Assembly: GCF_026241095.1 (NCBI RefSeq)
Contig: NZ_JAPFGB010000008.1
Coordinates: 62,001 to 126,000 of the forward strand
Direction: 5' to 3'
DNA from: Saccharopolyspora sp. NFXS83
GTDB lineage: Bacteria; Actinomycetota; Actinomycetes; Mycobacteriales; Pseudonocardiaceae
DNA length: 64,000 bases
Shown: one piece after another, positions 1 through 64,000 of the stretch
Layout: each line of letters begins with the position of its first letter
Position numbering within the stretch: position 1 is the stretch's first letter
The notes under the pieces: model-generated
Database searches by the model: none
What the model was told of the DNA's origin: nothing
Seen by the model: the letters and a program-made list of their open reading frames with translations, nothing else
Position numbers and translations under genes: made by a program

Positions 1-197
1 GACCGCACTTCGCCGGACCGCCCACCGGAGACGAAGGTGCATCTCCCGCGCCGCACGGCGATGATCTTGAGCCGACCGCGGGCCGGGAAGCGCAGCGCCC
101 ACTGACCGCCCGCCGCCAGCTTCCCGGTGAGGTGGCAGCGAGCCCCGGCGAGGGCGAGCACCTGGGACAGCGGGTCGGGATGGCGGTCAGCGAGCAA
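1..197 (-). CDS. AraC-family transcriptional regulator, N-terminal part (cut by window edge)
   Basis: Reading the minus strand from a TTG at 197 gives an open frame to the window edge that begins LLADRHPDPLSQVLALAG and continues through GGQWALRFPARG and a KIIAVRRG stretch. This is the pattern of the cupin_6 sensory domain found at the N-terminus of many AraC-type regulators. The DNA-binding half lies outside the window. An in-frame stop upstream leaves TTG as the only usable start, and the Shine-Dalgarno is weak. The gene is divergent from the aldo/keto reductase at 271, a common pairing in actinobacteria, so it may control that gene (inference). The family is fairly clear; the exact start is less so. 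Confidence 0.7.
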   Translation of the reverse strand, partial: MLADRHPDPLSQVLALAGARCHLTGKLAAGGQWALRFPARGRLKIIAVRRGRCTFVSGGRSGEVR

Positions 198-270
198 GTC
201 TGTACTTTCGCGGGAAAAATCTGGATGCGGTGCTATTCACCGTACACTTTCTCGGGCGCACGCTGGAGGT

Positions 271-1335
271 ATGAACCTCGCTTCATACCGCACCCTCGGC
301 CGGACCGGCCTCCGGATCAGCCCGCTGGTCCTCGGCACACTGACCTTCGACGACCCCAGCTGGGGTTCCGACCAGGACACCGCGCTGCACCTGCTGCACC
401 GCTACGTCGGCGCCGGGGGAAACACGCTCGATACGGCCAACGGCTACGCGGACGGCCGCGCCGAACAGACCATCGCGAAGTTCCTCCGGCAAAACCCGTC
501 GCTGCGGGACGGGCTGGTGCTCGCCACGAAGTTCGCCGGCAACCTGCACCCCGGCGACCCCAACGGCGGCGGCACCGGCCGCAAGGCGATCCTGCGGCAG
601 CTCGACGCGTCACTCACCCGGCTGGGCACCGATCACGTGGACCTGTACTGGCAGCACTACTTCGACCAGCACACCCCGATCGAGGAGACGATCGGCACCC
701 TGCAGGACCTGATCACCGCGGGCAAAATCCGCTACTACGGCCTGTCCGACACCCCCGCGTGGGCCGTCACGCGCGCGGCGAGCCTCGCCGAATCCCGCGG
801 CTGGGCACCAGTCGCGGCGATCCAGGTGGAGTACTCACTGCTGCAGCGGACCGTCGAGGGCGAACTGTTCGCCGCGGCACGGGCCCTGGGAATCGGAGTG
901 ACGCCCTGGGGTCCGCTCGCCGGCGGAGTGCTGTCCGGGAAGTACACCCGCACGAACGCCGCCAAATCAGGTCGCGCGGACTGGGCCAGCACACGCGCAC
1001 GGCTCACTGAGCACACCTTCGCCCTGCTCGACGCACTGCACGAGATCGCTACCGCACAACGGGTTCCGGTTCCCGCCGTCGCTCTCGCCTGGGTCAACCA
1101 CCGCCCGGAAGTAACCGCGACGATCATCGGCTGCCGGACGCTCGACCAACTGGAGAACAACCTGGCATCCCTCACAGTGACACTGTCCGCCGAGCAGCTT
1201 GCCACGCTGGACACCTTGACCGCCCCGTCATTGCCCTTCCCCTTCGCCTTTCTCAAACGCAGCGCGACCGACCTCGCCCAGGGCGGTACGACGATCAACG
1301 GAGTCCCGTCCCGGGCCTGGCAACCGTCCCGTTGA
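271..1335 (+). CDS. Aldo/keto reductase
   Basis: The 354-residue product is a cytoplasmic NAD(P)H-dependent oxidoreductase of the AKR superfamily. The opening YRTLGRTGLRISPLVLGT and the catalytic tetrad are visible: Asp54 and Tyr59 (DTANGYADG), Lys87 (LATKFAG) and His129 (WQHYFD). The C-terminal part keeps the TIIGCRTLDQLENNL stretch that binds the cofactor in this family. I chose ATG 271 because homologues start at this methionine; the GGAGGT ends directly at the ATG, unusually close, so translation may be weak. The reading frame extends upstream to 127, but that part is low-complexity and unlikely to be translated. The physiological substrate cannot be read from the sequence. Confidence 0.88.
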   Translation: MNLASYRTLGRTGLRISPLVLGTLTFDDPSWGSDQDTALHLLHRYVGAGGNTLDTANGYADGRAEQTIAKFLRQNPSLRDGLVLATKFAGNLHPGDPNGGGTGRKAILRQLDASLTRLGTDHVDLYWQHYFDQHTPIEETIGTLQDLITAGKIRYYGLSDTPAWAVTRAASLAESRGWAPVAAIQVEYSLLQRTVEGELFAAARALGIGVTPWGPLAGGVLSGKYTRTNAAKSGRADWASTRARLTEHTFALLDALHEIATAQRVPVPAVALAWVNHRPEVTATIIGCRTLDQLENNLASLTVTLSAEQLATLDTLTAPSLPFPFAFLKRSATDLAQGGTTINGVPSRAWQPSR

Positions 1336-1943
1336 CGCCACAACCAGGCCAACCGCTGATCACGTGACCGACGAGCACGGCCCCTGAGCTTCCCCCGGTT
1401 GGCAAAGCGAACAGTCGCAGGATGACGGCTCCCGTGGCAATCGAGGATGAGCAAGTTCGCGAGGTCGTTGAGCGGCTCTGGCCGGGGCGCGTCTTGAGGA
1501 GTCTGGTTTCGTGGCCGACACGTGGCGAGGCCAAGCGGTCGACGCAAAAGCCGTGACTCCGTGCGTGTCGCGTCTGGGACTGGAGGACGCCACGGCGATT
1601 GGCCGACGGGCCTTGGGTATCGCGCATCTCGGCACCCGCCGCGAGCGGACGATTCTTGACTGTCCCAAGCCGAGTAGCCGAGCGCAACGCCGATCCGTTC
1701 GAGCGAGTCTCCGGCGTGTAGCGGTTGCGCATCGCTGCGACGACTACGTTGGTAGGGGACGGGTGGCAGGGCTGGACGCCGCACTACGAAGAAGTCTCAC
1801 CAGGCGTGGCCGCCGCGTGCCAGATTTCAGCACTGACCGTGGTGACCATGGCCAGTAGAGAACGAACTGGCCATCTGACACAGCACGATGGAAGGCTTCT
1901 TCGGGCAAGATCAACTGCTCCCGGTCGCGCTCCCAAACACGAT
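1336..1943. other. Non-coding stretch of about 600 bp, possibly decayed
   Basis: Between the aldo/keto reductase and the terminator of the tRNA operon I find no convincing gene. Frames are open on both strands (a 115-residue plus frame at 1511-1858 and a 145-residue minus frame ending at 1295), but none shows a recognisable domain or plausible start. Base composition is lower in G+C and less codon-biased than in neighbouring genes. It may be the remnant of a decayed gene or insertion next to the tRNAs, but I cannot name its origin. Confidence 0.4.
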
Positions 1944-1980
1944 AAAACGCCCACCGGCGATGATCGCCTGGTGGGCGTTT
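1944..1980 (-). terminator. Terminator of the Gly-Cys-Val tRNA operon
   Basis: An inverted repeat AAACGCCCACC / GGTGGGCGTTT encloses a second short stem (GGCGATGATCGCC). Read on the minus strand it forms a GC-rich hairpin ending in GTTTTATC, placed 16 nt beyond the 3' end of tRNA-Val. This fits an intrinsic terminator for the minus-strand tRNA operon. Confidence 0.8.
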
Positions 1981-1996
1981 GACTTGCGAGAACTGA

Positions 1997-2071
1997 TGGT
2001 GCGCGATACTGGGATTGAACCAGTGACCTCTACCGTGTCAAGGTAGCGCTCTCCCACTGAGCTAATCGCGC
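1997..2071 (-). tRNA. tRNA-Val (anticodon GAC), CCA encoded
   Basis: The minus strand folds as a complete cloverleaf: acceptor GCGCGAT/ATCGCGC, D-loop with AGCTCAGTGGGAGAGC, anticodon loop TTGACAC (GAC, valine GUC/GUU) and a T-arm with GGTTCAATCC. The 3' CCA (1997-1999 on the plus strand as TGG) is encoded, unlike in the neighbouring tRNAs. It is the last gene of a Gly-Cys-Val operon and sits one nucleotide from tRNA-Cys. Confidence 0.95.
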
Positions 2072-2072
2072 G

Positions 2073-2144
2073 AGGCGGAGGCGGGAATCGAACCCGCGTA
2101 CAGGGCTTTGCAGGCCCTTGCCTAAGCCACTCGGCCACTCCGCC
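2073..2144 (-). tRNA. tRNA-Cys (anticodon GCA)
   Basis: The cloverleaf has acceptor GGCGGAG/CTCCGCC, anticodon loop CTGCAAA (GCA) and T-arm GGGTTCGATTCCC. Its discriminator base is at 2073 and the next tRNA begins at 2071, so only one nucleotide separates them and CCA cannot be encoded. The precursor must be cut between two abutting tRNAs. Confidence 0.95.
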
Positions 2145-2228
2145 GCGTTGGGCGCGATTCGGGCCGAACGTCCCAGCGACCGGGTGCCGATACCCGGAAA
2201 CCCGAGATCGACCCGATCGGTTTCCCAG

Positions 2229-2301
2229 AGCGGATGACGGGACTCGAACCCGCGACCCTCACCTTGGCAAGGTGATGCGCTACCAGCTGCGCTACATCCG
2301 C
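2229..2301 (-). tRNA. tRNA-Gly (anticodon GCC)
   Basis: The cloverleaf has acceptor GCGGATG/CATCCGC, anticodon loop TTGCCAA (GCC) and T-arm GGGTTCGAGTCCC. It is the first gene of the minus-strand tRNA operon, followed after 84 nt by tRNA-Cys and tRNA-Val. The Gly-Cys-Val order is a conserved actinobacterial arrangement. CCA is not encoded. Confidence 0.95.
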
Positions 2302-2453
2302 CTGCACTGCGGTGAAGGCTCCGGCTCGGCTCCGGAGTCACCGCTGCGTTGCACAGAGAACTTTAAACCACGCCGCATCCGACGATCAAAGGGGGGTCGA
2401 TCGCCGGCCCTGCGACCCATGCCGAGCCCGGCCGCCGCGGCGAGGACGGCACG

Positions 2454-2879
2454 TCAGGACAGGTCGTGCGGCAGCAACCGGGTCAGCGCGTCGTCGACGT
2501 TGACCCACAGGTTCTCGTTGCCCGGCACCACGACGTCGTAGGTGCGGTCCAAGAAGTCCGCCAGCTCCTGCGCCGAGGCCTCGAACACCGCGTGCCCGGA
2601 CGGCGAGCTGAGCTCGATCGCGACGACCTCGGGGTCGTCGACCGCGGGCCGGATGCTCACGTCCCCTTCGCCGGCGTGCGCGATCAGGCCGTCCGCGAGC
2701 AGGTCGCGGGCGAACACCCACTCGACCCAACCGGCCCGGCCGGTGCGGAACGCGGCCACCACGGCGTAGGGGTCGCGGGTGTCGTAGCGCAGTTCGACCT
2801 GGACGGGCACCGCAGGTGTCTGCGGGGCCAGCAGATCGAACACCGCCGTCGAACGGAGTGTCACGTGATCGTTTCGCAT
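2454..2879 (-). CDS. ssgB: SsgA-family sporulation/cell-division regulator (SsgB-like)
   Basis: The 141-residue protein has the compact SsgA-like fold typical of sporulating actinomycetes. Diagnostic stretches are VPVQVELRYDTRDPYAVVAAF, GWVEWVFARDLL and SPSGHAVFEASAQELADFL, matching SsgB more closely than SsgA. In Streptomyces, SsgB helps place FtsZ at future septa during sporulation, acting in the cytoplasm at the membrane. The length is the usual 135-145 residues, and the ATG is preceded by a GGCGAGGAC sequence. The gene stands alone upstream of the tRNA operon on the same strand. Its presence argues for a mycelial sporulating organism. The exact paralogue assignment rests on sequence feel, not alignment. 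Confidence 0.88.
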   Translation of the reverse strand: MRNDHVTLRSTAVFDLLAPQTPAVPVQVELRYDTRDPYAVVAAFRTGRAGWVEWVFARDLLADGLIAHAGEGDVSIRPAVDDPEVVAIELSSPSGHAVFEASAQELADFLDRTYDVVVPGNENLWVNVDDALTRLLPHDLS

Positions 2880-3618
2880 CGTCCTCGCCTTCCTAACTCC
2901 CTCCCGGTCCGCTTATCGACCGAGCAACACAGTTGTGACGCCTATGCGGGGTCATACGCTCGCCACCAGGCCCTACATCACCCGGTCGGGGCATACTGAA
3001 CTTCGTAACGCGATCGGAGAACTGCGCAGCGTGGTCGCATCGCACCCCCCGACCAACATCGGCCCGACTCCCCCGGCACTGGCGTTCGGCTCCGACCGGA
3101 GCGAGCGAGCCATCCCCACAACGCGCCCGGCAGCGTCGTTGAGCTTTTCCTTGCCACTGCCGGACACCCATCGAGGATAAGCGATAGACCTGCGTCCATA
3201 CGGGTTTCAACGGGCAGGGCTGAGACACTCGCCACGAGCATTCGCCGAGACGGACTAACCTCGACATCCGGACGCGCAACCGCACACGCCTGGCCGCCAC
3301 CCGGTCGAGGAGAGCGGTGCCACAGTGTGACCAGGGTCGAAAGCCCGCACTCGATCCGAGCGCCACAACTGGGAAAAACCAACTCATGACGCACGTCACA
3401 TTTCGTCCGGCGTCGCAACCCCTTCTGGGAGTGCTCCACCCGGCCCGCACCGAGTCGGCCCGTATTCTCTACTCCGTGGCACGGCGCTGCGACGGACCAG
3501 CGGGCACGACCCGGCGAACACGCTGATCACAGCGCCGCAGAGCCCGGCAGCACCCAGAACGACACGTGGCAGGTGGACCCTGAGCAGGACAGCCGAACCG
3601 GGACCGGAGAAGATCGAC
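2880..3618. other. Long intergenic region upstream of ssgB
   Basis: About 740 bp separate the divergent ssgB and PGPGW-protein genes. Frames exist on both strands but their translations show no domain, no membrane segment and no plausible start. The part nearest ssgB (2890-2960) is moderately AT-rich and is the likely ssgB promoter region. No tRNA, clear terminator or tandem repeat is visible. A small RNA or long leader cannot be excluded. Confidence 0.4.
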
Positions 3619-4068
3619 ATGGCCCCGGACGACGACACCCCGCAGCCCCGCCGCAGGTGGCACAAGCTCCGCCGGGGCCTGCGCGCGCGACGCGAACGCA
3701 TCCGCGCCAACCCACCGCTGAACACGACCTACCGCGTCGCACTCGGGGGCTTCGGCACGGTCATCCTCATCCTCGGCATCGTCGCGATCCCGTACCCCGG
3801 CCCCGGCTGGCTCATCGTGTTCGCCGGGCTCGGCATCCTCGCTACCGAGTTCCACTGGGCGCACCGCGTCAACATGTTCACCAAGCGCCACTACCACCGC
3901 TGGGTCAACTGGCTCGGCAGGCAGCACTGGGCGGTCAAACTCGGCATCGCCGCCCTGACCGGCATCATCGTGGTCGCGACGCTCTGGTTGCTCGGCATGT
4001 ACGCCACGATCGGACACTGGTTCGGAGTGCGCTGGCCGTGGTTGACCTCCCCCCTGTTCGGACGCTGA
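3619..4068 (+). CDS. TIGR02611-type membrane protein (PGPGW motif)
   Basis: The 149-residue inner-membrane protein carries the hallmark YPGPGWLIVFAGLGILATEF after a first hydrophobic segment (about residues 44-62). The basic N-terminus (RRRWHKLRRGLRARRERIR) points to the cytoplasm. A further transmembrane segment, GIAALTGIIVVATLWLLGMY, lies near residues 112-131, followed by a short tail. Members of this family are small actinobacterial membrane proteins of unknown function. The ATG at 3619 begins the only frame that includes the basic N-terminus and membrane segments. It lies directly upstream of tRNA-Val(CAC) on the same strand. Confidence 0.85.
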   Translation: MAPDDDTPQPRRRWHKLRRGLRARRERIRANPPLNTTYRVALGGFGTVILILGIVAIPYPGPGWLIVFAGLGILATEFHWAHRVNMFTKRHYHRWVNWLGRQHWAVKLGIAALTGIIVVATLWLLGMYATIGHWFGVRWPWLTSPLFGR

Positions 4069-4113
4069 AAACAGTGTTGTAGAGTTCTCCATGTCGCCGG
4101 GAACGGCGACACC

Positions 4114-4185
4114 GGGCGATTAGCTCAGGGGGAGAGCGCTTCGTTCACACCGAAGAGGTCACTGGTTCGATCCCAGTATCGCCCA
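4114..4185 (+). tRNA. tRNA-Val (anticodon CAC)
   Basis: A complete cloverleaf: acceptor GGGCGAT/ATCGCCC, D-arm TAGCTCAGGGGGAGAGC, anticodon loop TTCACAC (CAC, reads GUG) and T-arm GGTTCGATCC. CCA is not encoded. It is a second valine tRNA within 2.1 kb of tRNA-Val(GAC), on the opposite strand, and is followed by a strong terminator. Confidence 0.95.
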
Positions 4186-4190
4186 CAGTG

Positions 4191-4238
4191 AAAAGGCCTG
4201 GCCAGGACTCCGCAAGGAGAACTGACCAGGCCTTTTTT
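4191..4238 (+). terminator. Intrinsic terminator after tRNA-Val(CAC)
   Basis: AAAAGGCCTGGCC pairs with the downstream ACCAGGCCTTTTTT across a loop of about 20 nt and ends in a run of six T. It starts 6 nt after the tRNA and is one of the few classical T-tract terminators in the window. Confidence 0.9.
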
Positions 4239-4534
4239 CGCGTTTCGGCGAAGTTGTGGCAGCACGCGGTCACCGATCCCCTATCGCCCGTCGGCATCGT
4301 CCTCGAGAAGGCAGAACCGGCATGGCCTGAGCCGACGTCGCCCCGCTCCGCATCGCCGCGTCACCCGGCTCCGCAACGACCGCATCGCTGAGCAAGATGT
4401 GCCACTTCGCGCGGGCGGACCTCACATCGAGGCGGTGGCGGTCGTTTCCAGGGTGCAGGTCCGACCAGGACGGGGCCGTCGCGTCGACTTCGCCGAACCG
4501 GAGTTCCGATGGCCAGCGGCAGAAGGAGATCAGA

Positions 4535-4969
4535 ATGTCGGCAGCGGAACCGGCTCACGAATTCCAGCAGGGAGTCGACGCGATCTGGCGGACCATCAGC
4601 AGCTTCGAACGGTACGAGTGGGGAGCAGGCGTCGAGCCCGGCTTCGTCGAAGAGGCACGCTGCGGCAACGAAGTCGGTTCGATCCGCGCTTTTCAGTACT
4701 ACGGTGCGCCCGGGCGGCAGCGCCTGACGACGCACTCGGACGCCGACCGCACGTACAGCTGGGAATCGCTCGAACCCTACGAGGATCTCCGCTACTACCT
4801 GCAGACGATCGCGGTCCGCCCGTTCGACGGCGACCGATCGCTGATGACCTGGAGCGTGGAATTCGACGCGCCGGAGACCAGCGTCGAGCAGTGGCGTTCG
4901 TTCTTCCGGGAAGAATTCGCGAAGTCCTTCGAGAAGCTCGAGGGCATCCTGGCGATCAGCACGCGATGA
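4535..4969 (+). CDS. SRPBCC (START/Bet v1-like) family protein
   Basis: The 144-residue soluble protein has the layout of small SRPBCC ligand-binding proteins. These include an N-terminal helix (VDAIWRTISSFERYEWG), an acidic strand region (EARCGNEVGSIRAFQYYG), strands (TYSWESLEPYEDLRYYLQTIAV, SLMTWSVEFDAP) and a long C-terminal helix (WRSFFREEFAKSFEKLEGIL). It looks like the MxaD/polyketide-cyclase-like group; the ligand is unknown. The ATG at 4535 follows an AAGGAG eight bases upstream. The frame is open back to 4397, but that part is not protein-like. The gene appears monocistronic and lies after the tRNA terminator. Confidence 0.8.
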   Translation: MSAAEPAHEFQQGVDAIWRTISSFERYEWGAGVEPGFVEEARCGNEVGSIRAFQYYGAPGRQRLTTHSDADRTYSWESLEPYEDLRYYLQTIAVRPFDGDRSLMTWSVEFDAPETSVEQWRSFFREEFAKSFEKLEGILAISTR

Positions 4970-5132
4970 CGCCCTCCGCCGCACGGCTCCGAACCGCGTG
5001 ACGCTGCACTGTCACCCTCGGCGACCGCGTCGATGACGATCGGATCTGGCGCCGCGTCCTCTGAACCGGCGTGCATCCTCGCGACGGTGGCGCGAGATCG
5101 CGCGAACGGTCGCCGCCCGTCCTCCGGGTACG

Positions 5133-5861
5133 TCAGCAGAGGTCGTAGCGGGGTGCGGTGCCGAGCAGGTGGGAGAGGTCGGTGCCAGGGGCGAGGTCGT
5201 GCGCCGGGACGCGGCGGGTGAACATGCGGGCCGGTTGGGTGCCGCCGAGTGCTGCGCGCTGGTCGCGGACGCGCAGCCACGCGCCCTCACGGAGACCGAG
5301 CACGGGGACGTCGTTGTGCTCCAGGAACTCGGCGAGGCGTTCGTCGCGCGTCTCGCCGCGGTGCGTGCTCGCCGGGTCCGGCGGCAGGTAGTGCGGGTTG
5401 ATCTGGAACGGCACCAACCCGAGCGCGGCGAACGAGGCGGGCTGCACGATCGGCATGTCGTTGCTGGTCCGCAGGCTCGGGCAGGCCGCGTTGGTGCCCG
5501 CGCTGGAACCCAGGTACGGGACGCCGGCGAGCACCGCGCGGCGCAGCGCCCGGACGAGGCCTTGGCGTTGCAGCGTCGCGAGCAGGCGGAACGTGTTGCC
5601 GCCGCCGAGGAACACCGCTTCGGCCGACGCGATGGCGCGCACCGGGTCGGCGGCGCGGTGCAGGCCGTCGACCTTGATGCCGATGGAGCTCAGCACCGAG
5701 TGCACGGTGCGGGCGTAGTCGTCGAAGTCGCGGCGGGCGTAGGGCACGAACAACATGCGTTCCCGGCCCGCCATCAGCTCCGTGATCGCGGGCAGCGCGT
5801 GCCCGAGGAAACCGGGTGACCCGTGCACTCGCGAACTCGACAGCAGGAGCAGCTGCACCAC
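5133..5861 (-). CDS. pepE: Dipeptidase E (peptidase S51)
   Basis: The 242-residue cytoplasmic peptidase belongs to the family that cleaves N-terminal Asp-X dipeptides. The motifs are clear: FLGGGNTFRLL, then the nucleophile elbow GSSAGTN with Ser120, the TSNDMPI stretch, and INPHYL with His157. Family length is about 230-240 residues. The last 60 residues (VLGLREGAWLRVRD through FTRRVPAHDL) also fit. It is divergent from lhgO, with only 86 bp between the starts. No regulatory site is obvious. Confidence 0.92.
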   Translation of the reverse strand: MVQLLLLSSSRVHGSPGFLGHALPAITELMAGRERMLFVPYARRDFDDYARTVHSVLSSIGIKVDGLHRAADPVRAIASAEAVFLGGGNTFRLLATLQRQGLVRALRRAVLAGVPYLGSSAGTNAACPSLRTSNDMPIVQPASFAALGLVPFQINPHYLPPDPASTHRGETRDERLAEFLEHNDVPVLGLREGAWLRVRDQRAALGGTQPARMFTRRVPAHDLAPGTDLSHLLGTAPRYDLC

Positions 5862-5947
5862 GGCTCTCCCTCCCCGCGCCCGTGGACCGCAGCGAACCCT
5901 ACCGCCGGTGCTGGAACGGGTGGGGCGGGACGGGCAGGATGACCGGC

Positions 5948-7147
5948 ATGGCCGAAGACGACGTGACGATCATCGGCGGCGGCATCGTGGGCTTGGCGAC
6001 GGCGCACGCGCTGCTGCGGGCGGGAACCGGCAGGCGGATCACGGTGCTGGAGAAGGAATCCGCGGTGGGCGCGCACCAGACCGGCCACAACTCCGGGGTG
6101 CTCCACAGTGGACTCTACTATCCGCCGGGCAGCGCGAAGGCGCGGTTCGCCCGCGCGGGCGCCGAGGAGATGTACCGGTTCTGCGCGGAGCACGGCGTGC
6201 CGGTCCGGCGCATCGGGAAGCTGGTCGTGGCGACCAGCGCCGAGCAACTTCCCCGGCTGGCCGAGCTCGCCCGGCGCGGCGCGGCCAACGGCGTTCGCCT
6301 GTCCGAATTGGACCGTTCGGGGATCGCCGAGCGGGAACCCCGGGTCCGGGGGCTGCGAGCGCTGCTGGTGCCGGACGCGGGCATCACGGACTTCGGCGCG
6401 GTGTGCCGGGTGCTAGCCGACCGGCTGGCGGAGCACGACGTGGAGGTGCGGCGCGGCACCGAGCTGATCGCCGCGCGGCGCGACGGGGACGGGCTGGTGC
6501 TCACCACCACGACCGGCGAGATCCGCACCCGGCTGGCGGTGAACTGCGCGGGCCTGCACAGCGACACCGTGGCCGAGCTCGCCGGAACTCGGCCCGCCGC
6601 GCGGATCCTGCCGTTCCGCGGCGAGTACTACGAGACCACGGCGGCGCGCCACGACCTGGTGCGCGCGCTGGTGTACCCGGTGCCGGACCCGGCGTTCCCG
6701 TTCCTCGGCGTGCACTTCACGCGCATGATCGACGGTGGGCTGCACGTGGGCCCGAACGCCGTTCCGGCGCTGGCCCGCGAGGGCTACGACTGGCGGACCT
6801 GGTCAGCCCCCCACCTGCGGCGGCTGCTCGGCGATCCCGGCCTGCGCTCGCTGGCGAAGCGGTACTGGCGCACCGGCGCGGCGGAGATCGCGCGCTCGGC
6901 CGCCAAGCCGCTGTTCGTCCGGGCCGCGCGCGAACTGCTGCCCGAACTGCGCGGTGCCGACCTGGTGCCCGCGGCGGCGGGCGTGCGGGCGCAGGCGGTG
7001 CGCCCGGACGGCACCCTCGTCGACGACTTCCTGGTCCACGAGGACGAGCGGTGGATCCACGTCCTCAACGCCCCGTCCCCGGCCGCGACGGCGTCGCTGC
7101 GCATCGGCGCCGACATCGCCGAGAGGGTCACCGCCCACCTCGGCTGA
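5948..7147 (+). CDS. lhgO: L-2-hydroxyglutarate oxidase
   Basis: The 399-residue FAD enzyme of the DAO family oxidises L-2-hydroxyglutarate to 2-oxoglutarate, linked to the respiratory chain. It opens with the dinucleotide-binding IIGGGIVGLATAHALL and carries the LhgO signature HQTGHNSGVLHSGLYYPPGS, with the histidine that flavinylates or lies near FAD in this family. A second block, GEYYETTAARHDLVRALVYPVPDP, and GVHFTRMIDGGLHVGPNAV are also characteristic. I chose the ATG at 5948, preceded by CAGGA at 8 bp; ATG 5939 is a three-residue longer alternative. It is divergent from pepE and convergent with the holin-like gene. Confidence 0.92.
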   Translation: MAEDDVTIIGGGIVGLATAHALLRAGTGRRITVLEKESAVGAHQTGHNSGVLHSGLYYPPGSAKARFARAGAEEMYRFCAEHGVPVRRIGKLVVATSAEQLPRLAELARRGAANGVRLSELDRSGIAEREPRVRGLRALLVPDAGITDFGAVCRVLADRLAEHDVEVRRGTELIAARRDGDGLVLTTTTGEIRTRLAVNCAGLHSDTVAELAGTRPAARILPFRGEYYETTAARHDLVRALVYPVPDPAFPFLGVHFTRMIDGGLHVGPNAVPALAREGYDWRTWSAPHLRRLLGDPGLRSLAKRYWRTGAAEIARSAAKPLFVRAARELLPELRGADLVPAAAGVRAQAVRPDGTLVDDFLVHEDERWIHVLNAPSPAATASLRIGADIAERVTAHLG

Positions 7148-7184
7148 TGCCGGACGCCGATGTCCCGCAGGGCCGCGCGGCAGG

Positions 7185-7613
7185 TCAGTAGTAACCGCGC
7201 TCGCGGTAGTCGCGTTCGCGGTTCTGCGCGGCGTTGATCGCGATGCGGCGCACGACTCCGTGCAGGGCGCTGCTGACGATGGTGACGATCAGCGCGCCCC
7301 AGAACGCCGCCCAGAACCCGTCCACGTGGAACGGCAGGTTCAGCTCGCCCGCGACGTAACCGGACAGCCAGAACAGCAGCGCGTTCACCACGAGCCCGAA
7401 CAGCCCGAGCGTGAGCACGTACAGCAGGCAGCCGAAGGTCTTCGCGATCGGCTTCAGGACCGCGTTGACGACGCCGACCACGACCGCGACCACCAGCAGG
7501 GTCACGATCTTCGTCCCGGTGTCGGTGCCCGCGTCGCCCAGCTGGATGCCGGGCAGCAGCGTGGTCGCCCACACCGCGACCGCGGTGATCAGGATGTGCA
7601 GCAGTACCGCCAC
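7185..7613 (-). CDS. Phage-holin-4-superfamily membrane protein
   Basis: The 142-residue protein has four hydrophobic segments: LLHILITAVAVWATTLL, VTLLVVAVVVGVVNAVL, LYVLTLGLFGLVVNALLFWL, and FWAAFWGALIVTIVSSALHGVV. The motif VNAVLKPIAKTFGCLLYVLTLGLF is typical of the chromosomally encoded phage_holin_4_2 family, which is widespread in actinobacteria and usually unrelated to phage lysis. The C-terminal tail is charged (NAAQNRERDYRERGYY). I chose GTG 7613, preceded by GGGAGGGG at 6 bp; the frame continues upstream but without membrane-protein character. Function unknown. Confidence 0.85.
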   Translation of the reverse strand: MAVLLHILITAVAVWATTLLPGIQLGDAGTDTGTKIVTLLVVAVVVGVVNAVLKPIAKTFGCLLYVLTLGLFGLVVNALLFWLSGYVAGELNLPFHVDGFWAAFWGALIVTIVSSALHGVVRRIAINAAQNRERDYRERGYY

Positions 7614-7713
7614 GAGGTGCCCCTCCCAGGTTCGCCGTCGATCTAGTCGGCGAACGGTACCGTTCCGGCGCGGGCCGGATTCGACCCGGCGCACGACCAC
7701 GAGGAACGCCTGA

Positions 7714-8694
7714 TCAGGCGAACATCTCGTCGGTCAGCTCGCGGATCGCGTCGGCGCGGGCGCGCCGCCCGGCCTGCTCGTAGACCTCCACGAAGCGGAA
7801 GACCAGGCCTTCGCGCAGCCCCCACGGGCACAGGTCCAGCTCGTCCACGCCGATGGCGCGCAGCAGCGCGTCGGCGGCGACCGCACCCGCCAGGATGCGC
7901 CGGGCACGGCTGCGGGACACGCCGGGCAGCTTGGCCCGTTCGGCCTGGCCGAGCGCGGCGAGCCGCGGAATCCACCGCTTCAGGTTCTCCCGCGCCAGGT
8001 GGTCGGGGTGGCGCACCAGGCGCTCGTCCGAGCTCGCGGCGAGCACGGCCAGCTGCCGCAGCACCTTCGACTGCGCGACGGGCTGGCCGAGGTCCACCGT
8101 CGTGAACGGGGTCAACGCCGGCCGCGCGATCCGCTCGACGGCCGCGTGCAACGCCTCGACCTGCTCCGCCGGGGGCGGGTCGGTGGGCAGGTATTCGCGG
8201 GTGAGCCGGGCCGCGCCCATCGGCAGCGACACCACCTGCTCGGGGATCTGCCCGGATCCGGTGGCGACCTCGGCGGTACCGCCGCCGATGTCCACGGTGG
8301 TCAGCGGGGTGCCGTACTTGCCGTGCCAGCGGCGGGCGGCGTGGTAGCAGAGCGCGGCCTCGGCGTGCGGCGTCATCGACCCGATGCGGGTGCCCGCGGC
8401 GGTGGAGAGGCGGTCACGCAGCTCGGCGCCGTTGGTGGCGTCGCGCACGGCGGCCGTGCCGAACGCCACCAGCGGACCGGACAGCTCGGTTCCGACGGCG
8501 CGCATGCAGTCCTCGACGGCGCGCACGGCGCGCGCCATGCCCTCTTCGGTCACGGAGCCGTCGGCGCGGGTGTGCTCGGCGAGGCGGGTGCGCGCCTTGT
8601 GGCTCCAGGACGCGCGGGGCAGGCGGCCTCGGTCGAGGTCGACCAGTTCTAGGCGTGCCGCGGTGGAGCCGATATCAAGAAGTCCGAGCCTCAT
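7714..8694 (-). CDS. Ppx/GppA phosphatase family protein
   Basis: The 326-residue protein belongs to the ASKHA-fold phosphatases that hydrolyse polyphosphate or pppGpp. The first phosphate loop is LGLLDIGSTAARLELVD, the conserved FGTAAVRDATNG follows, and the second loop is TVDIGGGTAEVATG near residue 140. The length matches the short actinobacterial Ppx1-like class that lacks the C-terminal HD domain. The C-terminus PWGLREGLVFRF is also typical. ATG is preceded by GTGAGGGTGGT. It is divergent from the LLM oxidoreductase across 308 bp. Whether it acts on polyP or pppGpp cannot be read from the sequence. Confidence 0.9.
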   Translation of the reverse strand: MRLGLLDIGSTAARLELVDLDRGRLPRASWSHKARTRLAEHTRADGSVTEEGMARAVRAVEDCMRAVGTELSGPLVAFGTAAVRDATNGAELRDRLSTAAGTRIGSMTPHAEAALCYHAARRWHGKYGTPLTTVDIGGGTAEVATGSGQIPEQVVSLPMGAARLTREYLPTDPPPAEQVEALHAAVERIARPALTPFTTVDLGQPVAQSKVLRQLAVLAASSDERLVRHPDHLARENLKRWIPRLAALGQAERAKLPGVSRSRARRILAGAVAADALLRAIGVDELDLCPWGLREGLVFRFVEVYEQAGRRARADAIRELTDEMFA

Positions 8695-9002
8695 ACCACC
8701 CTCACGTGTAGTCCCGACGGGCCGTCAAGCCGCACGGCGAACACCCATGAGCAGTGATGCGAAACCATCGACATGGCCGAATCATGCCGTACGCACAGGA
8801 TTTGTTCATCGCCCGTTCGGTTTTTCTTGATCCGTAATTAATATCACTCATCATCTTTGCACTACCGGTGTCACACGGGCAGTGTTAAAAACAGGGGGTC
8901 CCGGAGCAGCACTACCCGGCGGTAACATCCGGGATGGACCCGGCGACGCGGCTGGTACGCGATGGTGCGGCCGCTCGCTCGCCAGCGACGGAGAGGACCA
9001 CC
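8695..9002. promoter_or_regulatory. Divergent promoter region, AT-rich core
   Basis: This 308-bp gap between the Ppx-like gene and the LLM oxidoreductase holds no gene. Its middle (about 8810-8865: TTCTTGATCCGTAATTAATATCACTC and beyond) is the most AT-rich stretch of the first 20 kb and is a likely place for promoters in one or both directions. No clear palindrome was found. Confidence 0.4.
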
Positions 9003-10049
9003 ATGCGCATCGGGATGCCGCTGAATTACAGCGGGGGCTTCAAAGAGACCGTGGACGAGCTGGCCACCTACGAGAAGGCCGGACTGGACATCGTCTACGT
9101 CGCCGAAGCCTACTCGTTCGACGCGGTCAGCCAGATGGGCTTCATCGCCGCCCGCACCGAGCGGCTCCAAATCGCGTCCGGGATCTTGCAGATCTACACC
9201 CGAACGCCCACGCTCACGGCGATGACCGCCGCCGGCATGGACTTCGTCTCCGACGGCCGGTTCACCCTCGGCATCGGCGCCTCCGGGCCGCAAGTCATCG
9301 AAGGCTTCCACGGCGTGCCCTACAACGCGCCGCTGGGCCGGACCCGCGAACTGGTCGACATCTGCCGCCAGGTGTGGCGCCGCGAACGCGTCCAGCACGA
9401 GGGCAAGCACTACCAGATCCCGCTGCCAGAGGGGCAGGGCACGGGCCTGGGCAAGCCGCTGAAGCTGATCAACCACCCGGTGCGCCCGAACATCCCGATC
9501 ATGATCGCGGCCATCGGCCCGAAGAACGTCGCCATGGTCGCCGAGATCGGCGACGCGTGGGAGCCGATCTTCTACGTGCCGGAGAAGGCCCACGAGGTCT
9601 GGGGCGAGTCGCTGGCCGCGGGCAAGGCCAAGCGCAACCCCGAGCTGGGCGAGCTGGACGTCGTCGGCCAGGCGCCGCTGGCCATCGGCGACGACGTCGG
9701 GGCGCTCGTCGACTCGATGCGCCCGATGCTGGCCCTCTACATCGGCGGCATGGGCGCGAAGGGCAAGAACTTCTACAACGACCTCGCCCGCCGCTACGGC
9801 TACGAGGCCGAGGCCGCGGAGATCCAGGACCTCTACCTGGCGGGCAAGAAGGACGAGGCCGCGGCGAAGGTCCCCGACGACCTCGTCGCCAAGAGCACCC
9901 TCATCGGCTCCGAAGGCCACGTGCGCGAGCGGCTCGCGGCGTTCAAGGAGTCCGGCGTGACCACGATGAACGTCACACCGCTCGCGGGCAGCTTCGAGGA
10001 GCGCACCAAGCTGATCGAGCAGGTCCGCGGCATCGCCGACGACCTCTGA
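9003..10049 (+). CDS. LLM-class F420-dependent oxidoreductase (Rv3520c-like)
   Basis: The 348-residue TIM-barrel protein belongs to the luciferase-like monooxygenase superfamily. The opening MRIGMPLNYSGGFKETVDEL and the stretches AEAYSFDAVSQMGFIAARTERLQIASGI and DGRFTLGIGASGPQVIEGFHG match the mycobacterial Rv3520c-type, which uses coenzyme F420. NHPVRPNIPIMIAAIGPKNV and GDAWEPIFY lie in the cofactor-binding half. The C-terminus STLIGSEGHVRERLAAFKESGVTTMNV is also family-like. ATG 9003 follows GGAGAGGACC. The substrate is unknown. It ends before a perfect hairpin shared with the convergent dehydrogenase gene. Confidence 0.9.
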   Translation: MRIGMPLNYSGGFKETVDELATYEKAGLDIVYVAEAYSFDAVSQMGFIAARTERLQIASGILQIYTRTPTLTAMTAAGMDFVSDGRFTLGIGASGPQVIEGFHGVPYNAPLGRTRELVDICRQVWRRERVQHEGKHYQIPLPEGQGTGLGKPLKLINHPVRPNIPIMIAAIGPKNVAMVAEIGDAWEPIFYVPEKAHEVWGESLAAGKAKRNPELGELDVVGQAPLAIGDDVGALVDSMRPMLALYIGGMGAKGKNFYNDLARRYGYEAEAAEIQDLYLAGKKDEAAAKVPDDLVAKSTLIGSEGHVRERLAAFKESGVTTMNVTPLAGSFEERTKLIEQVRGIADDL

Positions 10050-10057
10050 TCCCGCAT

Positions 10058-10089
10058 CGCGGCCGGGCGCGCCACCGCGCCCGGCCGCG
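10058..10089. terminator. Bidirectional hairpin terminator
   Basis: A perfect 14-bp stem (CGCGGCCGGGCGCG with its exact complement) closes over the 4-nt loop CCAC, starting 8 bp after the LLM stop codon and 6 bp from the stop of the convergent dehydrogenase. There is no T-run, as is common for actinobacterial terminators, so the function is inferred from position and stability. Confidence 0.75.
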
Positions 10090-10095
10090 TCGAGG

Positions 10096-11058
10096 TCAGC
10101 CGACGATCACCCGGATCGGCGCGCCGTCCAGGTAGGCGCGGATGTCCTCGACGGTCTCCGCGTAGAACGCTTCGTAGGTGCCCTTTGTGACGTACCCGAT
10201 GTGCGGGGTGAGCACGGTCCGCGGCGTGCTGCGCCACGGATCGTCGACCGGCAGCGGCTCCTGCCCGTAGACGTCGATGCCCGCACCGGCGATCCGGCCG
10301 GCGTGCAGCACCGCGCGCAGCGCGGCCTCGTCCACGATCGGCCCGCGCGAGGTGTTCACGAGGTACGCGGTGGGCCGCAGCAGCGCCAGCTCCGCCTCGC
10401 CGACCAGGCCGCGGGTGCGCTTGCTGAGCACCGTGTGGATGGTGAGCACGTCGGCTTCGCGGAACAGGTCTTCCTTGGACACCCGCCGCGCACCGGCGGC
10501 GGCAGCGGCCTCGTCGGTGAGGTTCTCGCTCCACGCGATGACCTCCATGCCGAACGCCTTGCCGACCTTCGCGACCTGGCCGCCGAGCCTGCCGAGTCCG
10601 AGCACGCCCAGCGTGCGCCCGGCCAGTTCCAGGCCGACGCCGCGCTGCCAGCCGCCCTCGCGGATCGCCTGGTCCTGCAGCGGGATGTCCCTGGTGACGG
10701 CGAAGATCAACCCCCAGGTGAGCTCGGCGGTCGGTCCCCACGCCAGGTGCGGGGCGGAGCCGTTGCCGGTCCCGCAGACCGCGATGCCGAGTTCGGCGGC
10801 GGCGTCCAGATCGATCGACGCGTTGCGCATACCGGTCGTGACCAGCAATTTCAGCTTCGGCAGCGCGGCGAGCAGGTCCCGCGGGAACGGGGTTCGCTCC
10901 CGCATCGCGGCGATCACGTCGAACGATTCGAGCCGCCGCACCAGCTCGTCGTGGTCGGTGAGGGTGTCGTGGAACACCTCGACGTCGGCCGCCAGCGAGT
11001 CCCAGTCCGCGTGATCCCGCGCGACACCCTGGTAATCATCGAGCACCGCGATGCGCAT
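10096..11058 (-). CDS. D-2-hydroxyacid dehydrogenase family protein
   Basis: The 320-residue NAD-dependent dehydrogenase resembles phosphoglycerate dehydrogenase. The Rossmann motif GVLGLGRLGGQVAKVGKAFGMEVIAW lies near residue 150, and the catalytic Arg region (MRERTPFPRDLL early, LVNTSRGPIVDEAAL later), Glu (YGQEPLP) and His (TPHIGYVT) are present. It lacks the ACT/ASB regulatory domains of SerA, so it is a short-form enzyme whose 2-hydroxy acid substrate is unknown. The ATG at 11058 is preceded by AAGGAGGAGTGC. The upstream extension of the frame is not supported. Confidence 0.88.
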   Translation of the reverse strand: MRIAVLDDYQGVARDHADWDSLAADVEVFHDTLTDHDELVRRLESFDVIAAMRERTPFPRDLLAALPKLKLLVTTGMRNASIDLDAAAELGIAVCGTGNGSAPHLAWGPTAELTWGLIFAVTRDIPLQDQAIREGGWQRGVGLELAGRTLGVLGLGRLGGQVAKVGKAFGMEVIAWSENLTDEAAAAAGARRVSKEDLFREADVLTIHTVLSKRTRGLVGEAELALLRPTAYLVNTSRGPIVDEAALRAVLHAGRIAGAGIDVYGQEPLPVDDPWRSTPRTVLTPHIGYVTKGTYEAFYAETVEDIRAYLDGAPIRVIVG

Positions 11059-11200
11059 GCACTCCTCCTTCGACGCTGTTGCCCGCACGATCGTAATGCG
11101 ATCACCCCGCGCGACCAGGTGGCGGAACTGCGCAAAAGCCCCGCCCTGCCCCGCCCCGGCGACCTGACAACCCGTGCTCCGCCCAGGCAGACTGCGCGAC

Positions 11201-11974
11201 GTGACTCGATCCCGACTCCTGCACCTGCTGCCGCTGAGCTCGTTCCACGCCGACTCGGACCTCATCGGGGCTCCCTCCGGTGGATTCGTACACTGCTCAC
11301 CGGACGTGGACACCACGCTCGCGGTGGCCAACTCGCTGTACGGGGGCGCGACCGAGCAGCTGGTCGCCCTGGAGTTCGATCCGCGGCGGCTGTCGGCCCC
11401 GGTGCGCTGGGAGGCCGCCGACCCGGCTCCCCCTGCGGGCGTCGCCGCCGACGTGCTGTTCCCGCACGTCTACGGCTCGCTGGAGCGGTCCGCGGTGATC
11501 GGCCTGCACTACGCCCGCCGCGACGCGCACGGTCGGTTCACCGCGCTGGAGACCCGCAGCCGCACGGCGGAGGAGCTGAACCTGCTGCCGCACCCGGAGG
11601 GCGGCTGGTACCGGCGGACCTGGACCAGCGACGTCGAGGTGTCCCCGGACGACCGGGGCGTGCGGCCCACCGCGACGGCGATCTACTACCTGCTGGCCGC
11701 CGGGCACACCTCGGCGTGGCACGCGGTCGGCTCGGCGGAGCTGTGGCTGTGGCACCGCGGCGGGCCGCTGACGCTGTCGCTCGGCGGCGACGGGGACGTG
11801 CCCGCGAAGCAGCCGCGCAACCACGTGCTCGGCGCGGGCGCCGGTCAGGCCCCTCAGGTGCTGGTGCCGGCCGGGACGTGGCAGCGGGCGGTCGCCTCGG
11901 CAACGGTGGAGTCGCTGGTGACCTGCGTGGTCTCGCCCGGGTTCGACTTCGCGGACTTCAGCACGCCCGGCTGA
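11201..11974 (+). CDS. DUF952-DUF985 fusion protein
   Basis: The 257-residue protein joins two small domains. Residues about 5-100 look like DUF952: LLHLLPLSSFHAD, GGFVHCSPDVDTTLAVANSLY, VALEFDPRRLSAPVRWE, and FPHVYGSLERSAVIGLHYARRD. Residues about 108-255 look like the DUF985 cupin: LNLLPHPEGGWYRRTW, ATAIYYLLAAGHTSAWHAVGSAELWLWH, and VLVPAGTWQRAVAS, with cupin-type His/Glu residues. Neither domain has a known reaction. I chose GTG 11201, where DUF952 proteins start; GTG 11174 is possible. Its 3' end overlaps a minus-strand frame by 121 bp. Confidence 0.82.
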   Translation: MTRSRLLHLLPLSSFHADSDLIGAPSGGFVHCSPDVDTTLAVANSLYGGATEQLVALEFDPRRLSAPVRWEAADPAPPAGVAADVLFPHVYGSLERSAVIGLHYARRDAHGRFTALETRSRTAEELNLLPHPEGGWYRRTWTSDVEVSPDDRGVRPTATAIYYLLAAGHTSAWHAVGSAELWLWHRGGPLTLSLGGDGDVPAKQPRNHVLGAGAGQAPQVLVPAGTWQRAVASATVESLVTCVVSPGFDFADFSTPG

Positions 11975-12330
11975 TCCGCGTCGGCCGACAGCACGGGGAC
12001 GCGGGTTTCGGCGCTCGGCGTGGGCACGGCGACCCGTTGCGGGAGGGGCTCCCCGGCCCGCGGCTCGGCGACCTGCGGTTCGGTGGCCTGCGGCTCGATG
12101 ACCTGCGGCTCAGCGACCTGCGCTTCGGCGGGCTGCGGCTCGGCGGCTCGCGGCTCGGTGCTCTGCGGCTCCGCCGGTTCGGGTTGGGCGCAGTGGTGCC
12201 GGGCCGGGTTCGGGAGGGGTTCCTCGCCGAGCATGCGCCGCTCGAACCAGCACATCGCGATCAGCGATCCGATGATCGTTCCGATGCCCAGCGAAGCCAT
12301 CAGCACGAAGACCGCCAACGTGTTCAGCAC
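11854..12330 (-). CDS. Single-pass membrane protein with AEPQ-type pentapeptide repeats
   Basis: The 158-residue frame from GTG 12330 starts MLNTLAVFVLMASLGI (first residue GTG), giving one transmembrane segment of about 28 residues, then WFERRMLGEEP. It continues with about eight five-residue repeats (AEPQV, TEPQV, IEPQA, AEPRA). The upstream GGGGGTGAGG sequence could serve as a ribosome-binding site. The repeat is encoded by exact 15-bp DNA units. The last 121 bp overlap the DUF985 end on the other strand. The membrane segment favours this strand as coding, but the protein could be a misread repeat. No family recognised; the Pro/Glu-rich part could span the wall. Confidence 0.5.
   Translation of the reverse strand: MLNTLAVFVLMASLGIGTIIGSLIAMCWFERRMLGEEPLPNPARHHCAQPEPAEPQSTEPRAAEPQPAEAQVAEPQVIEPQATEPQVAEPRAGEPLPQRVAVPTPSAETRVPVLSADADQPGVLKSAKSNPGETTQVTSDSTVAEATARCHVPAGTST
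12061..12180. repeat. 15-bp tandem repeat, eight units
   Basis: Eight consecutive units of exactly 15 bp follow the pattern CGGCTCGGCGACCTG with 1-6 changes each, and a weaker ninth follows. All three plus-strand frames and the minus-strand frame are therefore repetitive. On the minus strand it encodes (A/T)EPQV units of the membrane protein; on the plus strand one frame mimics a pentapeptide-repeat protein. Confidence 0.85.
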
Positions 12331-12626
12331 CGACCTCACCCCCGAGAGAAACCGTGCGCGGCGCAGGTTCCCGCCGGCACGGCCGTGGCCGGCCGGGACG
12401 GCGAGCACCTCGCCGGGATTCACCGTAGGGCGGGACCCACACCGGTGCCGGACACCGACCGGGGGCGCACTCCGATCGGAGGAATTCAGCGCGAGCGCGG
12501 TTTGAGCGCGGCCCTCGGCCGGGTGATCTCGACGACGTGGCGAACATCCTTGATCAGGCATTTCGACCTTAAGCGGCGCTACTATCGGGTGATGGTGCCC
12601 GCACCGCGGCTCCGTGGCGCCCCGTA

Positions 12627-12655
12627 GTCGTCACAGCCCCCGTTGTTGTGACGAC
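12627..12655. promoter_or_regulatory. Inverted repeat GTCGTCACA-N11-TGTGACGAC
   Basis: Two perfect 9-bp arms flank an 11-bp spacer about 85 bp upstream of the small membrane protein gene at 12740. It could be an operator or a leader hairpin; nothing links it to a particular regulator. Confidence 0.4.
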
Positions 12656-12739
12656 CCGCGTTCCGGGGCAACGGACGTCCGGTGCGGTGCGTGCACCCAG
12701 TGATCGCAAGGACGAGCACGTCGAGCCGGGAGGTACACG

Positions 12740-13048
12740 GTGAAGGGCTACGCGGTGCATCTGCTCTTCCACGCGCTCACCTTGCTCTGCGGCACCGCCT
12801 CGGGGGTCGCGGCAACGCTGTGGTGGTCCACCGGCACGGTCCCCGCCGGGTGGGCGGCGCTCGCCGCGCTGCTGCTCGGCATCGCCGTGCTGGTGCTGCA
12901 GTGGCGGCACATCAGCGCGAGCGCGCCGCGGCGCGACGCCCGCCGCACCGCCCCGGCGCAGCGCTCGGACACCCGGCCGGAGCTGGGCGCCACCGCCGTG
13001 CACCGCGACGACCCGACGACCGTGTCGCCGCCGACCCGGTGGGGCTGA
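12740..13048 (+). CDS. Small two-pass membrane protein
   Basis: The 102-residue product has two hydrophobic segments, VHLLFHALTLLCGTASGVAATLWW (about residues 6-29) and WAALAALLLGIAVLVLQW (about 38-55). A polar, Arg/Thr-rich tail of about 45 residues follows. The GTG start follows GGGAGGTACACG, a good ribosome-binding site. No known domain is recognised. It stands between the repeat-containing membrane protein and the GH2 glycosidase with no evident operon partner. Confidence 0.65.
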   Translation: MKGYAVHLLFHALTLLCGTASGVAATLWWSTGTVPAGWAALAALLLGIAVLVLQWRHISASAPRRDARRTAPAQRSDTRPELGATAVHRDDPTTVSPPTRWG

Positions 13049-13148
13049 CCACCAGGCGGGAACCCCCTGACGGGCGCTAGCCGGGATGTTCACGACCGTG
13101 CTCGCATGGTGAGCGGCGATCCGCGCTGCCCACGGAGGTCGGACCCCG

Positions 13149-15404
13149 ATGACGGCTCGACGAGCGAACGCCTTGGACGGTGCCTGGTCGTTCGGGCCGC
13201 TGGAGCCGGGCGCCGACCCGGACGCGGTGCCCGACGAGCTGCTCGGCACCGCGATCGTGCCGCACGTCGTCGCGGAGTTGCCGTGGCGAAACTGGGATCC
13301 GGCGAGCTGGGAGCGCGACTGGCTGTACCGGAAGCGCTTCGCCGGGGCGGGCGAGGCCGGTCGGAGGTACTTCCTGCGGTTCTCGGGAGCGCTCACCACG
13401 ACGCGGCCGATCCTCAACGGACGTCTGCTGGAGCCGCACCCCGGGGGCTACCTGCCGTTCGAGCGCGAGGTCACCGGGCTGCTGGCGGCCCACAACGTGC
13501 TGGACGTGGTGGTGGACGGCCGGTTCGACGCGGACGTGCCGCCGAACTCGGACCGCCCGAGCGACGTCGTGGACTTCTGGCAGCCCGCGGGCCTGTACCG
13601 CGAGGTGTCGCTGGTCTCGCGGCCCGCCGATCACGTGCGGGACGTGTTCGCGAAACCGGTGCGGGTGCTCGACGACGCCCGCCGGGGGCTGGTGGTGCGC
13701 TGCGAGCTCGACCTCGTCGACGGCGGTGCCGCGGCGCTGCGGGCGGAACTGCGCTACGCGGATCGGCCGGTCGCCGCGGCCGAGCGCGAGGTGGACCTCG
13801 GGCCGGGCAGCGGCGCCGTGGAGCTGGTGGTGGGCGCGCTCGGCGACGTGCGGCTGTGGGAACCGGACTCGCCGCACCTCTACGACGTGGTGGTGACGTT
13901 GCGGCGGGCCGGGCACGTCGTGGACGAGCACCGGGTGCGCACCGGGTTCCGCGAGGTCCGGTTCGACCGCGACGGGTTCCGGCTCAACGGCGAACGGCTG
14001 CGGTTGTTCGGGGTGAACCGGCACCAGCTGTTCCCGTTCGCCGGGGCGGCGATGCCCGCTCGGGTGCAGCGCCGGGACGCGGAGATCCTGCGCCGCGAGC
14101 TGAACTGCACGATGGTGCGCTGCTCGCACTACCCGCCGCACGAGGCGTTCCTGGACGCCTGCGATGAGCTGGGGCTGCTGGTGTGGGACGAGCCGCCGGG
14201 CTGGCAGCACCTCGGCGCGGGGCGGTGGCTGGAGCGGGCGTACCGCGACGTGCACGACATGATCGTGCGGGACCGCAACCACCCCTCGGTGGTGCTGTGG
14301 GCGGCGCGGCTCAACGAGACTCCCGGCGACGCGGAGTTCTACACCCGCACCGAGCGGTTGGCGAAGTCCCTGGACGACTCGCGGCCCACGACCGGCGCGG
14401 TCCTCGGCGCCGACCACGCCACCGCTGATTTCCAGCACGACGTGTTCGGCTACAACGACTACTCGGTGAGCACCGGTCCGGACGGTCTGCCGCGACCGGA
14501 GCCGGAGCCACCGCGCCGGGACTTCCCGTACCTGATCAGCGAGGCGGTGGGCACGCTGTCCGGCCCGGCGAGGTTCTACCGGCGCACCGATCCGCAGGCC
14601 GTGCAGCAGGGGCAGGCGCTGGCGCACGCGCGGGTGCACGACCTGGCGGGCGGCGACCCGGCTTACGCGGGAGTGCTGGCGTGGGCGGGTTTCGACTACC
14701 CGTCGGGGCACGGCAACATCGACCGGGGCGTGAAGTGGCCCGGTGTGGTCGACCTGTTCCGGGTGCCGAAACCGGGTGCGGCGTTCTACCGGGCGCAGGT
14801 GGATCCGCGCCGCCGTCCGGTGATCGAGCCGTCGTTCCACTGGGACCTGACCGGGCCGAGCCCGGTGCAGGAACTCGGCGAGGCGGCGATCTGGTCCAAT
14901 GTGGACAGACTGGAGCTGTTCGTCGGCGGGGAGCCGTTCGGCACGCTCACCGCGGCCCGCGACCGGTACCCGAACCTGCCCTACCCGCCGTTCCTCACCG
15001 ATTTCCGCGCGGTGCGCGGCATCCCGGAGCTGCGCGTCGACGGGTACCTCGGCGACCGGCTGGTGCTGACCCGGCTGTTCTCGGCGGACAGATCGGCGGA
15101 CCGGCTGGTGCTGCGGCCCGACGATCGGGTGCTCGTGGCAGGAGGCGCCGACGCGACCCGCGTCGAGATCCGGGTGGTGGACCGCCACGGCGCGGACCGC
15201 CCGTACACCGCCGGGGACGTCGAGCTGGACCTCGACGGACCGGCCGAACTCGTCGGCCCGGCGCGGTTCCCGCTGGCGGAGACCGGCGGGGCAGGCGCGG
15301 TGTGGCTGCGCAGCGCCCGCACCGGCACCGGACGGGTCCGGCTGCGGGCACTGCACCCCACAGCGGGCGCCGCGCGGACCGACCTCACCGTGACGGCCTC
15401 GTGA
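13149..15404 (+). CDS. Glycoside hydrolase family 2 protein (beta-galactosidase/glucuronidase-like)
   Basis: The 751-residue enzyme has the GH2 order: N-terminal sugar-binding domain (about 10-165), immunoglobulin-like domain (165-270), TIM barrel (about 275-560) and a C-terminal beta-region. The barrel starts with FRLNGERLRLFGVNRHQ, and the acid/base Glu390 sits in RLNETP and the nucleophile Glu465 in LISEAVG. There is no signal peptide, so it should act inside the cell on an imported or released glycoside. The length is shorter than LacZ (about 1000) and nearer to UidA-like and plant-type enzymes. The exact sugar is uncertain. It is convergent with ackA, overlapping by 20 bp. Confidence 0.88.
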   Translation: MTARRANALDGAWSFGPLEPGADPDAVPDELLGTAIVPHVVAELPWRNWDPASWERDWLYRKRFAGAGEAGRRYFLRFSGALTTTRPILNGRLLEPHPGGYLPFEREVTGLLAAHNVLDVVVDGRFDADVPPNSDRPSDVVDFWQPAGLYREVSLVSRPADHVRDVFAKPVRVLDDARRGLVVRCELDLVDGGAAALRAELRYADRPVAAAEREVDLGPGSGAVELVVGALGDVRLWEPDSPHLYDVVVTLRRAGHVVDEHRVRTGFREVRFDRDGFRLNGERLRLFGVNRHQLFPFAGAAMPARVQRRDAEILRRELNCTMVRCSHYPPHEAFLDACDELGLLVWDEPPGWQHLGAGRWLERAYRDVHDMIVRDRNHPSVVLWAARLNETPGDAEFYTRTERLAKSLDDSRPTTGAVLGADHATADFQHDVFGYNDYSVSTGPDGLPRPEPEPPRRDFPYLISEAVGTLSGPARFYRRTDPQAVQQGQALAHARVHDLAGGDPAYAGVLAWAGFDYPSGHGNIDRGVKWPGVVDLFRVPKPGAAFYRAQVDPRRRPVIEPSFHWDLTGPSPVQELGEAAIWSNVDRLELFVGGEPFGTLTAARDRYPNLPYPPFLTDFRAVRGIPELRVDGYLGDRLVLTRLFSADRSADRLVLRPDDRVLVAGGADATRVEIRVVDRHGADRPYTAGDVELDLDGPAELVGPARFPLAETGGAGAVWLRSARTGTGRVRLRALHPTAGAARTDLTVTAS

Positions 15405-16473
15405 GCACCTCGCGGGTCTGCCGGGCGATCTCCACGTCCTCCCTGGACTCGACGACGACGGTGCGCACCGCGGCGGAGTTCGTGCTGATGTCGGCGTCGG
15501 CCCCGGTCGCGGTGTTGCGATCGGAATCCACTTCCACGCCCAGGAATCCGAGGTTCTCGGCGAGTTCGGCGCGCAGCGGCGGCTGGTGCTCGCCGACGCC
15601 GCCGGTGAACACCAGCAGGTCCAGCCCGCCCATCGCCGCCACCATCGCCCCGGCGTGGCGCAGCAGGCTGTGCGCGTACACGTCGTAGGCCAGTTCCGCG
15701 TCCAGGTCGCAATCGGCGCGGGCGGCGAGCACGTCGCGCAGATCGCCCGAACCGCCCGACAACCCGGCCAGGCCGGAGCGCTTCTGCAACGTGGTGCACA
15801 GCTCGTCCACGCCGACCTTGCCGCTGGTCAGCAACCAGCCCAGCAGCCCCGGATCGATCGACCCGCTGCGGGTCGCCATCACCAGGCCCTCGTCCGGGGT
15901 GAATCCCATCGTGGTGTCCACGCACCGGCCGCCGCGCACCGCCGCCAGCGACGCGCCCGCGCCGAGGTGGCAGCTCAGCACCCGCCCGGCGGCGATCCCG
16001 GCGATCTCCGCGCCGCGCCGCGACGCGTAGGCGTGGGACAGGCCGTGGAAGCCGTAGCGGCGCAACGCCCAGTGCTCGTTCCACTCCTTCGGCAGCGCGT
16101 AGGTGCGGGCCGCCTCCGGCAACGTCGTGTGGAACGCGGTGTCCACGCACACGACCGCCGGGGTGGCGGGCGCGCACTCCCCCGCCGCCCGGATCCCGTC
16201 CAGCGCGCGGGCCTGGTGCAGCGGCGCCAGATCGGTCAATCCCGCCAAGTGGTCCACGAGCCGGTCGTCGAGCACGGCCGGGCCCAGCACCTTCGGCCCG
16301 CCGTGCACCACGCGGTGCCCGATGGCCTGCGCGCCGTGCTCGTGGAAGAAGTCCCGGATCGGCTCCGCCTCCCCGCGCCAGCGCTGCACGTCGTGCCCGG
16401 CGACCTGCTCGTCGTCGTGCAGCAGCCGGAGCTTGAGGCTGCTCGATCCCGCGTTCACCGTCAGCACTCGCAT
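15385..16473 (-). CDS. ackA: Acetate kinase
   Basis: The 362-residue kinase converts acetyl phosphate and ADP into acetate and ATP. Visible family motifs are LTVNAGSSSLKLRLL at the N-terminus, HRVVHGG, VCVDTAFHTTLP, YGFHGLSHAYASRR, SCHLGAGASLAAVRGG and LVFTGGVGEH. It is slightly shorter than the usual 390-400 residues. The ATG lies 3 bp after the stop codon of phosphoketolase, so the two are one operon that makes ATP from sugar phosphates through acetyl phosphate. No phosphotransacetylase gene is in the window. Confidence 0.95.
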   Translation of the reverse strand: MRVLTVNAGSSSLKLRLLHDDEQVAGHDVQRWRGEAEPIRDFFHEHGAQAIGHRVVHGGPKVLGPAVLDDRLVDHLAGLTDLAPLHQARALDGIRAAGECAPATPAVVCVDTAFHTTLPEAARTYALPKEWNEHWALRRYGFHGLSHAYASRRGAEIAGIAAGRVLSCHLGAGASLAAVRGGRCVDTTMGFTPDEGLVMATRSGSIDPGLLGWLLTSGKVGVDELCTTLQKRSGLAGLSGGSGDLRDVLAARADCDLDAELAYDVYAHSLLRHAGAMVAAMGGLDLLVFTGGVGEHQPPLRAELAENLGFLGVEVDSDRNTATGADADISTNSAAVRTVVVESREDVEIARQTREVLTRPSR

Positions 16474-16476
16474 GGT

Positions 16477-18861
16477 TCAGGACCACTTCCAATCGCGGAT
16501 CTCCGGCATGTCCTCGCCGTGCGTCGAGATGTAGTGCCGGTGTTCGATGAGCTTGCGGGTGAGCTCCTCCCGCGCGTACACGGCGTCCTCCCCCAACCGG
16601 GGCACCCGGTCGATCGCTTCGATGGCGAGGTGGAAGCGGTCGATCTCGTTGAGCACGCACATGTCGAACGGGGTCGTGGTGGTGCCCTCCTCCTTGTAGC
16701 CGCGCACGTGGATGTTGTCGTGGCCGTGGCGCCGGTAGGTCAGCCGGTGGATCAGCCACGGGTAGCCGTGGTAGCAGAAGATCACCGGCTTGTCCGAGGT
16801 GAACAGCGCGTCGAACTCCACATCGGTCAGCCCGTGCGGGTGTTCGCGAGGATCCTGCAACCGCATCAGGTCCACCACGTTGACCACCCGGACGCGCAGC
16901 CGCGGGAACCGCCGCCGCAGCAGGTCCACCGCGGCCAGCGTCTCCATCGTCGGCACGTCCCCGGCGCAGCCCAGCACCACGTCCGGCTCGCCGTCCTGGT
17001 CGTTGCTCGCCCAGTCCCAGATCCCGATGCCCTTGGTGCAGTGCACTACCGCGTCGTCCACGTCCAGGTATTGGGCGGCGGGCTGCTTGCCCGCGACGAT
17101 CACGTTGATGTAGTCCCTGCTGCGCAGGCAGTGGTCGGCCACCGACAGCAGCGTGTTCGCGTCCGGCGGCAGGTAGACCCGCACGATCTCGGCCTTCTTG
17201 TTCATCACGTGGTCGATGAACCCCGGGTCCTGGTGGGAGAAGCCGTTGTGGTCCTGGCGCCACACGTGCGAGGTGAGCAGGTAGTTCAGCGAGGCGATCG
17301 GCTGCCGCCACGCCAGCCCCGTGCTCACCTTCAGCCACTTCGCGTGCTGGTTCAGCATCGAGTCCACCAGGTGCGCGAACGCCTCGTAGCAGGAGAAGAA
17401 GCCGTGCCTGCCCGTGAGCAGGTAGCCCTCCAGCCAGCCCTGGCAGGTGTGCTCGGAGAGCACCTCCATGACCCGCCCGTCGGGTGCCAGCGACACGTCG
17501 CCCGGTTCGGACTCCGCCATCCACGCCCGCGACGTCGCCTCCAGCACCGCGCCGAGCCGGTTCGAATTGTTCTCGTCCGGCGCGAACACCCGGAAGTTCG
17601 CGGCGGAGCCGTTGAGCTCCATCGCGTCGCGCAGGAACGCGCCGAGCACCTGGGTCGCCTCACCCGTCGTCGTCCCCGGTTCGGTCACCGGGAGCCCGTA
17701 CTCGCGGAAGTCCGGCAACCGCAGCCCGCGCAGCAGCAGGCCGCCGTTGGCGTGCGGGTTGGCGCTCATCCGCCGGGCACCGCGCGGGTTGTGCTCCCGG
17801 ATCTCGCGCGCCGGCGCGCCGTCGGCGTCGAACAGGTCTTCCGGCGCGTAGCTGCGCAGCCAGTCCTCCAGCTGCCGCAGGTGGTCCGGGTCGTTGCGCG
17901 GATCGCCGAGCGGGATCTGGTGCGCGCGCCAGGTGCCTTCGATCTGCTGCCCGTCCACCACGGACGGTCCGGTCCAGCCCTTCGGCGTGCGCAGCACGAT
18001 CATCGGCCAGCGGGGTCGTTCGACGCCGCCGTCCTGGCGGGCGCGGCGCCGGAACCGTTCGATCTCGTCGAGGCAGGTGTCGAGGGTCGTCGCGAACAGG
18101 TGGTGCATCGTCGCCGGGTCCGAGCCCGAGACCAGGTGCGGCTCGTAGCCGTAGCCGCGCAGCAGGCTCACCAGCTCGTCCTCGGGGATGCGCGCCAGCA
18201 CCGCCGGACTGGCGATCTTGTAGCCGTTGAGGTGCAGGATCGGCAGCACCGCGCCGTCCCGCGCCGGGTCGAGGAACTTGTTCGAATGCCAGCTCGCCGC
18301 CAGCGGCCCCGTTTCGGCCTCGCCGTCGCCGATCACGCACGCCACGGTCAGGTCCGGGTTGTCGAACGCCGCACCGAACGCGTGCGCGAGCGAATAGCCC
18401 AGCTCACCGCCCTCGTTGATGGATCCCGGTGTTTCCGGCGCGGCGTGGCTCGGGATGCCGCCGGGGAACGAGAACTGCGTGACCAGGCGCCGCAGCCCCT
18501 CCTCGTCCTGCGCGACGTCCGGGTAGATCTCGCTGTAGGTGCCCTCCAGCCAGGCGGCGGCGACCACGCCCGGACCACCGTGGCCCGGCCCCGTCACGTA
18601 GATCATGTCCAGGTCACGGGCGCGGATCGCCCGGTTGAGGTGCGCGTACAGGAACGTGAGACCGGGCGTGGTGCCCCAGTGCCCGAGCAGCCGGGGTTTG
18701 ACGTGCTCGGGCCGCAGCGGCTCCCGCAGCAGCGGGTTGCCCATCAGGTAGATCTGCCCCGCGGAGAGGTAGTTCGCAGCCCGCCACCAGGTGTCGACCC
18801 GCTGGAGCTCGCGGGCGTCGAGGTGGTCGGGAGCGTCGGCTGACAGGGTCGGAATGCCCAT
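16477..18861 (-). CDS. xfp: Xylulose-5-phosphate/fructose-6-phosphate phosphoketolase
   Basis: The 794-residue thiamine-diphosphate enzyme splits xylulose 5-phosphate (and usually fructose 6-phosphate) into acetyl phosphate plus a sugar phosphate. Family stretches include [93 protein letters not shown], and [31 protein letters not shown] and [18 protein letters not shown] follow in the second half. The length is typical. ATG 18861 is the family start; the frame runs on into the dispersed repeat upstream, which is not coding. It leads the xfp-ackA operon. Confidence 0.96.
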
Positions 18862-18961
18862 CCGGGAACCTCCGGGGAACGCCGTGCGGTGTCCTTCACT
18901 CCGCAGCGTTCCCTGGTTTGCGTTGTGGCAACCGGAGGGGGTCGTTTGGCTTGGGTGGTGG

Positions 18962-19270
18962 GGTGGCGGAACCTCAGCGGCTTCCTCGCTGCGGGATCTT
19001 TTTCCCAAGTGGCTCCGCCACGAGGGAAAAAGCTGTCCTCGCGAGGAAGCCGCTGAGAACCCGCGGGTGGGCGGCTTTTCGACGTGGGCTATGCGCTGGC
19101 GCGCATACAGGCACGGCCTTCGGCCGCAAAGCAAGCGGGCTTCGCCGCCCACTGCACGGCCTTCGGCCGCCAGGCACGGCTTTGCCGCGAGGATTCGGCT
19201 TTGCCGGACGGCATGGACTTCAGGCGCGAGGTGGGCTTCGCTTCGCGTGCGCTTGCGGCTTCGCCGTTGA
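18962..19270 (+). repeat. Dispersed structured repeat, copy 1
   Basis: This is the first of three copies of an intergenic element. The core (18966-19090) forms a long hairpin. Outer arms CTCAGCGGCTTCCTCGC (18973-18989) and GCGAGGAAGCCGCTGAG (19041-19057) pair perfectly, and the inner arms TTTTTCCC (18999-19006) and GGGAAAAA (19024-19031) close on GTGGC-TCC-GCCAC. A conserved tail, ACCCGCGGGTGG then CTTTTCGACGTGGGCT, is followed by several small hairpins such as CGGCCTTCGGCCG. It lies between the 3' end of the Gfo/Idh gene and the 5' end of xfp. Homologous copies are at 33900-34150 and 57110-57330. Confidence 0.9.
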
Positions 19271-19287
19271 GTGGGTTTCGGTGGCCG

Positions 19288-20337
19288 TCAGCTCAGGTGG
19301 ACGATTTCGCCCTTGGTGGCGGAGTGGCGGGCTGCTTCGATGATCTCCAGGCCTGCGATGGCGTCGGACGGGTCCACCGGTAGCGGTGCGCCGTCGCGCA
19401 AGGCGGTGACCAGGAGGTCGTAGAACTCGGGGTAGGCACCCGGCTCGGTGGGCACCGGCGCGGAGCCCTCGACGGTGCCGAGCACGCCGTGCAGCTCCTC
19501 GGGTTCGACGCCCCAGTCCGCGCCGGGAAGTTCACCGGCGCGCAACGCCGCTTCCTGCGGGTCCAAGCCGAACTTCGTGTAACCGGCGCGGTCGCCCAGC
19601 ACCCGCAGCCGGGGGCCGTGCTGCGCGGTGAACTTGCCGACCCACAGGTGCGACCGCACTCCGCTGACGTGGGTGAGCGCGACGAACGAGTCGTCGTCGA
19701 CTTCGCTGCCCGGCCTGCGGGCGTCCACTTCGGCGTAGACGGACGCGACCGGGCCGAACAGCGCCAGCGCCTGGTCGATCAGGTGGCTGCCCAGGTCGTA
19801 GAGCACGCCGCCCGCCTCCTCCGGGCCGCCGGATTCGCGCCAGCCCGCCTTCGGCCGCGGCACCCAGCGCTCGAACCGGGACTCGAAGCGGTGCACCCGG
19901 CCCAGCTCCCCGGCGTCGATGAGCCCGGCGAGGGTGCGGAAGTCGTTGTCCCAGCGGCGGTTCTGGAACACGGTCAGCGGCAGTTCCCGGCGCCGCGCCT
20001 CGGCGACGAGTTCGCGCGCCGCGGCGGCGGTGGGGGCGAACGGCTTGTCCACCACGACCGGCAGCCCGGCGCCCAGCGCCTCGGTGGTGTGCTCGACGTG
20101 CAGCCCGTTCGGGCTGGCCACCACGACCAGGTCCAGGTCGCCGCGCGCCAGCATCGCGGGAACGTCGTCGACCACCGCGGTGCCCGGGTGGCGGGTCTCG
20201 ATCTCCTTGCGCCGCTCCGGATTCCTGGTGACCACTGTGGACAGTTCCAGGCCGGGGTTCGACGCGATCAGCGGCGCGTGGAACACCGCCCCGGCGATGC
20301 CGTACCCGACCAACCCGACCCGCAGCGCAGCACTCAT
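19288..20337 (-). CDS. Gfo/Idh/MocA-family oxidoreductase
   Basis: The 349-residue NAD(P)-dependent sugar/inositol-type dehydrogenase starts with the Rossmann motif VGLVGYGIAGAVFHAPLI. It carries the family's cofactor/active-site stretch VVVDKPFAPTAAAARELVAEA, with the conserved Lys-Pro (EKP-like, here DKP) near residue 98. FQNRRWDNDFRTL and GGVLYDLGSHLIDQALALFG match the YdgJ-like subgroup. The substrate is not evident. The ATG lacks a strong Shine-Dalgarno. It is 23 bp from the response regulator in the same direction, so it could be the last gene of that operon or separate. Confidence 0.9.
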   Translation of the reverse strand: MSAALRVGLVGYGIAGAVFHAPLIASNPGLELSTVVTRNPERRKEIETRHPGTAVVDDVPAMLARGDLDLVVVASPNGLHVEHTTEALGAGLPVVVDKPFAPTAAAARELVAEARRRELPLTVFQNRRWDNDFRTLAGLIDAGELGRVHRFESRFERWVPRPKAGWRESGGPEEAGGVLYDLGSHLIDQALALFGPVASVYAEVDARRPGSEVDDDSFVALTHVSGVRSHLWVGKFTAQHGPRLRVLGDRAGYTKFGLDPQEAALRAGELPGADWGVEPEELHGVLGTVEGSAPVPTEPGAYPEFYDLLVTALRDGAPLPVDPSDAIAGLEIIEAARHSATKGEIVHLS

Positions 20338-20360
20338 GCCGCCATTACATCAAGCGCAGG

Positions 20361-21056
20361 TCAGACCGACGCTTCGGGACCGTTGACCTGGCCGGGCGAG
20401 ACCAGCCCGGTCTCGTAGGCGGTGATCACCAGCTGGGTGCGCGAGCTCAGGTGCAGCTTCTGCATCACGTGGTACAGGTGCGATTTCACCGTCAGCTCGG
20501 CCAAGCCCAGGTTCCGCGCGATGTCGGCGTTGGAGCCGCCGCGCGCGACCTCCAGCAGCACGTCCAGCTCGCGGTTGGTGAGCCCGCTGAGCTCCGTCGA
20601 CGCGTCCCGCACCCCCAACGACGCGAACCGGTTGAGCAGCCGCCGCGTCACGCGCGGAGCGAGCAGCGCCTCCCCGGCCGCGACCGTGTGCACGGCGCGG
20701 ACCAGTTCCTCCGGTGGGGCGTCCTTGAGCAGGAATCCGCTCGCGCCCGCCCGAAGCGCCGCGTACACGTACTCGTCGAGGTCGTGCACGGTGAGCATGA
20801 TGACCGACGTCGCGCCCTCGGTGGCGGTGAGGATCTCGCGGGCCGCGGTGATGCCGTCCATCCCGGGCATCCGCACGTCCATCAGCACCACGTCCGGGCG
20901 GCGCCTGCGCACCGCCGACACCGCCGCGGCACCGTCCTCGGCTTCGGCGAGGACTCGCAGATCGGGTTCGGCGGACAGCAGCGCCACCAGGCCCGCGCGG
21001 ATCATCGCTTGATCGTCGGCGACGAGCACGGTCGTTTCCGCGGGGGACTCCACCAC
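20361..21056 (-). CDS. NarL/LuxR-family response regulator
   Basis: The 231-residue regulator has a receiver domain (residues about 9-125) with phospho-acceptor Asp60 in VVLMDVRMPGMDG, Thr/Lys switch residues in VIMLTVHD and FLLKDA, and a LuxR-type HTH (about 160-220; LTNRELDVLLEVARGGSNADIA). It should bind DNA when phosphorylated by the adjacent histidine kinase. Tandem GTG codons at the start follow GGAGGAGG. The kinase lies 54 bp upstream on the same strand, forming a two-component operon. Target genes are unknown; Gfo/Idh downstream is a candidate. Confidence 0.93.
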   Translation of the reverse strand: MVESPAETTVLVADDQAMIRAGLVALLSAEPDLRVLAEAEDGAAAVSAVRRRRPDVVLMDVRMPGMDGITAAREILTATEGATSVIMLTVHDLDEYVYAALRAGASGFLLKDAPPEELVRAVHTVAAGEALLAPRVTRRLLNRFASLGVRDASTELSGLTNRELDVLLEVARGGSNADIARNLGLAELTVKSHLYHVMQKLHLSSRTQLVITAYETGLVSPGQVNGPEASV

Positions 21057-21110
21057 GGACCTCCTCCGTTCGGGCCGCCGCTCGCCGGTCGGAACCGGCG
21101 TATTTACGGG

Positions 21111-22358
21111 TCAGGCAAGGTCCGAATGTTCCGGGCACGGTAGCACGGCCGCCAAGTGGAATCCGTTGGAAACCGGGTGCGCAGTGAACGTGCCGCCCAG
21201 CAGCGCGACCCGTTCCCGCAGCCCGATCAGGCCTCGCCCGGAACCGCCGCCGCGAGCCGGTGACAACGCGGGCACCTTCACCGCCAGCGAACGAGCGAAG
21301 TTGTCCGGACCGGTGGCGTGGTTGGTGACCTCCAGCCGCAGGCCGCCGTTGCCGTAGTCCAGCAGGACCCGCGCGTACCCGGTGCCCGCGTGCTTGAGCA
21401 CGTTGGTCACCGCCTCCTGCACGATGCGGTAGGCGGCCATCTCCACACCGGGCCCCAGCTCGCGCACCTCGCCGCGGCGATCCAGCCGCCACACCACGCC
21501 GGTGCCGCGCACCGATTCCACCAAGTGGTCCACCCGGTGCAGACCGGGCGCGGGCTGCCGTCCGGGACCGTCGTCGGCACCGACGGCCGAACCCGGCTCC
21601 GGGTCCTCCCGCAACCGGCCCAGCAGGCCGCGGAGTTCGCCGAGCGCGGCCCGCGACGTGTGCTCAAGCTCCCGCAACGTCTGCTCGGCGTGCCCCGGAT
21701 CGCGGTCGACGAGTGCGCGGGCGACACCCGCGCGCAACGCCACCACGGACAGGTTGTGCGAAACGATGTCGTGGAACTCGCGGGCTATCCGCGCCCGCTC
21801 CCCCGCGACCGCCTCCGCGGCGAGCTGGTCCCGCGCCTGGTCGAGGAGTTCCACCGTGTGCTCCAGCTGAGCCGCCCGCCGCCGGCTGAGCCGCACCGCG
21901 TAGGCCAGGCCGACGACCATGAACAGGTCGATGGAAGCCATCACGGTGCTCACGATCGCGGACAGCGGCGGATCGCCCCACGAATACAGCACCGGCCAGA
22001 GCATCGCGAGAACCGTGGCCACCACGGCGCCCACGATCCCACCTCGCTGGCACACCGAGTACACGCCCACCAGGATCGCGAAGTTCAGCGGGTTCTCCGG
22101 CACCCCGACCAGGGTGAGCGTCGTGGCCGCGGCGAGGCTGCCCAGCAGCGCCACCCACGGCAACTTGCGCCGCAGCACCAGCAGCGTGAACGCGGGCACG
22201 CTGATCAGCATCATCGACCACCAGGGACGACCCGGCGGCCCTGGTGATTCGAGATGCAGGATCAGCGCGTGCATCACGGTGAACAGCACGACCATCGCGA
22301 GGTCGAGCAGGAACGCTCGCTTCACCAAGGCATTCGGCACGCCCAGCAGTATGCGCAC
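21111..22358 (-). CDS. DesK/NarX-type sensor histidine kinase
   Basis: The 415-residue kinase has four to five membrane segments in residues about 15-155, then a HisKA_3 dimerisation helix with His196 in ARIAREFHDIVSHNLSVV. The ATPase domain follows with N-box YRIVQEAVTNVLKHAG and G-box GRGLIGLRERVALLGG. There is no large extracytoplasmic domain, so the signal is probably sensed within or near the membrane. The GTG start is preceded by GAGG at 7 bp. It forms a pair with the response regulator immediately downstream. Confidence 0.93.
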   Translation of the reverse strand: MRILLGVPNALVKRAFLLDLAMVVLFTVMHALILHLESPGPPGRPWWSMMLISVPAFTLLVLRRKLPWVALLGSLAAATTLTLVGVPENPLNFAILVGVYSVCQRGGIVGAVVATVLAMLWPVLYSWGDPPLSAIVSTVMASIDLFMVVGLAYAVRLSRRRAAQLEHTVELLDQARDQLAAEAVAGERARIAREFHDIVSHNLSVVALRAGVARALVDRDPGHAEQTLRELEHTSRAALGELRGLLGRLREDPEPGSAVGADDGPGRQPAPGLHRVDHLVESVRGTGVVWRLDRRGEVRELGPGVEMAAYRIVQEAVTNVLKHAGTGYARVLLDYGNGGLRLEVTNHATGPDNFARSLAVKVPALSPARGGGSGRGLIGLRERVALLGGTFTAHPVSNGFHLAAVLPCPEHSDLA

Positions 22359-22373
22359 ACCGAGCCTCGATAA

Positions 22374-23003
22374 TCAGTAGCCTCGGGCCACCCAATCGTC
22401 GAACTGGGGCAATACCTCGCCGATCGTGGTGCTCTCCCCGTGACCGGGGTGCACGGTCGTGACCTCGGGCAGCGTCAGCAACCGGTCCCGGATGGATTCG
22501 ACGAGCACGCCGAAGTCCGAGTAGGAACGCCCGGTCGCACCCGGCCCACCGGCGAACAAGGTGTCACCCGTGAACACGGTCCCCAGGTCAGCCGAGTACA
22601 GGCACACCGAACCCGGCGCGTGCCCCGGCGTGTGCAGCACCTGCAGGCCGGTGCCGGCGACGCCGATCACCTGCCGGTCCGCGAGCCCGCGCTCCGGTTC
22701 CCGGTCCGGGTGGGTCAGCCGCCACAGCTCCAAGTCCTCCGGGTGCAGGAAGATCGGCGCCCCGACCTCCGCCGCCAGCTCCGGTGCCTTGCGCACGTGG
22801 TCGTCGTGGGCGTGCGTGGCGAGGATCGCCAGCACGCTGCGCCCGGCGATCAGCCCCTTGATCGCCTCGACGTCGTGCGGGACGTCGATGACGACGCACT
22901 CGGTGTCGTCGCCGACGACCCACGCGTTGTTGTCCACGTCGAAGGTCTGGCCGTCCAGCGAGAACGTGCCGGACGTCGTGGTGTGGTCGATCCGCGCGGC
23001 CAT
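22374..23003 (-). CDS. MBL-fold hydrolase, mycothiol-linked
   Basis: The 209-residue metallo-beta-lactamase-fold protein has the metal motif THAHDDH (LATHAHDDHVRKAPEL), then HTPGHAPGSVCLY, FTGDTLFAGGPG and TVHPGHGESTTIG. It is glyoxalase-II-like. Its ATG overlaps the TGA of the mycothiol dehydrogenase by one base (TGATG), so translation is coupled. The pairing of these two genes is conserved in mycothiol-making actinobacteria, where the hydrolase is expected to act on S-formylmycothiol or a similar thioester (inference from context). Confidence 0.9.
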   Translation of the reverse strand: MAARIDHTTTSGTFSLDGQTFDVDNNAWVVGDDTECVVIDVPHDVEAIKGLIAGRSVLAILATHAHDDHVRKAPELAAEVGAPIFLHPEDLELWRLTHPDREPERGLADRQVIGVAGTGLQVLHTPGHAPGSVCLYSADLGTVFTGDTLFAGGPGATGRSYSDFGVLVESIRDRLLTLPEVTTVHPGHGESTTIGEVLPQFDDWVARGY

Positions 23004-24085
23004 CAGAAGACCACCACCGAACGCAGCACTTCGCCGTCGTGCATCTTCGCGAACGCCGATTCGACCTGGTCCAGCGAGATCTCCTCGGTCACGAACTTCT
23101 CCAGCGGCAGCTTGCCCTGCTGGTAGAGCTCGGTGAGCATCGGGAAGTCCCTGCTGGGCAGGCAATCCCCGTACCAGGAGGACTTCAGTGAACCCCCGCG
23201 GGAGAACACGTCCTGCAGCGGCAGCTCCAGCTTCATGTCCGGAGTGGGCACCCCGACGAGCACCACGGTGCCCGCGAGGTCGCGCGCGTAGAACGCCTGC
23301 TCGTAGGTCGCGGGCACGCCGACGGCGTCGATCACGATGTCCGCGCCGAACCCGTCGGTGAGTTCGCGGATCGCCTCCACGGTGTTCGCCTCGGAGGCGT
23401 TGACGGTGTGGGTCGCGCCGAACTGCTTCGCCCACTCCAGCTTCGCCGGGTCGGTGTCCACCGCGATGACGCGCCGCGCACCGGCCAGGTTCGCCCCGGC
23501 CACCGCGCCGTCGCCGACGCCGCCGCATCCGATGACGGCGACCGTGTCACCCGGACCCGCGCCGCCGGTATTGACGGCCGCTCCGATACCGGCCATCACC
23601 CCGCAGCCCAGCAGGCCGACCACGGCCGCCCGCGCCGCCGGGTCGACCTTGGTGCACTGACCCGCGTGCACCAGCGTCTTCTCCGCGAACGCGCCGATGC
23701 CCAGCGCCGGGGACAGCGGGGTCCCGTCGGTGAGCGTCATCGGCTGCGACGCGTTGTGCGTGTCGAAGCAGTACTGCGGGCGCCCGCGCTTGCAGGCGCG
23801 GCACACCCCGCACACCGCGCGCCAGTTGAGGACCACGAAGTCACCCGGTTCGACGTCGTGGACACCGTCGCCGACGGCCTCCACGACACCGGCCGCTTCG
23901 TGCCCGAGCAGGAACGGGTAGTCGTCGTTGATGCCGCCTTCCCGGTAGTGCAGGTCGGTGTGGCAGACGCCGCACGCCTGCACCCGCACCACCGCCTCAC
24001 CCGGTCCCGGATCGGGGACCCGGATGTCGACGACCTCGACCGGCGCTCCCTTGCCGGTCGCCACGACCGCGCGAACCTCGGTCAC
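23003..24085 (-). CDS. mscR: S-(hydroxymethyl)mycothiol dehydrogenase
   Basis: The 360-residue zinc alcohol dehydrogenase oxidises the formaldehyde-mycothiol adduct and may also act on S-nitrosomycothiol. Catalytic zinc ligands are Cys41 (CGVCHTD) and His62-Glu63 (LLGHEAAG), and structural zinc Cys92, 95, 98 and 106 lie in [15 protein letters not shown]. The Rossmann motif is [21 protein letters not shown]. The [17 protein letters not shown] stretch near the C-terminus is typical of MscR. GTG 24085 follows GGAGG at 7 bp. It is the first gene of an operon with the MBL-fold hydrolase and indicates a mycothiol-producing actinobacterium. Confidence 0.94.
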
Positions 24086-24344
24086 GAACACCTCCAGAAC
24101 TGTGTTTTCACTGCTCGTCCGGCCGGAACGGGCCGGTTGCGGGCGCTGTCGCGAACATGGTCGGAAATGCGCATATCGACATCTCCGGACGATCACCGAC
24201 CATACCCCCCGATCGGCCGTAGCCCCCGAGCGCTCGACTGCGGTTCCGTCTGTGGGAACGCGCCGCGCGACAGGGCCGCTTCGACACGTTGTGTGAACCT
24301 GCGACTACTGTACGGTGTCGCCGACGGAGAACGAGGAGCACACC

Positions 24345-25157
24345 ATGGTCGACGCGCAGCGCCTGTTGTCCAGGGAAATGGACATCGACCGGCCTTGCGC
24401 GGCGCGGATCTACGACGCGTTCCTCGGCGGTGGCCACAACTTCGGCGTGGAGCGCGAGTTCGCCGAGCGGTTGCAGACGGCCATGCCCGGCGTGGCCGGG
24501 GTGTTCCGGGAGAACCGGGCGTTCCTGCGCCGCTCCGTGGAGCACCTGCTGGCGCGCGGTGTGCGGCAGTTCGTCGAACTCGGCTCGGGGATACCCACGA
24601 TCGGTCACGTGCACGAGGTCGCGCTCCGCCGCACCCGGCGGTTCAGCGTGCTGTACGTGGACAACGAGCCGCTGACCGTGGCGCACAGCAGACCGCTGCT
24701 CGACGACGAACCGCGGGCGGCGATCATCCACGCCGACATCCGGGATCCGGAGGCGATCCTGGGCTCACCGGAGGCGGCGGACCTGATCGACTTCGAGCAG
24801 CCCGTGGCGCTGGTGATGTCGGCGGTGCTGCACTTCCTCGACGACGCCGACGATCCGCTCCGGCTGGTGCGCACCTACCAGGACGCGGTCGCGCCCGGCA
24901 GCGCGTTGATGATCTCGCACCTGACCGGCAGCGAGGAACCGGAACCGATGAACCTGCTCACGGCGTTCTACACCGAAACGGCCGATCCGATGGTGGCGCG
25001 CCCGGCGGAGTGGATCGCGGAGTGCTTCGCCGGGTTCGAGCCGCAGGCACCCGGCACCTGCTACATCGGCGACTGGCGCCCGGAACCGGACCAGCCGACC
25101 CACCGGCATCCGCGCTACCGGATCATGCACGGCGGCGTCGCGCGCAAACCCCGCTAG
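24345..25157 (+). CDS. SAM-dependent methyltransferase, SAV2177/DUF574 type
   Basis: The 270-residue protein matches the actinobacterial Methyltransf_19 family. Stretches include DIDRPCAARIYDAFLGGGHNF near the N-terminus, the SAM-binding region RQFVELGSGIPTIGHVHE, VLYVDNEPLTVAHSR, and VALVMSAVLHFLDDADDP. WIAECFAGFEPQAPG lies near the C-terminus. The family is abundant in Streptomyces and Pseudonocardiaceae, but its substrates are unknown. ATG 24345 follows CGAGGAGCACACC; GTG 24315 is a less likely alternative. The stop overlaps the end of the convergent MFS gene by 4 bp. Confidence 0.9.
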   Translation: MVDAQRLLSREMDIDRPCAARIYDAFLGGGHNFGVEREFAERLQTAMPGVAGVFRENRAFLRRSVEHLLARGVRQFVELGSGIPTIGHVHEVALRRTRRFSVLYVDNEPLTVAHSRPLLDDEPRAAIIHADIRDPEAILGSPEAADLIDFEQPVALVMSAVLHFLDDADDPLRLVRTYQDAVAPGSALMISHLTGSEEPEPMNLLTAFYTETADPMVARPAEWIAECFAGFEPQAPGTCYIGDWRPEPDQPTHRHPRYRIMHGGVARKPR

Positions 25158-26350
25158 GGAGTTCCCGCCGACCCGGTCGGCCGCACGAACAGCAGCAGGA
25201 TCCCGGCGACGATCGCGGCGACGCCCGCGGCCAGCCAGGCCGAGGTGAGGCCCGCGTGCTCGCCGAGGAAGCCGAACAGCAGCGGGCCCGCGCTACCGCC
25301 GAAGTAGATTCCCGTCTGGGTGAACGAGGTCGCGCTCGCCACCCGGTCCGGCGCGATCTTGGCGACGGAGAAGTTCAGCAGCCCCGGCCACGCCCATCCG
25401 GCGCCGAAGCCGACGGACACGCCGATCAGGAACAGCGCCGGGGAGTCCAGCGCCATCAGCCCGTACCCGAGCGAGCCGACGACCAGCATGATCGTGATGA
25501 GCCGCAGCAGGTTCACGTCCCACCGGTCGGCGACCACTCCGGCGAGCAGCCGGATGGTGAGCCCGGCCGCCGAACCCAGCGAGAGCACCAGCCCGGCCGC
25601 CGACGGGCTGAACCCCACGTCGACGGCGGTGGTCGTGACGAAGGCCCCCAGCGCGTTGGCCGCCGCCGAGCCGAGGCCGCCCGCGATGGCGATCAGCAGC
25701 AGCGCCCCGAACCGGGACTCACCGCTCGTCCCGGTCGAGGAGGTCCGGGTGGACCGCTCCGCCGCGGGCAGCGACGGCACCGCGAGCGCGGCGAGCAGGC
25801 CGAGCACTCCGGCGAACACGAACACCCAGCGCCAGCCGATGGTGAGCGCGATGGCCGGCACCGCGACCCCCGCCAGCAGCGTCGCGGCCGGGATGGACGA
25901 CTGCTTGACGCCGAATCCCATGCCGCGCCGGTTCGCGGGCACGCCCTGGGTGATCAGCAGGTTCGCGGCGGGCTGCGCCAAGGAGTTCGGCAGTCCGGAC
26001 AGGCACAGCAGCGCCAGCAGCCAGCCCGAGTCCTGCACCGAGGCGATGCCCAGCAGGCACAGGGCGCTGCCCGCGGCGCCGATGCGCATGGCCAGGCGGG
26101 AACCGATGCGTTCCACGACCCAGCCCATGAAGCGGGAGGCGATCGCCGCGACGGCGAAGAACCCGGCGGCGGCTCCGCCGAGCAGCGCCGCGCCGAAACC
26201 GAGTTCGCGTTGCAGCTGCACGCCGAGCCCTCCGACGAGGAACACGGGGAACACGCCGACGGTGACGACCGCCGCGACCGAGGACAGCACCCGAACGGGC
26301 CCGACCGGGAGTGCGCGCGGGTGACTGCCGTTGACCACCGCTGCGGGCAT
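25154..26350 (-). CDS. MFS transporter
   Basis: The 398-residue inner-membrane protein shows about twelve hydrophobic segments with a charged central loop (AERSTRTSSTGTSGESRF) between halves. The loop between segments 2 and 3 has the MFS-like GWVVERIGSRLAMRIG. The overall pattern resembles CynX/NimT-type and other small-molecule transporters. ATG is preceded by GAGGAGG. It is divergent from the amidase at 26550 and could export or import a substrate related to it, but this is only inference. Confidence 0.88.
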   Translation of the reverse strand: MPAAVVNGSHPRALPVGPVRVLSSVAAVVTVGVFPVFLVGGLGVQLQRELGFGAALLGGAAAGFFAVAAIASRFMGWVVERIGSRLAMRIGAAGSALCLLGIASVQDSGWLLALLCLSGLPNSLAQPAANLLITQGVPANRRGMGFGVKQSSIPAATLLAGVAVPAIALTIGWRWVFVFAGVLGLLAALAVPSLPAAERSTRTSSTGTSGESRFGALLLIAIAGGLGSAAANALGAFVTTTAVDVGFSPSAAGLVLSLGSAAGLTIRLLAGVVADRWDVNLLRLITIMLVVGSLGYGLMALDSPALFLIGVSVGFGAGWAWPGLLNFSVAKIAPDRVASATSFTQTGIYFGGSAGPLLFGFLGEHAGLTSAWLAAGVAAIVAGILLLFVRPTGSAGTP

Positions 26351-26549
26351 CGGTCCTCCTCTGTTCGGAGCCGGGCAGGCTCGTCGCCAGCGTGTGAACC
26401 GGCGAAGCGTTTAGCAACGCTAACGTGACGCATGCCTCCGGGTGAGCACTCGAATGCGCTCGCAACCGGCCTTGACGGGGTACCCGTGCACGCGACACGG
26501 TCAACGGGTGACCGGATCCGGTCACGATCGGATTCGGGCGGGAGGCCGG

Positions 26550-28001
26550 GTGGGAACCGAGTTGAGCGGGATCCCGTCGGCGAGCGTGCCCGAGCCGGTG
26601 CGGCTGGACGCGGTGGAGCTGTCCTGGTCGATCAGGCAGCGGGAGTTGTCCTGCGTGCAGGTCGCCGAGGCGTTCCTGACCCAGATCGACCGGTTCAACC
26701 CACTGGTCAACGCCCTCGTCTCGCGCGCCGACGAGCAGGACGTGCTCGCGCAGGCCCGCGCCCGCGACGACGAGCTGGGCCGCGGCGAGTACGCCGGGTG
26801 GATGCACGGCTTCCCGATCGCGGTCAAGGACCTCAGCGACGCGGCCGGATTTCCCACCACGCAAGGGTTCCAGCGCTCCGGCGACGCCACCGAGGACGCG
26901 TTGTTCGTGCGCCGCATGAAGGAGGCGGGCGCGATCGTCGTGGGCAAGACGAACGTGCCGGAGTTCGGGCTGGGTTCGCACACCTTCAACTCGCTGTTCG
27001 GCACCACGACGAACCCGTACGACCAGACCCGCACCGCGGGCGGCAGCAGCGGTGGGGCCGCGGCGGCGCTGGCGATGCGGATGCTGCCGGTGGCCGACGG
27101 CAGCGACTTCATGGGTTCGCTGCGCAATCCCGCCGCGTTCTGCAACGTGCTGTCGCTGCGGCCCGGATTCGGGCGGATCCCCGCGCCCGGTTTCCTCAGC
27201 GACCCGTCGGTGCCGGGCCCGATGGCGCGCACCGTCCGGGACCTGGCGATGCTGCTGTCCACGATGGCCGGTCCGGACGAGCGGGCGCCGCTGAGCATGC
27301 CGCAGGACCCGGCGCTGTTCACCGGGGCGCCGCAGCGCGACGTGTCCGGGCTGCGGATCGGCTGGATCGGCGACTTCGACGGGTACCTGGCGACCGAGCC
27401 GGGCGTGCTCGACCTGTGCCGGGACGCGGCGGGGCTGTTCGAGTCGCTGGGGTGCGTCGTCGAGCCGGTGCCGCGGCTGCCGGTGGAGCAGGCCTGGGAA
27501 ACGTTCCTGCTGTGGCGGCGCTGGATGGTCGGCGAGAAGCTGCACGAGGTGTACCGCTCACCCACCGCGCGGGCCAGGATGAAGCCGGAGGCGCGGTTCG
27601 AGGTCGAGGGCTACCTGGAGCTGACCGTGCACGACATCGCGGCGGCCCGTTCGGGGCGCGACGAGTGGCGCGGCCTCGTCTCGGACCTGTTCGACCGCTA
27701 CGACTTCCTGCTCGCGCCGAGCGCCCAGGTGTTCCCGTTCGACGCGGAACTGCGCTGGCCCGCGGAGATCGACGGCAGGCCGATGGACACCTACCACCGC
27801 TGGATGGAGACGACGGCGCCGTGGACGCTGTCGGGGCATCCGGTGCTGAACCTGCCCGCCGGTTTCCACGATTCGGGGTTGCCCACGGGCGTCCAGCTCA
27901 TCGGGCCGGGGCACGGCGAATGGTCGTTGCTGCAACTCGGCCACGCCTACGAGCAAGCCAGCGATTGGGTGCACACGGTCCTTCCGCCGCCGCTGACCTG
28001 A
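26550..28001 (+). CDS. Amidase (amidase signature family)
   Basis: The 483-residue serine hydrolase has the Ser-cisSer-Lys triad region: catalytic Lys in FPIAVKDLSDAAGFPT, the glycine/serine stretch TAGGSSGGAAAALA, and DGSDFMGSLRNPAAFCNV with the nucleophile Ser. This DGSDxMGSLRNPA form is found in aryl-acylamidase and cyclic-amide-type relatives, so its substrate may be a small aromatic or alkyl amide. GTG 26550 follows GGGAGGCCGG. The frame is open upstream to 26442 but without family similarity. It is divergent from an MFS transporter. Confidence 0.88.
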   Translation: MGTELSGIPSASVPEPVRLDAVELSWSIRQRELSCVQVAEAFLTQIDRFNPLVNALVSRADEQDVLAQARARDDELGRGEYAGWMHGFPIAVKDLSDAAGFPTTQGFQRSGDATEDALFVRRMKEAGAIVVGKTNVPEFGLGSHTFNSLFGTTTNPYDQTRTAGGSSGGAAAALAMRMLPVADGSDFMGSLRNPAAFCNVLSLRPGFGRIPAPGFLSDPSVPGPMARTVRDLAMLLSTMAGPDERAPLSMPQDPALFTGAPQRDVSGLRIGWIGDFDGYLATEPGVLDLCRDAAGLFESLGCVVEPVPRLPVEQAWETFLLWRRWMVGEKLHEVYRSPTARARMKPEARFEVEGYLELTVHDIAAARSGRDEWRGLVSDLFDRYDFLLAPSAQVFPFDAELRWPAEIDGRPMDTYHRWMETTAPWTLSGHPVLNLPAGFHDSGLPTGVQLIGPGHGEWSLLQLGHAYEQASDWVHTVLPPPLT

Positions 28002-28207
28002 ACGGGTGCCGTCGGCGTAACCATCCGGGTGGCCGCATCCCTCGCGATCAGCGCGAAGGCCCGGACGGGGACGTGCACCGGTCGCGATTTCTCACGAAGC
28101 CACCGCATTTCTGAGAACAAATCGCGTGGAGGCGACGGGTTTTTCGAACTGCGGCGAACATGTGCAAGGCTGCACCCCGATAGGTCGGCATTTCGGGAAG
28201 GTGACAA

Positions 28208-28966
28208 TTGGGTACCGAGGTTTTTTCCCTGCAGGACAAGGTGGCGCTGGTGACCGGCGCCGGGCAGGGCATCGGTCTGGAGATCGCGAAGTCGCTGCGG
28301 TCGGCCGGCGCCCACGTGGTGATCGGGGAGATCAACCCTGAGACCGGCAAGGCCGCCGCCGAGCAGGTCGAGGGTGAGTTCCTCCCGCTCGACGTGACGA
28401 ACTCCGCCGAGGTCGCCGCCGGGATCGCGCGGATCGTGGCCGATCACGGTCGCCTCGACATCTCCGTGCACAACGCGGGCATGGTCCGCAACGAGCCAGC
28501 GGAGGAGATGAGCGACGAGTCGTGGCGCAAGGTCATCGGGCTGAACCTGGACGCGGTGTTCTACTGCTCCCGCGAGGCGGGCAAGCAGATGCTCGCGCAG
28601 GGTTCCGGTTCGATCATCAACATCGCGTCGATGTCGGGGATGATCTCGAACCACCCGCAGCCGCAGGTCTCGTACAACTCCTCCAAGGCCGCCGTCATCA
28701 TGCTGACCAAGTCGCTGGCCGGTGAGTGGGGCCGCCGCGGCGTGCGGGTCAACTCGATTTCGCCGGGCTACACCGCCACCGACCTGCTGCAAGGCGTGCG
28801 GGACAAGGACCCGGCGCTGTTCGACGGCTGGATGGAGCAGACCCCGATGGGCCGGGCGGGCAAGCCCCAGGAGCTGGGCCCGGTCGCGGTGTTCCTCGCA
28901 TCCGAGGCCAGCAGCTTCGTCACCGGCAGCAACGTCGTCGCGGATGGCGGCTTCACCATCTGGTGA
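28208..28966 (+). CDS. SDR-family oxidoreductase
   Basis: The 252-residue short-chain dehydrogenase has cofactor motif VTGAGQGIGLEIAKSL, the DVTNSAEV acidic turn, HNAGMV, catalytic Ser in NIASMSGM, and the YNSSKAA Tyr-Lys pair. NSISPGYTATDLL and NVVADGGFTIW complete the fold. It uses NAD(P) to oxidise or reduce a small alcohol/ketone; the acid after strand 2 (GEIN) suggests NAD. The start is a TTG at 28208, supported by GGAAGGTG 5 bp upstream. It is followed by a hairpin shared with the convergent RidA gene. Confidence 0.92.
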   Translation: MGTEVFSLQDKVALVTGAGQGIGLEIAKSLRSAGAHVVIGEINPETGKAAAEQVEGEFLPLDVTNSAEVAAGIARIVADHGRLDISVHNAGMVRNEPAEEMSDESWRKVIGLNLDAVFYCSREAGKQMLAQGSGSIINIASMSGMISNHPQPQVSYNSSKAAVIMLTKSLAGEWGRRGVRVNSISPGYTATDLLQGVRDKDPALFDGWMEQTPMGRAGKPQELGPVAVFLASEASSFVTGSNVVADGGFTIW

Positions 28967-28981
28967 ACCACCGACCCGACA

Positions 28982-29020
28982 CCCCGGCCGGCCCTGATCG
29001 CAGATCACGACCGGCCGGGG
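28982..29020. terminator. Hairpin between convergent SDR and RidA genes
   Basis: The arms CCCCGGCCG (28982-28990) and CGGCCGGGG (29012-29020) pair perfectly around a 21-nt loop. It begins 16 bp after the SDR stop and ends 14 bp before the RidA stop, so it could end transcription from both sides. There is no T-run. Confidence 0.65.
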
Positions 29021-29033
29021 CTCGTTCCCGCGA

Positions 29034-29462
29034 TCACACGCGGGCGGTGAACTTCACCTCGACCAACTGCTCCGGGAACGCCAAGCGCGGCGTGGCGAGC
29101 ATCGTGCTCGCGACCTGCGGGTCGGGTCGCCCGTAGGCCTCCTTGCGCACCTGCCCGGCCACGGCGAACAGCGCGTCGCAGTCGAGCGCGTAGATGACCC
29201 CTTCCACGACGTCGTCCAGCGAGGCGCCGAAGCGACTCAGCAGTTCCGCGGCGTTGGCGTAGCTGCGGCGGAGCTGCTCTCCCATGTTGCCGAAGTCGGT
29301 GACCGCACCGTCTTCGACCGGCGCCGGGGCGACGAGCCGCTCCCCGTCGTGCGAGAGCTGGCCGGAGATGTAGATGGTGTCGCCGTGCTGGATTGCCTGC
29401 ACGTAGCCGTAGGAGTCCTCCCACGAAACCCCGTGGCGCTCGGTCCGATTCGCCATGCTCAT
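29034..29462 (-). CDS. RidA (YjgF) family protein
   Basis: The 142-residue protein has Rid-family features: GYVQAIQHGDTIYISGQLSHD near the N-terminus, SYANAAELLSRFGASLDDVVEGVIYALD in the middle, and STMLATPRLAFPEQLVEVKFTA at the end. The usual catalytic Arg (position about 105 in RidA, IEIEAxAR) is less obvious here, so it may belong to the Rid4-7 groups instead of an enamine deaminase. The ATG follows CGGAGCGCG. It is divergent from a GlxA-type regulator, which may control it. Confidence 0.85.
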   Translation of the reverse strand: MSMANRTERHGVSWEDSYGYVQAIQHGDTIYISGQLSHDGERLVAPAPVEDGAVTDFGNMGEQLRRSYANAAELLSRFGASLDDVVEGVIYALDCDALFAVAGQVRKEAYGRPDPQVASTMLATPRLAFPEQLVEVKFTARV

Positions 29463-29627
29463 CGCGCTCCGATCATCAGGGTGCCCGGTGGCACCCTGCC
29501 GACGGTATCGAGGCTGGTCAGCGACCTGCCAGCCGTTCCCGTGCCAGTTCGGGAAAGCATCGTGCCAAGCAGCCGGCCCCGCACGTCCCCGTAATCTCGG
29601 TGCGGGGACGCGGAGAGAGGAGCGGCG

Positions 29628-30578
29628 TTGGGGTCAGAGGACGGCAGGACGATCGCGGCGATCCTCGCGGTGCCGCGGCTGATCGCGCTGGACTTCAGCA
29701 TTCCCGCGCACGTGCTGGGAACTCATCCCGGATACGAAGTGCTCGTGTGCGGTGGCGCGGCCCCGGACGAGACCGGGGGAATCCGGCCGACGCATCCCCT
29801 CACCGAGGTGCGGCGCGCCGATCTGGTGGTGGTTCCGAGCTACGAAGATCCGGAGCTGCCCGTTCCGGACGACCACGTGGCGGCGATCAGGGAGGCCGCC
29901 GAGCGGGGCGCGCGGATCGTCTCGGCCTGCACGGGCACGTTCGCCGTCGCGGCGAGCGGGATCCTGGACGGGAGGACGGCCACTACGCACTGGCAGCACA
30001 CCGACCTGCTGCGCAGGATGCACCCGCGGATCGACGTGCTCGAGAACCAAGTGTTCGTCGAGGACGGAACGGTGCTGACCTCGGCGGGTGCCGGTGCGTT
30101 GATCGACGCCTGCCTGCACGTGGTGCGGTCCGATTTCGGGGCCACGTCGGCCGATGTGGTGGCGAAGGACCTCGTCTTCTCCCCCGCCCGCGGTTCGACC
30201 GAACCGCAGTACGTTGATCCGCTCACCCCGGACCGGGCCGGGCTGCGCGCGGTCCGGGGGTGGGTGCTGGAGAACATCGGGACGCCGATCACGGTGCAGC
30301 GGATGGCGGAACGCAGCGGGCTGACTCGGCGGACCTTCATCCGGCGCTTCGAACGCGAGGTGGGGATGCCGCCGATGCGCTGGGTAGCGCGGCAGCGGAT
30401 CCTCAGCGCCCGCCGGCTCCTGGAGAACTCGGACTGGTCCGTGGAGCGCATCGCCGAGCAGACGGGCTTCGGCACCGCGCCGAACCTCCGCACCTTGTTC
30501 CGCCGGGAGGTCGGCACCACTCCCACCGCCTACCGCAAGCTGCACGCCCGCCACGGCGAGCCGCTCCCGAACAGGTAG
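29628..30578 (+). CDS. GlxA-family transcriptional regulator (DJ-1/PfpI plus AraC)
   Basis: The 316-residue regulator has an N-terminal DJ-1/PfpI amidase-like domain (about 10-170), with ADLVVVPSYED and SACTGTFAVAASGILDGRTATTHW, and a C-terminal AraC-type double HTH (about 205-310). The HTH includes MAERSGLTRRTFIRRFEREVGMPPMRWVARQRI and SVERIAEQTGFGTAPNLRTLFRREVG. The PfpI-like cysteine is in SACTGTF. TTG 29628 follows GAGAGGAGC and is the best start. It is divergent from the RidA-family gene, 165 bp apart, so it probably controls it or a nearby amine/amide pathway. Confidence 0.9.
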   Translation: MGSEDGRTIAAILAVPRLIALDFSIPAHVLGTHPGYEVLVCGGAAPDETGGIRPTHPLTEVRRADLVVVPSYEDPELPVPDDHVAAIREAAERGARIVSACTGTFAVAASGILDGRTATTHWQHTDLLRRMHPRIDVLENQVFVEDGTVLTSAGAGALIDACLHVVRSDFGATSADVVAKDLVFSPARGSTEPQYVDPLTPDRAGLRAVRGWVLENIGTPITVQRMAERSGLTRRTFIRRFEREVGMPPMRWVARQRILSARRLLENSDWSVERIAEQTGFGTAPNLRTLFRREVGTTPTAYRKLHARHGEPLPNR

Positions 30579-30590
30579 CACCCGGCCGGG

Positions 30591-31772
30591 TCACCGGAAT
30601 GCGTTGCTGCCCGTCAGCGCTTGGCCGATGGTCAGGGCGTGCATTTCGCTGGTGCCTTCGTAGGTGAGCACCGATTCCAGGTTCGCCATGTGGCGGATCA
30701 CCGGGTATTCCAAGGAGATCCCGTTGGCGCCGAGGATGGTGCGGGCGGTGCGGGCCACGTCCAGCGCGCCGCGGACGTTGTCCAGCTTGCCGAAGCTGAC
30801 CTGCTGCGGCAGGAGGGTTCCGGCGTCCTTGCGCTTGCCGAGGTGCAGTGCGAGCAGCCGTGCGTTGTGCACCCGCACCGCCATGTCGGCGAGCTTCTGC
30901 TGGGTGAGCTGGAATCCGGCGAGGGGTTTGCCGAACTGCTCGCGAGTGCTCGCGTAGTCCAGCACCGTCTCCAGGCAGTCGCGGGCGGCACCGGTGGCTC
31001 CCCACACGATGCCGAAGCGCGCCTCGTTCAGGCAGCTCAAGGGTCCGCGCAATCCCACGGCCTCGGGCAGCGCCGCCGACTCCGGCAACCGGACGCCGTC
31101 CAGCACCAGTTCGCTGGTCACCGAGGCGCGCAGCGACAGCTTCTTCTTGATCTCCGGTGCGGAGAATCCCGGTGTGTCGGTCGGGACGACGAAGCCGCGC
31201 ACCCCGTCCTCGCTCTGCGCCCACACGACGGCGACGTCGGCGATGCTGCCGTTGGTGATCCACATCTTGCGGCCGTCGAGCACCCAGTCCGAGCCGTCCC
31301 GGCGGGCGCGGGTGGTCATCGACGCCGGGTCCGACCCGTGGTCGGGTTCGGTGAGGCCGAAGCAGCCGATGGCCTCGCCAGCGGCCATCTTCGGCAGCCA
31401 CTGCTGCTTGTGCTCCTCGGAACCCCAGCGCCAGATCCCGTACATGGCAAGGGATCCCTGCACCGAGACCAGCGACCGCAGCCCGGAGTCGGCGGCCTCC
31501 AGCTCCTCGCACGCGACGCCGTAGTCGACGGCGGAGGCGCCCGCGCAGCCGTAGCCCTCCAGGTGCATGCCGAGCACGCCGAGCTTGCCCAGTTCGCGGG
31601 CGAGTTCCCTGGCCTGCGGCAGCTCGCCGCGCTCGAACCAGTCGGCCACGTTCGGCCGCACCAGGTCCCGGCACAGGGCGCGCACGCTGTCGCGCAGCGC
31701 GAGTTGTTCGGTGGTGAGCTCGGCGTCGATGCCCAGCGGGTCGCGGGGATCGAAGTCGGGTCGGGCGCTCAT
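30591..31772 (-). CDS. gcdH: Glutaryl-CoA dehydrogenase-like acyl-CoA dehydrogenase
   Basis: The 393-residue flavoenzyme has all ACAD landmarks: CFGLTEPDHGSDPASMTTRA, WVLDGRKMWITNGSIADV, EARFGIVWGATGAARDCLE, STREQFGKPLAGFQLTQQKLADM and the catalytic Glu region LTYEGTSEMHALTIG. The pattern follows GcdH more than short- or medium-chain enzymes. GcdH converts glutaryl-CoA to crotonyl-CoA plus CO2. Its ATG overlaps the TGA of the CoA-transferase (ATGA), so the two are translationally coupled. Together with the HBDH gene 2.4 kb away they could carry glutarate to acetoacetyl-CoA. Confidence 0.9.
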   Translation of the reverse strand: MSARPDFDPRDPLGIDAELTTEQLALRDSVRALCRDLVRPNVADWFERGELPQARELARELGKLGVLGMHLEGYGCAGASAVDYGVACEELEAADSGLRSLVSVQGSLAMYGIWRWGSEEHKQQWLPKMAAGEAIGCFGLTEPDHGSDPASMTTRARRDGSDWVLDGRKMWITNGSIADVAVVWAQSEDGVRGFVVPTDTPGFSAPEIKKKLSLRASVTSELVLDGVRLPESAALPEAVGLRGPLSCLNEARFGIVWGATGAARDCLETVLDYASTREQFGKPLAGFQLTQQKLADMAVRVHNARLLALHLGKRKDAGTLLPQQVSFGKLDNVRGALDVARTARTILGANGISLEYPVIRHMANLESVLTYEGTSEMHALTIGQALTGSNAFR

Positions 31773-32962
31773 CGGTGACCTCCTCGGGACGGATCGTCGG
31801 ACAACGGCGCCAGCGGAGACGGCTCACCGGCCAGCCAGGCGCGTACCTCGTCGGTGTGCTCGCCCAACCGCGGTGGCGCGAGCGGATCGGCCACGTCGAT
31901 GCCGGAGAACTCGATCGGCATCCGGGCCTGCGCCACGCCTCCGCCACCGGGGTCGACCACCGGGTTCAGGCCCAGCGATTCGGCGTAGTGCACGGCGTGG
32001 GCCAGGTCGTTGACCTGGCCGCAGGCGATGCCGGCGCGGTGCAGCCGCGCCTGCCAGTCGGCGGCCCGGCGGGCGCCCAGCACGTTCTCCAGCGCCTCCA
32101 CCAGAGCGGCCCGGTTGGCGACCCGTTCGGAGTTCGCGGCGAACCGGGGGTCGTCGGCCATGCCGAGCAGACCGAGCGCCTCGGTGAACCGGCGGAACTG
32201 GTCGTCGTTGCCGACCGCGACCGCCAGCAACCCGTCCTCGCAGCGCAGCGTTTCGTACGGGGCGATGCTCGGGTGCCGGTTGCCCATCCGCTCGGGGGCG
32301 ATGCCGGTCGTGAGCAAGCCGCTCATCTGGTTCACCAGGGACGCCAGCAGGCTGGAGAGCAGGTTCACCTCGACGTGCTGGCCCTGCCCGGTGCCGTCCC
32401 GCTGCCGCAGCGCGGCGAGGATGCCGAGGCTCAGGTCCTTGCCGGTGAGCACGTCGACGACGGCCACCCCGACCTTCGTCGGCGGCCCGTCCGGTGCGCC
32501 GGTGATGCTCATCAGCCCGCCGACTGCCTGCACGACGAAGTCGTAGCCGGGCAGGTCCGCGCCGGGGCCGCTGCCGAAACCGGAGACGGAGGCGTAGATC
32601 AGCCGGGGGTTGAGCTCCAGCGCGGCCTCGGGGTCCAGCCCGCAGCGCGCGAGCACGCCGGGGCGGAAGTTCTCGACCAGCACGTCGGCGCGGCGGACGA
32701 GTTCCCGCGCGGCGGCCTGGTCCTGCTCGTCGTCGAAGTCGAGCACCACGCTGCGCTTGTTGCGGTTGACCGATTCGAAGTACGCGGAGCTGCGTTCGGT
32801 CCACGGCGGGCCCCAGCCGCGGGTGTCGTCCCCGTCGCCGGGCCGCTCGACCTTGATCACGGTGGCGCCGAGGTCGGCGAGCGCCATCGTCGCGTACGGA
32901 CCGGCCAGCACCCTGCTGAAGTCCGCCACGACGACACCGTCCATCGGCAGCGCGCGCCCCAT
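31769..32962 (-). CDS. CaiB/BaiF-family CoA-transferase (glutarate CoA-transferase candidate)
   Basis: The 397-residue class III CoA-transferase has VVVADFSRVLAGPYATMALADLGATVIKVERPGDGDDTRGWGPP, NRNKRSVVLDF, VLVENFRPGVL, and ASVSGFGSGPGADLPGYDFVVQAVGG (with the catalytic Asp region PGYDFVVQA). LAAVAVGNDDQFRRF and AGIACGQVNDLAH follow. Coupled to glutaryl-CoA dehydrogenase it probably makes glutaryl-CoA from glutarate and succinyl-CoA, like human SUGCT (inference). The ATG at 32962 follows GGGAAGGTGAGCG. The divergent GntR gene and palindrome at 33039 suggest repression in the absence of substrate. Confidence 0.9.
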   Translation of the reverse strand: MGRALPMDGVVVADFSRVLAGPYATMALADLGATVIKVERPGDGDDTRGWGPPWTERSSAYFESVNRNKRSVVLDFDDEQDQAAARELVRRADVLVENFRPGVLARCGLDPEAALELNPRLIYASVSGFGSGPGADLPGYDFVVQAVGGLMSITGAPDGPPTKVGVAVVDVLTGKDLSLGILAALRQRDGTGQGQHVEVNLLSSLLASLVNQMSGLLTTGIAPERMGNRHPSIAPYETLRCEDGLLAVAVGNDDQFRRFTEALGLLGMADDPRFAANSERVANRAALVEALENVLGARRAADWQARLHRAGIACGQVNDLAHAVHYAESLGLNPVVDPGGGGVAQARMPIEFSGIDVADPLAPPRLGEHTDEVRAWLAGEPSPLAPLSDDPSRGGHR

Positions 32963-33038
32963 CGCTCACCTTCCCGGTTCTCGGTTCCCTGGTGCCCGTT
33001 CCTGGTGCTCGCGTGCACCGGTGTTGCGCGATGTCAGA

Positions 33039-33050
33039 ATTGGATCCAAT
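33039..33050. promoter_or_regulatory. Perfect palindrome ATTGGATCCAAT, probable GntR operator
   Basis: The 12-bp palindrome lies in the 199-bp divergent region between the CoA-transferase (start 32962) and the GntR gene (start 33162). It is AT-rich relative to its surroundings, and its extended AATTGGATCCAATAT core resembles FadR/VanR-type GntR operators with a TTGGATCCAA core. It probably controls both directions. Confidence 0.65.
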
Positions 33051-33161
33051 ATACAGTGATCGGGCGTCAGGTCAACAAGGTTCGCGCCTCTCGAACGAGT
33101 GATCGCGAAGGCCGGTGACCGCGACTCCGGACCAGCAGCGACGACCGACCGGCGGGAGCCG

Positions 33162-33884
33162 ATGCCAGCAGACCCGAACCCGCGACCCGACGACCGCGCG
33201 ACGCCGCCACGCGCCGATCTGCGCTGGCACGCGCCGGAAAGACCGCCGACCACGCAGGCCTTCGTGCTGGACGCGCTGCGGCGGGCGATCACCACCGGTT
33301 CGCTGGCACCGGGCAGGCCGATCCGCCAGGACGCCATCGCCGGGGAACTGGGCGTCAGCCGGGTCCCGCTGCGGGAGGCGCTCAAGACGCTGGAGGCCGA
33401 GGGGCAGGTGGTCTACCGGCCGCACCGCGGTTACGCGGTGGCCGAGCTGTCGCTGGACGACTTGCTGGAGGTGTACCGGTTGCGCGGGCTGCTGGAGTCG
33501 GACGCCGCGGCGGTCGCGGCGAGCAGGTTCACCGCGGCGGACCTGGCCGGGATCGGCGAGGCCGCGCGGGACGTCGAGCGCGCGGCCGAGGCGGCCGACC
33601 TGGTGGAGATGATCACGGCGAACCGCCGCTTCCACTTCGCGCTGCTGGAGCCGTGCGGGATGCCGCGCCTGCTGCGGATCGTGCGGACCCTGTGGGACGC
33701 CACCGACGCCTACCGCGCGGTGTACTACAACTCCGAGACCAACCGGGAACAGGTCCGCGCCGAGCACGACGCCATCGTCCGAGCCGCCACCGAAGCGGAC
33801 GCCGACCGCCTGGTGACCCTCCTCGACGACCACCGCAACCACGCCATCGCCTCACTCCGCGAAACGATCGGCACCCCCACCTGA
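33162..33884 (+). CDS. GntR-family (FadR/VanR, FCD) regulator
   Basis: The 240-residue regulator has a winged HTH (about residues 30-95; AFVLDALRRAITTGSLAPG, IAGELGVSRVPLREALKTLEAEG, YRPHRGYAVAELS) and an all-helical FCD ligand domain. The FCD part includes LRGLLESDAAAVAA, NRRFHFALLEPCGMPRLLRIV and AEHDAIVRAATEADADRLVTLLDDH, with the metal-type His pattern. Such regulators respond to organic acids. It is divergent from the glutarate genes and likely regulates them from the ATTGGATCCAAT site. ATG 33162 follows GGGAGCCG; the frame extends to 33099. Confidence 0.88.
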   Translation: MPADPNPRPDDRATPPRADLRWHAPERPPTTQAFVLDALRRAITTGSLAPGRPIRQDAIAGELGVSRVPLREALKTLEAEGQVVYRPHRGYAVAELSLDDLLEVYRLRGLLESDAAAVAASRFTAADLAGIGEAARDVERAAEAADLVEMITANRRFHFALLEPCGMPRLLRIVRTLWDATDAYRAVYYNSETNREQVRAEHDAIVRAATEADADRLVTLLDDHRNHAIASLRETIGTPT

Positions 33885-33899
33885 CCCCACCGGCGACGT

Positions 33900-34150
33900 C
33901 CGGCCCGCGAGGGGAGCCTGCCTCGCGGCCGAAGGCCGTGCCTCGCGGCGAAGCCGTGCAGTGGGCGGCGAAGCCCGCCTGCCCTGCGGCCGAAGGCCGT
34001 GCCGTATGCGCGGCAGCGCACAGCCCACGTCGAAAAGCCGACCACCCGCGGGTTCTCAGCCGGTCTCTCGCGAGGACGGCTTTTTCCCTCGTGGCGGAGC
34101 CACGAGGGAAAAGATCCCGCAGCGAGAAGACAGCTGAGGTTCCGCCAGAC
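33900..34150 (-). repeat. Dispersed structured repeat, copy 2
   Basis: This copy is on the minus strand. It keeps the core and the tail with CACGGCCTTCGGCCGC mini-hairpins. The right arm GCGAGAGACCGGCTGAG (minus strand, over 34055-34071) is identical to that of copy 3. The left arm (34122-34138) has diverged and pairs with three mismatches and one wobble. The inner hairpin (TTTTCCCTCGTGGC with its complement) is fully paired here, more than in the other copies. It lies between the convergent GntR and 3-hydroxybutyryl-CoA dehydrogenase gene ends. Confidence 0.9.
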
Positions 34151-34171
34151 GACCACCAAAGCAGAACGACC

Positions 34172-35035
34172 TCAGGAGTAAGCGTAAAACCCCTGGCCGG
34201 ACTTCTTGCCGTAGTGACCCGCGTCGACCATGCGCTGCAGCAGCGGCGGCGCGGCGTAGAGCTGCTCCTTGTACTCGCCGTACATCGAGTCGCCGATGGC
34301 TTTGAGCGTGTCGAGCCCGACCATGTCGGACAGCGCCAACGGCCCCATCGGGTGGGCGCAGCCCAGCACCATGCCGTTGTCGATGTCCTCGGCGGTGGCG
34401 ACTCCGCTCTCGAACATCCGGATCGCGGAGAACAGGTACGGCACCAGCAGCGCGTTCACCACGAAACCGGAGCGGTCCTTGGCGCGGATGCTCTGCTTGC
34501 CGAGGCCGTCGGTGGCGAAGGCGGCGACGCGCTCGACGGTTTCCTCGGAGGTCACCAGCGACGGCACGAGTTCGACGAGCTTGAGCACCGGCACCGGGTT
34601 GAAGAAGTGCACCCCGATGACCTGCGCGGGGCGCTGGGTGGCACCGGCGAGCTTCGCGATCGGGATGGAGGACGTGTTGGACGCGAGGATCGCGGCGGGG
34701 TCGGTGACCACCCGGTCCAGTTCGGCGAACACGCCGGTCTTGAGCTGTTCGTTCTCCGCGATGGCCTCGATGACCAGCTGCCGGTCCGCGAGGTCGGCCA
34801 GCGAGGTGGTGAACCGCAGGCGCCCCAGCGTCGCGTCCCGCTCGGCTTCCGCGAGCTTGCCCCGGCTCACCGCGCGGTCCAGCGACTTGGTGATGCGCGC
34901 CCGGCCGGCTTCGGCGGCGTCTTCGCTGACCTCCGAGACGATCACGTCCAGCCCGCTGCGGGCGCTGACCTCCGCGATGCCCGCACCCATGAGTCCGGAG
35001 CCCACCACGCCTACGCGTTCGATTCCCGTCACCAC
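34172..35035 (-). CDS. hbd: 3-hydroxybutyryl-CoA dehydrogenase
   Basis: The 287-residue enzyme has the Rossmann motif VGVVGSGLMGAGIAEVSARSG, VIEAIAENEQLKTGVFAELD, SNTSSIPIAKLAGAT and the active-site stretch GVHFFNPVPVLKLVELVPS with the catalytic His. DRSGFVVNALLVPYLFSAIRM and LGCAHPMGPLALSDMVGLD complete the C-terminal dimer domain. It oxidises 3-hydroxybutyryl-CoA to acetoacetyl-CoA. It may complete the crotonyl-CoA route started by the nearby glutaryl-CoA dehydrogenase, although an enoyl-CoA hydratase is not in the window. The GTG at 35035 is followed by a second GTG. Confidence 0.93.
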   Translation of the reverse strand: MVTGIERVGVVGSGLMGAGIAEVSARSGLDVIVSEVSEDAAEAGRARITKSLDRAVSRGKLAEAERDATLGRLRFTTSLADLADRQLVIEAIAENEQLKTGVFAELDRVVTDPAAILASNTSSIPIAKLAGATQRPAQVIGVHFFNPVPVLKLVELVPSLVTSEETVERVAAFATDGLGKQSIRAKDRSGFVVNALLVPYLFSAIRMFESGVATAEDIDNGMVLGCAHPMGPLALSDMVGLDTLKAIGDSMYGEYKEQLYAAPPLLQRMVDAGHYGKKSGQGFYAYS

Positions 35036-35389
35036 ACCGATCCTTCCGTCCGCGACTTCGTCGTCGGGTCGCTGTCGACCAACGCCGCGATGATGTCAGG
35101 ACGAACGGTTACCAACCGGTACAAGGTGCTGTAGGACACCCGGAACCAGGGGCGGACGAGCCAGGAGCGGGCTGCTGCGGGAGCGCGCGGCTTCGAGAGC
35201 GGCGCGAGGCCGGTTCAAGAAGTCGGGCCGCACGTTCCCGGCCCGACTTCCCGATTCCCCAAGCCCCCCGACTCACACCCTGACCCCCTGGGCGCCGTCA
35301 TCATATATCAACGCCGATGGACAGATCCACTGCTTCCGATCATCTGTGTGGATGAACCCGTTCACGACATCGGCGGTGTCACGGAGATC
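35036..35389. promoter_or_regulatory. Promoter region of the HTH-ImmA-membrane-P450 cassette
   Basis: About 350 bp without a gene. The part nearest the cassette (35295-35360) has an AT-rich stretch (CATCATATATCAACG) that could hold a -10 element. An imperfect inverted repeat, ATCCAC at 35331 with GTGGAT near 35348-35353, flanks it. The left part is GC-rich and shows nothing recognisable. Confidence 0.4.
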
Positions 35390-35926
35390 GTGACCCCTTA
35401 CAGTCGAGACGTGCGGCACCCCTCCGACTCCTCCGACGCCGGTTCCGACGGCGGCCCGGCCTCGGGCAGTTCCATCAGCGTGCACGTGTTCTCCGAGCGC
35501 CTGACCGAACTGCTGCAGGGGCAGCCCGATCCGGAGACCGGCAAGCCCTACAGCAGCGAGCGGATGGCCGCGCAGCTGACCGGCCGCGGGGTGCGCATGT
35601 CCGGCACGCACATGTGGCACCTGCGCACCGGCCGCGCCGTGCCGCGGCTCACCGAGGTCGTGGCGTTCGCCGAGTTCTTCGGGGTGGGCCTGGACTTCTT
35701 CGACCCGGCGATCGCACCCGAGCTGCTGGCGCAGTGGCGCCTGGCCGGGCAGCTGCGCAGCCACGGCGTGGAGGAGGTCGCGCTGCGCCAGCTCACCGAC
35801 CAGTTCCCCGAGCAGGACCGGCCGCACGTCACCGACGCCATCCTCGGCGTGCTGCAGGGGTTCAAGGCGTTGCGCGCCGCGGATGGACGAGGTGAACGGG
35901 ATTCGTCTCCCCCGGAGCAATCGTGA
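35390..35926 (+). CDS. EspR-like helix-turn-helix regulator
   Basis: The 178-residue protein has a disordered Asp/Ser-rich N-terminus, then an XRE-like HTH unit. This contains FSERLTELLQGQPDPETGKPYSSERMAAQLTGRGVRMSGTHMWHLRTGRAVPRLTEVVAFAEFFGVGLDFF and resembles mycobacterial EspR in layout, including the C-terminal helical dimerisation part (LRSHGVEEVALRQLTDQFPEQDRPHVTDAILGVLQGF). GTG 35390 follows ACGGAGATC, but 35348 or 35411 are possible, so the start is uncertain. Its stop overlaps the next gene (GTGA). It is the first gene of a coupled four-gene cassette. Confidence 0.75.
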   Translation: MTPYSRDVRHPSDSSDAGSDGGPASGSSISVHVFSERLTELLQGQPDPETGKPYSSERMAAQLTGRGVRMSGTHMWHLRTGRAVPRLTEVVAFAEFFGVGLDFFDPAIAPELLAQWRLAGQLRSHGVEEVALRQLTDQFPEQDRPHVTDAILGVLQGFKALRAADGRGERDSSPPEQS

Positions 35927-36477
35927 GGCTGCTGGTGTGGCACGAAGGGCGTTCGACGTGGAGCGGTTCGCGCCGGTTGCTGCGGTGGCGCAGCGGCAAG
36001 CGGCTCGACGCGCTCGGATTGCCGCGCCGGTTCACCGCCCAGCAGCTGCTGGAGCGGGCGCGCGAGCACCTGGGGCGGGACATCTACTTCGCGGCGGTGG
36101 AGCTGCCGCCGCGCGCCCCGAGCGGCCTGGCGCTGCTGCCGGAGGGCTGCGTGATCATCGTGGCGGACGCGCGCACCACCCGCTGGCACCGCTGGCACAT
36201 CTGGTTGCATGAGCTGATGCACCTGCTGTGGGGCCACGTCGGGCGTCCGCTGTCCGATCCCGCTCCGGCGCTGCGTTCGCTGTTCGGCGAGCTGCCGCCG
36301 GAGGTGCTCAACCGCGTGCTGACCCGCACCGGCTGTTCGGCGCAGGAGGAGGCCGCGGCGGAGATGATGGCCTCGGTGGCGATGCGGCGGATCAGTTCGT
36401 GGGAGTCACCGCAGGCGCAGCAGGTGCCCGATGAGGCGCGGGAGATCCTGCGCCGCTTCCAGTCGACCCTCGGGTGA
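35923..36477 (+). CDS. ImmA/IrrE-like metallopeptidase-type protein
   Basis: The 184-residue protein has a zinc motif HELMH (His96, Glu97, His100 in HIWLHELMHLLWGH) and an acidic stretch EEAAAEMMA about 45 residues later that could hold the third ligand. This is the COG2856-type layout of ImmA and IrrE, which cleave repressors. The N-terminus lacks the common HTH of those proteins, but the preceding gene supplies one. GTG 35923 overlaps the previous stop as GTGA. It may regulate its HTH partner by proteolysis, an inference from this family. Confidence 0.75.
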   Translation: MRLLVWHEGRSTWSGSRRLLRWRSGKRLDALGLPRRFTAQQLLERAREHLGRDIYFAAVELPPRAPSGLALLPEGCVIIVADARTTRWHRWHIWLHELMHLLWGHVGRPLSDPAPALRSLFGELPPEVLNRVLTRTGCSAQEEAAAEMMASVAMRRISSWESPQAQQVPDEAREILRRFQSTLG

Positions 36478-36481
36478 TCCG

Positions 36482-37717
36482 GTGTTCGCCGTTCTGTATC
36501 CGCTGGCCCTGCTGCTGCAATTGAGCGCGTTCCTCTGGAAGTTGCGCGATTTCCTACGCGATCCACGGGATCCTCGGCTGGGCGCGATCACGTTGGCGCT
36601 GCTGTTCGTGGCGTCGGGGTTCAACTTCGCCATTCCCGCCGTGTACCTGGCGGTCGGCGCCTCGTCCGGGGTGCCGAACCTGTCGACGCTGGCGGTGTAC
36701 TCGTCGATCGTGCTGTGCACCGCGTCGCTGCAGGTGTGCTCGGTGAACCTGGCGCGGAACAGGGAGTCGGCGGTGCCCGCGGGCCGGACGCTGGTGCTGG
36801 GCACGACCGCCGTGCTGGTCGTGATGGCCGCGCTGTTCGCGGTGGCCCCGGTGCACGACGCGGCGCACGTGCTGGACTTCGACGCGCACTACTCGGGCGT
36901 CCCGGAGATCGCCGGTTTCCTCGCGGTGTACCTGGGCGCGTACTCGCTGGGCCTGGTGCGCAGCGCGCTGATCTGCCTGCGGATCCGCCCGCACGCGCGG
37001 GACCGCTGGCTGCGGTTGGGGGTGACGCTGGTCCCGATCGGCGTCGCGTTCGGCTTGGGCTACTCGGTGCTGAAGGTCGTCGCGGTCGCCGCGACGTGGC
37101 TCGGCGGGGACCTGGCCGTGGTGAGCACGGTGGTGGCGCCGGTCAGCGCGACCGTCGGGGCGAGCGTGATGGCCGTCGGCTACGTGCTGCCGTCGATGCC
37201 GCGGCTGCTGCGGCGCTGGCGGGCCCGCCGGTTCCTGCGGCCGATGCTGAAGGCGTTGCGCCCGTTGGATCCGGAGCTCGTGCGCAACACCCGGCTGGAG
37301 TCGGCGGAGTACCGCTGGCTGATCGCCACCGACGACCTGCTGCGCGAGTTGCGCCCCTACTTGGATCCGCGGGTCGTCGCGGTGGCCGAGCGGCACGCCG
37401 ACCGCGCCGGCCTCACCGGCGATGAGCGCGCCGCGACGATCGAGGCCGCGCGCATCGCCGCCGGGCTGCGCGCCCACGAATCCGGTGAGCGCCCCGGGTC
37501 GGGCAGCGCCATGATCCGCGAGGACGTCGGCATGCACGGCGCCGAAGCCGCGGTGTGGCGCTTCCCGGAGCAGGATCCGCGGCGTGATCTCGCCGAGGAG
37601 CTGCACTGGCTGTGCTTGATCGGCGAGGCCTTCAGCGGCCCGCACCCGGTGGTCCGGGACGTGCTGGCCGAGCTCGGATCGGCTCGTCCCACGGCAGGAA
37701 CGGAATCCCCTTCGTGA
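36482..37717 (+). CDS. MAB_1171c-type multi-pass membrane protein
   Basis: The 411-residue protein has seven or so hydrophobic segments in residues about 1-240: AVLYPLALLLQLSAFLW, LGAITLALLFVASGFNF, TLAVYSSIVLCTASLQV, GTTAVLVVMAALFAVAP, IAGFLAVYLGAYSLGLV, LRLGVTLVPIGVAFGLGYSVLKV and VSATVGASVMAVGYVLP. A cytoplasmic C-terminal region of about 170 residues follows. The pattern fits the MAB_1171c family, described as a putative transporter and often found next to HTH and ImmA-like genes. GTG 36482 lacks a strong Shine-Dalgarno and lies 5 bp after the previous stop. Its stop overlaps the P450 start. Confidence 0.72.
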   Translation: MFAVLYPLALLLQLSAFLWKLRDFLRDPRDPRLGAITLALLFVASGFNFAIPAVYLAVGASSGVPNLSTLAVYSSIVLCTASLQVCSVNLARNRESAVPAGRTLVLGTTAVLVVMAALFAVAPVHDAAHVLDFDAHYSGVPEIAGFLAVYLGAYSLGLVRSALICLRIRPHARDRWLRLGVTLVPIGVAFGLGYSVLKVVAVAATWLGGDLAVVSTVVAPVSATVGASVMAVGYVLPSMPRLLRRWRARRFLRPMLKALRPLDPELVRNTRLESAEYRWLIATDDLLRELRPYLDPRVVAVAERHADRAGLTGDERAATIEAARIAAGLRAHESGERPGSGSAMIREDVGMHGAEAAVWRFPEQDPRRDLAEELHWLCLIGEAFSGPHPVVRDVLAELGSARPTAGTESPS

Positions 37718-38841
37718 CCGACCCCTTCACCGCGTCCGATCCGTTCGCCGCGCTCGCCGAACTGCGCGCCGCGGGCCCGGTGCACCGGGTCCGCACCCCG
37801 GACGGCCCGGAGGCGTGGCTGCTCACCCGCTACGCCGACGTGCGCAGCTCGCTCGGCGATCAGCGGCTCGCGCTGAACCGCGCGCACTCGAACGGCGCGG
37901 ACTACGCGGGTTTCGACCTGCCGCCGCAGCTGGACGCGCACCTGCTCAACAGCGATCCGCCCCGGCACACCCGGCTGCGACGGGAGATCGCGCCGAGCTT
38001 CACCGCGCAACGGGTGCGCGCGATGGCGCCGGAAGTGCGGGCGGTGGCGGGAGAGCTCGCCCGCTCGCTGCCGGCGGACGTCGACCTGGTCGCCGATTTC
38101 GCCGTGGTGCTGCCGGTGCGGATCATCGCCGAGCTGCTGCCACTGCCCGCCGAGGCGCGGCGGGACTTCGCGGCGTGGGCGAACGCGCTGCTGCGCCACT
38201 CCCCCGGTTCGGAACCGCGCGCGCGGGACACCATGCACGACATGCGGCGGATCATCGGCGGCGCGCTGGGGTCCGCGCCGCCGGGGGGAACGCTGCTGTC
38301 CGGTCTGCTCGCCGCCCGCGCCGGGGACCGCCTCGACTCCGACGAGCTCACCAGCATGGTGTTCTACCTGCTGTTCGTCTGGTACGAGATCATGGTGCAC
38401 GCGGTGTCGTCCGCGGTGCTGCGCCTGCTGGGCACGCCCGCCTCGCTCGATCAGGGCGTGGAGGAGGTCTTGCGCTTCCACCCGCCGCAGCTGCTCGCCG
38501 CGCCCCGCTACGCGCTGGCGGAGCTGACCGTCGACGGCGTCACCATCCCCGCCGGGGACACGCTGCTGCTGTCGCTGGCCTCGGCGAACCGCGATGAGCA
38601 CGTCTTCGACGACGCGGAGGCGTTCGCCCCGGACCGCTCCCCGAACCCGCACCTGAGCCTCGGCCACGGCATCCACTCCTGCCCCGCATCGGCCCTGACC
38701 CGGGTGATCGCGGTGGCGGCCGTGGAGGCGCTGCACGAGGCCCGGCCCGGGCTCTCCCTCGCGGTCACCTCGGACACTGCCACCTGGCGCGGCAACTTCC
38801 GCCACCACGGCCCGGCGACCCTGCCCGGCTCCCCGGGGTGA
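37714..38841 (+). CDS. Atypical cytochrome P450
   Basis: The 375-residue protein has the heme Cys323 in LSLGHGIHSCPASALTR and an ExxR motif (Glu251-Arg254 in EEVLRFHPP), so the heme fold is probably intact. Two signature parts deviate. The I-helix AGxxT oxygen-activation motif is replaced by FVWYEIM (221-227), which keeps Glu but lacks the Thr. The heme loop FGxGxHxCxG reads LGHGIHSCPA. It may have altered oxygen chemistry or bind rather than oxidise a ligand. No redox partner is nearby. GTG 37714 overlaps the previous stop (GTGA), making it the last gene of the cassette. Confidence 0.85.
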   Translation: MTDPFTASDPFAALAELRAAGPVHRVRTPDGPEAWLLTRYADVRSSLGDQRLALNRAHSNGADYAGFDLPPQLDAHLLNSDPPRHTRLRREIAPSFTAQRVRAMAPEVRAVAGELARSLPADVDLVADFAVVLPVRIIAELLPLPAEARRDFAAWANALLRHSPGSEPRARDTMHDMRRIIGGALGSAPPGGTLLSGLLAARAGDRLDSDELTSMVFYLLFVWYEIMVHAVSSAVLRLLGTPASLDQGVEEVLRFHPPQLLAAPRYALAELTVDGVTIPAGDTLLLSLASANRDEHVFDDAEAFAPDRSPNPHLSLGHGIHSCPASALTRVIAVAAVEALHEARPGLSLAVTSDTATWRGNFRHHGPATLPGSPG

Positions 38842-39106
38842 ACCGCGCACCGCGCTGACTCGCGATGGGCGACCGGCGGCTAGCGGGGGGACCCGCTCGA
38901 CGGCCGGACCCGGCGGGGGCGGTAGCGGTCGGTTCGCGGCGAACGTGTTCTGCCTGCTGCTCGACCGCGCTCCGCTCGCCGTCCGGCATCGGCCGCACGA
39001 TGCGGATGGGCCCGAGGAGCGCCTCTCCTACCTCGCTCGGGGCCCGGGACGCTCCACTCGAACCGGCGTCATCGACGTCCGGCCCTCCTACGGCTGGTTC
39101 CTCGGC

Positions 39107-39889
39107 CTACAGGGGTTGGCAGTGGGGGCAGTGGTAGGTGGTCCGGCCCGCTGTCGTGCTGCGGGTGAGGGCGGTGGTGCAGCGCGGGCAGTGCGGGTCG
39201 GGCTCGTCGCGGTGGCCGGTGAGCCACGACGGCCGGGCCGGGACGTGCGCGACCTTCGCGGATCGGCGCAGCACGGCGTGCGCGCGGCGGCTGAGCCGGG
39301 AGAGGTCGTCCGAGGTGAGGTCGCGGGTGCCGCGGGCGGGGTGGATGTACGACTGCCACAGCACCTCGTCGACGGTGAGGTTGCCCAGCCCCGCGAGCAC
39401 CGCCTGGTCCATCAACGCGGATTTGACGCCGCGCCTGGTGCGGGTGATCCGGTGGCGGTAGTCGGCGGCGGAGGCGGCGAGCGCGTCCGGGCCGAGGTCG
39501 CCGAGCAGCGCCTCGACGTCGGCCCGCTCGCGCGCCAGGTGCAGGCCGGTGAGCTTGCGCATGTCCCGGTACCGCAGGTCCCCGCCTCGGCAGCGCAGCA
39601 GCACGCGGTCGTGGTCGTGGAGCTCGTCGCCGGGATCGCACCACAGCAAGCGGCCGGTCATGCCGAAGTGCAGCAGCAACTGCGGGAACTCCTCGCCGGT
39701 GGGCAGCGCGAGCCACTTGCCGTGCCGCCACGGGGTGCCGAGTCGGGTTCCGCGCATCGCCGCGCGGAACTCGGATTCCGAGACTCCGCGCAGCACCTGC
39801 GCGTCGCGCACCTCCACCTCGCGCACGGTCCGCCCGGACGCGAGCTCGGCGACTCGGCGGAATCCCTCGACGTCCGGCAGTTCAGGCAC
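39107..39889 (-). CDS. Fpg/Nei-family DNA glycosylase
   Basis: The 260-residue base-excision repair enzyme begins PELPDVEGFRR, giving the catalytic Pro and Glu after Met removal. Lys in PWRHGKWLAL, the helix-two-turn-helix QAVLAGLGNLTVDEVLWQS, and a C4 zinc finger (CPRC near 236 and CPHC near 253) follow. The H2TH loop is a variant of the common AGIGNIYADEALF, as in actinobacterial Nei2-type enzymes. It removes oxidised bases and cuts at the abasic site. The GTG start encodes the Met before Pro1. Confidence 0.9.
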   Translation of the reverse strand: MPELPDVEGFRRVAELASGRTVREVEVRDAQVLRGVSESEFRAAMRGTRLGTPWRHGKWLALPTGEEFPQLLLHFGMTGRLLWCDPGDELHDHDRVLLRCRGGDLRYRDMRKLTGLHLARERADVEALLGDLGPDALAASAADYRHRITRTRRGVKSALMDQAVLAGLGNLTVDEVLWQSYIHPARGTRDLTSDDLSRLSRRAHAVLRRSAKVAHVPARPSWLTGHRDEPDPHCPRCTTALTRSTTAGRTTYHCPHCQPL

Positions 39890-39931
39890 GGTTCCGGTCT
39901 ACCCGCCCGCTCACCGCAGCAACCCCGGGGC

Positions 39932-40243
39932 TCAGTTCGAGTCGAGCGCGTGGCGCAGCCGGCCGAGCCAGTCGAGGTGGCCGCGGATGGCGTCCTGGCC
40001 GGACGGCGTGAGCCGGAACCAGGTGCGGGGTTTGCGGCCCACCGAGCCCTTGCGCACTTCGAGGTAACCGGCTTCTTCGAGGGTGCGGCTGTGCTTGGAG
40101 ATCGCGGAGTCGCTGACGCCCAGCATGTCGCGGGCGGTGGCGAAGTCGACCCACTCGGCGCCTTGCAGCAGAGCGCACAGCGCGAGGCGGGGGCCGGTTT
40201 CGAAGATCGGCTCGCGACCTTCCGCCTGGTCGTGACCGGTCAC
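39932..40243 (-). CDS. Winged-helix transcriptional regulator
   Basis: The 103-residue protein is one winged HTH domain: FETGPRLALCALLQGAEWVDFATARDMLGVSDSAISKHSRTLEEAGYLEVRKG, then a wing GRKPRTWFRLT and a C-terminal helix. It resembles small MarR/ArsR-like HTH_27 regulators found with a membrane protein partner. GTG 40243 overlaps the stop of the membrane protein (GTGA), so the two are coupled. It may repress this pair by binding the palindrome upstream of the first gene. Confidence 0.82.
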   Translation of the reverse strand: MTGHDQAEGREPIFETGPRLALCALLQGAEWVDFATARDMLGVSDSAISKHSRTLEEAGYLEVRKGSVGRKPRTWFRLTPSGQDAIRGHLDWLGRLRHALDSN

Positions 40244-40704
40244 GGCCGGACCCGGCCCTCTTCGATGTCCCGGACCATCGCCGAGCGGATCTTGATCTGG
40301 ATGCCGAACACCGCGATCGCCACGACGGGGAGCACCAGGAACGCGATCCCCAGCTGCTCGTTGTTGACCAGCACGTTGATCCCGGCGAATCCGATGATCA
40401 TGATGACGATGCTGGCCAGCCAGAACGGCAAGGCGCCGGGGTACGAGCCGATCCGTTTGGGGAGGTAGACGCCGGAGCGGCGCCGTCGGCTCCAGGAGTA
40501 GATGGCCGAGGCGAAGACGATCGCGACCAGGGCCCACTCGATGTACGACCTGCCGCCCGGCAGCAAGGAGAACCAGATCGGGAGCCCGGAAGCGATCACC
40601 AGGGCGACTCCGGAGAGCACCCAGTAGACGACGGGGAACCGCGCGTGCGCGGCGATCCGGCGGCGCGCGTCGGCGACTTGGTCGAGCTCGGGCGTGTCGG
40701 ACAT
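40240..40704 (-). CDS. Four-pass membrane protein
   Basis: The 154-residue protein has four hydrophobic segments: FPVVYWVLSGVALVIASGLPIWFSLL, IEWALVAIVFASAIYSW, ALPFWLASIVIMIIGFAGINVLV, and IAFLVLPVVAIAVFGIQIKI. The N- and C-termini are charged. ATG 40704 follows GGGAGACCACCTG; ATG 40719 is an alternative. It is the first gene of a two-gene operon with a winged-helix regulator, a common arrangement in actinobacteria with unknown role. Confidence 0.8.
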   Translation of the reverse strand: MSDTPELDQVADARRRIAAHARFPVVYWVLSGVALVIASGLPIWFSLLPGGRSYIEWALVAIVFASAIYSWSRRRRSGVYLPKRIGSYPGALPFWLASIVIMIIGFAGINVLVNNEQLGIAFLVLPVVAIAVFGIQIKIRSAMVRDIEEGRVRP

Positions 40705-40754
40705 CAGGTGGTCTCCCATCCGGACTACTTTCGATATGGAAAGCGTACACGGAT

Positions 40755-40770
40755 TGGAAATTAGATTCCA
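40755..40770. promoter_or_regulatory. Inverted repeat TGGAA-N6-TTCCA
   Basis: The two 5-bp arms lie about 50 bp upstream of the membrane-protein start in the same AT-rich stretch as a second ATGGAAAG half-site. It is a candidate operator for the coupled winged-helix regulator. Confidence 0.4.
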
Positions 40771-40789
40771 GAGAGGTCGACTCGCGGGC

Positions 40790-41437
40790 TCACCTCGCCG
40801 GAGACGGGGAGGTCAAGTGGGTGGTGAACCAGGCCGCGGCCTCGCCGGCGACCTGGTTCAGCGCGCCGGGTTCCTCGAAGAGGTGGGTCGCGCCCTCGAC
40901 GACGTGGAGCTCGTGCGGCGCGGTGAGCCCGGCAGCGGCCTGGCGGTTGAGCTCCAGCACTTCGGGATCGGCACCGCCCACGATGAGCAGCGTCGGGGCC
41001 CGCAGCTCGGCGATCGGCCCGGTGGCGAGGTCCGGCCTGCCACCTCGGGACACCACCGCTCGCACCCCGTCGGGCCTGCGAGCGGCGGCGCCGAGCGCGG
41101 CGGCGGCACCGGTGCTCGCGCCGAACAAGCCCGACGGTCGCCCCCACCAGTCGAGGACGCCGAGCACCCGCACCGTGAGCAGCGGGATGTTGAAGCGCAT
41201 CTCGCCGTGCGCGTCGCGGTCGCACTCCTCGTCGGTGAGCAGGTCCATCAGCAGCGTGCCGAAACCCGCCTCCTGCAACCGCGCGGCGACCCACCGGTTG
41301 CGATCGCTGTGCCGGGAGGAGCCGCTGCCGTGCGCGAAGATCACCAGCGGTGCCTCGTCGTGCGGCAGCGTCAGGTCACCGGTGAGCGCGCTGGCGCCGT
41401 GCACCGCCGGGAGCGAGACCTGCTCAGGTTCCGCCAT
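40790..41437 (-). CDS. Alpha/beta hydrolase, dienelactone-hydrolase-like
   Basis: The 215-residue soluble hydrolase has oxyanion motif FAHGSGSSRHS, nucleophile elbow LFGASTGAAAALGAA (Ser), acid in IVGGADPEVLELN and His in EGATHLFEEPGALNQVA. It resembles small DLH-like or phosphoribosyl transferase-linked hydrolases in actinobacteria. It overlaps the DUF5709 gene by 14 bp on the same strand and may be co-transcribed with it. Substrate unknown. Confidence 0.87.
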   Translation of the reverse strand: MAEPEQVSLPAVHGASALTGDLTLPHDEAPLVIFAHGSGSSRHSDRNRWVAARLQEAGFGTLLMDLLTDEECDRDAHGEMRFNIPLLTVRVLGVLDWWGRPSGLFGASTGAAAALGAAARRPDGVRAVVSRGGRPDLATGPIAELRAPTLLIVGGADPEVLELNRQAAAGLTAPHELHVVEGATHLFEEPGALNQVAGEAAAWFTTHLTSPSPAR

Positions 41438-41948
41438 CCCGCACCCGTTCCGCGTTCTCCTCCGGTGCGGACGGCGAGGTCTCCGCCACCTCGCCTTCGC
41501 CGCTGACGGCGGACAGGCCGGTGTTCTCGACCTCGGCGCCTTCGAGGACGACGCCCGGTTCCTCGTCGGTCCCCGCGGACGCGGCGACCTGCTCCCCGGA
41601 GGCGCCGTCGGCGACCTCGCGGGCGGCCCGCTCGTCCACGGTCTCGTCGAGCTCGCTCAGCGGCTTCTCGACGAGGGGTTCACCGAGGTCCGCACCTGGC
41701 TCCGGGCGCTCCTCGGCGAGCCGTTCGTCGAGCGTCTCGCCTTCGCGCTCCTCGCGCGGAGTGGGCCTGGCCGCGGTGGTCTGCGACCAGCGCTCCGGCG
41801 GTTCGACGCCTTCTTCCAGCGGGTCAACACCGAGTTCGTCCTCGTCGAGGTCCCCGGCGGATTGCAGTTCGGCCGGGTCCTGCGGGTCTTCGGGGTCCGG
41901 GCCGACCTCGTCAGCCGAGGGCGTCGAAGCATCCAGCGGGTCCGACAT
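41424..41948 (-). CDS. DUF5709-type acidic protein
   Basis: The 174-residue product is very acidic and disordered-looking. It carries the DUF5709 core DEDELGVDPLEEGVEPPERWSQTTA and REEREGETLDERLAEERPE. Members of this family are small actinobacterial proteins of unknown role, often near stress genes. The ATG is clear in CGCGATGTCGGAC. It precedes and overlaps the hydrolase by 14 bp. Confidence 0.8.
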   Translation of the reverse strand: MSDPLDASTPSADEVGPDPEDPQDPAELQSAGDLDEDELGVDPLEEGVEPPERWSQTTAARPTPREEREGETLDERLAEERPEPGADLGEPLVEKPLSELDETVDERAAREVADGASGEQVAASAGTDEEPGVVLEGAEVENTGLSAVSGEGEVAETSPSAPEENAERVRDGGT

Positions 41949-42053
41949 CGCGCGCGTCTCCGTTCTCGTGCGGACAGGACATCCGCACCCCGGCTACCCG
42001 CGCACGCGCGGGCTAATCCCGGCCGCCACCGGTGAGACGGCCCACCGGGCAGA

Positions 42054-42236
42054 TCAGCGGGCGACGGCCCGCAGGAAGGACTTCCACCGCTCCCGATCGA
42101 CGATCAAGGTGCCGCCGTCGCGGTCCTTGGTGTCCCGGATGCCCACGACGGCAGGAGTCAGCGCGACCTCCACGCAGCCTTGCGAACTACTCGAATAGCT
42201 GGATTTGAACCACAAAGCCTGCGCCAGTTCTTGCAT
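42054..42236 (-). CDS. DUF397 protein
   Basis: The 60-residue protein starts MQELAQALWFKSSYSSSSQ and continues GCVEVALTPAVVGIRDTKDRDGGTL, the hallmark of DUF397. These proteins are partners of Scr1/WhiJ-type XRE regulators in mycelial actinomycetes. The ATG lies 4 bp downstream of the XRE stop, with ATGAGGTC as ribosome-binding site, so the two form an operon. Confidence 0.9.
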   Translation of the reverse strand: MQELAQALWFKSSYSSSSQGCVEVALTPAVVGIRDTKDRDGGTLIVDRERWKSFLRAVAR

Positions 42237-42240
42237 GACC

Positions 42241-43104
42241 TCATGTTATCGACCGCAACGCGTCCCGGATGATCTCTTCGGACGCCTCGACGTCGGCTGC
42301 CCGGTCCAGCGCCTCGTCGAACGACAAGCTGTACTGGTGGACTCGAGCCTCGGTGTCGATCAGGTTCAACGAAGTCACCGCCTCGTGCCAAGCCAGCCTT
42401 CGCAATCTCGGGCTCGGGAACGTGAGCAGGTGGAACGTGGATGAGCCCATCGCGCCGTAGCTTCCTGCACTGAACGGGATGATCCGGATCGCCAACGTGT
42501 CAGAGTGCGCGTGGATCATGTTCAGGACGTGCTCGAGCTGACCGGAAAGCACCTCACGGCCGCCGACCTGCTGGCGCAGCACGCCTTCCGTCAAGACGAT
42601 GACCGCACGCAGCGGATCGGAGCCGCTGATCCTGTGCTGCCGCATCTGCCGCGCTTCGACCCTGCGATCGATCTCGGAGCCCCGCAGGTTCGCGCGATCC
42701 CCGCTGTGCACGGCGTGCGCGTAGTCGCGGGTTTGCAAAAGCCCTGACATGACACCGCTTTCATAACTGCGGATCTCTTCCGCCCCGTGCTCGAAACCGA
42801 AGTAGCGCAGCAGTTCCGGGGCGAACAGGCCGCTGTAGCGGGACCACCATCCCCGGCCGTCCGACGCCTTGCGCAGCTCCACGAGCTCGGCGGCTTCGTC
42901 GTCGTCGAGCAGGTACGTCCCGGCGAGGGCGGTGAGCTTGTCCTCGGCGATCTTCCGGCGACCGTGCTCGATGTTGCTGAGGTAGTTCTGCGTGACGCCG
43001 ATCGAGTGCGCCGCATCGGTTCCCGTCATGTCGACCTGCTCGCGGGCCGCCTTCAGCCGGATGCCCAACTCCCAGGCCGCGACCAGTGGTGATGCCGGTG
43101 CCAT
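42241..43104 (-). CDS. Scr1/WhiJ-type XRE regulator (DUF5753)
   Basis: The 287-residue regulator has an N-terminal XRE HTH (GIRLKAAREQVDMTGTDAAHSIGVTQNYLSNIEHGRRKI) and a DUF5753 domain (about 100-285). The DUF5753 part includes GLFAPELLRYFGFEHGAEEIRSYESGVMSGLLQTRDYA, ILTEGVLRQQVGG, and AIRIIPFSAGSYGAMGSSTFHLL. ATG 43104 follows GAGGAGCGAG; the frame runs to 43137. It is followed by DUF397 and is divergent from a zinc-finger protein. Such modules regulate development or antibiotic production in Streptomyces (knowledge of the family). Confidence 0.9.
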   Translation of the reverse strand: MAPASPLVAAWELGIRLKAAREQVDMTGTDAAHSIGVTQNYLSNIEHGRRKIAEDKLTALAGTYLLDDDEAAELVELRKASDGRGWWSRYSGLFAPELLRYFGFEHGAEEIRSYESGVMSGLLQTRDYAHAVHSGDRANLRGSEIDRRVEARQMRQHRISGSDPLRAVIVLTEGVLRQQVGGREVLSGQLEHVLNMIHAHSDTLAIRIIPFSAGSYGAMGSSTFHLLTFPSPRLRRLAWHEAVTSLNLIDTEARVHQYSLSFDEALDRAADVEASEEIIRDALRSIT

Positions 43105-43179
43105 CTCGCTCCTCAGCTCGCTCGACCGTGCCCGCACAGGCTAAACGCAGAGATCAGAACCCGTTCGAGTGATACCGAC

Positions 43180-43191
43180 AGAAATATTTCT
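43180..43191. promoter_or_regulatory. Palindrome AGAAATATTTCT in the XRE/zinc-finger divergent region
   Basis: A perfect 12-bp AT-rich palindrome lies between the XRE gene start (43104) and the zinc-finger gene (43274), in DNA otherwise above 70% G+C. It is a candidate operator for the XRE regulator. Confidence 0.5.
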
Positions 43192-43273
43192 AGATTAGAT
43201 TCCTCCTCGGCGGCCCCGGTCCTCCCCCGACCCCGACGGGGCCGCCGCCTCCCCCACAGGAGAGGAGAGCGCG

Positions 43274-43540
43274 GTGGACTTGCGACGGGTGTACAGCGGC
43301 GACGGGCCGGTGGCCTACTGGCGTCCGGTGGACGGAGCGCGGCACGCGATGCTCCCGACCGAACGACCGCATCCCGGTCAGCAGCGGAAGTCCTTGTGCG
43401 GCGAGGACATCACCATCACCAAGGCCTCCCCGGAGGACTGGCTGGCGCCGACCTGCGCGGCCTGCTGGGACGCCGCGCGGACCCGCGGGGACGAAGCAGC
43501 TCAGCGCAACGCGCCCGCCGTCAGGCCGCGGACCAAGTAG
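43274..43540 (+). CDS. Small zinc-finger protein
   Basis: The 88-residue protein has YWRPVDGARHAM, then CGEDITITKASPEDWLAPTCAACWDAA, with Cys42, Cys60 and Cys63 and a preceding His as probable zinc ligands. It belongs to the small zinc-finger proteins found beside Scr1-type XRE/DUF397 genes in Pseudonocardiaceae. GTG 43274 follows AGGAGAGGAGAG. Its end overlaps the convergent permease gene by 40 bp. Confidence 0.8.
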   Translation: MDLRRVYSGDGPVAYWRPVDGARHAMLPTERPHPGQQRKSLCGEDITITKASPEDWLAPTCAACWDAARTRGDEAAQRNAPAVRPRTK

Positions 43541-44343
43541 CGCTGCAGCAGCAGGAAGCCGACGACCACGGGGAAGCTGACCGCCAGCGAGGCGGCCATC
43601 ACCTCGTTCCAGTACACCGACGACTCCGTGGAGTACTCCCGTAGCCCCACCGCGAGCGTCCGCGAACCGGCGTCGGTCAGCACCGAGGCGAACAGCGCCT
43701 CGCCCCACGCCGTCATGAACGCGTAGATCAGCACCGCCGCGATGCCGGGCTTCGCCGCGGGCAGCACCACCCGCAGCAAGGTGCCGAGCACCCCCGCTCC
43801 GTCGATCAGCGCCGCCTCGTCGAGGTCCGCGGGCACCGTGTCGAAGTAGCCGACCAGCATCCAGATCGAGAACGGCAACGAGAACGTCAAGTACGTGATG
43901 ATCAACCCGAACAGGTTGCCCTGCAGCAGGATTCCCGTCGCCTGGCCGATCGAGGCGTAGATCAGGTACAGCGGCAGCAGGAACAGGATCCCGGGCAGCA
44001 TCTGCGTGGACAGCACCGCCGCCCGGAACAGGTCGCGACCGGGGAAGCGGTAGCGGCTCACCGCGTAGGCGGCCGGCACCGCGACGAGCACCGACAGCAC
44101 CGCCGAGCTCGCGGCCACCACGGCGCTGTTCGCGAAGTACCCCGCCAAGTCCACGGTGGACCACATGGTGACGAACGCGTCGCCGGTCACCCGCGACGGC
44201 CACCAGGTGAAGCCGTCCCGGACGTCGTCCAGCGGTGTGAACGCGGTGATCGCCATGACGCAGAGCGGCAGCGCGGTGAACAGGCCCAGCCCGCCGAGCC
44301 CGGCGACCCGCAGCACCCGCAGCCAGCGCGGTTCACGTCGCAC
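43501..44343 (-). CDS. Carbohydrate ABC transporter permease (MalG/LacG type)
   Basis: The 280-residue permease has six predicted membrane segments and the EAA motif region DEAALIDGAGVLGTLLRVVLPAAKPGIA that contacts the ATPase. The family feature FANSAVVAASSAVLSVLVAVPAAYAVSRYRF is also present. It overlaps the preceding permease by 11 bp, so the two form one operon with the binding protein and LacI gene. No ATPase gene is in this operon, so an unlinked MsiK-type ATPase is probably shared. Confidence 0.92.
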   Translation of the reverse strand: MRREPRWLRVLRVAGLGGLGLFTALPLCVMAITAFTPLDDVRDGFTWWPSRVTGDAFVTMWSTVDLAGYFANSAVVAASSAVLSVLVAVPAAYAVSRYRFPGRDLFRAAVLSTQMLPGILFLLPLYLIYASIGQATGILLQGNLFGLIITYLTFSLPFSIWMLVGYFDTVPADLDEAALIDGAGVLGTLLRVVLPAAKPGIAAVLIYAFMTAWGEALFASVLTDAGSRTLAVGLREYSTESSVYWNEVMAASLAVSFPVVVGFLLLQRYLVRGLTAGALR

Positions 44344-45250
44344 GCCTGCTCCTCGAAGTCAGGGCGAGCGACAGCGCGACCACCGCCAGCAGGAACAGCA
44401 GCAGCACCGTCGACATCGCCGCGCCCAAGCCGAAGTTCCAGGTCAGGAACGAACTCTGGTACACGTGCACCGAGATCAGGTTCGCCGCCTGCGGCACCGA
44501 CTGGTCGAACAGCACGTACGGGGCGGTGAAGTCGTTGAACGTCCACAGGAACAGCACCAGCACCAGCACCCGCGCCACCGGCCGCAGCATCGGCAGCGTG
44601 ATCAGCCGGAACCGCTGCGCCGGACCGGCGCCGTCCACCTCGGCGGCGTCGTAGAGCTCCACCGGTATCGACTGCAAGCCCGCCATCAGCGCCAGGAACG
44701 CGAACGGCCACAGCCGCCACACCGCCGTCACCACCAGGCTCCAGAACGCGTTCTGTCCCAGCAGCCAGAACTCCTCGCCGCCGAGGCCGAACGCGCGCAG
44801 CGCCGCGTTCACCGCGCCGTCACCGCGATCGAGCATGAACTTCCACACCAGCGCCGCCGTGTAGACCGGCAGCGCGTAGGGCACCAGGAACAAGCCTCGC
44901 ACCAGGAACCGGCCGCGGAACGGGCGCTGCAGCAACGTCGCCGCCGCCAGGCCCAGGCCGAACGACAACGCCACCGCCAGCACCGAGAACGCCGCCGTGA
45001 CGCCGAACGAGCGCAGCAGCTCCGCGCCCACCGCTCCGTCGACGTCCACGGCGACGCGGTAGTTGTCCAGCCCCACGTTCGGCGCCGACGTCCAGTCCCG
45101 CACGAAGAACTGGTTCAGCTCGTGCAGGCTCATCCACAGCCCGCCGAGCATCGGCAGCAGGTGGACCAGGACCTCGAACACCAACGCGGGCGCCAGCAGC
45201 AGGTACGGCACCGACGGCCCGCACGGGACGCGATGCGACCGCGTGGTCAT
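44333..45250 (-). CDS. Carbohydrate ABC transporter permease (MalF type)
   Basis: The 305-residue permease has six membrane segments and EAA region YDAAEVDGAGPAQRFRLITLPMLRPV. It starts with an ATG overlapping the stop of the binding-protein gene (ATGA). It forms the heterodimeric channel with the next permease. The SVHVYQSSFLTWNFGLGAAMSTVLLLF end is typical of MalF-like subunits. Confidence 0.92.
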   Translation of the reverse strand: MTTRSHRVPCGPSVPYLLLAPALVFEVLVHLLPMLGGLWMSLHELNQFFVRDWTSAPNVGLDNYRVAVDVDGAVGAELLRSFGVTAAFSVLAVALSFGLGLAAATLLQRPFRGRFLVRGLFLVPYALPVYTAALVWKFMLDRGDGAVNAALRAFGLGGEEFWLLGQNAFWSLVVTAVWRLWPFAFLALMAGLQSIPVELYDAAEVDGAGPAQRFRLITLPMLRPVARVLVLVLFLWTFNDFTAPYVLFDQSVPQAANLISVHVYQSSFLTWNFGLGAAMSTVLLLFLLAVVALSLALTSRSRRAT

Positions 45251-46599
45251 CCGCTCCCCCCGGCGGCGCGCATCTGCTGCTGCGCCTGCGCCAGCTCGGC
45301 GCGCACCTGCTCGCGCCCCACCGGGCGGTCCGTCGCGGCGCGGGCGAACAGGTCGCGGACGGCGGCGCCCACCGTCGTCTCGAAGCGGCTCTCGTCGGGG
45401 ATCATCGGCACCGGCACCGATTCGTGGGCCAGCAACCGGCCGAACACCGCGGCGTGACCGGTGGAGAACTCCGGTTCGGCGTAGGCGTCCTCGACCACCG
45501 GCAGGCTGCCGTAGCTGCGGTTGAGCTCGACCTGGGTCCGCCTGCTGGTCAGGAACTCCACCAGCCGCAGCGACTCCTCGCGGCGCGGGCTGTCGCGCAG
45601 CACCGCGACGTTGCTGCCGCCGACGTGGCTGCGCACGGGCGATCCACCGGGCGGCAGCGGATCGGGCAGCGGCAACGGGAACACCCCGACATCCTCGCCC
45701 GGCATGCGGCTGTCCACAATGGCCGGAAGGGCGCTGTTCTGCGCGATCAGCATCGCCGCGCGCCCGGCGGTGAACTCCGCGACGGACTCCGGGGCCGAAC
45801 CCACTTCGGCGTCGTCCGCGCGCACCACCCGCCTGCTGCTCATCAGCTCCACGTAGCGCAGCACCGACTCCACCGCCCGCGGCGTCGTGAACGTGGCCGC
45901 GCCGTCCTCGTCGATGAACCGGGCGCCCTGCTGCATGCCGAACAGGAACGCGAAGTGCGCGTTCTGCGTGTAGCTCGCGCCGGGCACGGTCAGCCCCGCG
46001 CGGTCGCCGTCGGTGAGCCGCTCGGCGACGTCGAGGAATTCCGCCCAGCTCTCGGGAATCCGCGTGATCCCCGCCTCGCGGAAGCGCTGCTTGTCGTAGA
46101 ACACCGCGTACGACAACCCGTACAGCGGCACCGAGGCGGGCGGGCGGCCGGGCATGCCCGCCGAACTCATGCTGCTCGCCAAGAACCGGTCGCGACCGCC
46201 CAACCGGTCCAGCAACCGCTCGTCGAACTCGACGAACGCTCCGGTGGCCTGCAACGACGCCGACCAGGTGTTGCCCAGGTCCACCACGTCCGGACCAGTC
46301 CCGGAGGTCGCCGCGCCCAGGATGCGGTTGAGCAGGTCGTTCCAGGGGATCACGTCGACCTCGACGGGAACGCCGGTGTCGCGGGTGAACCTGGCCAGCT
46401 GGGCGCGCAGCACCTCGCGGTCCTGCGCGGTGCTCGCGCCCTGGTTGCTCGCCCAGTACACGAGGCGCCGCGGTTCCGTCCCGCAGCTCGCGAGCGCGCC
46501 CGCCAGCACCAGCAGCACCAGCGCCAGCACTGGGCAGCGCGCGGGCGCCGCGGGGCGTTCTCGCTGGTCGCGCGGGGCCTCGCTCGAACGTGGGAACAC
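45247..46599 (-). CDS. Extracellular solute-binding lipoprotein (family 1)
   Basis: The 450-residue protein has a signal peptide with lipobox LAGALASCG (Cys near residue 38), so it is membrane-anchored outside the cell. It then carries the SBP_bac_1 fold: YWASNQGASTAQDREVLRAQLARFTRDTGVPVEVDVIPWNDLL, VVDLGNTWSASLQATGAFVEFDERL, GMPPRPASVPLYGLSYAVFYDKQRF. It captures an oligosaccharide for the two permeases. It overlaps the first permease start by 4 bp and lies 30 bp after the LacI regulator. The exact sugar is not readable. Confidence 0.92.
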   Translation of the reverse strand: MFPRSSEAPRDQRERPAAPARCPVLALVLLVLAGALASCGTEPRRLVYWASNQGASTAQDREVLRAQLARFTRDTGVPVEVDVIPWNDLLNRILGAATSGTGPDVVDLGNTWSASLQATGAFVEFDERLLDRLGGRDRFLASSMSSAGMPGRPPASVPLYGLSYAVFYDKQRFREAGITRIPESWAEFLDVAERLTDGDRAGLTVPGASYTQNAHFAFLFGMQQGARFIDEDGAATFTTPRAVESVLRYVELMSSRRVVRADDAEVGSAPESVAEFTAGRAAMLIAQNSALPAIVDSRMPGEDVGVFPLPLPDPLPPGGSPVRSHVGGSNVAVLRDSPRREESLRLVEFLTSRRTQVELNRSYGSLPVVEDAYAEPEFSTGHAAVFGRLLAHESVPVPMIPDESRFETTVGAAVRDLFARAATDRPVGREQVRAELAQAQQQMRAAGGSG

Positions 46600-46629
46600 C
46601 GTTGTCTCCTCGTTCTGGCCGTGCTCAAC

Positions 46630-47646
46630 TCATCCGGAGCCGCCCGCCGTGCTCGCCCGCGGGATCAGCACGCGCGGCGGCACGTCCAAGTCGTCGGCGG
46701 CACCGGTCTCGATCAACTCCAGCAGCAGGTGCACCGCCGCCGCGGCATCGTCGGCGACGTCCTGCGACAACGCCGTCACCGGCGGGGTCACCACCCGGCA
46801 CAGCATCGAGTCCTGCCAGGACAGCACCGCCAGATCGGCGGGCACCCGGACGTCCAGTTCCGCGGCGCGGGCGACCGCGGCCACTGCCATCAGGTCATTG
46901 TCGTAGACGATCGCCGTCGGCGGCGGATCCGCGGCGAGAAGTCGCCAAGTGGCTTGTGCCGCACCGGTTTCCGTGGGATCGGCCTCGGCCTTCACCAGGT
47001 CCGTCCCGAGCCGCTCCCGCACCCGCGCGCGCAGCAGCGCGTTGCGCCACCGGGTGTGCTCCAGGTCGAAACCGCCCTGCACGTGGCCGATGCGGGCGTG
47101 GCCGAGCTCAGCCAGGTGCTCCACGACGGCGCGGACCTCGTCGGCGACGGCGAAGCGCAGCACCGCAACGTTCGGCACCCGCTCGTGCTCACCGATGACC
47201 ACCGCGGGCAGCTCCAGCTCGCGCAGCAGCGGCACCCGCGGATCCTCGGTGCGCAGGTCGGTCACGATCACGCCGTCGACGCGGCGCTCGGCCGCCCACT
47301 GCCGGTAGGTGCCGAGCTCGGCGTCCGCGTCGGAGGTCAACGCCACGTTGAGGACCAGGCCGTACTCGGCCAGCGCGGACTCCACGCCCGCCAGCCAGTT
47401 CACCACGGACGGTTCGGCGCGGATCTCCTGCGGCGGGCGCGCCAGCACCAGGCCGATGGTGCCGGTGCGGTCGGCGGCGGGCGTGCGGGCCGGGCCCGCC
47501 GCGTCCCAGCCGAGTTGGGAGGCGACGTCGAGGATGCGTTCCCTGGTGGCCGCCGACACCCCGGCTCGGCCGTTGAGGGCGTAGGACACCGCGGCCTTCG
47601 ACACGCCCACGCGGCGCGCGATGTCGATGATGGTGGGCCGTTTCAC
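46630..47646 (-). CDS. LacI-family transcriptional regulator
   Basis: The 338-residue repressor has the LacI HTH PTIIDIARRVGVSKAAVSYALNGRAGVSAATRERI, then two periplasmic-binding-like domains (TIGLVLARP, DGVIVTDLRTEDP, AVVIGEHERVPNVAVLRF, AIVYDNDLMAVAAVARAAELDVRVPADLAVLSWQD). It leads the operon with the binding protein and permeases and should repress it until sugar is bound. GTG 47646 follows GAGGGGA; the frame runs further upstream without similarity. A LacI-like palindrome at 58636 could be another target. Confidence 0.93.
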   Translation of the reverse strand: MKRPTIIDIARRVGVSKAAVSYALNGRAGVSAATRERILDVASQLGWDAAGPARTPAADRTGTIGLVLARPPQEIRAEPSVVNWLAGVESALAEYGLVLNVALTSDADAELGTYRQWAAERRVDGVIVTDLRTEDPRVPLLRELELPAVVIGEHERVPNVAVLRFAVADEVRAVVEHLAELGHARIGHVQGGFDLEHTRWRNALLRARVRERLGTDLVKAEADPTETGAAQATWRLLAADPPPTAIVYDNDLMAVAAVARAAELDVRVPADLAVLSWQDSMLCRVVTPPVTALSQDVADDAAAAVHLLLELIETGAADDLDVPPRVLIPRASTAGGSG

Positions 47647-47714
47647 CGTGGAATCCCCTCGTAGCCGTGCAGCGAGACGCCAGCGTAGCGAAACGACCGC
47701 GCGGGCGGCCCTCC

Positions 47715-48647
47715 TCAGCCGAGGTTGTCGAGCAGGGGTTCCGCGGCGTCGGTGACGACTTCGGACGCCTCCGAGTAGCTCTTCGAGGACGGCTGGGTGG
47801 ACAGCAACGCCACCGCGTAGCGGCGGTCCGGGCCGATCAGGCCGCTGCTGTGCACCGCGCGCAGGCCGTCCTCGCAGCACATCCAGCCCGCCTTCACCGC
47901 CACCGGCCGCTGCGACTCCTTCAAGCCGTAGCCCTGGTCGAACCCCTCGGCCGCCGTGCGCGGTGCCGCGTCCAGCGGCCCGAGGATCAACGAGCGCTCC
48001 GCCTCCGGCAACGTCGGGACCTGCCCCAGGAGGGTGGCGACGTCCCGCGCGGAGGTCTGCGTATCGCCCCAGTTGCCCGGTACCGCAGGAGGCCGGGTCC
48101 GGGTGAGCCCGTAGCGGACCGCCAGCCTCGAAATCGCGCCGGCGCCGTCGAACCGATCCCACAACGCGTTCATCGCGGCGTCATCGCTGACCGCGAGCGA
48201 GCGGCGGATCAGGTCGACGTCCGCACCCGAGACCGGCATGCCCTCGGAGCGGCGCCGCGCCACGTCGACGGCCACGAACAGCTTCGACAGCGACGCCGTG
48301 TCGATGCGGTCGTCGGCGTGCTCGCCACCGATGACCTCACCTGATCCGCGATCCAGCACCGCCACCGCGACGGTGCTGCCGGAGAGCTCGTCGGCGTCCG
48401 AATCGACCTCGCGGACCACGTCGCGCACCACCGGGTTGGTGCTCGGCCGCGGCGGATGCGCCTGCGGCTTCGGGTATCCCACGCGGGACACCCACCACGG
48501 GCCCGAATCGGCCTCCGTCGACCTGCTGCCGACGGTCGGCCCGCAGGCCGCGCCGAACAGCACCACTACCAGGAACAGGCAGCCGAGCACCGCGGGCTGC
48601 CGACGAGTTCGTGCGGGGGTGCGCTGCCAACGATCGGAATCATCCAT
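47715..48647 (-). CDS. Beta-lactamase-like serine hydrolase lipoprotein
   Basis: The 310-residue protein has a signal peptide and lipobox (LFLVVVLFGAACG, Cys near 35), so it is exported and lipid-anchored. It then shows the class A beta-lactamase/transpeptidase fold: TASLSKLFVAVDVA (Ser-x-x-Lys), a SDN-like AVSDDAAMNALW, and KAGWM in place of KTG. The altered SDD and KAG motifs suggest it is not an efficient beta-lactamase. It resembles mycobacterial LppW-like proteins. Monocistronic, no clear promoter. Confidence 0.85.
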   Translation of the reverse strand: MDDSDRWQRTPARTRRQPAVLGCLFLVVVLFGAACGPTVGSRSTEADSGPWWVSRVGYPKPQAHPPRPSTNPVVRDVVREVDSDADELSGSTVAVAVLDRGSGEVIGGEHADDRIDTASLSKLFVAVDVARRRSEGMPVSGADVDLIRRSLAVSDDAAMNALWDRFDGAGAISRLAVRYGLTRTRPPAVPGNWGDTQTSARDVATLLGQVPTLPEAERSLILGPLDAAPRTAAEGFDQGYGLKESQRPVAVKAGWMCCEDGLRAVHSSGLIGPDRRYAVALLSTQPSSKSYSEASEVVTDAAEPLLDNLG

Positions 48648-48740
48648 GAGGAGCCCATAACGTCGAAACCCGGCGGGAAGCTCCGGGCTATCGAACGCGC
48701 CCTCAGGACGGTAACGCCGTCACGAGCTCGATCGCAGAAC

Positions 48741-49070
48741 TCAGCCGCCCTTGCGGTTCTCGCCCAGCTCCTGCTCGATCGGGTTCGCCGGGGCCTCGCG
48801 CTGGTGCTCGGCGACCCCCGGCCGGACGTTCTGCCGGTCCTGCCTCGCCTTGTCCGAATCGGACTGGCCCTCTTCGTCGGCCTTGTCCAGCGGCACCGAG
48901 CGCACCACCTCGGTGAGGTTCTCGTACTCGGCCGGGGGCATCGCCCGCAACGCGTCCACCGTGCCCTCGTCCACGCCGTTGCTGCGGGCGTAGTCGAGGA
49001 GCTGTTCCTTGTCCGCCGGGAAATCCACCGCCGACAGGGACTTCTTCAACGTCTCGCGCGTCGTGGTCAT
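48741..49070 (-). CDS. DUF2795 protein
   Basis: The 109-residue protein has TLKKSLSAVDFPADKEQLLDYARSNGVDEGTVDALRAMPPAEYENLTEVVRSVP, the DUF2795 pattern that makes a small helical domain. A charged, disordered tail follows. ATG 49070 follows GAGAGGGAGCC. It is the last gene of a PfpI/Vms1-like operon, 16 bp after the previous stop. Function unknown, probably stress-related by context. Confidence 0.85.
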   Translation of the reverse strand: MTTTRETLKKSLSAVDFPADKEQLLDYARSNGVDEGTVDALRAMPPAEYENLTEVVRSVPLDKADEEGQSDSDKARQDRQNVRPGVAEHQREAPANPIEQELGENRKGG

Positions 49071-49086
49071 GTTCGGCTCCCTCTCG

Positions 49087-50208
49087 TCAGCTCGTGGCGT
49101 AGCGCAGGACCGCGCCGATCCCGTCGGTGAGCTCCACCTTCTCCGGATCGACCAGCACCAGGTCCGCGTCGGTGCCGGCCGCCGCCCACACCACGGCGGC
49201 GCTGGCCGGGGCGTGACCGGGACTGGAGACACCCATGTCGGTGAGCTCCCGCTCGTCGAGCGCGACCTGGTTCGGCACCGGGCCCACGTGCAGCCACGAC
49301 ACCGACTCCGGGCGCCCCCACAGCACCGTGCGCACCTGCCCCCGCTGCAACGCCTCGACGACCGGGCGCCAGCCTTCGACGGCGCGCTCGTGCCTGCCGC
49401 GCTGCTGCTCGAACTCGCGCACCGCGTCGTCCACGTGCGCGGTCACCGCCGAGTCCACGGTGTCGGCGACCTCCCGGCGCAGGCCTTCGCCGGAGGCGTT
49501 GCGGTCCGGGTACCCGGACTCCGTCTGCACCGTGCGGTCCCGGACGCCGCCCGGCAGGTTCTCGTGCACCAGCTTGCGCTGCTTCGGGTCACCGGCGAGC
49601 ACCACGACCTCGGCGCCGACGCGCATGGCCTGCTTGCCGATCTCCTCGGCCGCTTCCTTGGCGTTGTGCAGCCACTGCTCCTCGACGGCGTTCTGGAAGC
49701 GCTGCTCGTTCTCGTCGTTCGCGCCCGTGCGCGCCTTGTGCACCGGGTGATCGCCGCCCTGCACCTTGCGCGTGCGCGGCTCGGCGCCCGCCGCGACGAT
49801 CGTGAGCTCCGCTTCGACGTGGTCGACCAGCGCCACCACGTGCGGGATGCGCGACGCCCGCAACCGCAGGTACGGCAGCAGGTGCGGCAACGTCCCGAAG
49901 TGCACCTTCTCGTCGTCGGCGGCGTCGGTGGGCGGCTGCGGCAGCTCCTCGCCGAACACCACCTCGCCGCCGGTGGCGACGAGGACCTGACCGCGCTGGC
50001 CGATGCGGTACTCGTGGCGGTCCACGGTCTCGTCGAGCGCGCGCAGCGTCTGCTCGTCCGCGCCCGCGGTCGCGAGCTGCTCCCTGGCCGAGCGCCAGCG
50101 CAACTGCACCGCCTTCGCCGCGTCCTCGGCGTCCGCCGAAGTGTCCAGGTACACGGTCGCGAACGGTCCTTGATATCCGTAGACGTCTTGCAGGAACGCG
50201 AGTTTCAT
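49087..50208 (-). CDS. Vms1/Rv2629-family (eRF1-fold) protein
   Basis: The 373-residue protein matches the Rv2629/baeRF group related to eRF1 and Vms1. Early stretches are FLQDVYGYQGPFATVYLDTSADAEDAAKAVQLRWRSAREQL and DRHEYRIGQRGQVLVATGGEVVFGEELPQPPTDAADDEKVHFGTLPHLLPYLRLRA. A central region with VVALVDHVEAELTIVAAG and a long helix, AVEEQWLHNAKEAAEEIGKQAMRVGAEVVVLAGDPKQRKLVHENLP, follows. ATG 50208 follows GAGGAGTGG. Such proteins may act on stalled ribosomes, an inference from Vms1. It is in an operon with PfpI and DUF2795 genes. Confidence 0.87.
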   Translation of the reverse strand: MKLAFLQDVYGYQGPFATVYLDTSADAEDAAKAVQLRWRSAREQLATAGADEQTLRALDETVDRHEYRIGQRGQVLVATGGEVVFGEELPQPPTDAADDEKVHFGTLPHLLPYLRLRASRIPHVVALVDHVEAELTIVAAGAEPRTRKVQGGDHPVHKARTGANDENEQRFQNAVEEQWLHNAKEAAEEIGKQAMRVGAEVVVLAGDPKQRKLVHENLPGGVRDRTVQTESGYPDRNASGEGLRREVADTVDSAVTAHVDDAVREFEQQRGRHERAVEGWRPVVEALQRGQVRTVLWGRPESVSWLHVGPVPNQVALDERELTDMGVSSPGHAPASAAVVWAAAGTDADLVLVDPEKVELTDGIGAVLRYATS

Positions 50209-50237
50209 CGGCCACTCCTCTGCTCTGCCACGCCGGT

Positions 50238-50810
50238 TCACGCGCTGCGCGCTTGTGCGCGGTGCTTGCCCTCCGCGATCTCTTCGACGACCTTCGCGCA
50301 GAACGCGGGGAGGTCGCCCGGGTTCCGGCTGGTCACGAGGCCGGAGTCCACGACCACTTCCTCGTCGACCCACTCGGCACCCGCGTTGCGCAGATCGGTG
50401 CGCAGGCTCGGGTAGGACGTGACCCGGCGACCGCGCACCACGTCGGCCTCCACCAGCAGCCACGGCGCGTGGCAGATCGCGGCGACCGGTTTCTGCAGCG
50501 CGAAGAACCCACCCGCGAACCGGACCGCGTCCGGAACCCGGCGCAACGCGTCCGGGTTCGCCACCCCGCCGGGCAGCACCAGCGCGTCGTACTCGTCCGG
50601 CTCCGCCTCGGTGACGACCTTGTCCACGGGGAACGTGTCGGCCTTCTCCAAGTGGTCGCGCCCCTGCACCGAACCGGGTTGCAGCGACACCAGTTCCGGG
50701 CGGCCACCCGCCTGCTCCACGGCTCGCCACGGCTCGGTCAGCTCCACCTGCTCAATGCCGTCCTGCGCCACCAGGAAAGCGACCTTGGCGCCGTTCAGGT
50801 CCGCGCTCAT
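50238..50810 (-). CDS. DJ-1/PfpI-family protein (type 1 glutamine amidotransferase-like)
   Basis: The 190-residue protein has VAFLVAQDGIEQVELTEPW, DALVLPGGVANPDALR, and the nucleophile elbow AAICHAPWLLVEADVV with Cys113 and the neighbouring His. This is the YhbO/PfpI type (protease or glyoxalase-like repair). The ATG at 50810 follows GGGAGGTGCGAGTG. It heads the three-gene operon with the Vms1-like and DUF2795 genes, so a stress-repair role is likely. Confidence 0.9.
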   Translation of the reverse strand: MSADLNGAKVAFLVAQDGIEQVELTEPWRAVEQAGGRPELVSLQPGSVQGRDHLEKADTFPVDKVVTEAEPDEYDALVLPGGVANPDALRRVPDAVRFAGGFFALQKPVAAICHAPWLLVEADVVRGRRVTSYPSLRTDLRNAGAEWVDEEVVVDSGLVTSRNPGDLPAFCAKVVEEIAEGKHRAQARSA

Positions 50811-51029
50811 CACTCGCACCTCCCACGGGGGTCGCGGCGGGCCGTTCGCGCCTCGCCGCTCAGCCGTGCCCTACCCGGCGCACCCCGGCGGCAAACCGCG
50901 GGGGGCGGCGAGCGCGCCCCCGCGACGCGGCATTCGAGGCCGGTGGAGATCTGGCGGCTCGCATCGTGACCACACCCCCGGACCGGCGGTTAAGGTGACC
51001 GGGCCAGCCACGATCAAGGAGCCGGACCC

Positions 51030-51488
51030 ATGCGCCCAGGCGACACCGTCGACGACTTCGCCCTGCCCGACCAGCACGGCACCGAACGCAAGCTCTCCGA
51101 GCTGCTCGGCAACGGCACCGTGGTGCTGTTCTTCTACCCCGCGGCGATGACCTCCGGCTGCACCGCGGAGAGCTGCCACTTCCGCGACCTGTCCGCGGAG
51201 TTCGCCGAGCTCGGCGCGCACCCCGTCGGCATCAGCACCGACACCGTCGCCAAGCAGGCGACGTTCGCGCAGACCCACTCGTTCGACTACCCGCTGCTGT
51301 CCGACCGCGAAGGCGTCGTCGCCCGGCAGTTCGGCGTGAAGCGCCGCTTCGGCCCGCTACCGGTCAAGCGCCACACCTTCGTCATCGGCTCGGACCGGGT
51401 CGTGCTGGAAGTGGTGCGCAGCGAGTTCAACATGGCCTCCCACGCCGACACCGCGCTGACCTTCCTCCGGGACGAGCGCGGCGCCTGA
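51030..51488 (+). CDS. bcp: Peroxiredoxin (BCP/PrxQ type)
   Basis: The 152-residue thiol peroxidase has peroxidatic Cys44 and resolving Cys49 in PAAMTSGCTAESCHFRDL. Phe/Tyr before Cys and the downstream STDTVAKQATFAQTHSFDYPLLSDREGVVARQFGV are typical. It reduces hydroperoxides with thioredoxin. ATG follows AAGGAGCCGGACCC. It stands alone, divergent from the PfpI operon. Confidence 0.93.
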   Translation: MRPGDTVDDFALPDQHGTERKLSELLGNGTVVLFFYPAAMTSGCTAESCHFRDLSAEFAELGAHPVGISTDTVAKQATFAQTHSFDYPLLSDREGVVARQFGVKRRFGPLPVKRHTFVIGSDRVVLEVVRSEFNMASHADTALTFLRDERGA

Positions 51489-51627
51489 GCGGGCGCGACC
51501 GGTCAGCCCTCCGCCCGGTGGAATCGAGCCGGACGAGGCGAGCCCGGGCGCTCCCCCCGGCGAGGGGCCGTGCGTCCACCTCCGGAGCCGAGGACGGCGA
51601 ATTCCGCTTCGCCGCCCCGGCCACGGC

Positions 51628-52629
51628 TCACTTCGGCGGATCGGCGCAGGAGGGGTTCAGCAGCTTCTGGATCTCCGGGGTGTTCAGGTTCTCCCGGGTG
51701 ACCACCGTGGATCCGGTGTTGGTCTCCGGGGCGCCCTGCTGCTCGCCGCGGATCTCCTCGATCGCCGAGTTCACCGAGGCGAAGCCCATCTTGAACGGGT
51801 TCTGCGCGATCAGGCCGGTGATCACGCCTTCCTCCAGCGAGTCGATCTGGCCTTCCGAGGTGTCCCAGCCGATGATCTTGATCTGGCCCTTCTTGCCCGC
51901 CTGGCGCACCGCTTCCGCCGCGCCCAGCACGCTCGGCTCGTTGCCCGCGTAGATCCCGTTGAGGTTCGGGTTCGCCGTCAAGATGTCCTGGGTGACCTGC
52001 AACGCCGTGTTGTAGTCGCTGTTCGAGGACTGGCGCGCCACCAGCTTCAGCCCCGGGTTCTGCTGCAAACCGCGCTGGAATCCCTCCGCGCGCGTCTCGT
52101 TCGTGCTGGTGCCCGGCAGGAACTCGATGAACGCCACCTCGCCCCGGCCGCCCAGCTGATCCGCCAGCAACTGGGTGCCCTCCTCGGCGGCGGCCACGTT
52201 GTCGGTGGCGAACACCGGCACCTCCGGCGGCTGCGGAGTCGTGCCCGAGTCCATGTTCACCACCGCCGTGCCCTGCTGCCGCGCCGACTTCGTGACCTCC
52301 GCCAGCGCCTTCGCGTCCGTCGCCGCGAACACCAGGCCCTGCACGCCCTGCGCCAACGAGTCCTGCAGCAGGCTCTGCTGCCCGCTGACGTCGTCCTCCG
52401 AGGTCACCCCGTCCCAGTGGACGTTGACGTTCGGGTGCTTGGTGGCCGCGCACTCGGCGCCGACCCGCACCTGCTCCCAGAAGTCGAAACCGATCGCCTT
52501 CGGGATCACGGCGAGCCGGATCGTGCCACCCTCCTGCGCGTTCACCCCGGTCGGCCTGCGCACCTCCAAGCTGCACGCCGACGACGTCAGCAGCACCGCC
52601 AGGCACAGCAGCGGAAGAACCTTCTTCAT
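51628..52629 (-). CDS. Ribose/inositol-type sugar-binding lipoprotein
   Basis: The 333-residue protein has signal peptide and lipobox LAVLLTSSACS (Cys at about 20), then a type I periplasmic binding fold. Typical stretches are IRLAVIPKAIGFDFWEQVRVGAECAATKHPNVNVHWDGV, VFAATDAKALAEVTKSARQQGTAVVNMDSGTTPQ, VAFIEFLPGTSTNETRAEGFQRGL, and YAGNEPSVLGAAEAVRQAGKKGQIKIIGWDTSEGQIDSLEEGVI. ATG 52629 follows GAGGGAG. It is the third gene of an ATPase-permease-binding-protein operon. Substrate unknown. Confidence 0.92.
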   Translation of the reverse strand: MKKVLPLLCLAVLLTSSACSLEVRRPTGVNAQEGGTIRLAVIPKAIGFDFWEQVRVGAECAATKHPNVNVHWDGVTSEDDVSGQQSLLQDSLAQGVQGLVFAATDAKALAEVTKSARQQGTAVVNMDSGTTPQPPEVPVFATDNVAAAEEGTQLLADQLGGRGEVAFIEFLPGTSTNETRAEGFQRGLQQNPGLKLVARQSSNSDYNTALQVTQDILTANPNLNGIYAGNEPSVLGAAEAVRQAGKKGQIKIIGWDTSEGQIDSLEEGVITGLIAQNPFKMGFASVNSAIEEIRGEQQGAPETNTGSTVVTRENLNTPEIQKLLNPSCADPPK

Positions 52630-52655
52630 CGCAGCGAACTCCCTCGTTCCCGAGC

Positions 52656-53711
52656 TCAACCGGCGTCGCCGGCGAGCTTGCGGCGCTGGTAGAAGTCCCA
52701 CCACACGGCCAGCCAGATGATCACGCCGATGAGCACGTTCTGGTAGAAGGTGCCGATGTTGAGCTGCACCGCGCCGTTGCGGATCACCGCGACCAAGAAC
52801 GCGCCGATCAGCGAACCCCACACCGTGCCGCGACCGCCGAACAGGCTCGCGCCGCCGATCACGACCGCGGCGATCACGTCCAGCTCCAAGCCCTCGCCGA
52901 AGTTCGGCTGGCCCGAGTTGATCCGCGAGGCGGCGATCATGCCGCCCAGCCCGGCCAACATGCCCGACACCACGTACACCCAGGTCGTGTGCTTGCGGAC
53001 CGGCACACCGGACAGCCGCGCCGCCTCCGAGTTCGACCCCATCACGTACGCGTAGCGGCCCAGCCTCGTCCGCGTCAGCAGGACGTGGCCCGCGACCGCC
53101 ACGATCAGGATCAGCAGCACCGGCACCGGAACGGGTCCCAGCACGCCCTGCCCGAGCAGCCGGAACGACTCCGGAGCGCCGAACACCGCCACCGCGCCCG
53201 TCGCGATCAGCACCAGGCCGCGCGCCACGCTGAGCATGCCGAGCGTCGCGATGAACGGCGGCAACCCCACCGTCGACACCAGCAGGCCGTTGACCAGGCC
53301 CGCCGCCGCGCCGACGACGATCCCGCCGAGGATGCCCAGCAGCGGGTTGAAGCCGAAGTCCGCCATGAGCATCACGCCCAGGACCCCGGACAGCGCCGCC
53401 ACCGACCCCACCGACAGGTCGATGCCACCCGTGATGATCACCAGCGTGACGCCGACCGCCATCACCGCGTTCACCGAGGTCTGCGACCCCAGGTTGAACA
53501 GGTTGTCCGCCGTCAGGAACGACGGCGCCACGATGGACAGGACGACGAACACCACGATCAGCGCACCGGCCGCCGCGACCTGCGAGATCGCGCCCGACAG
53601 CCGATCCGTCAGCCCGCCCAGCGCGCCCGGACCGCCCGTCTTCGTCGCGGTCGCGGTACCACCACCGCCGTCCGGCGTGGCGCCTTCGTCCTTCCCCGAC
53701 TGGTCGCTCAC
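52656..53711 (-). CDS. RbsC-type sugar ABC permease
   Basis: The 351-residue permease has a Gly/Thr-rich cytoplasmic N-terminus and about ten membrane segments. The BPD_transp_2 signature is NLGSQTSVNAVMAVGVTLVIITGGIDLSVGSVAALSGV and GASLFGGRGTVWGSLIGAFLVAVIRNGAVQLN. The GTG start overlaps the ATPase stop (GTGA). It pairs with the double-ATPase and binding protein as a ribose-like importer. Confidence 0.93.
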   Translation of the reverse strand: MSDQSGKDEGATPDGGGGTATATKTGGPGALGGLTDRLSGAISQVAAAGALIVVFVVLSIVAPSFLTADNLFNLGSQTSVNAVMAVGVTLVIITGGIDLSVGSVAALSGVLGVMLMADFGFNPLLGILGGIVVGAAAGLVNGLLVSTVGLPPFIATLGMLSVARGLVLIATGAVAVFGAPESFRLLGQGVLGPVPVPVLLILIVAVAGHVLLTRTRLGRYAYVMGSNSEAARLSGVPVRKHTTWVYVVSGMLAGLGGMIAASRINSGQPNFGEGLELDVIAAVVIGGASLFGGRGTVWGSLIGAFLVAVIRNGAVQLNIGTFYQNVLIGVIIWLAVWWDFYQRRKLAGDAG

Positions 53712-55243
53712 TGGCCCTCCTTCGCTCCGGTGGCGAGCGCCACGACGCGTTCCTCGGAGAACTCCGCGCGCTCGACCTCACCCGTGATCCGGCCCTCGCG
53801 CAGCACGAGGATCCGATCGCACATGTTCAGCAACTCCGGCAGATAACTGGAGATCAGCACTACCGCCTTGCCCTGCGCGGCCAGCGCGTCCAGCTGGCTG
53901 AACATCTCCGACTTCGCGCCCACGTCCATGCCGCGGCCGGGCTCGTCGAAGAACAGCACCTCGGCCTCGGTCTGCAACCAGCGCGCCAGCACCACCTTCT
54001 GCTGGTTGCCGCCGGAGAGCGCCTGCACCGGCCTGCCCACCCAGGGCACCCGGATGTTCAGCCGATCCCGCTCCTGCTCGGCGATGCGGCGCTCCGCGCC
54101 CAAGTCGATCATTCCCGAGACCATCGGCAGCTTCGCCAGCGTGATGTTCTTGTCCAAGCCCAGCTGCAGCGCCAGCCCGTCGGCCTTGCGGCTCTCGGTG
54201 AGGTAGCCGATGCCCGCGGCGATCGCGTCCGCCGGGCCGCGGATCTTGAGCTGCGCCCCGTCCAGCGACACCACGCCCGCGTCGGGCGGTTCCGCGCCGA
54301 ACACCGACCTGGCGAGCTCCGTGCGCCCCGCCCCGACCAGGCCCGCCATACCGACGATCTCCCCGGCGCGCACGTCGAAGGACACGTCGCGCACCGCGTC
54401 GCCCCGGCTCAGCCCGCGCACGCTCAGCCGCACCGCACCCGGCTCCGCGTAGGTGCGCGGGTACAGGTTCTGCACGTCGCGGCCCACCATGAGCGTCACC
54501 AGCCGCGACTCGTCGAGCTCCGCGACCGGGCGGGTCGCTACCACCGCGCCGTCGCGCAGCACCGTGACCCGATCACCGATCTCGAAGATCTCGTCCAAGC
54601 GGTGCGAGATGTAGAGCACTCCGATGCCCTGCGCGGTGAGCTCGCGGACGATGCCGAACAGCTCCTCGGTCTCGCGCTCGGTCAGCGTCGCCGTCGGCTC
54701 ATCCAGGATGAGCACCTTCGCCTCCACTGCCAGCGCCTTCGCCAGCTCCACCCGCTGCTGCTCGGCGGTGGACAGCCGGCCCACCCTCCTGCCCGGATCG
54801 ACCCGCAGCCCCACCTTCGCCAGCAGCTCGCGGGCCGCGCGGCGCTCCTCGGCGCGCGAGATCCAGCCGCCGCTGCCGGGCTCGTGGCCGATGAACAGGT
54901 TCTCCGCCACCGACAGGTCCGGGGCCAGCGCGAACTCCTGGTGCACCATCGAGATGCCGAGGCGCCGCGCCGAGGCCGGGCCCTGGTAGGTCACCTGGGC
55001 GCCGTCGACCTCGATCCGCCCGGACGTCGGCGGCTCCACCTGCGCGACCAGCTTCATCAACGTCGACTTGCCCGCGCCGTTCTCCCCGGCCAGCACGTGC
55101 ACCTCGCCGGCCCGCACGTCGAGGTCCACATCGGACACCGCGACGACTCCGGGGAATCGTTTGCTCACACCGGAAAGCCGGACCACGGCGCGCGCGGGCG
55201 CCGAATCCGGGTCGGCCGAACCGGGTTGCAAGGATTGCGACAC
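53708..55243 (-). CDS. RbsA-type sugar ABC ATPase (two ABC domains)
   Basis: The 511-residue protein has two fused ABC domains. The first has Walker A GENGAGKST, signature LSTAEQQRVELAKAL and Walker B VLILDEPTA. The second has a degenerate Walker A (GLVGAGRTE), signature LSGGNQQKVVLARWL, and VLFFDEPGRGMDVG, as is normal for RbsA/MglA. The first signature is LSTAE, not LSGG. GTG 55243 follows GAGGGAGGCGGC; ATG 55264 is an alternative with poorer spacing. It is the first gene of the operon. Confidence 0.92.
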   Translation of the reverse strand: MSQSLQPGSADPDSAPARAVVRLSGVSKRFPGVVAVSDVDLDVRAGEVHVLAGENGAGKSTLMKLVAQVEPPTSGRIEVDGAQVTYQGPASARRLGISMVHQEFALAPDLSVAENLFIGHEPGSGGWISRAEERRAARELLAKVGLRVDPGRRVGRLSTAEQQRVELAKALAVEAKVLILDEPTATLTERETEELFGIVRELTAQGIGVLYISHRLDEIFEIGDRVTVLRDGAVVATRPVAELDESRLVTLMVGRDVQNLYPRTYAEPGAVRLSVRGLSRGDAVRDVSFDVRAGEIVGMAGLVGAGRTELARSVFGAEPPDAGVVSLDGAQLKIRGPADAIAAGIGYLTESRKADGLALQLGLDKNITLAKLPMVSGMIDLGAERRIAEQERDRLNIRVPWVGRPVQALSGGNQQKVVLARWLQTEAEVLFFDEPGRGMDVGAKSEMFSQLDALAAQGKAVVLISSYLPELLNMCDRILVLREGRITGEVERAEFSEERVVALATGAKEGQ

Positions 55244-55452
55244 GCCGCCTCCCTCGATCTTCATGATCGCCCGCCGCAGCGGTGCGCCGGAGCATACTCA
55301 CAACATCACACGCTCGAAAGGCTTGCAGCGAAGCCAAGAAACCGATTACCGATCGTTGCACGCGAACGGCTGCAGCGACATCCGCGAACGCCGCAACCAC
55401 GACCTCCGTAAGCTCGACGGGGCCACCGAAGTAATCCAGAGGGGGACGAAAC

Positions 55453-57066
55453 GTGCAGCCGCTGCTGGCCAGCGAACCGGACAGAGTCGGTGATTACCGG
55501 CTGCTCGCGCGGATCGGCGGGGGCGCGATGGGAGCCGTGTACCTCGCCCGATCCCGTGGCGGTCGGGGCGTGGCGATCAAAGTCGTGCGCCCGGAGCTCG
55601 CCGACGACGGCGAGTTCCGCGAACGGTTCCGCCGCGAAGTCGACATGGCCCGCTCCGTCGGCGGGTTCTGGACGGCCACCGTCATCGACGCCGACACCGA
55701 AGCCGCCCAGCCGTGGCTGGCCACCGAATACGTGCCCGGCCCCACCCTGCACCGGGCCGTCGCCGACCACGGGCCGCTGCCGGAGCAGACGGTGCGCACC
55801 CTCGCCGCCGGTCTCGCCGAAGCGCTCGGCGCCATCCACCGGGCCGGTCTCGTGCACCGCGACCTCAAACCCGGCAACGTGCTGCTCGGCCCCGACGGGC
55901 CGCGCGTCATCGACTTCGGCATCTCGCGGGCCATGAGCAGCAGCAACCTCACCGCCACCGGGATCTTCCTCGGCACGCCCGGCTTCTTCTCCCCCGAGCA
56001 GACCGTGGGCAGCGACGTCGGACCGCCCAGCGACGTGTTCTCGCTCGGCGCGGTGCTCATGTTCGCCGCCACCGGCGCCGGACCGTTCGGCAACGAGAAC
56101 ACCGCCGCCATGCTGTACCGCGTCGTGCACAACGAGCCCGACCTGAGCTCGCTGCCCACCGGCTTGCGGTCGCTCATCGGCTCCTGCCTGGCGAAGGAAC
56201 CCGCGGACCGGCCGACCCCGGCCGCGCTGCTGGACCAGGCCGGCGAGTCCTCACCGCAGAACGACAGCTGGCTGCCCGCCGAGATCACCGCCGTGATCAC
56301 CGAGCACACCGCGCAGCTCAAGCAGGCCTCCGAAGCCGCTCCACCCGCTCCGCCCGCCGCCGGGACTCCTCCGCCGCCGCGCACGCAGCGCGGCGGCTCG
56401 GACTGGTCGGCGGCCCCGGCCGCACCGGCGAAGCCGATCATCCCGTCGCGGCCGAAACCGACCGCGCAGCAGCCGAACCCCGGCACCGCCGCACCCGCGC
56501 GCATCGCCCCCTCCCGGCCCGAACCACCCGTCGAGCGAGTGCGCGGCGACGGGCCCGGCCCGGTGTTCGCGCTCGGCGGCCGGGTCGGGGCGCTGCTGTC
56601 CGCGGCGATCATGTTCGGGCTGATCTACCTGGTCGTCCAGGTCAGCCGGAGCAGCAGCCCGGATGCGGAGATCTGGGCGCTGGCCCAGTTCGGCATGGTG
56701 CTGCTGACCATCAGCGGCGCGCTGTCCCTCGGCAAGGCGCTGCTGCCGAGCCTGCGGCTCAAGGTCAGCGGTGAGGGGCTGCGGATCTCCCGCGCCGGGC
56801 TCGCCAGGGAAGTCCCGTGGAGCCAGATCAGCCGCGTCGCCGTCGTCGGCAGCGGCAAGCGCCAGTCGGTGACCGTGTGGACCCGGCCCGGCGCCCCCGC
56901 CCAGGGCTGGCGGATCTGGAACCCGACCCGGCCCTACCACGGCGGCGTGCGCCTGTACCCGATCGGCGCCGCGGGCGGCCCGATCACCCGGCGCCAGGAA
57001 GGACGCCGGGTGCGCCAAGCGCTCCAGCAGTACGGCCGCGGCACCTACGACGACCGCATGATCTGA
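55453..57066 (+). CDS. Membrane Ser/Thr protein kinase with C-terminal PH-like domain
   Basis: The 537-residue protein has a Hanks-type kinase domain (about 12-265): IGGGAMGAVY, Lys43 in VAIKVVRPE, HRDLKPGN with Asp137, and DFG at 154-156. SEPEQTVG-like FFSPEQTVGSDVGPPSDVFSLG follows. A Pro/Ala-rich linker (300-370), two membrane segments (about 377-395 and 412-430) and a C-terminal PH-like domain (LKVSGEGLRISRAGLAREVPWSQISRVAVV, GWRIWNPTRPYHGG) complete it. GTG 55453 follows GAGGGGGACG. It is monocistronic, ending before the third dispersed repeat. The C-terminal PH-like module is unusual for the PknB class. Confidence 0.9.
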   Translation: MQPLLASEPDRVGDYRLLARIGGGAMGAVYLARSRGGRGVAIKVVRPELADDGEFRERFRREVDMARSVGGFWTATVIDADTEAAQPWLATEYVPGPTLHRAVADHGPLPEQTVRTLAAGLAEALGAIHRAGLVHRDLKPGNVLLGPDGPRVIDFGISRAMSSSNLTATGIFLGTPGFFSPEQTVGSDVGPPSDVFSLGAVLMFAATGAGPFGNENTAAMLYRVVHNEPDLSSLPTGLRSLIGSCLAKEPADRPTPAALLDQAGESSPQNDSWLPAEITAVITEHTAQLKQASEAAPPAPPAAGTPPPPRTQRGGSDWSAAPAAPAKPIIPSRPKPTAQQPNPGTAAPARIAPSRPEPPVERVRGDGPGPVFALGGRVGALLSAAIMFGLIYLVVQVSRSSSPDAEIWALAQFGMVLLTISGALSLGKALLPSLRLKVSGEGLRISRAGLAREVPWSQISRVAVVGSGKRQSVTVWTRPGAPAQGWRIWNPTRPYHGGVRLYPIGAAGGPITRRQEGRRVRQALQQYGRGTYDDRMI

Positions 57067-57109
57067 CGTGTGGATGGGTTCGGGGCTCGTTTTGCTCTGG
57101 TGGTCGGGT

Positions 57110-57330
57110 GGCGGAACCTCAGCCGGTCTCTCGCTGCGGGATCTTTTTCCCAAGTGGCTCCGCCACGAGGAAAAAGCCGTCCTCGCGAGAGACCGGCTGA
57201 GAACCCGCGGGTGGTCACCTTTTCGACGTGGGCTACGCGCTTCGCACATACAGGCGACGGCCTACGGCCGCAAGGCAGACTTCGCTTCGCTCGTCCAAGG
57301 CACGGCTACGCCGCGAGGCACGGCTTCGCC
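57110..57330 (+). repeat. Dispersed structured repeat, copy 3
   Basis: Third copy of the element. Left arm CTCAGCCGGTCTCTCGC (57118-57134) and right arm GCGAGAGACCGGCTGAG (57185-57201) pair perfectly although they differ from copy 1 at several positions (covariation). The inner TTTTTCCC / GGAAAAA and GTGGC-TCC-GCCAC match copy 1, with one G fewer on the right side. The tail CTTTTCGACGTGGGCT and mini-hairpins follow to 57330. It lies between the convergent kinase and lactonase gene ends. Confidence 0.9.
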
Positions 57331-57395
57331 GCTGGATGGAGGCGCAGCCTGCGGGAGCGCAGGGTGGTGGTCGGGTGGTGGGGCTACGCCCCGGC

Positions 57396-58436
57396 TCAGA
57401 CCGGGAGGAGGCACACCGGGCTCGGCGAGGACGCCGGGTCCGCGACCGGAGTGAGGCCGCCCGTGGCGGACACGGCGAAGGCCTGGATGGTGTCGCTGAG
57501 CTCCCCCGCGGCGTAGAGCACGTCGCCCTGCGGGGACAGGGCGATGTGGCGAGGACCGCGCACGCCCGCCGGGAAGATGCCGACGAGCTCGAAACCGGCG
57601 GCGGAGAACACCGCGATGCTGTCGTGCCCCCGGTTCGAGGCGAACACGAAGCGGCCGTCCGGAGAGACCACGACCTCCGCGGCCAGGCTCGTGCCCGCGA
57701 AGTCCGCCGGGAGCAGCGGCAGCGCCCGGCCGGGCCGCACCGTCCCGCCGTCGGCGTCGAACTCGAACTCGGTGATCGTCGACGTCAGCTCCCCCACCAG
57801 GTAGCCGCGGTCGCCGTCCGGGTGGAACGCGAGGTGCCGGGGCCCGGTGCCCGCCCCCCACGCGACCTCGTGCTTGAGCACCATGTGCCCGGTGTCCGCG
57901 TCGAACGCGTACACGTACACCGCGTCCGTGCCCAAGTCCGCGGCGAGCACGAAACGACCGTCCGGGGACGGCACGATCTGGTGCGCGTGCGGTCCCTCCT
58001 GGCGGTCCTTGTCCGGGCCTTGCCCGCTGTGCTGCACCGCGTGGCACGCCTCCCGCAGCACCCCGCCCTCCCCGATCGGGTGCACCACGACGTTGCCCGA
58101 CAAGTAGTTCGCGGTGAGCAGGAAGCGGCCGGAGGGGTGCACGCTCAGGTGGCACGGCGCCGAACCGTGCGTCGGCTGCGAGTTGATCTCGGCGAGCGTG
58201 CCGTCCGGGCGCACGTCGAACGCCACCACCCGGCCGTGCGCGACCTCGTTCACCGCGAACAACGTCGCGCCGTCCGGCGCCAGCGCCAAGAACGACGGCT
58301 CGTAGGTGTCGGCGACCGTGTCGGTGCACCGCAACAGCCCTGCGGCATCGGCGAACGCGAGGCGGATCCCGTTCGCCGCCGACTCCGGACCGGTGTAGGC
58401 CCCCACGTACACCCGATACTGCGCGTCCTCCGGCAT
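57396..58436 (-). CDS. Lactonase family protein (6-phosphogluconolactonase/YbhE type)
   Basis: The 346-residue seven-bladed beta-propeller protein has YVGAYTG near the N-terminus, CHLSVHPSGRFLLTANYLSGNVVVHPI, GPHAHQIVPSPDGRFVLAADLGTDAVYVY, GPRHLAFHPDGDRGYLVGELTSTI, and GPRHIALSPQGDVLYAAGELSDTIQAF. Such enzymes open sugar lactones, usually 6-phosphogluconolactone. There is no signal peptide. ATG 58436 follows GTGGAGGTCGC. It is divergent from rocD with a large palindrome between them. Confidence 0.9.
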   Translation of the reverse strand: MPEDAQYRVYVGAYTGPESAANGIRLAFADAAGLLRCTDTVADTYEPSFLALAPDGATLFAVNEVAHGRVVAFDVRPDGTLAEINSQPTHGSAPCHLSVHPSGRFLLTANYLSGNVVVHPIGEGGVLREACHAVQHSGQGPDKDRQEGPHAHQIVPSPDGRFVLAADLGTDAVYVYAFDADTGHMVLKHEVAWGAGTGPRHLAFHPDGDRGYLVGELTSTITEFEFDADGGTVRPGRALPLLPADFAGTSLAAEVVVSPDGRFVFASNRGHDSIAVFSAAGFELVGIFPAGVRGPRHIALSPQGDVLYAAGELSDTIQAFAVSATGGLTPVADPASSPSPVCLLPV

Positions 58437-58635
58437 GAGCGACCTCCACCGATGTTCCGGGACCTTCTGCTGCGCGCACGCGAACCGCGTGCCACTCGGG
58501 CGCGCACCGGGACCGACCATCCCGGGAACGCGATCCGCACACGCTGAGTCATCGACAGTACACGCGTTGTTCATCGAGCCGAGCCCGACAGTAGCGCGCG
58601 GCGCGGCGTCCCCGACAGCCCCGAACGGGCCGACC

Positions 58636-58663
58636 GCTGATCGCGAAACGTTTCGCGATCAGC
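58636..58663. promoter_or_regulatory. 28-bp perfect palindrome, likely operator
   Basis: Each half reads GCTGATCGCGAAAC and its exact complement, centred on AAACGTTT at 58649/58650. It lies 81 bp upstream of rocD and 200 bp upstream of the lactonase gene. A central CG flanked by GAAA/TTTC is the layout of LacI/GalR-type operators, although the perfect 28-bp symmetry is also seen for TetR-type sites. Confidence 0.6.
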
Positions 58664-58743
58664 CCGGACCACGCAACGATCCGCCGAAGGAAGCAACACC
58701 TGACGGCTGAAACGAAGGCCTGAGCCGGAATAGCCTGAACACC

Positions 58744-59988
58744 ATGACCTCCGCCTCGCCCGAGACCCTGCCCGCCGCGGCCGGGACCTCCCGCACTCCC
58801 GAGTTCCTGCGCCTCGACGACGACTACAGCGCGCACAACTACCACCCGCTGCCGGTCGTGATCGCCGAAGCCGACGGCGCGTGGATGACCGATGTGGACG
58901 GTCGCCGCTACCTGGACTTCCTGGCGGGGTACTCGGCGCTGAACTTCGGGCACCGCCACCCCGACCTCGTCGCCGCCGCCACCGAGCAGCTCGGGCGGGT
59001 CACGCTGACCAGCCGCGCGTTCCACCACGACCAGTTCGGCCCGTTCTGCCGCGAGCTGGCCGAGCTCACCGGCACCGAGCAGGTGCTGCTGATGAACTCC
59101 GGCGCCGAAGCCGTCGAATCGGCCATCAAGATCGCCCGGAAGTGGGCGTACCAAGTCAAAGGCGTGCCCGCGGACCAGGCCGAGATCATCGTCGCCGGGT
59201 CCAACTTCCACGGCCGCACCACCACGATCGTGTCCTTCTCCACCGACTCCACGGCCCGCGCCGGCTTCGGGCCGTTCACGCCCGGCTTCACCGTCACCCC
59301 CTACGGCGACGCCGACGCCGTCGAAGGCGCGATCACCGACCGCACCGCCGCCGTCCTCGTCGAACCGCTGCAAGGCGAAGCGGGCGTCGTGGTGCCACCC
59401 ACCGGCTACCTGCGCAGGCTGCGCGAACTCTGCGACGACCGGAACGTGCTGCTCATCGCCGACGAGATCCAATCCGGCCTGGCCCGCACCGGGGAACTGC
59501 TCGCCTGCGACCACGACGGCGTGCGAGCGGACCTCTACACCCTGGGCAAGGCCCTCGGCGGCGGCCTGCTTCCCGTCTCCGCCGTCGTCGGCAGCCGCGC
59601 CGTGCTCGGCGTGCTGCGCCCCGGCGAGCACGGCTCCACCTTCGGCGGGAACCCGCTGGCCTGCGCCGTCGGGCGAGCCGTGGTGCGGCTGCTGGCGACC
59701 GGCGAGCACCAGCGGCGCTCCCGCGAACTCGGCGCGCACCTGCACGCCCGGCTCGGCGAACTCGTCGGTCACGGCGTCGCCGAAGTGCGCGGACGCGGGC
59801 TGTGGGCCGGTGTGGAGATCTCCCCCGGCGGGCCGAGCGGACGTCAGATCAGCGAACGGCTCGCCGAGAACGGCGTGCTGTGCAAGGAAACCCAGGACAC
59901 CACCCTGCGCATCGCACCACCGCTGACGATCACGCGCGACGAGCTCGACCAGGGCATCGACGCGATCGCGCAGGCGCTGCGCCGCTGA
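58744..59988 (+). CDS. rocD: Ornithine--oxo-acid aminotransferase
   Basis: The 414-residue PLP enzyme transfers the delta-amino group of ornithine to 2-oxoglutarate. Family motifs are SAHNYHPLPVVIAEADGAWMTDVDG, YSALNFGHRHP, TLTSRAFHHDQFGPFCRELAEL, MNSGAEAVESAIKIARKW, and SNFHGRTTTIVSFSTD. The PLP Lys269 is in LYTLGKALGGG, with Asp240 in IADEIQSGLARTG. The length is normal. The ATG at 58744 lacks an obvious strong Shine-Dalgarno. No arginase or other arginine-catabolic gene is adjacent. Confidence 0.94.
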   Translation: MTSASPETLPAAAGTSRTPEFLRLDDDYSAHNYHPLPVVIAEADGAWMTDVDGRRYLDFLAGYSALNFGHRHPDLVAAATEQLGRVTLTSRAFHHDQFGPFCRELAELTGTEQVLLMNSGAEAVESAIKIARKWAYQVKGVPADQAEIIVAGSNFHGRTTTIVSFSTDSTARAGFGPFTPGFTVTPYGDADAVEGAITDRTAAVLVEPLQGEAGVVVPPTGYLRRLRELCDDRNVLLIADEIQSGLARTGELLACDHDGVRADLYTLGKALGGGLLPVSAVVGSRAVLGVLRPGEHGSTFGGNPLACAVGRAVVRLLATGEHQRRSRELGAHLHARLGELVGHGVAEVRGRGLWAGVEISPGGPSGRQISERLAENGVLCKETQDTTLRIAPPLTITRDELDQGIDAIAQALRR

Positions 59989-59995
59989 CCCGGCG

Positions 59996-61024
59996 TCAGG
60001 ACTTGACGGTGTCCCGGGACAGGGCGGTGAGGCGGCTCAGGGCTCGCAGGTACTTCTTGCGGTAGCCGCCGCGCAGCATCTCGTCGGTGAACAGCGCGGA
60101 CAGCGGCTCGCCCGACACCCGCACCGGGACGGCCCGGTCGTAGAGGCGGTCGGCGAAGGCGACCAGGCGCAGGCCCACGGTCTGGTTCGGGGCCGCGTGC
60201 AGGCCGCGCAGGTGCACTGCCGCGACGTCGTCGACCAGGCGGCCGTACTTCGACGGGTGCACCCCGGCCAAGTGGTCGCACAGCGCGTCGAAGTCGTCGA
60301 GCGTCGCGCCGGGCAGCGTGTCCGCCTCCGCGGTGAGCTCCGCGTCGTCCAGCGGCTCCGGCGGGTCGGGCAGGCCGCGATGGCGGTAGTCCGGCCCGTC
60401 GACGCGCAGCACCTCGAACCGCTCGGACATCGCGTGGATCTCCCGCAGGAAGTCCACGGCCGCGAACCGGCCTTCACCGAGCTTGCCGGGCAAGGTGTTG
60501 GACGTGGCCGCGATGTGCACGCCCGCCTCGGTGAGCTTCGCGATCAGCTGCGTGACCAGCATCGTGTCACCGGGATCGTCGAGTTCGAACTCGTCGATCG
60601 CCAGCAGCCGGTGCGCCGACAGCCGGTTCACCGTCTCGGTGAAACCGAGCGCGCCGACGAGGTTCGTGACCTCGACGAACGTGCCGTAGGACTTCGGCCC
60701 GGGAACGGCGTGCCACAGCGAGGCCAGCAGGTGCGTCTTGCCGACGCCGAACCCGCCGTCCAAGTACAGGCCCTGCTTGCCCTCGGGAGCCCGGCCACCG
60801 CCGAACAGGGAACGCCACCACGCGCCGTTCTTGGCGCGGGCGGCCCCGGAGCGGTCCGCGAACGCGCGGCACGACTCGACCGCGGCGGCCTGGCTCGGCT
60901 CCTCCGGGTTCGGCACGTAGGTCTCGAACCGCGCTTCGTCGAACCGCGGCGGCGGCGTCATCGCGTCGACCATGTCGGCCGGGCTCAGCTCGGGGCGGCG
61001 GTCGATGAGGCGTGCGGCGGTCAT
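59996..61024 (-). CDS. zapE: Cell division protein ZapE (AFG1-like ATPase)
   Basis: The 342-residue ATPase has Walker A GGFGVGKTHLLASLWH, Walker B LLAIDEFELDDPGD, and the sensor stretch AGVHIAATSNTLPGKLGEGRFAAVDFLREI. YRHRG near the middle and LSALFTDEMLRGGYRKKYLRALSRLTAL at the end are family features. In E. coli, ZapE associates with the Z-ring and destabilises FtsZ. It is convergent with rocD (8 bp apart), and divergent from the RibD-like gene. Confidence 0.93.
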   Translation of the reverse strand: MTAARLIDRRPELSPADMVDAMTPPPRFDEARFETYVPNPEEPSQAAAVESCRAFADRSGAARAKNGAWWRSLFGGGRAPEGKQGLYLDGGFGVGKTHLLASLWHAVPGPKSYGTFVEVTNLVGALGFTETVNRLSAHRLLAIDEFELDDPGDTMLVTQLIAKLTEAGVHIAATSNTLPGKLGEGRFAAVDFLREIHAMSERFEVLRVDGPDYRHRGLPDPPEPLDDAELTAEADTLPGATLDDFDALCDHLAGVHPSKYGRLVDDVAAVHLRGLHAAPNQTVGLRLVAFADRLYDRAVPVRVSGEPLSALFTDEMLRGGYRKKYLRALSRLTALSRDTVKS

Positions 61025-61181
61025 GCGCCGACCCTATAACCGCTGCTGCGGCCGAAACCGGTGGCAGTGGTCACCCCGGGCACCACCGCGGTCTTTCTCC
61101 CAGGTCGCGGGGCGCCACCGGACCGGTGCCGTGAGCAGCCCCTCCCCGTGCGCCCCGCGCGAGCCGTGTTGGGATGGACGG

Positions 61182-61955
61182 GTGGACAGGCTGTGGCCCC
61201 CGGGCGGCGAACCCCTCAGCACGACGACTCCGGCCGAAGTGACGCCCGAGATCGAAGCGTTCTACGACTACCCCGCGGATCTCACCCGGCCGTGGCTGCG
61301 CACGAACTTCGTGTCCAGCCTGGACGGCGCGGTCACCGTGCGCGGCAGCTCGCGCGGCCTGTCCGCACCTGCCGACCAGCGCGTGCTCGGACTGATCAGG
61401 GACCTCTCCGACGTCGTGCTCGTCGGTGCGGGAACCGCGCTGACCGAGGGATATCACGGGGTGCAGCGCAGCGAGGTCGACGCGGAGCGCCGGGCGCGGT
61501 TCGGCCTGGCCGAGGTGCCGCCGATCGCGGTGGTGTCGGGCCGCTGCTCGCTGGAACCGGACTCGCCGCTGCTGACCGACACCGTGGTCCCGCCGATCGT
61601 GATCACCTGCGCCGGCGCCCCCGAAGCACGCCGAGCCGTGCTGGCCGACGCGGGCGCGGACGTCGTGGTCGCCGGAACCGGCACCGTGGACCTGGCCGCG
61701 GCGCTGGCCGCGCTCGGCGAACGCGGGCTGCTGCGCGTCGGCTGCGAAGGCGGGCCGCGGCTGTTCGGCGACCTCGTCGCCGCGGACCTCGTCGACGAGC
61801 TGTGCCTCACCGTCTCGCCGCTGCTCGCCGGCGGCGACGCAGGCCGCATCGCGCACGGCCCGGACCTGGCCGCGCCGCGCCCGATGCGGCTGCTGTCCGC
61901 GCTGCACGCGGACGAATCGCTGCTGATGCTGCGGTACGGGAGACTCCGGGCGTGA
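61182..61955 (+). CDS. RibD C-terminal-like pyrimidine reductase
   Basis: The 257-residue protein has the dihydrofolate-reductase-like fold of RibD-C. It shows RPWLRTNFVSSLDGAVTVRGSSRGLSAPADQRVLGLIRDLSDVVLVGAGTALTEGYHGV, PPIVITCAGAPEARRAVLADAGADVVV, and LLRVGCEGGPRLFGDLVAADLVDELCLTVSPLLAGGD. It probably uses NADPH, but its substrate in actinobacteria is unclear; it has been compared with mycobacterial RibD-like DHFR bypass enzymes. GTG 61182 is the best start; the stop overlaps the sigma-factor start (GTGA). Confidence 0.88.
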   Translation: MDRLWPPGGEPLSTTTPAEVTPEIEAFYDYPADLTRPWLRTNFVSSLDGAVTVRGSSRGLSAPADQRVLGLIRDLSDVVLVGAGTALTEGYHGVQRSEVDAERRARFGLAEVPPIAVVSGRCSLEPDSPLLTDTVVPPIVITCAGAPEARRAVLADAGADVVVAGTGTVDLAAALAALGERGLLRVGCEGGPRLFGDLVAADLVDELCLTVSPLLAGGDAGRIAHGPDLAAPRPMRLLSALHADESLLMLRYGRLRA

Positions 61956-62521
61956 CCGAGCGGGCCGACAGCGACGCGAACCTCATGGCCGCCGCCCAGC
62001 GCGGCGATGGGGTGGCCTTCGACGAACTGGTCCGCAGGCACACCCGCTCCATGTACCGGGTGGCCTACCGGATCCTCAACGACCAGGCCGAAGCCGAGGA
62101 CGCGGTGCAGGACGCCTGGGTCTCCGCGTGGCGGTCGCTGTCCCGGTTCCGCGGGGACTCGGCGCCGACGACGTGGCTGTACCGGGTGGTCACCAACGCC
62201 GCGCTCGGCCAGGTCCGGCGGCGCAAGAACACGGTCGCGATGGACATCAGCGACGAGTCGCTGAGCCACCTCGTCTCCGACCACGACTCCGGCAACCCCG
62301 AAGGTCACGCGGTGCGCGCCGAGGAAGCCGATCTGGTGCACCGCGCCATCGCCACGCTGGAACCGTCCCAGCGGGTGCCGCTGGTGCTGCGCGAGTTCGA
62401 GGGCATGTCTTACGAACAGATCGCCGAGGTGCTAGAGGTGAACGTGACGGCGTTGCGATCGCGGCTGCACCGCGCTCGGCTCGCCCTGCTGTCCAGGTTG
62501 AAGGAGATGCACCATGGGTGA
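61952..62521 (+). CDS. ECF sigma factor
   Basis: The 189-residue sigma factor has region 2 (AFDELVRRHTRSMYRVAYRILNDQAEAEDAVQDAWVSAWRSLSRFRGDSAPTTWLYRVV) and region 4 (LEPSQRVPLVLREFEGMSYEQIAEVLEVNVTALRSRLHRAR). It is SigE/RpoE-like and should direct RNA polymerase under envelope or redox stress. GTG 61952 overlaps the RibD-like stop (GTGA), and its stop overlaps the following gene by 8 bp (ATGGGTGA). That next gene carries a zinc-finger motif and is the likely anti-sigma factor. Confidence 0.93.
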   Translation: MTERADSDANLMAAAQRGDGVAFDELVRRHTRSMYRVAYRILNDQAEAEDAVQDAWVSAWRSLSRFRGDSAPTTWLYRVVTNAALGQVRRRKNTVAMDISDESLSHLVSDHDSGNPEGHAVRAEEADLVHRAIATLEPSQRVPLVLREFEGMSYEQIAEVLEVNVTALRSRLHRARLALLSRLKEMHHG

Positions 62522-63083
62522 GCCTTCCTTCGATCCGGATCACGTGCTGCCCTGCGGCCACACCGTCGGCGAACTCGTCGACCACCTGGCGGGCGACGCC
62601 CCCGACGACTTCGCGGCGCACGCGCGGACCTGCCCGCACTGCCGGGCGGAACTCGCCGAACTGGCCCCCGGCGGCTGGGAACCCGTGCGGCGAGCCGCCG
62701 AACTCGCCGTCGAACCACCCGAAGGGCTGATATCGCGCACGCTGCTCACGGTGCGCCGGGCGCGCGGCGGCGCCGCCGGTTCTCCGGCGGAAGTGGCCCA
62801 GGAGTTCGGGATGCTGCGGGTGACGCCGCAGGCGACTCTGGTGCTGGCTCGCCGGTTGAGCCTGGAACTGCTCGCCGATCGACGCGGCGCTCGGTTGCTG
62901 GCCTGCACCGGAGACGTGCACGAGATCCGGCTGGACGTGGTGATCGACTACGGACTGCCTGCTCCTGCGCTGGCCGCGCAACTGCAGGATGATCTGGACC
63001 GGGCTCTGCGGGAGCACCTCGGCGCGGCCGCACCGGCGGTGTGGGTGCGGATCGCCGATGTCGCACCTCCGCAAAGCTCGTGA
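62514..63083 (+). CDS. Zinc-finger/Asp23-like fusion, probable anti-sigma factor
   Basis: The 189-residue protein has an N-terminal zinc-finger motif like ZAS anti-sigma factors (Cys14, His16 region, His36, Cys40, Cys43 in HARTCPHC). Residues about 95-185 then match the Asp23/Gls24 fold seen in the next gene: VTPQATLVLARRLSLELLADRRGARLL, VHEIRLDVVIDYGLPAPALAAQLQDDLDRALREHL and VWVRIADV. There is no membrane segment, so it is cytoplasmic. It overlaps the sigma gene by 8 bp, which supports an anti-sigma role (inference). Confidence 0.8.
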   Translation: MGEPSFDPDHVLPCGHTVGELVDHLAGDAPDDFAAHARTCPHCRAELAELAPGGWEPVRRAAELAVEPPEGLISRTLLTVRRARGGAAGSPAEVAQEFGMLRVTPQATLVLARRLSLELLADRRGARLLACTGDVHEIRLDVVIDYGLPAPALAAQLQDDLDRALREHLGAAAPAVWVRIADVAPPQSS

Positions 63084-63234
63084 TCAGCCCAATAAAGTGA
63101 CTTGCGTCATAGTTCCGCGATGTTCGGGGATCACGGACATCTGATCTTTCGTCCCGGACTTCGCAGGCCGACCCGGTCACTGCGATGACGCACACGGCGA
63201 CAACAAGGATCTTCGCAGGGGAAGGAGCCCTTTC

Positions 63235-63780
63235 ATGGCCCAGACGAGCGGTACGTCCACGCCGAGCACCGAGGCCCAGAGCGGGGCCGCTCCGTCCGGC
63301 GGCGGCAAGGGCCTCGCCACCGGCGGCAGCGGCAGCACCCCCGCCCGGCTCGCCGACGACACCACGCAGGGCAAGACGACGATCGCCGCCTCCGTGGTGC
63401 AGAAGATCGCCGGCATCGCCGCGCGGGAGATCTCCGGCGTGCACGCCATGGGCGGTGGCGTCTCGCGCGCCTTCGGCGCCATCCGCGAACGCATCCCCGG
63501 TGGCGGCGGCAGCAGCTCCAGCACCACCTCCGGTGTGCAGGTCGAGGTCGGCGAGAAGCAGGCCGCGATCGACCTGGACATCGTCGTCGAGTACGGCGCC
63601 TCCATCGTCGAGCTGGCCCGCGCCGTGCGCCGCAACGTCATCACCGGCGTCGAGCGGATGACGGGCCTCGAGGTCATCGAGGTCAACATCGCGGTCAACG
63701 ACATCCACCTCCCGTCGGAGGACGACGAGGACAACGGCAACGGCGGCCAGAGCACCGGCGCCTCGTCCCGAGTGGAGTGA
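63235..63780 (+). CDS. Asp23/Gls24-family protein
   Basis: The 181-residue protein has a Gly/Ser/Thr-rich N-terminus, then the Asp23 domain: GKTTIAASVVQKIAGIAAREISGVHAMGGGVSRAFGAIRERI, VQVEVGEKQAAIDLDIVVEYGASIVELARAVRRNVITGVERMTGLEVIEVNIAVNDIHL. Such proteins associate with the membrane through AmaP-like partners and respond to envelope stress. ATG 63235 follows GAAGGAGCCC. It follows the sigma/zinc-finger genes by 151 bp, with a second Asp23-type gene after it. Confidence 0.93.
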   Translation: MAQTSGTSTPSTEAQSGAAPSGGGKGLATGGSGSTPARLADDTTQGKTTIAASVVQKIAGIAAREISGVHAMGGGVSRAFGAIRERIPGGGGSSSSTTSGVQVEVGEKQAAIDLDIVVEYGASIVELARAVRRNVITGVERMTGLEVIEVNIAVNDIHLPSEDDEDNGNGGQSTGASSRVE

Positions 63781-63855
63781 GAACGCGCGTGGTCCCGGCT
63801 ACCCCGACCGGGACCACGCGTCCCCCGTCCCGGCCAGCTCTCGAAGGACACCGAC

Positions 63856-64000
63856 ATGACCGAATCCGCTCCCGGTGACCGCGGCCGGAAAACCCCCGAA
63901 GGCGACGAACAGCTCGCCGACCGGATCGCCGAAGCGGTCCGCACCCACCCGGCGGTCGCTCGGCTGGACGGTGGCGTGCACGGCACCATCGCCGCCTACC
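63856..64000 (+). CDS. Asp23/Gls24-type or related protein (cut by window end)
   Basis: The visible 48 residues start MTESAPGDRGRKTPEGDEQLADRIAEAVRTHPAVARLDGGVHGTIAAY. The ATG follows AAGGACACCGAC. The RIAEAVRTHPAVARLDGG stretch is like the short companion genes that follow Asp23 in actinobacteria. The gene continues beyond the window, so its class is uncertain. Confidence 0.6.
   Translation, partial: MTESAPGDRGRKTPEGDEQLADRIAEAVRTHPAVARLDGGVHGTIAAY

Follow-up and report, generated by a model that had tools for sequence, protein, structure and literature searches.

The window analysed here, a stretch of 64,000 nucleotides of contig NZ_JAPFGB010000008.1 from Saccharopolyspora sp. NFXS83, contains nearly the same element at three places, as the initial annotation had stated, with 99-nt cores at 18966-19064 (+), 34048-34145 (-) and 57111-57208 (+). 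The unit is longer than the core described there: a leader of about 27 nt is followed by the 99-nt hairpin H1 and usually by a short second hairpin H2, and in the species of Saccharopolyspora sp. NFXS83 a tail of small palindromes ends the unit. In copy 1 (+), the leader of about 27 nt (18939-18965), which is conserved between copies, precedes H1 (18966-19064), whose 17-bp outer arms are of type GGCTTCC; H2 (19090-19107; TATGCGC-TGGC-GCGCATA) was read from the sequence and its position matches the other copies, and short palindromes form a tail (19108-19284) with an approximate right end. Copy 2 (-) comprises a leader (34146-34172), the outermost base of which lies inside the stop codon of the gene at 34172-35008 (-), H1 (34048-34145), an imperfect H2 read from the sequence (34005-34022) and a tail of short palindromes with an approximate far end (33915-34004). 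Copy 3 (+) has its leader at 57084-57110 and H1, of arm type CGGTCTC, at 57111-57208; its imperfect H2 (57234-57250) and its tail of short palindromes (57251-57335, end approximate) were both read from the sequence. The claim that each copy lies at a gene end holds for copies 2 and 3, each of which closely trails the stop codon of a gene with the same orientation (encoding a 3-hydroxyacyl-CoA dehydrogenase for copy 2, a protein kinase for copy 3), and less well for copy 1, which according to our own gene calls is 3' of an oppositely read gene, with the start of another gene some 100 bp away.

The folding energies of cores with short flanks amounted to -72.7, -64.1 and -70.1 kcal/mol for copies 1, 2 and 3, corresponding to z values of -5.8, -6.2 and -7.6 (200 shuffles each). 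By eye, the foot of H1 is formed by GCGGAAC and AACCCGC, with AAC opposite AAC, and a TTTT sits 10-12 nt past H1 in all three copies. Copies 1 and 3 have different outer arms, yet each arm pairs perfectly with its partner, as had been noted. One arm of copy 2 was thought to have drifted, which was wrong: its left arm is of the common type TGTCTTC and its right arm of another common type, GAGACCGG, so that two arm types are joined in this chimeric H1, and the orthologue of copy 2 in the nearest congener carries the first type in both arms.

Copy number and host range

The repeat had been described as three-copy, but the genome of Saccharopolyspora sp. NFXS83 contains 75 exact matches to the inner and 128 to the outer pattern, some of the listed outer-pattern matches looking like chance, and none to reversed-pattern controls. 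At least eight contigs of the assembly terminate within or beside a copy. A search for further copies in related genomes had been proposed. Among 297 genomes sampled from the host family Pseudonocardiaceae, a family of soil bacteria, 78 were positive, as were 15 of 46 genera. For one gene of the host, the best named relatives come from Halosaccharopolyspora and Saccharopolyspora, at 74-76%, in keeping with this family. None of 24 genomes from other families of the same order was positive, and in a class-wide sample 2 of 394 genomes were, both from the host family. Within the genomes sampled, the repeat is confined to this one actinobacterial family.

At the gathering level, an Rfam search of the window returned only four tRNAs, and region 18900-19300 gave no match up to E 1. 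A small RNA or riboswitch was rejected, given the lack of an Rfam match and too many copies. Similarly, a plasmid or phage origin was discarded since, at E 1e-5, window positions 18935-19100 gave no match among 72,556 plasmid records or among 50,697 phage records, a collection from which records near the own genome may have been left out. In agreement with the initial annotation, no published description of the repeat was found in the literature searched (titles and starts of abstracts, among the matches listed), and this two-hairpin repeat family is apparently undescribed.

Placement at gene ends and turnover of content

The gene upstream is co-oriented for 53 of 72 own copies and for 41 of 47 loci in other genomes. 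Where such a gene is present in the own genome, H1 starts 19-49 bp past its stop codon in 45 of 58 copies, nearer in 3 and farther in 10. Copies are rarely located between divergent genes (3/72 own; 1/47 other), and about half lie between genes of the same direction (37/72; 24/47). The site downstream of gatB is occupied in five species, and in three genomes the single copy detected is the one behind gatB; the arms of these copies vary by species with 16 of 17 outer pairs kept. Of 92 copies in genome G003 that were picked manually from the matches listed, 64 are co-oriented with replication if the origin is assumed at base 0, which is not decisive because genes are biased too.

An RNA element read in sense at 3' ends, either a terminator or an mRNA-stabilising hairpin, that had spread through recombination and been maintained by selection for its RNA fold, would account for the sense orientation, the narrow range of distances to the preceding stop codon, the scarcity between divergent genes, the filled gatB site, the very stable fold and the TTTT behind H1 in the window copies. 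We consider this explanation possible but rather doubtful: a U-run directly after the hairpin was not seen, and the strand analyses below speak against it.

The site of copy 1 is filled in two and empty in four of six genomes of the genus. Assessable own sites are shared with G001 in 8/8, with G002 in 6/8 and with G003 in 2/7 cases; occupancy differs between species and tracks relatedness. These differences between congeners could also stem from losses, and actual transposition was not observed. Of 9 occupied orthologous sites, 2 carry the entire element flipped in one species, the leader again adjoining a stop codon. Elements at orthologous sites barely exceed unrelated ones in similarity: they are 82.3% identical (26 pairs), as compared to 80.3% at unrelated sites (219 pairs; p 0.07); for the nearest species pair the values are 85.9% and 85.7%, respectively, and the same left arm was found in only 1 of 26 orthologous pairs. 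Although occupancy follows relatedness, plain vertical descent is thus unsupported for the content, which is replaced within retained sites.

Dispersal, lack of coding sequence, palindromic structure and presence or absence among congeners would also suit a MITE derived from a conventional DDE insertion sequence, which would have terminal inverted repeats and be flanked by target duplications. However, inspection by eye shows no inverted-repeat relation between leader and tail, in the one comparison made copy 1 shows no recognisable target duplication against its empty form, where flanks have diverged, and orientation and placement are not random. We regard a DDE origin as very improbable.

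Pairing and strand preference

Two-sided changes were found in 24 of 40 pairs, a count matched by none of 500 shuffles. Pairing is therefore maintained, and this part of the initial claim of compensatory changes stands. It is not supported as an argument for RNA, nor as one against duplication, because the copies form a dispersed repeat whose sites are gained or lost, whose content is replaced and whose arm types are shared. The wobble-tolerant covariation expected of a structured RNA on the sense strand was not found in mispair counts, which are raw and include the shared ancestry of copies, or in fold energies. On the sense strand, A2 mispairs comprise 27 G-U versus 38 A-C, without G-U excess, and pooled distinct outer arms show 47 A-C and 23 G-U. 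Separately, the own genome contributes 16 G-U and 12 A-C, a weak strand preference, and the distinct arms of other genomes 7 G-U and 35 A-C. Conserved G-U/U-G pairs do occur mid-stem on the sense strand. For H1 of other genomes, the bottom strand is the better folder in 51 of 57 cases with RNA and in 55 of 57 with DNA parameters; with RNA energies the preference is weak in the own genome (41/67, p 0.09), and for H2 the computed energy does not differ between strands. The missing G-U excess and the better-folding antisense strand argue against the 3'-end RNA element.

We had considered UNCG RNA tetraloops in the tail but rejected them, since TNC triloops close most tail stems: own tail loops read C(TNC)G in 114 and C(GNA)G in 2 cases, versus 19 and 18 in flanking DNA. 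H2 carries a TNC triloop in 37 of 47 loci, with every one of the four N present, and most H2 loops are therefore C(GNA)G on the bottom strand. C(GNA)G is the loop of unusually stable DNA mini-hairpins (PMC6479982, PMC4496689), which in the early promoters of phage N4 are required for extrusion at physiological supercoiling (PMC4496689). On one of its strands the element has the same loop ends and the same closing base pair as these; unlike those of N4, its C(GNA)G hairpins lie in H2 and tail of a dispersed chromosomal repeat and a promoter role is not indicated.

A structured bottom-strand RNA that is antisense to the upstream gene's end would agree with the more stable fold there and would place G-U pairs on that strand. 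We judge it improbable, given that C(GNA)G loops are stable as DNA (PMC6479982, PMC4496689) and that roughly half of the copies lie between same-direction genes, where an antisense transcript would need its own promoter.

Search for a mobilising enzyme

Y1 transposases (PF01797) occur in 2 of 6 genomes of the genus and in none of the four copy-rich genomes G000-G003, and a RAYT partner was rejected on account of this absence. Among 32 hand-picked genomes of other genera, Y1 was present in 9 of the 16 that have the element and in 1 of the 16 that lack it (Fisher p 0.006; by genus p 0.012, which is rough because three negative genomes come from genera with positive members). No element was found beside Y1 genes at 19 loci (about 8 kb each, around 20 of 32 listed Y1 matches), the single weak match (E 6e-4) being 1.5 kb off. 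One Y1 gene adjoins TnpB (Pfam OrfB_IS605), and the other Y1 loci look IS200/IS605-like by eye. Several Y1 genes are preceded, at a distance of some 100 bp, by a foot-like motif, which was dropped because it sits at the divergent start of the neighbouring gene, TnpB in the one locus tested (L292).

Discussion

Among the roles proposed initially, a mobile REP-like palindrome fits best and a small RNA worst, and a bidirectional terminator would, judging from sequence, be compatible. A two-hairpin plan recurs behind stop codons, and its arms vary by species yet still match; the repeat therefore gives the impression of a mobile element that is maintained because of the shape it folds into. We give about an even chance to its interpretation as a REP-like, non-autonomous mobile DNA hairpin that is dispersed over 3' gene ends. 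Such an element would spread via one of its strands in folded form, the bottom (antisense) strand being the most likely one, and recognition may rest on the conserved internal loops and the foot, irrespective of arm sequence. Selection for the fold would keep the arms complementary, with help from conversion between copies and, possibly, from copying of one arm onto the other. The element probably also acts locally as a 3'-end barrier, a terminator or insulator, which would explain its tolerance directly behind stop codons; terminator action in particular is plausible. Against this DNA-element interpretation, sense orientation and tight stop-codon spacing are as an RNA terminator would show, no mobilising enzyme emerged from the Y1 (PF01797) search or from the 19 Y1 loci, no target duplication was discernible, and in the own genome strand preference is weak and mid-stem G-U/U-G pairs are conserved on the sense strand.

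With REP/BIME and REPIN systems mobilised by RAYT, the element shares a high copy number of intergenic palindromes, an imperfect stem with conserved mismatches and a structure kept despite sequence variation. The GTAG (or CGTC) tag at one end of REPs may have a counterpart in a GTRG at the hairpin foot, the last G of which is the first stem base. Of 78 own copies 61 have this GTRG, as do 48 of the 56 copies from other genomes; GTAG itself accounts for 13 and 20 of these, GTGG for 48 and 28, respectively. REP palindromes measure 20-40 bp (PMC3733652), a size from which the 99-nt hairpin with its second hairpin departs. Further differences from REP/RAYT are the sense placement behind stops, the missing Y1 genes in G000-G003 and the absence of copies beside the 19 Y1 loci.

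Integron attC sites also fold from the bottom strand, have conserved unpaired features and a variable tip and lie just behind a stop codon, in all of which the element resembles them. The core sites of attC are RYYYAAC and GTTRRRY; by eye, no such sites pairing at the foot were seen, and element sites are filled or empty while the upstream gene remains. Uptake-sequence pairs and other dispersed 3'-end hairpins are repeated inverted repeats at gene ends, thought to terminate transcription. We know of no uptake motif for the element. The element, too, is a repeated inverted repeat at gene ends, but it is much longer, with two hairpins and highly variable arms. Families of uptake sequences are mentioned in PMC2267715.

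A more specific proposal, which we consider unlikely at present, is a new kind of mobile DNA, read by structure and not by sequence: the bottom-strand hairpin would be the substrate of a hairpin-specific nuclease or recombinase yet to be found, would insert in sense orientation by stop codons and would have its arms actively rewritten with complementarity kept, so that one and the same address would be filled by a different, self-complementary insert in each species.

If the interpretation as a mobile DNA hairpin is right, actinobacteria would own a large REP-like system that is tied to gene ends, apparently without RAYT, and whose copies turn over in content faster than the flanking genes while retaining pairing. 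The family would then offer a natural experiment separating selection on DNA hairpins from selection on RNA, would allow testing how repeats reach stop codons and could point the way to a new hairpin-processing enzyme. It would also serve as a warning that covariation within dispersed repeats need not imply RNA.

Copies in the window, in the genome and in relatives

All three copies recorded in the initial annotation were found in place, with the cores of the main hairpin (H1) at 18966-19064 (+, copy 1), 34048-34145 (-, copy 2) and 57111-57208 (+, copy 3), and these cores fold with z-scores of -5.8, -6.2 and -7.6, respectively, relative to shuffles. They are members of a large family: in the own genome (G000) an inner exact pattern matched 75 times (35 forward, 40 reverse), reversed controls of the inner and outer patterns gave 0 matches each, and the outer exact pattern matched 128 times, a number that includes a few chance matches, as do the outer-pattern matches listed for congener G003, among which eight are unrelated by eye. 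Contigs C2, C9, C14, C18, C20, C35, C47 and C69 end inside or adjoining element copies, so the repeat probably breaks the assembly and copy number is undercounted. The window also carries four tRNA genes, at 2000-2301 (-) and 4114-4185 (+).

The search for further copies in relatives, suggested at the outset, was successful: the element occurs in 78 of 297 genomes of the family sample (15 of 46 genera). In a smaller earlier sample it was present in 6/6 genomes of the genus, the own one included, and in 7/30 other family members, and all 24 genomes from other families were negative. Of 394 genomes sampled across the class, family members among them, two were positive, both within the family. 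These scans applied strict filters and capped the scoring, so that genomes with few copies may have escaped them and the copy numbers given are minimum values.

Anatomy of the element

In aligned copies a leader of about 27 nt, with information rising near -27, precedes H1. H1 stands on a GCGG/CCGC foot and has a conserved mismatch in which AAC faces AAC; its outer arms span 17 bp, its middle (TGCGGGATC / GCTGTCC) is asymmetric and conserved, and its inner stem and loop are variable. H1 is followed by a linker and a short second hairpin (H2), to which the own genome adds a tail of small palindromes. When H2 was scored as the longest hairpin behind H1 with a loop of 3-5 bases, 37 of 47 loci from other genomes (14 of them from congeners) had a TNC triloop (N being T 11, C 10, G 11 and A 5 times) and 3/47 a T-NN-C loop; the remaining 7/47, five of them from one genus, had another hairpin or none. 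Stems of at least 5 bp in 73 own tails closed C(TNC)G loops 114 times and C(GNA)G loops twice, whereas flanking DNA (230 kb) gave 19 and 18, respectively. TTC loops, which may share descent, account for 104 of the 114.

Several variants were observed. In genus g61 (L242-L245, L251) no H2 was seen, and the arm end is CTCAC/GTGAG instead of CTCAG/CTGAG. L270 and L275, copies behind related genes, have about 55 extra bases in the H1 tip, with 16/17 outer pairs holding. The left foot of L044 and of L084 reads GCGGGTT, rewritten so that it matches the right foot, and in L076 (own genome, C34:261418) the core is reversed relative to leader and tail, which suggests an inversion between arms.

Covariation and strand preference of the fold

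The compensatory stem changes proposed in the initial annotation were supported by a cross-genome alignment of 31 sequences (29 distinct rows) from 13 genomes and 8 genera. In it, 89.7% of cells pair and 24/40 pairs show two-sided changes; 0/500 shuffles reached either value, one shuffle matched the number of pair types, and 10-14 pairs were obtained in slid controls. Among 67 own copies, two-sided changes at 13/40 pairs were reached by 2/500 shuffles and the other four measures by none of 500. The pairs of the foot and of the arm ends, too, occur with their sides exchanged in other genera. Counts of this kind, in both alignments, are inflated by relatedness and by arm types common to several copies.

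Selection on a sense RNA predicts more G-U than A-C mispairs. No such excess was found among the 67 own copies, whose outer and inner stems gave 27 G-U vs. 38 A-C. Distinct outer-arm pairs gave 16 vs. 12 in the own genome (36 pairs) and 7 vs. 35 in other genomes (50 pairs, 65 loci), or 23 vs. 47 when pooled (p 0.006, ancestry ignored). Of the 57 H1 taken from other genomes, 9 of them from congeners, 51 folded better as the bottom strand with RNA parameters and 55 with DNA parameters; for own H1 these counts were 41/67 (p 0.09) and 52/67. G-U and U-G pairs persist on the sense strand in the middle stem of H1, which counts against a bottom-strand DNA reading. So does the lack of a strand difference in the computed H2 energies, although the special stability of GNA loops may be absent from the model. 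TNC loops read as GNA on the bottom strand, and loops of the GNA type give DNA mini-hairpins an unusual stability (Yoshizawa 1997, cited in PMC6479982). According to PMC4496689, GNA loop ends and closing pair are required for hairpin extrusion at phage N4 promoters, and the element's bottom-strand loops match these in both features. Mispairs and folding energies favour a bottom-strand DNA fold, without amounting to proof.

Location at gene ends

Gene calls based simply on codon usage gave a position relative to neighbouring genes for 72 of the 79 own copies. The upstream gene is co-oriented in 53/72 (31 convergent, 21 tandem, 1 lacking a called downstream gene) and in 41/47 loci of other genomes, bearing out the gene-end location noted initially; both neighbours are reversed in 16/72 own copies and divergent in 3/72. 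Among the 58 own copies that have a co-oriented gene, the distance from the stop codon to the start of H1 is 19-49 bp in 45, shorter in 3 and longer in 10. Orientation and spacing thus place the unit at 3' ends, with its leader at the stop.

Turnover of sites and content

Comparison of a syntenic stretch of 20 kb shows copy 1 in G000 and congener G001 but not in congeners G002-G005, where the empty sites measure 68-99 bp between aligned flanks. At the copy 2 site G000-G003 all carry an element, each with its own arms apart from a left arm common to G000 and G001; in G004 and G005 (L227, L228) about 2.6 kb of other sequence replaces the element. G002 and G003 also carry copies at sites empty in the own genome. 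Nine orthologous sites from three stretches were compared: of the assessable own sites, 8/8 were also occupied in G001, 6/8 in G002 and 2/7 in G003, indicating that occupancy follows relatedness. Element content, unlike occupancy, hardly does so: likeness was 82.3% for 26 ortholog pairs vs. 80.3% for 219 unrelated pairs (p 0.07), and left arms were identical in 1/26 ortholog pairs. For G000 and G001, with flank identities of mostly 92-94%, the values were 85.9% vs. 85.7%. Two sites show the entire element inverted in one species, from leader to tail, with the leader again beside a stop. Beside a copy in L229 lies an iron/manganese superoxide dismutase gene (Pfam; 6629-7252, -); a second match to this gene, at 94-98% identity, lies elsewhere in G001-G003.

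Copy 2, thought initially to have one drifted arm, proved to have chimeric arms, as do own copies at C3:12943 and C45:298955, and such arms look like half-finished conversion. A copy behind gatB is kept in another genus, in genomes where one to four copies were detected (gatB identified by Pfam GatB_N and GatB_Yqey for one species, and via matching ends for the others). Arms and foot differ there in compensated pairs among five species, with 17, 16, 16, 16 and 13 of 17 outer pairs holding, and three of the five genomes have a single detected copy each. This case shows that conversion is not the sole process.

Relation to transposases and REP elements

The Y1 (HUH) transposase is absent from G000-G003 and present in G004 and G005. 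Among 32 hand-picked genomes of other genera it occurred in 9/16 with the element and 1/16 without (p 0.006). Counted by genus, p was 0.012, a rough value because the genera of three negative genomes also include positive members. This association keeps an HUH enzyme possible as past mobiliser. However, the 19 Y1 loci examined had no adjacent element copy, with one weak match 1.5 kb away, and look like ordinary IS200/IS605. The GTRG tetranucleotide at the hairpin foot recalls REP tags; in size and enzyme the element departs from REP/RAYT systems and is therefore not classed with them.

The element is a dispersed intergenic palindrome, a known kind, whose anatomy, placement and host group are new as far as literature searches go. 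There is about an even chance that it works like a REP-type mobile hairpin, and a putative terminator action at its site is plausible.
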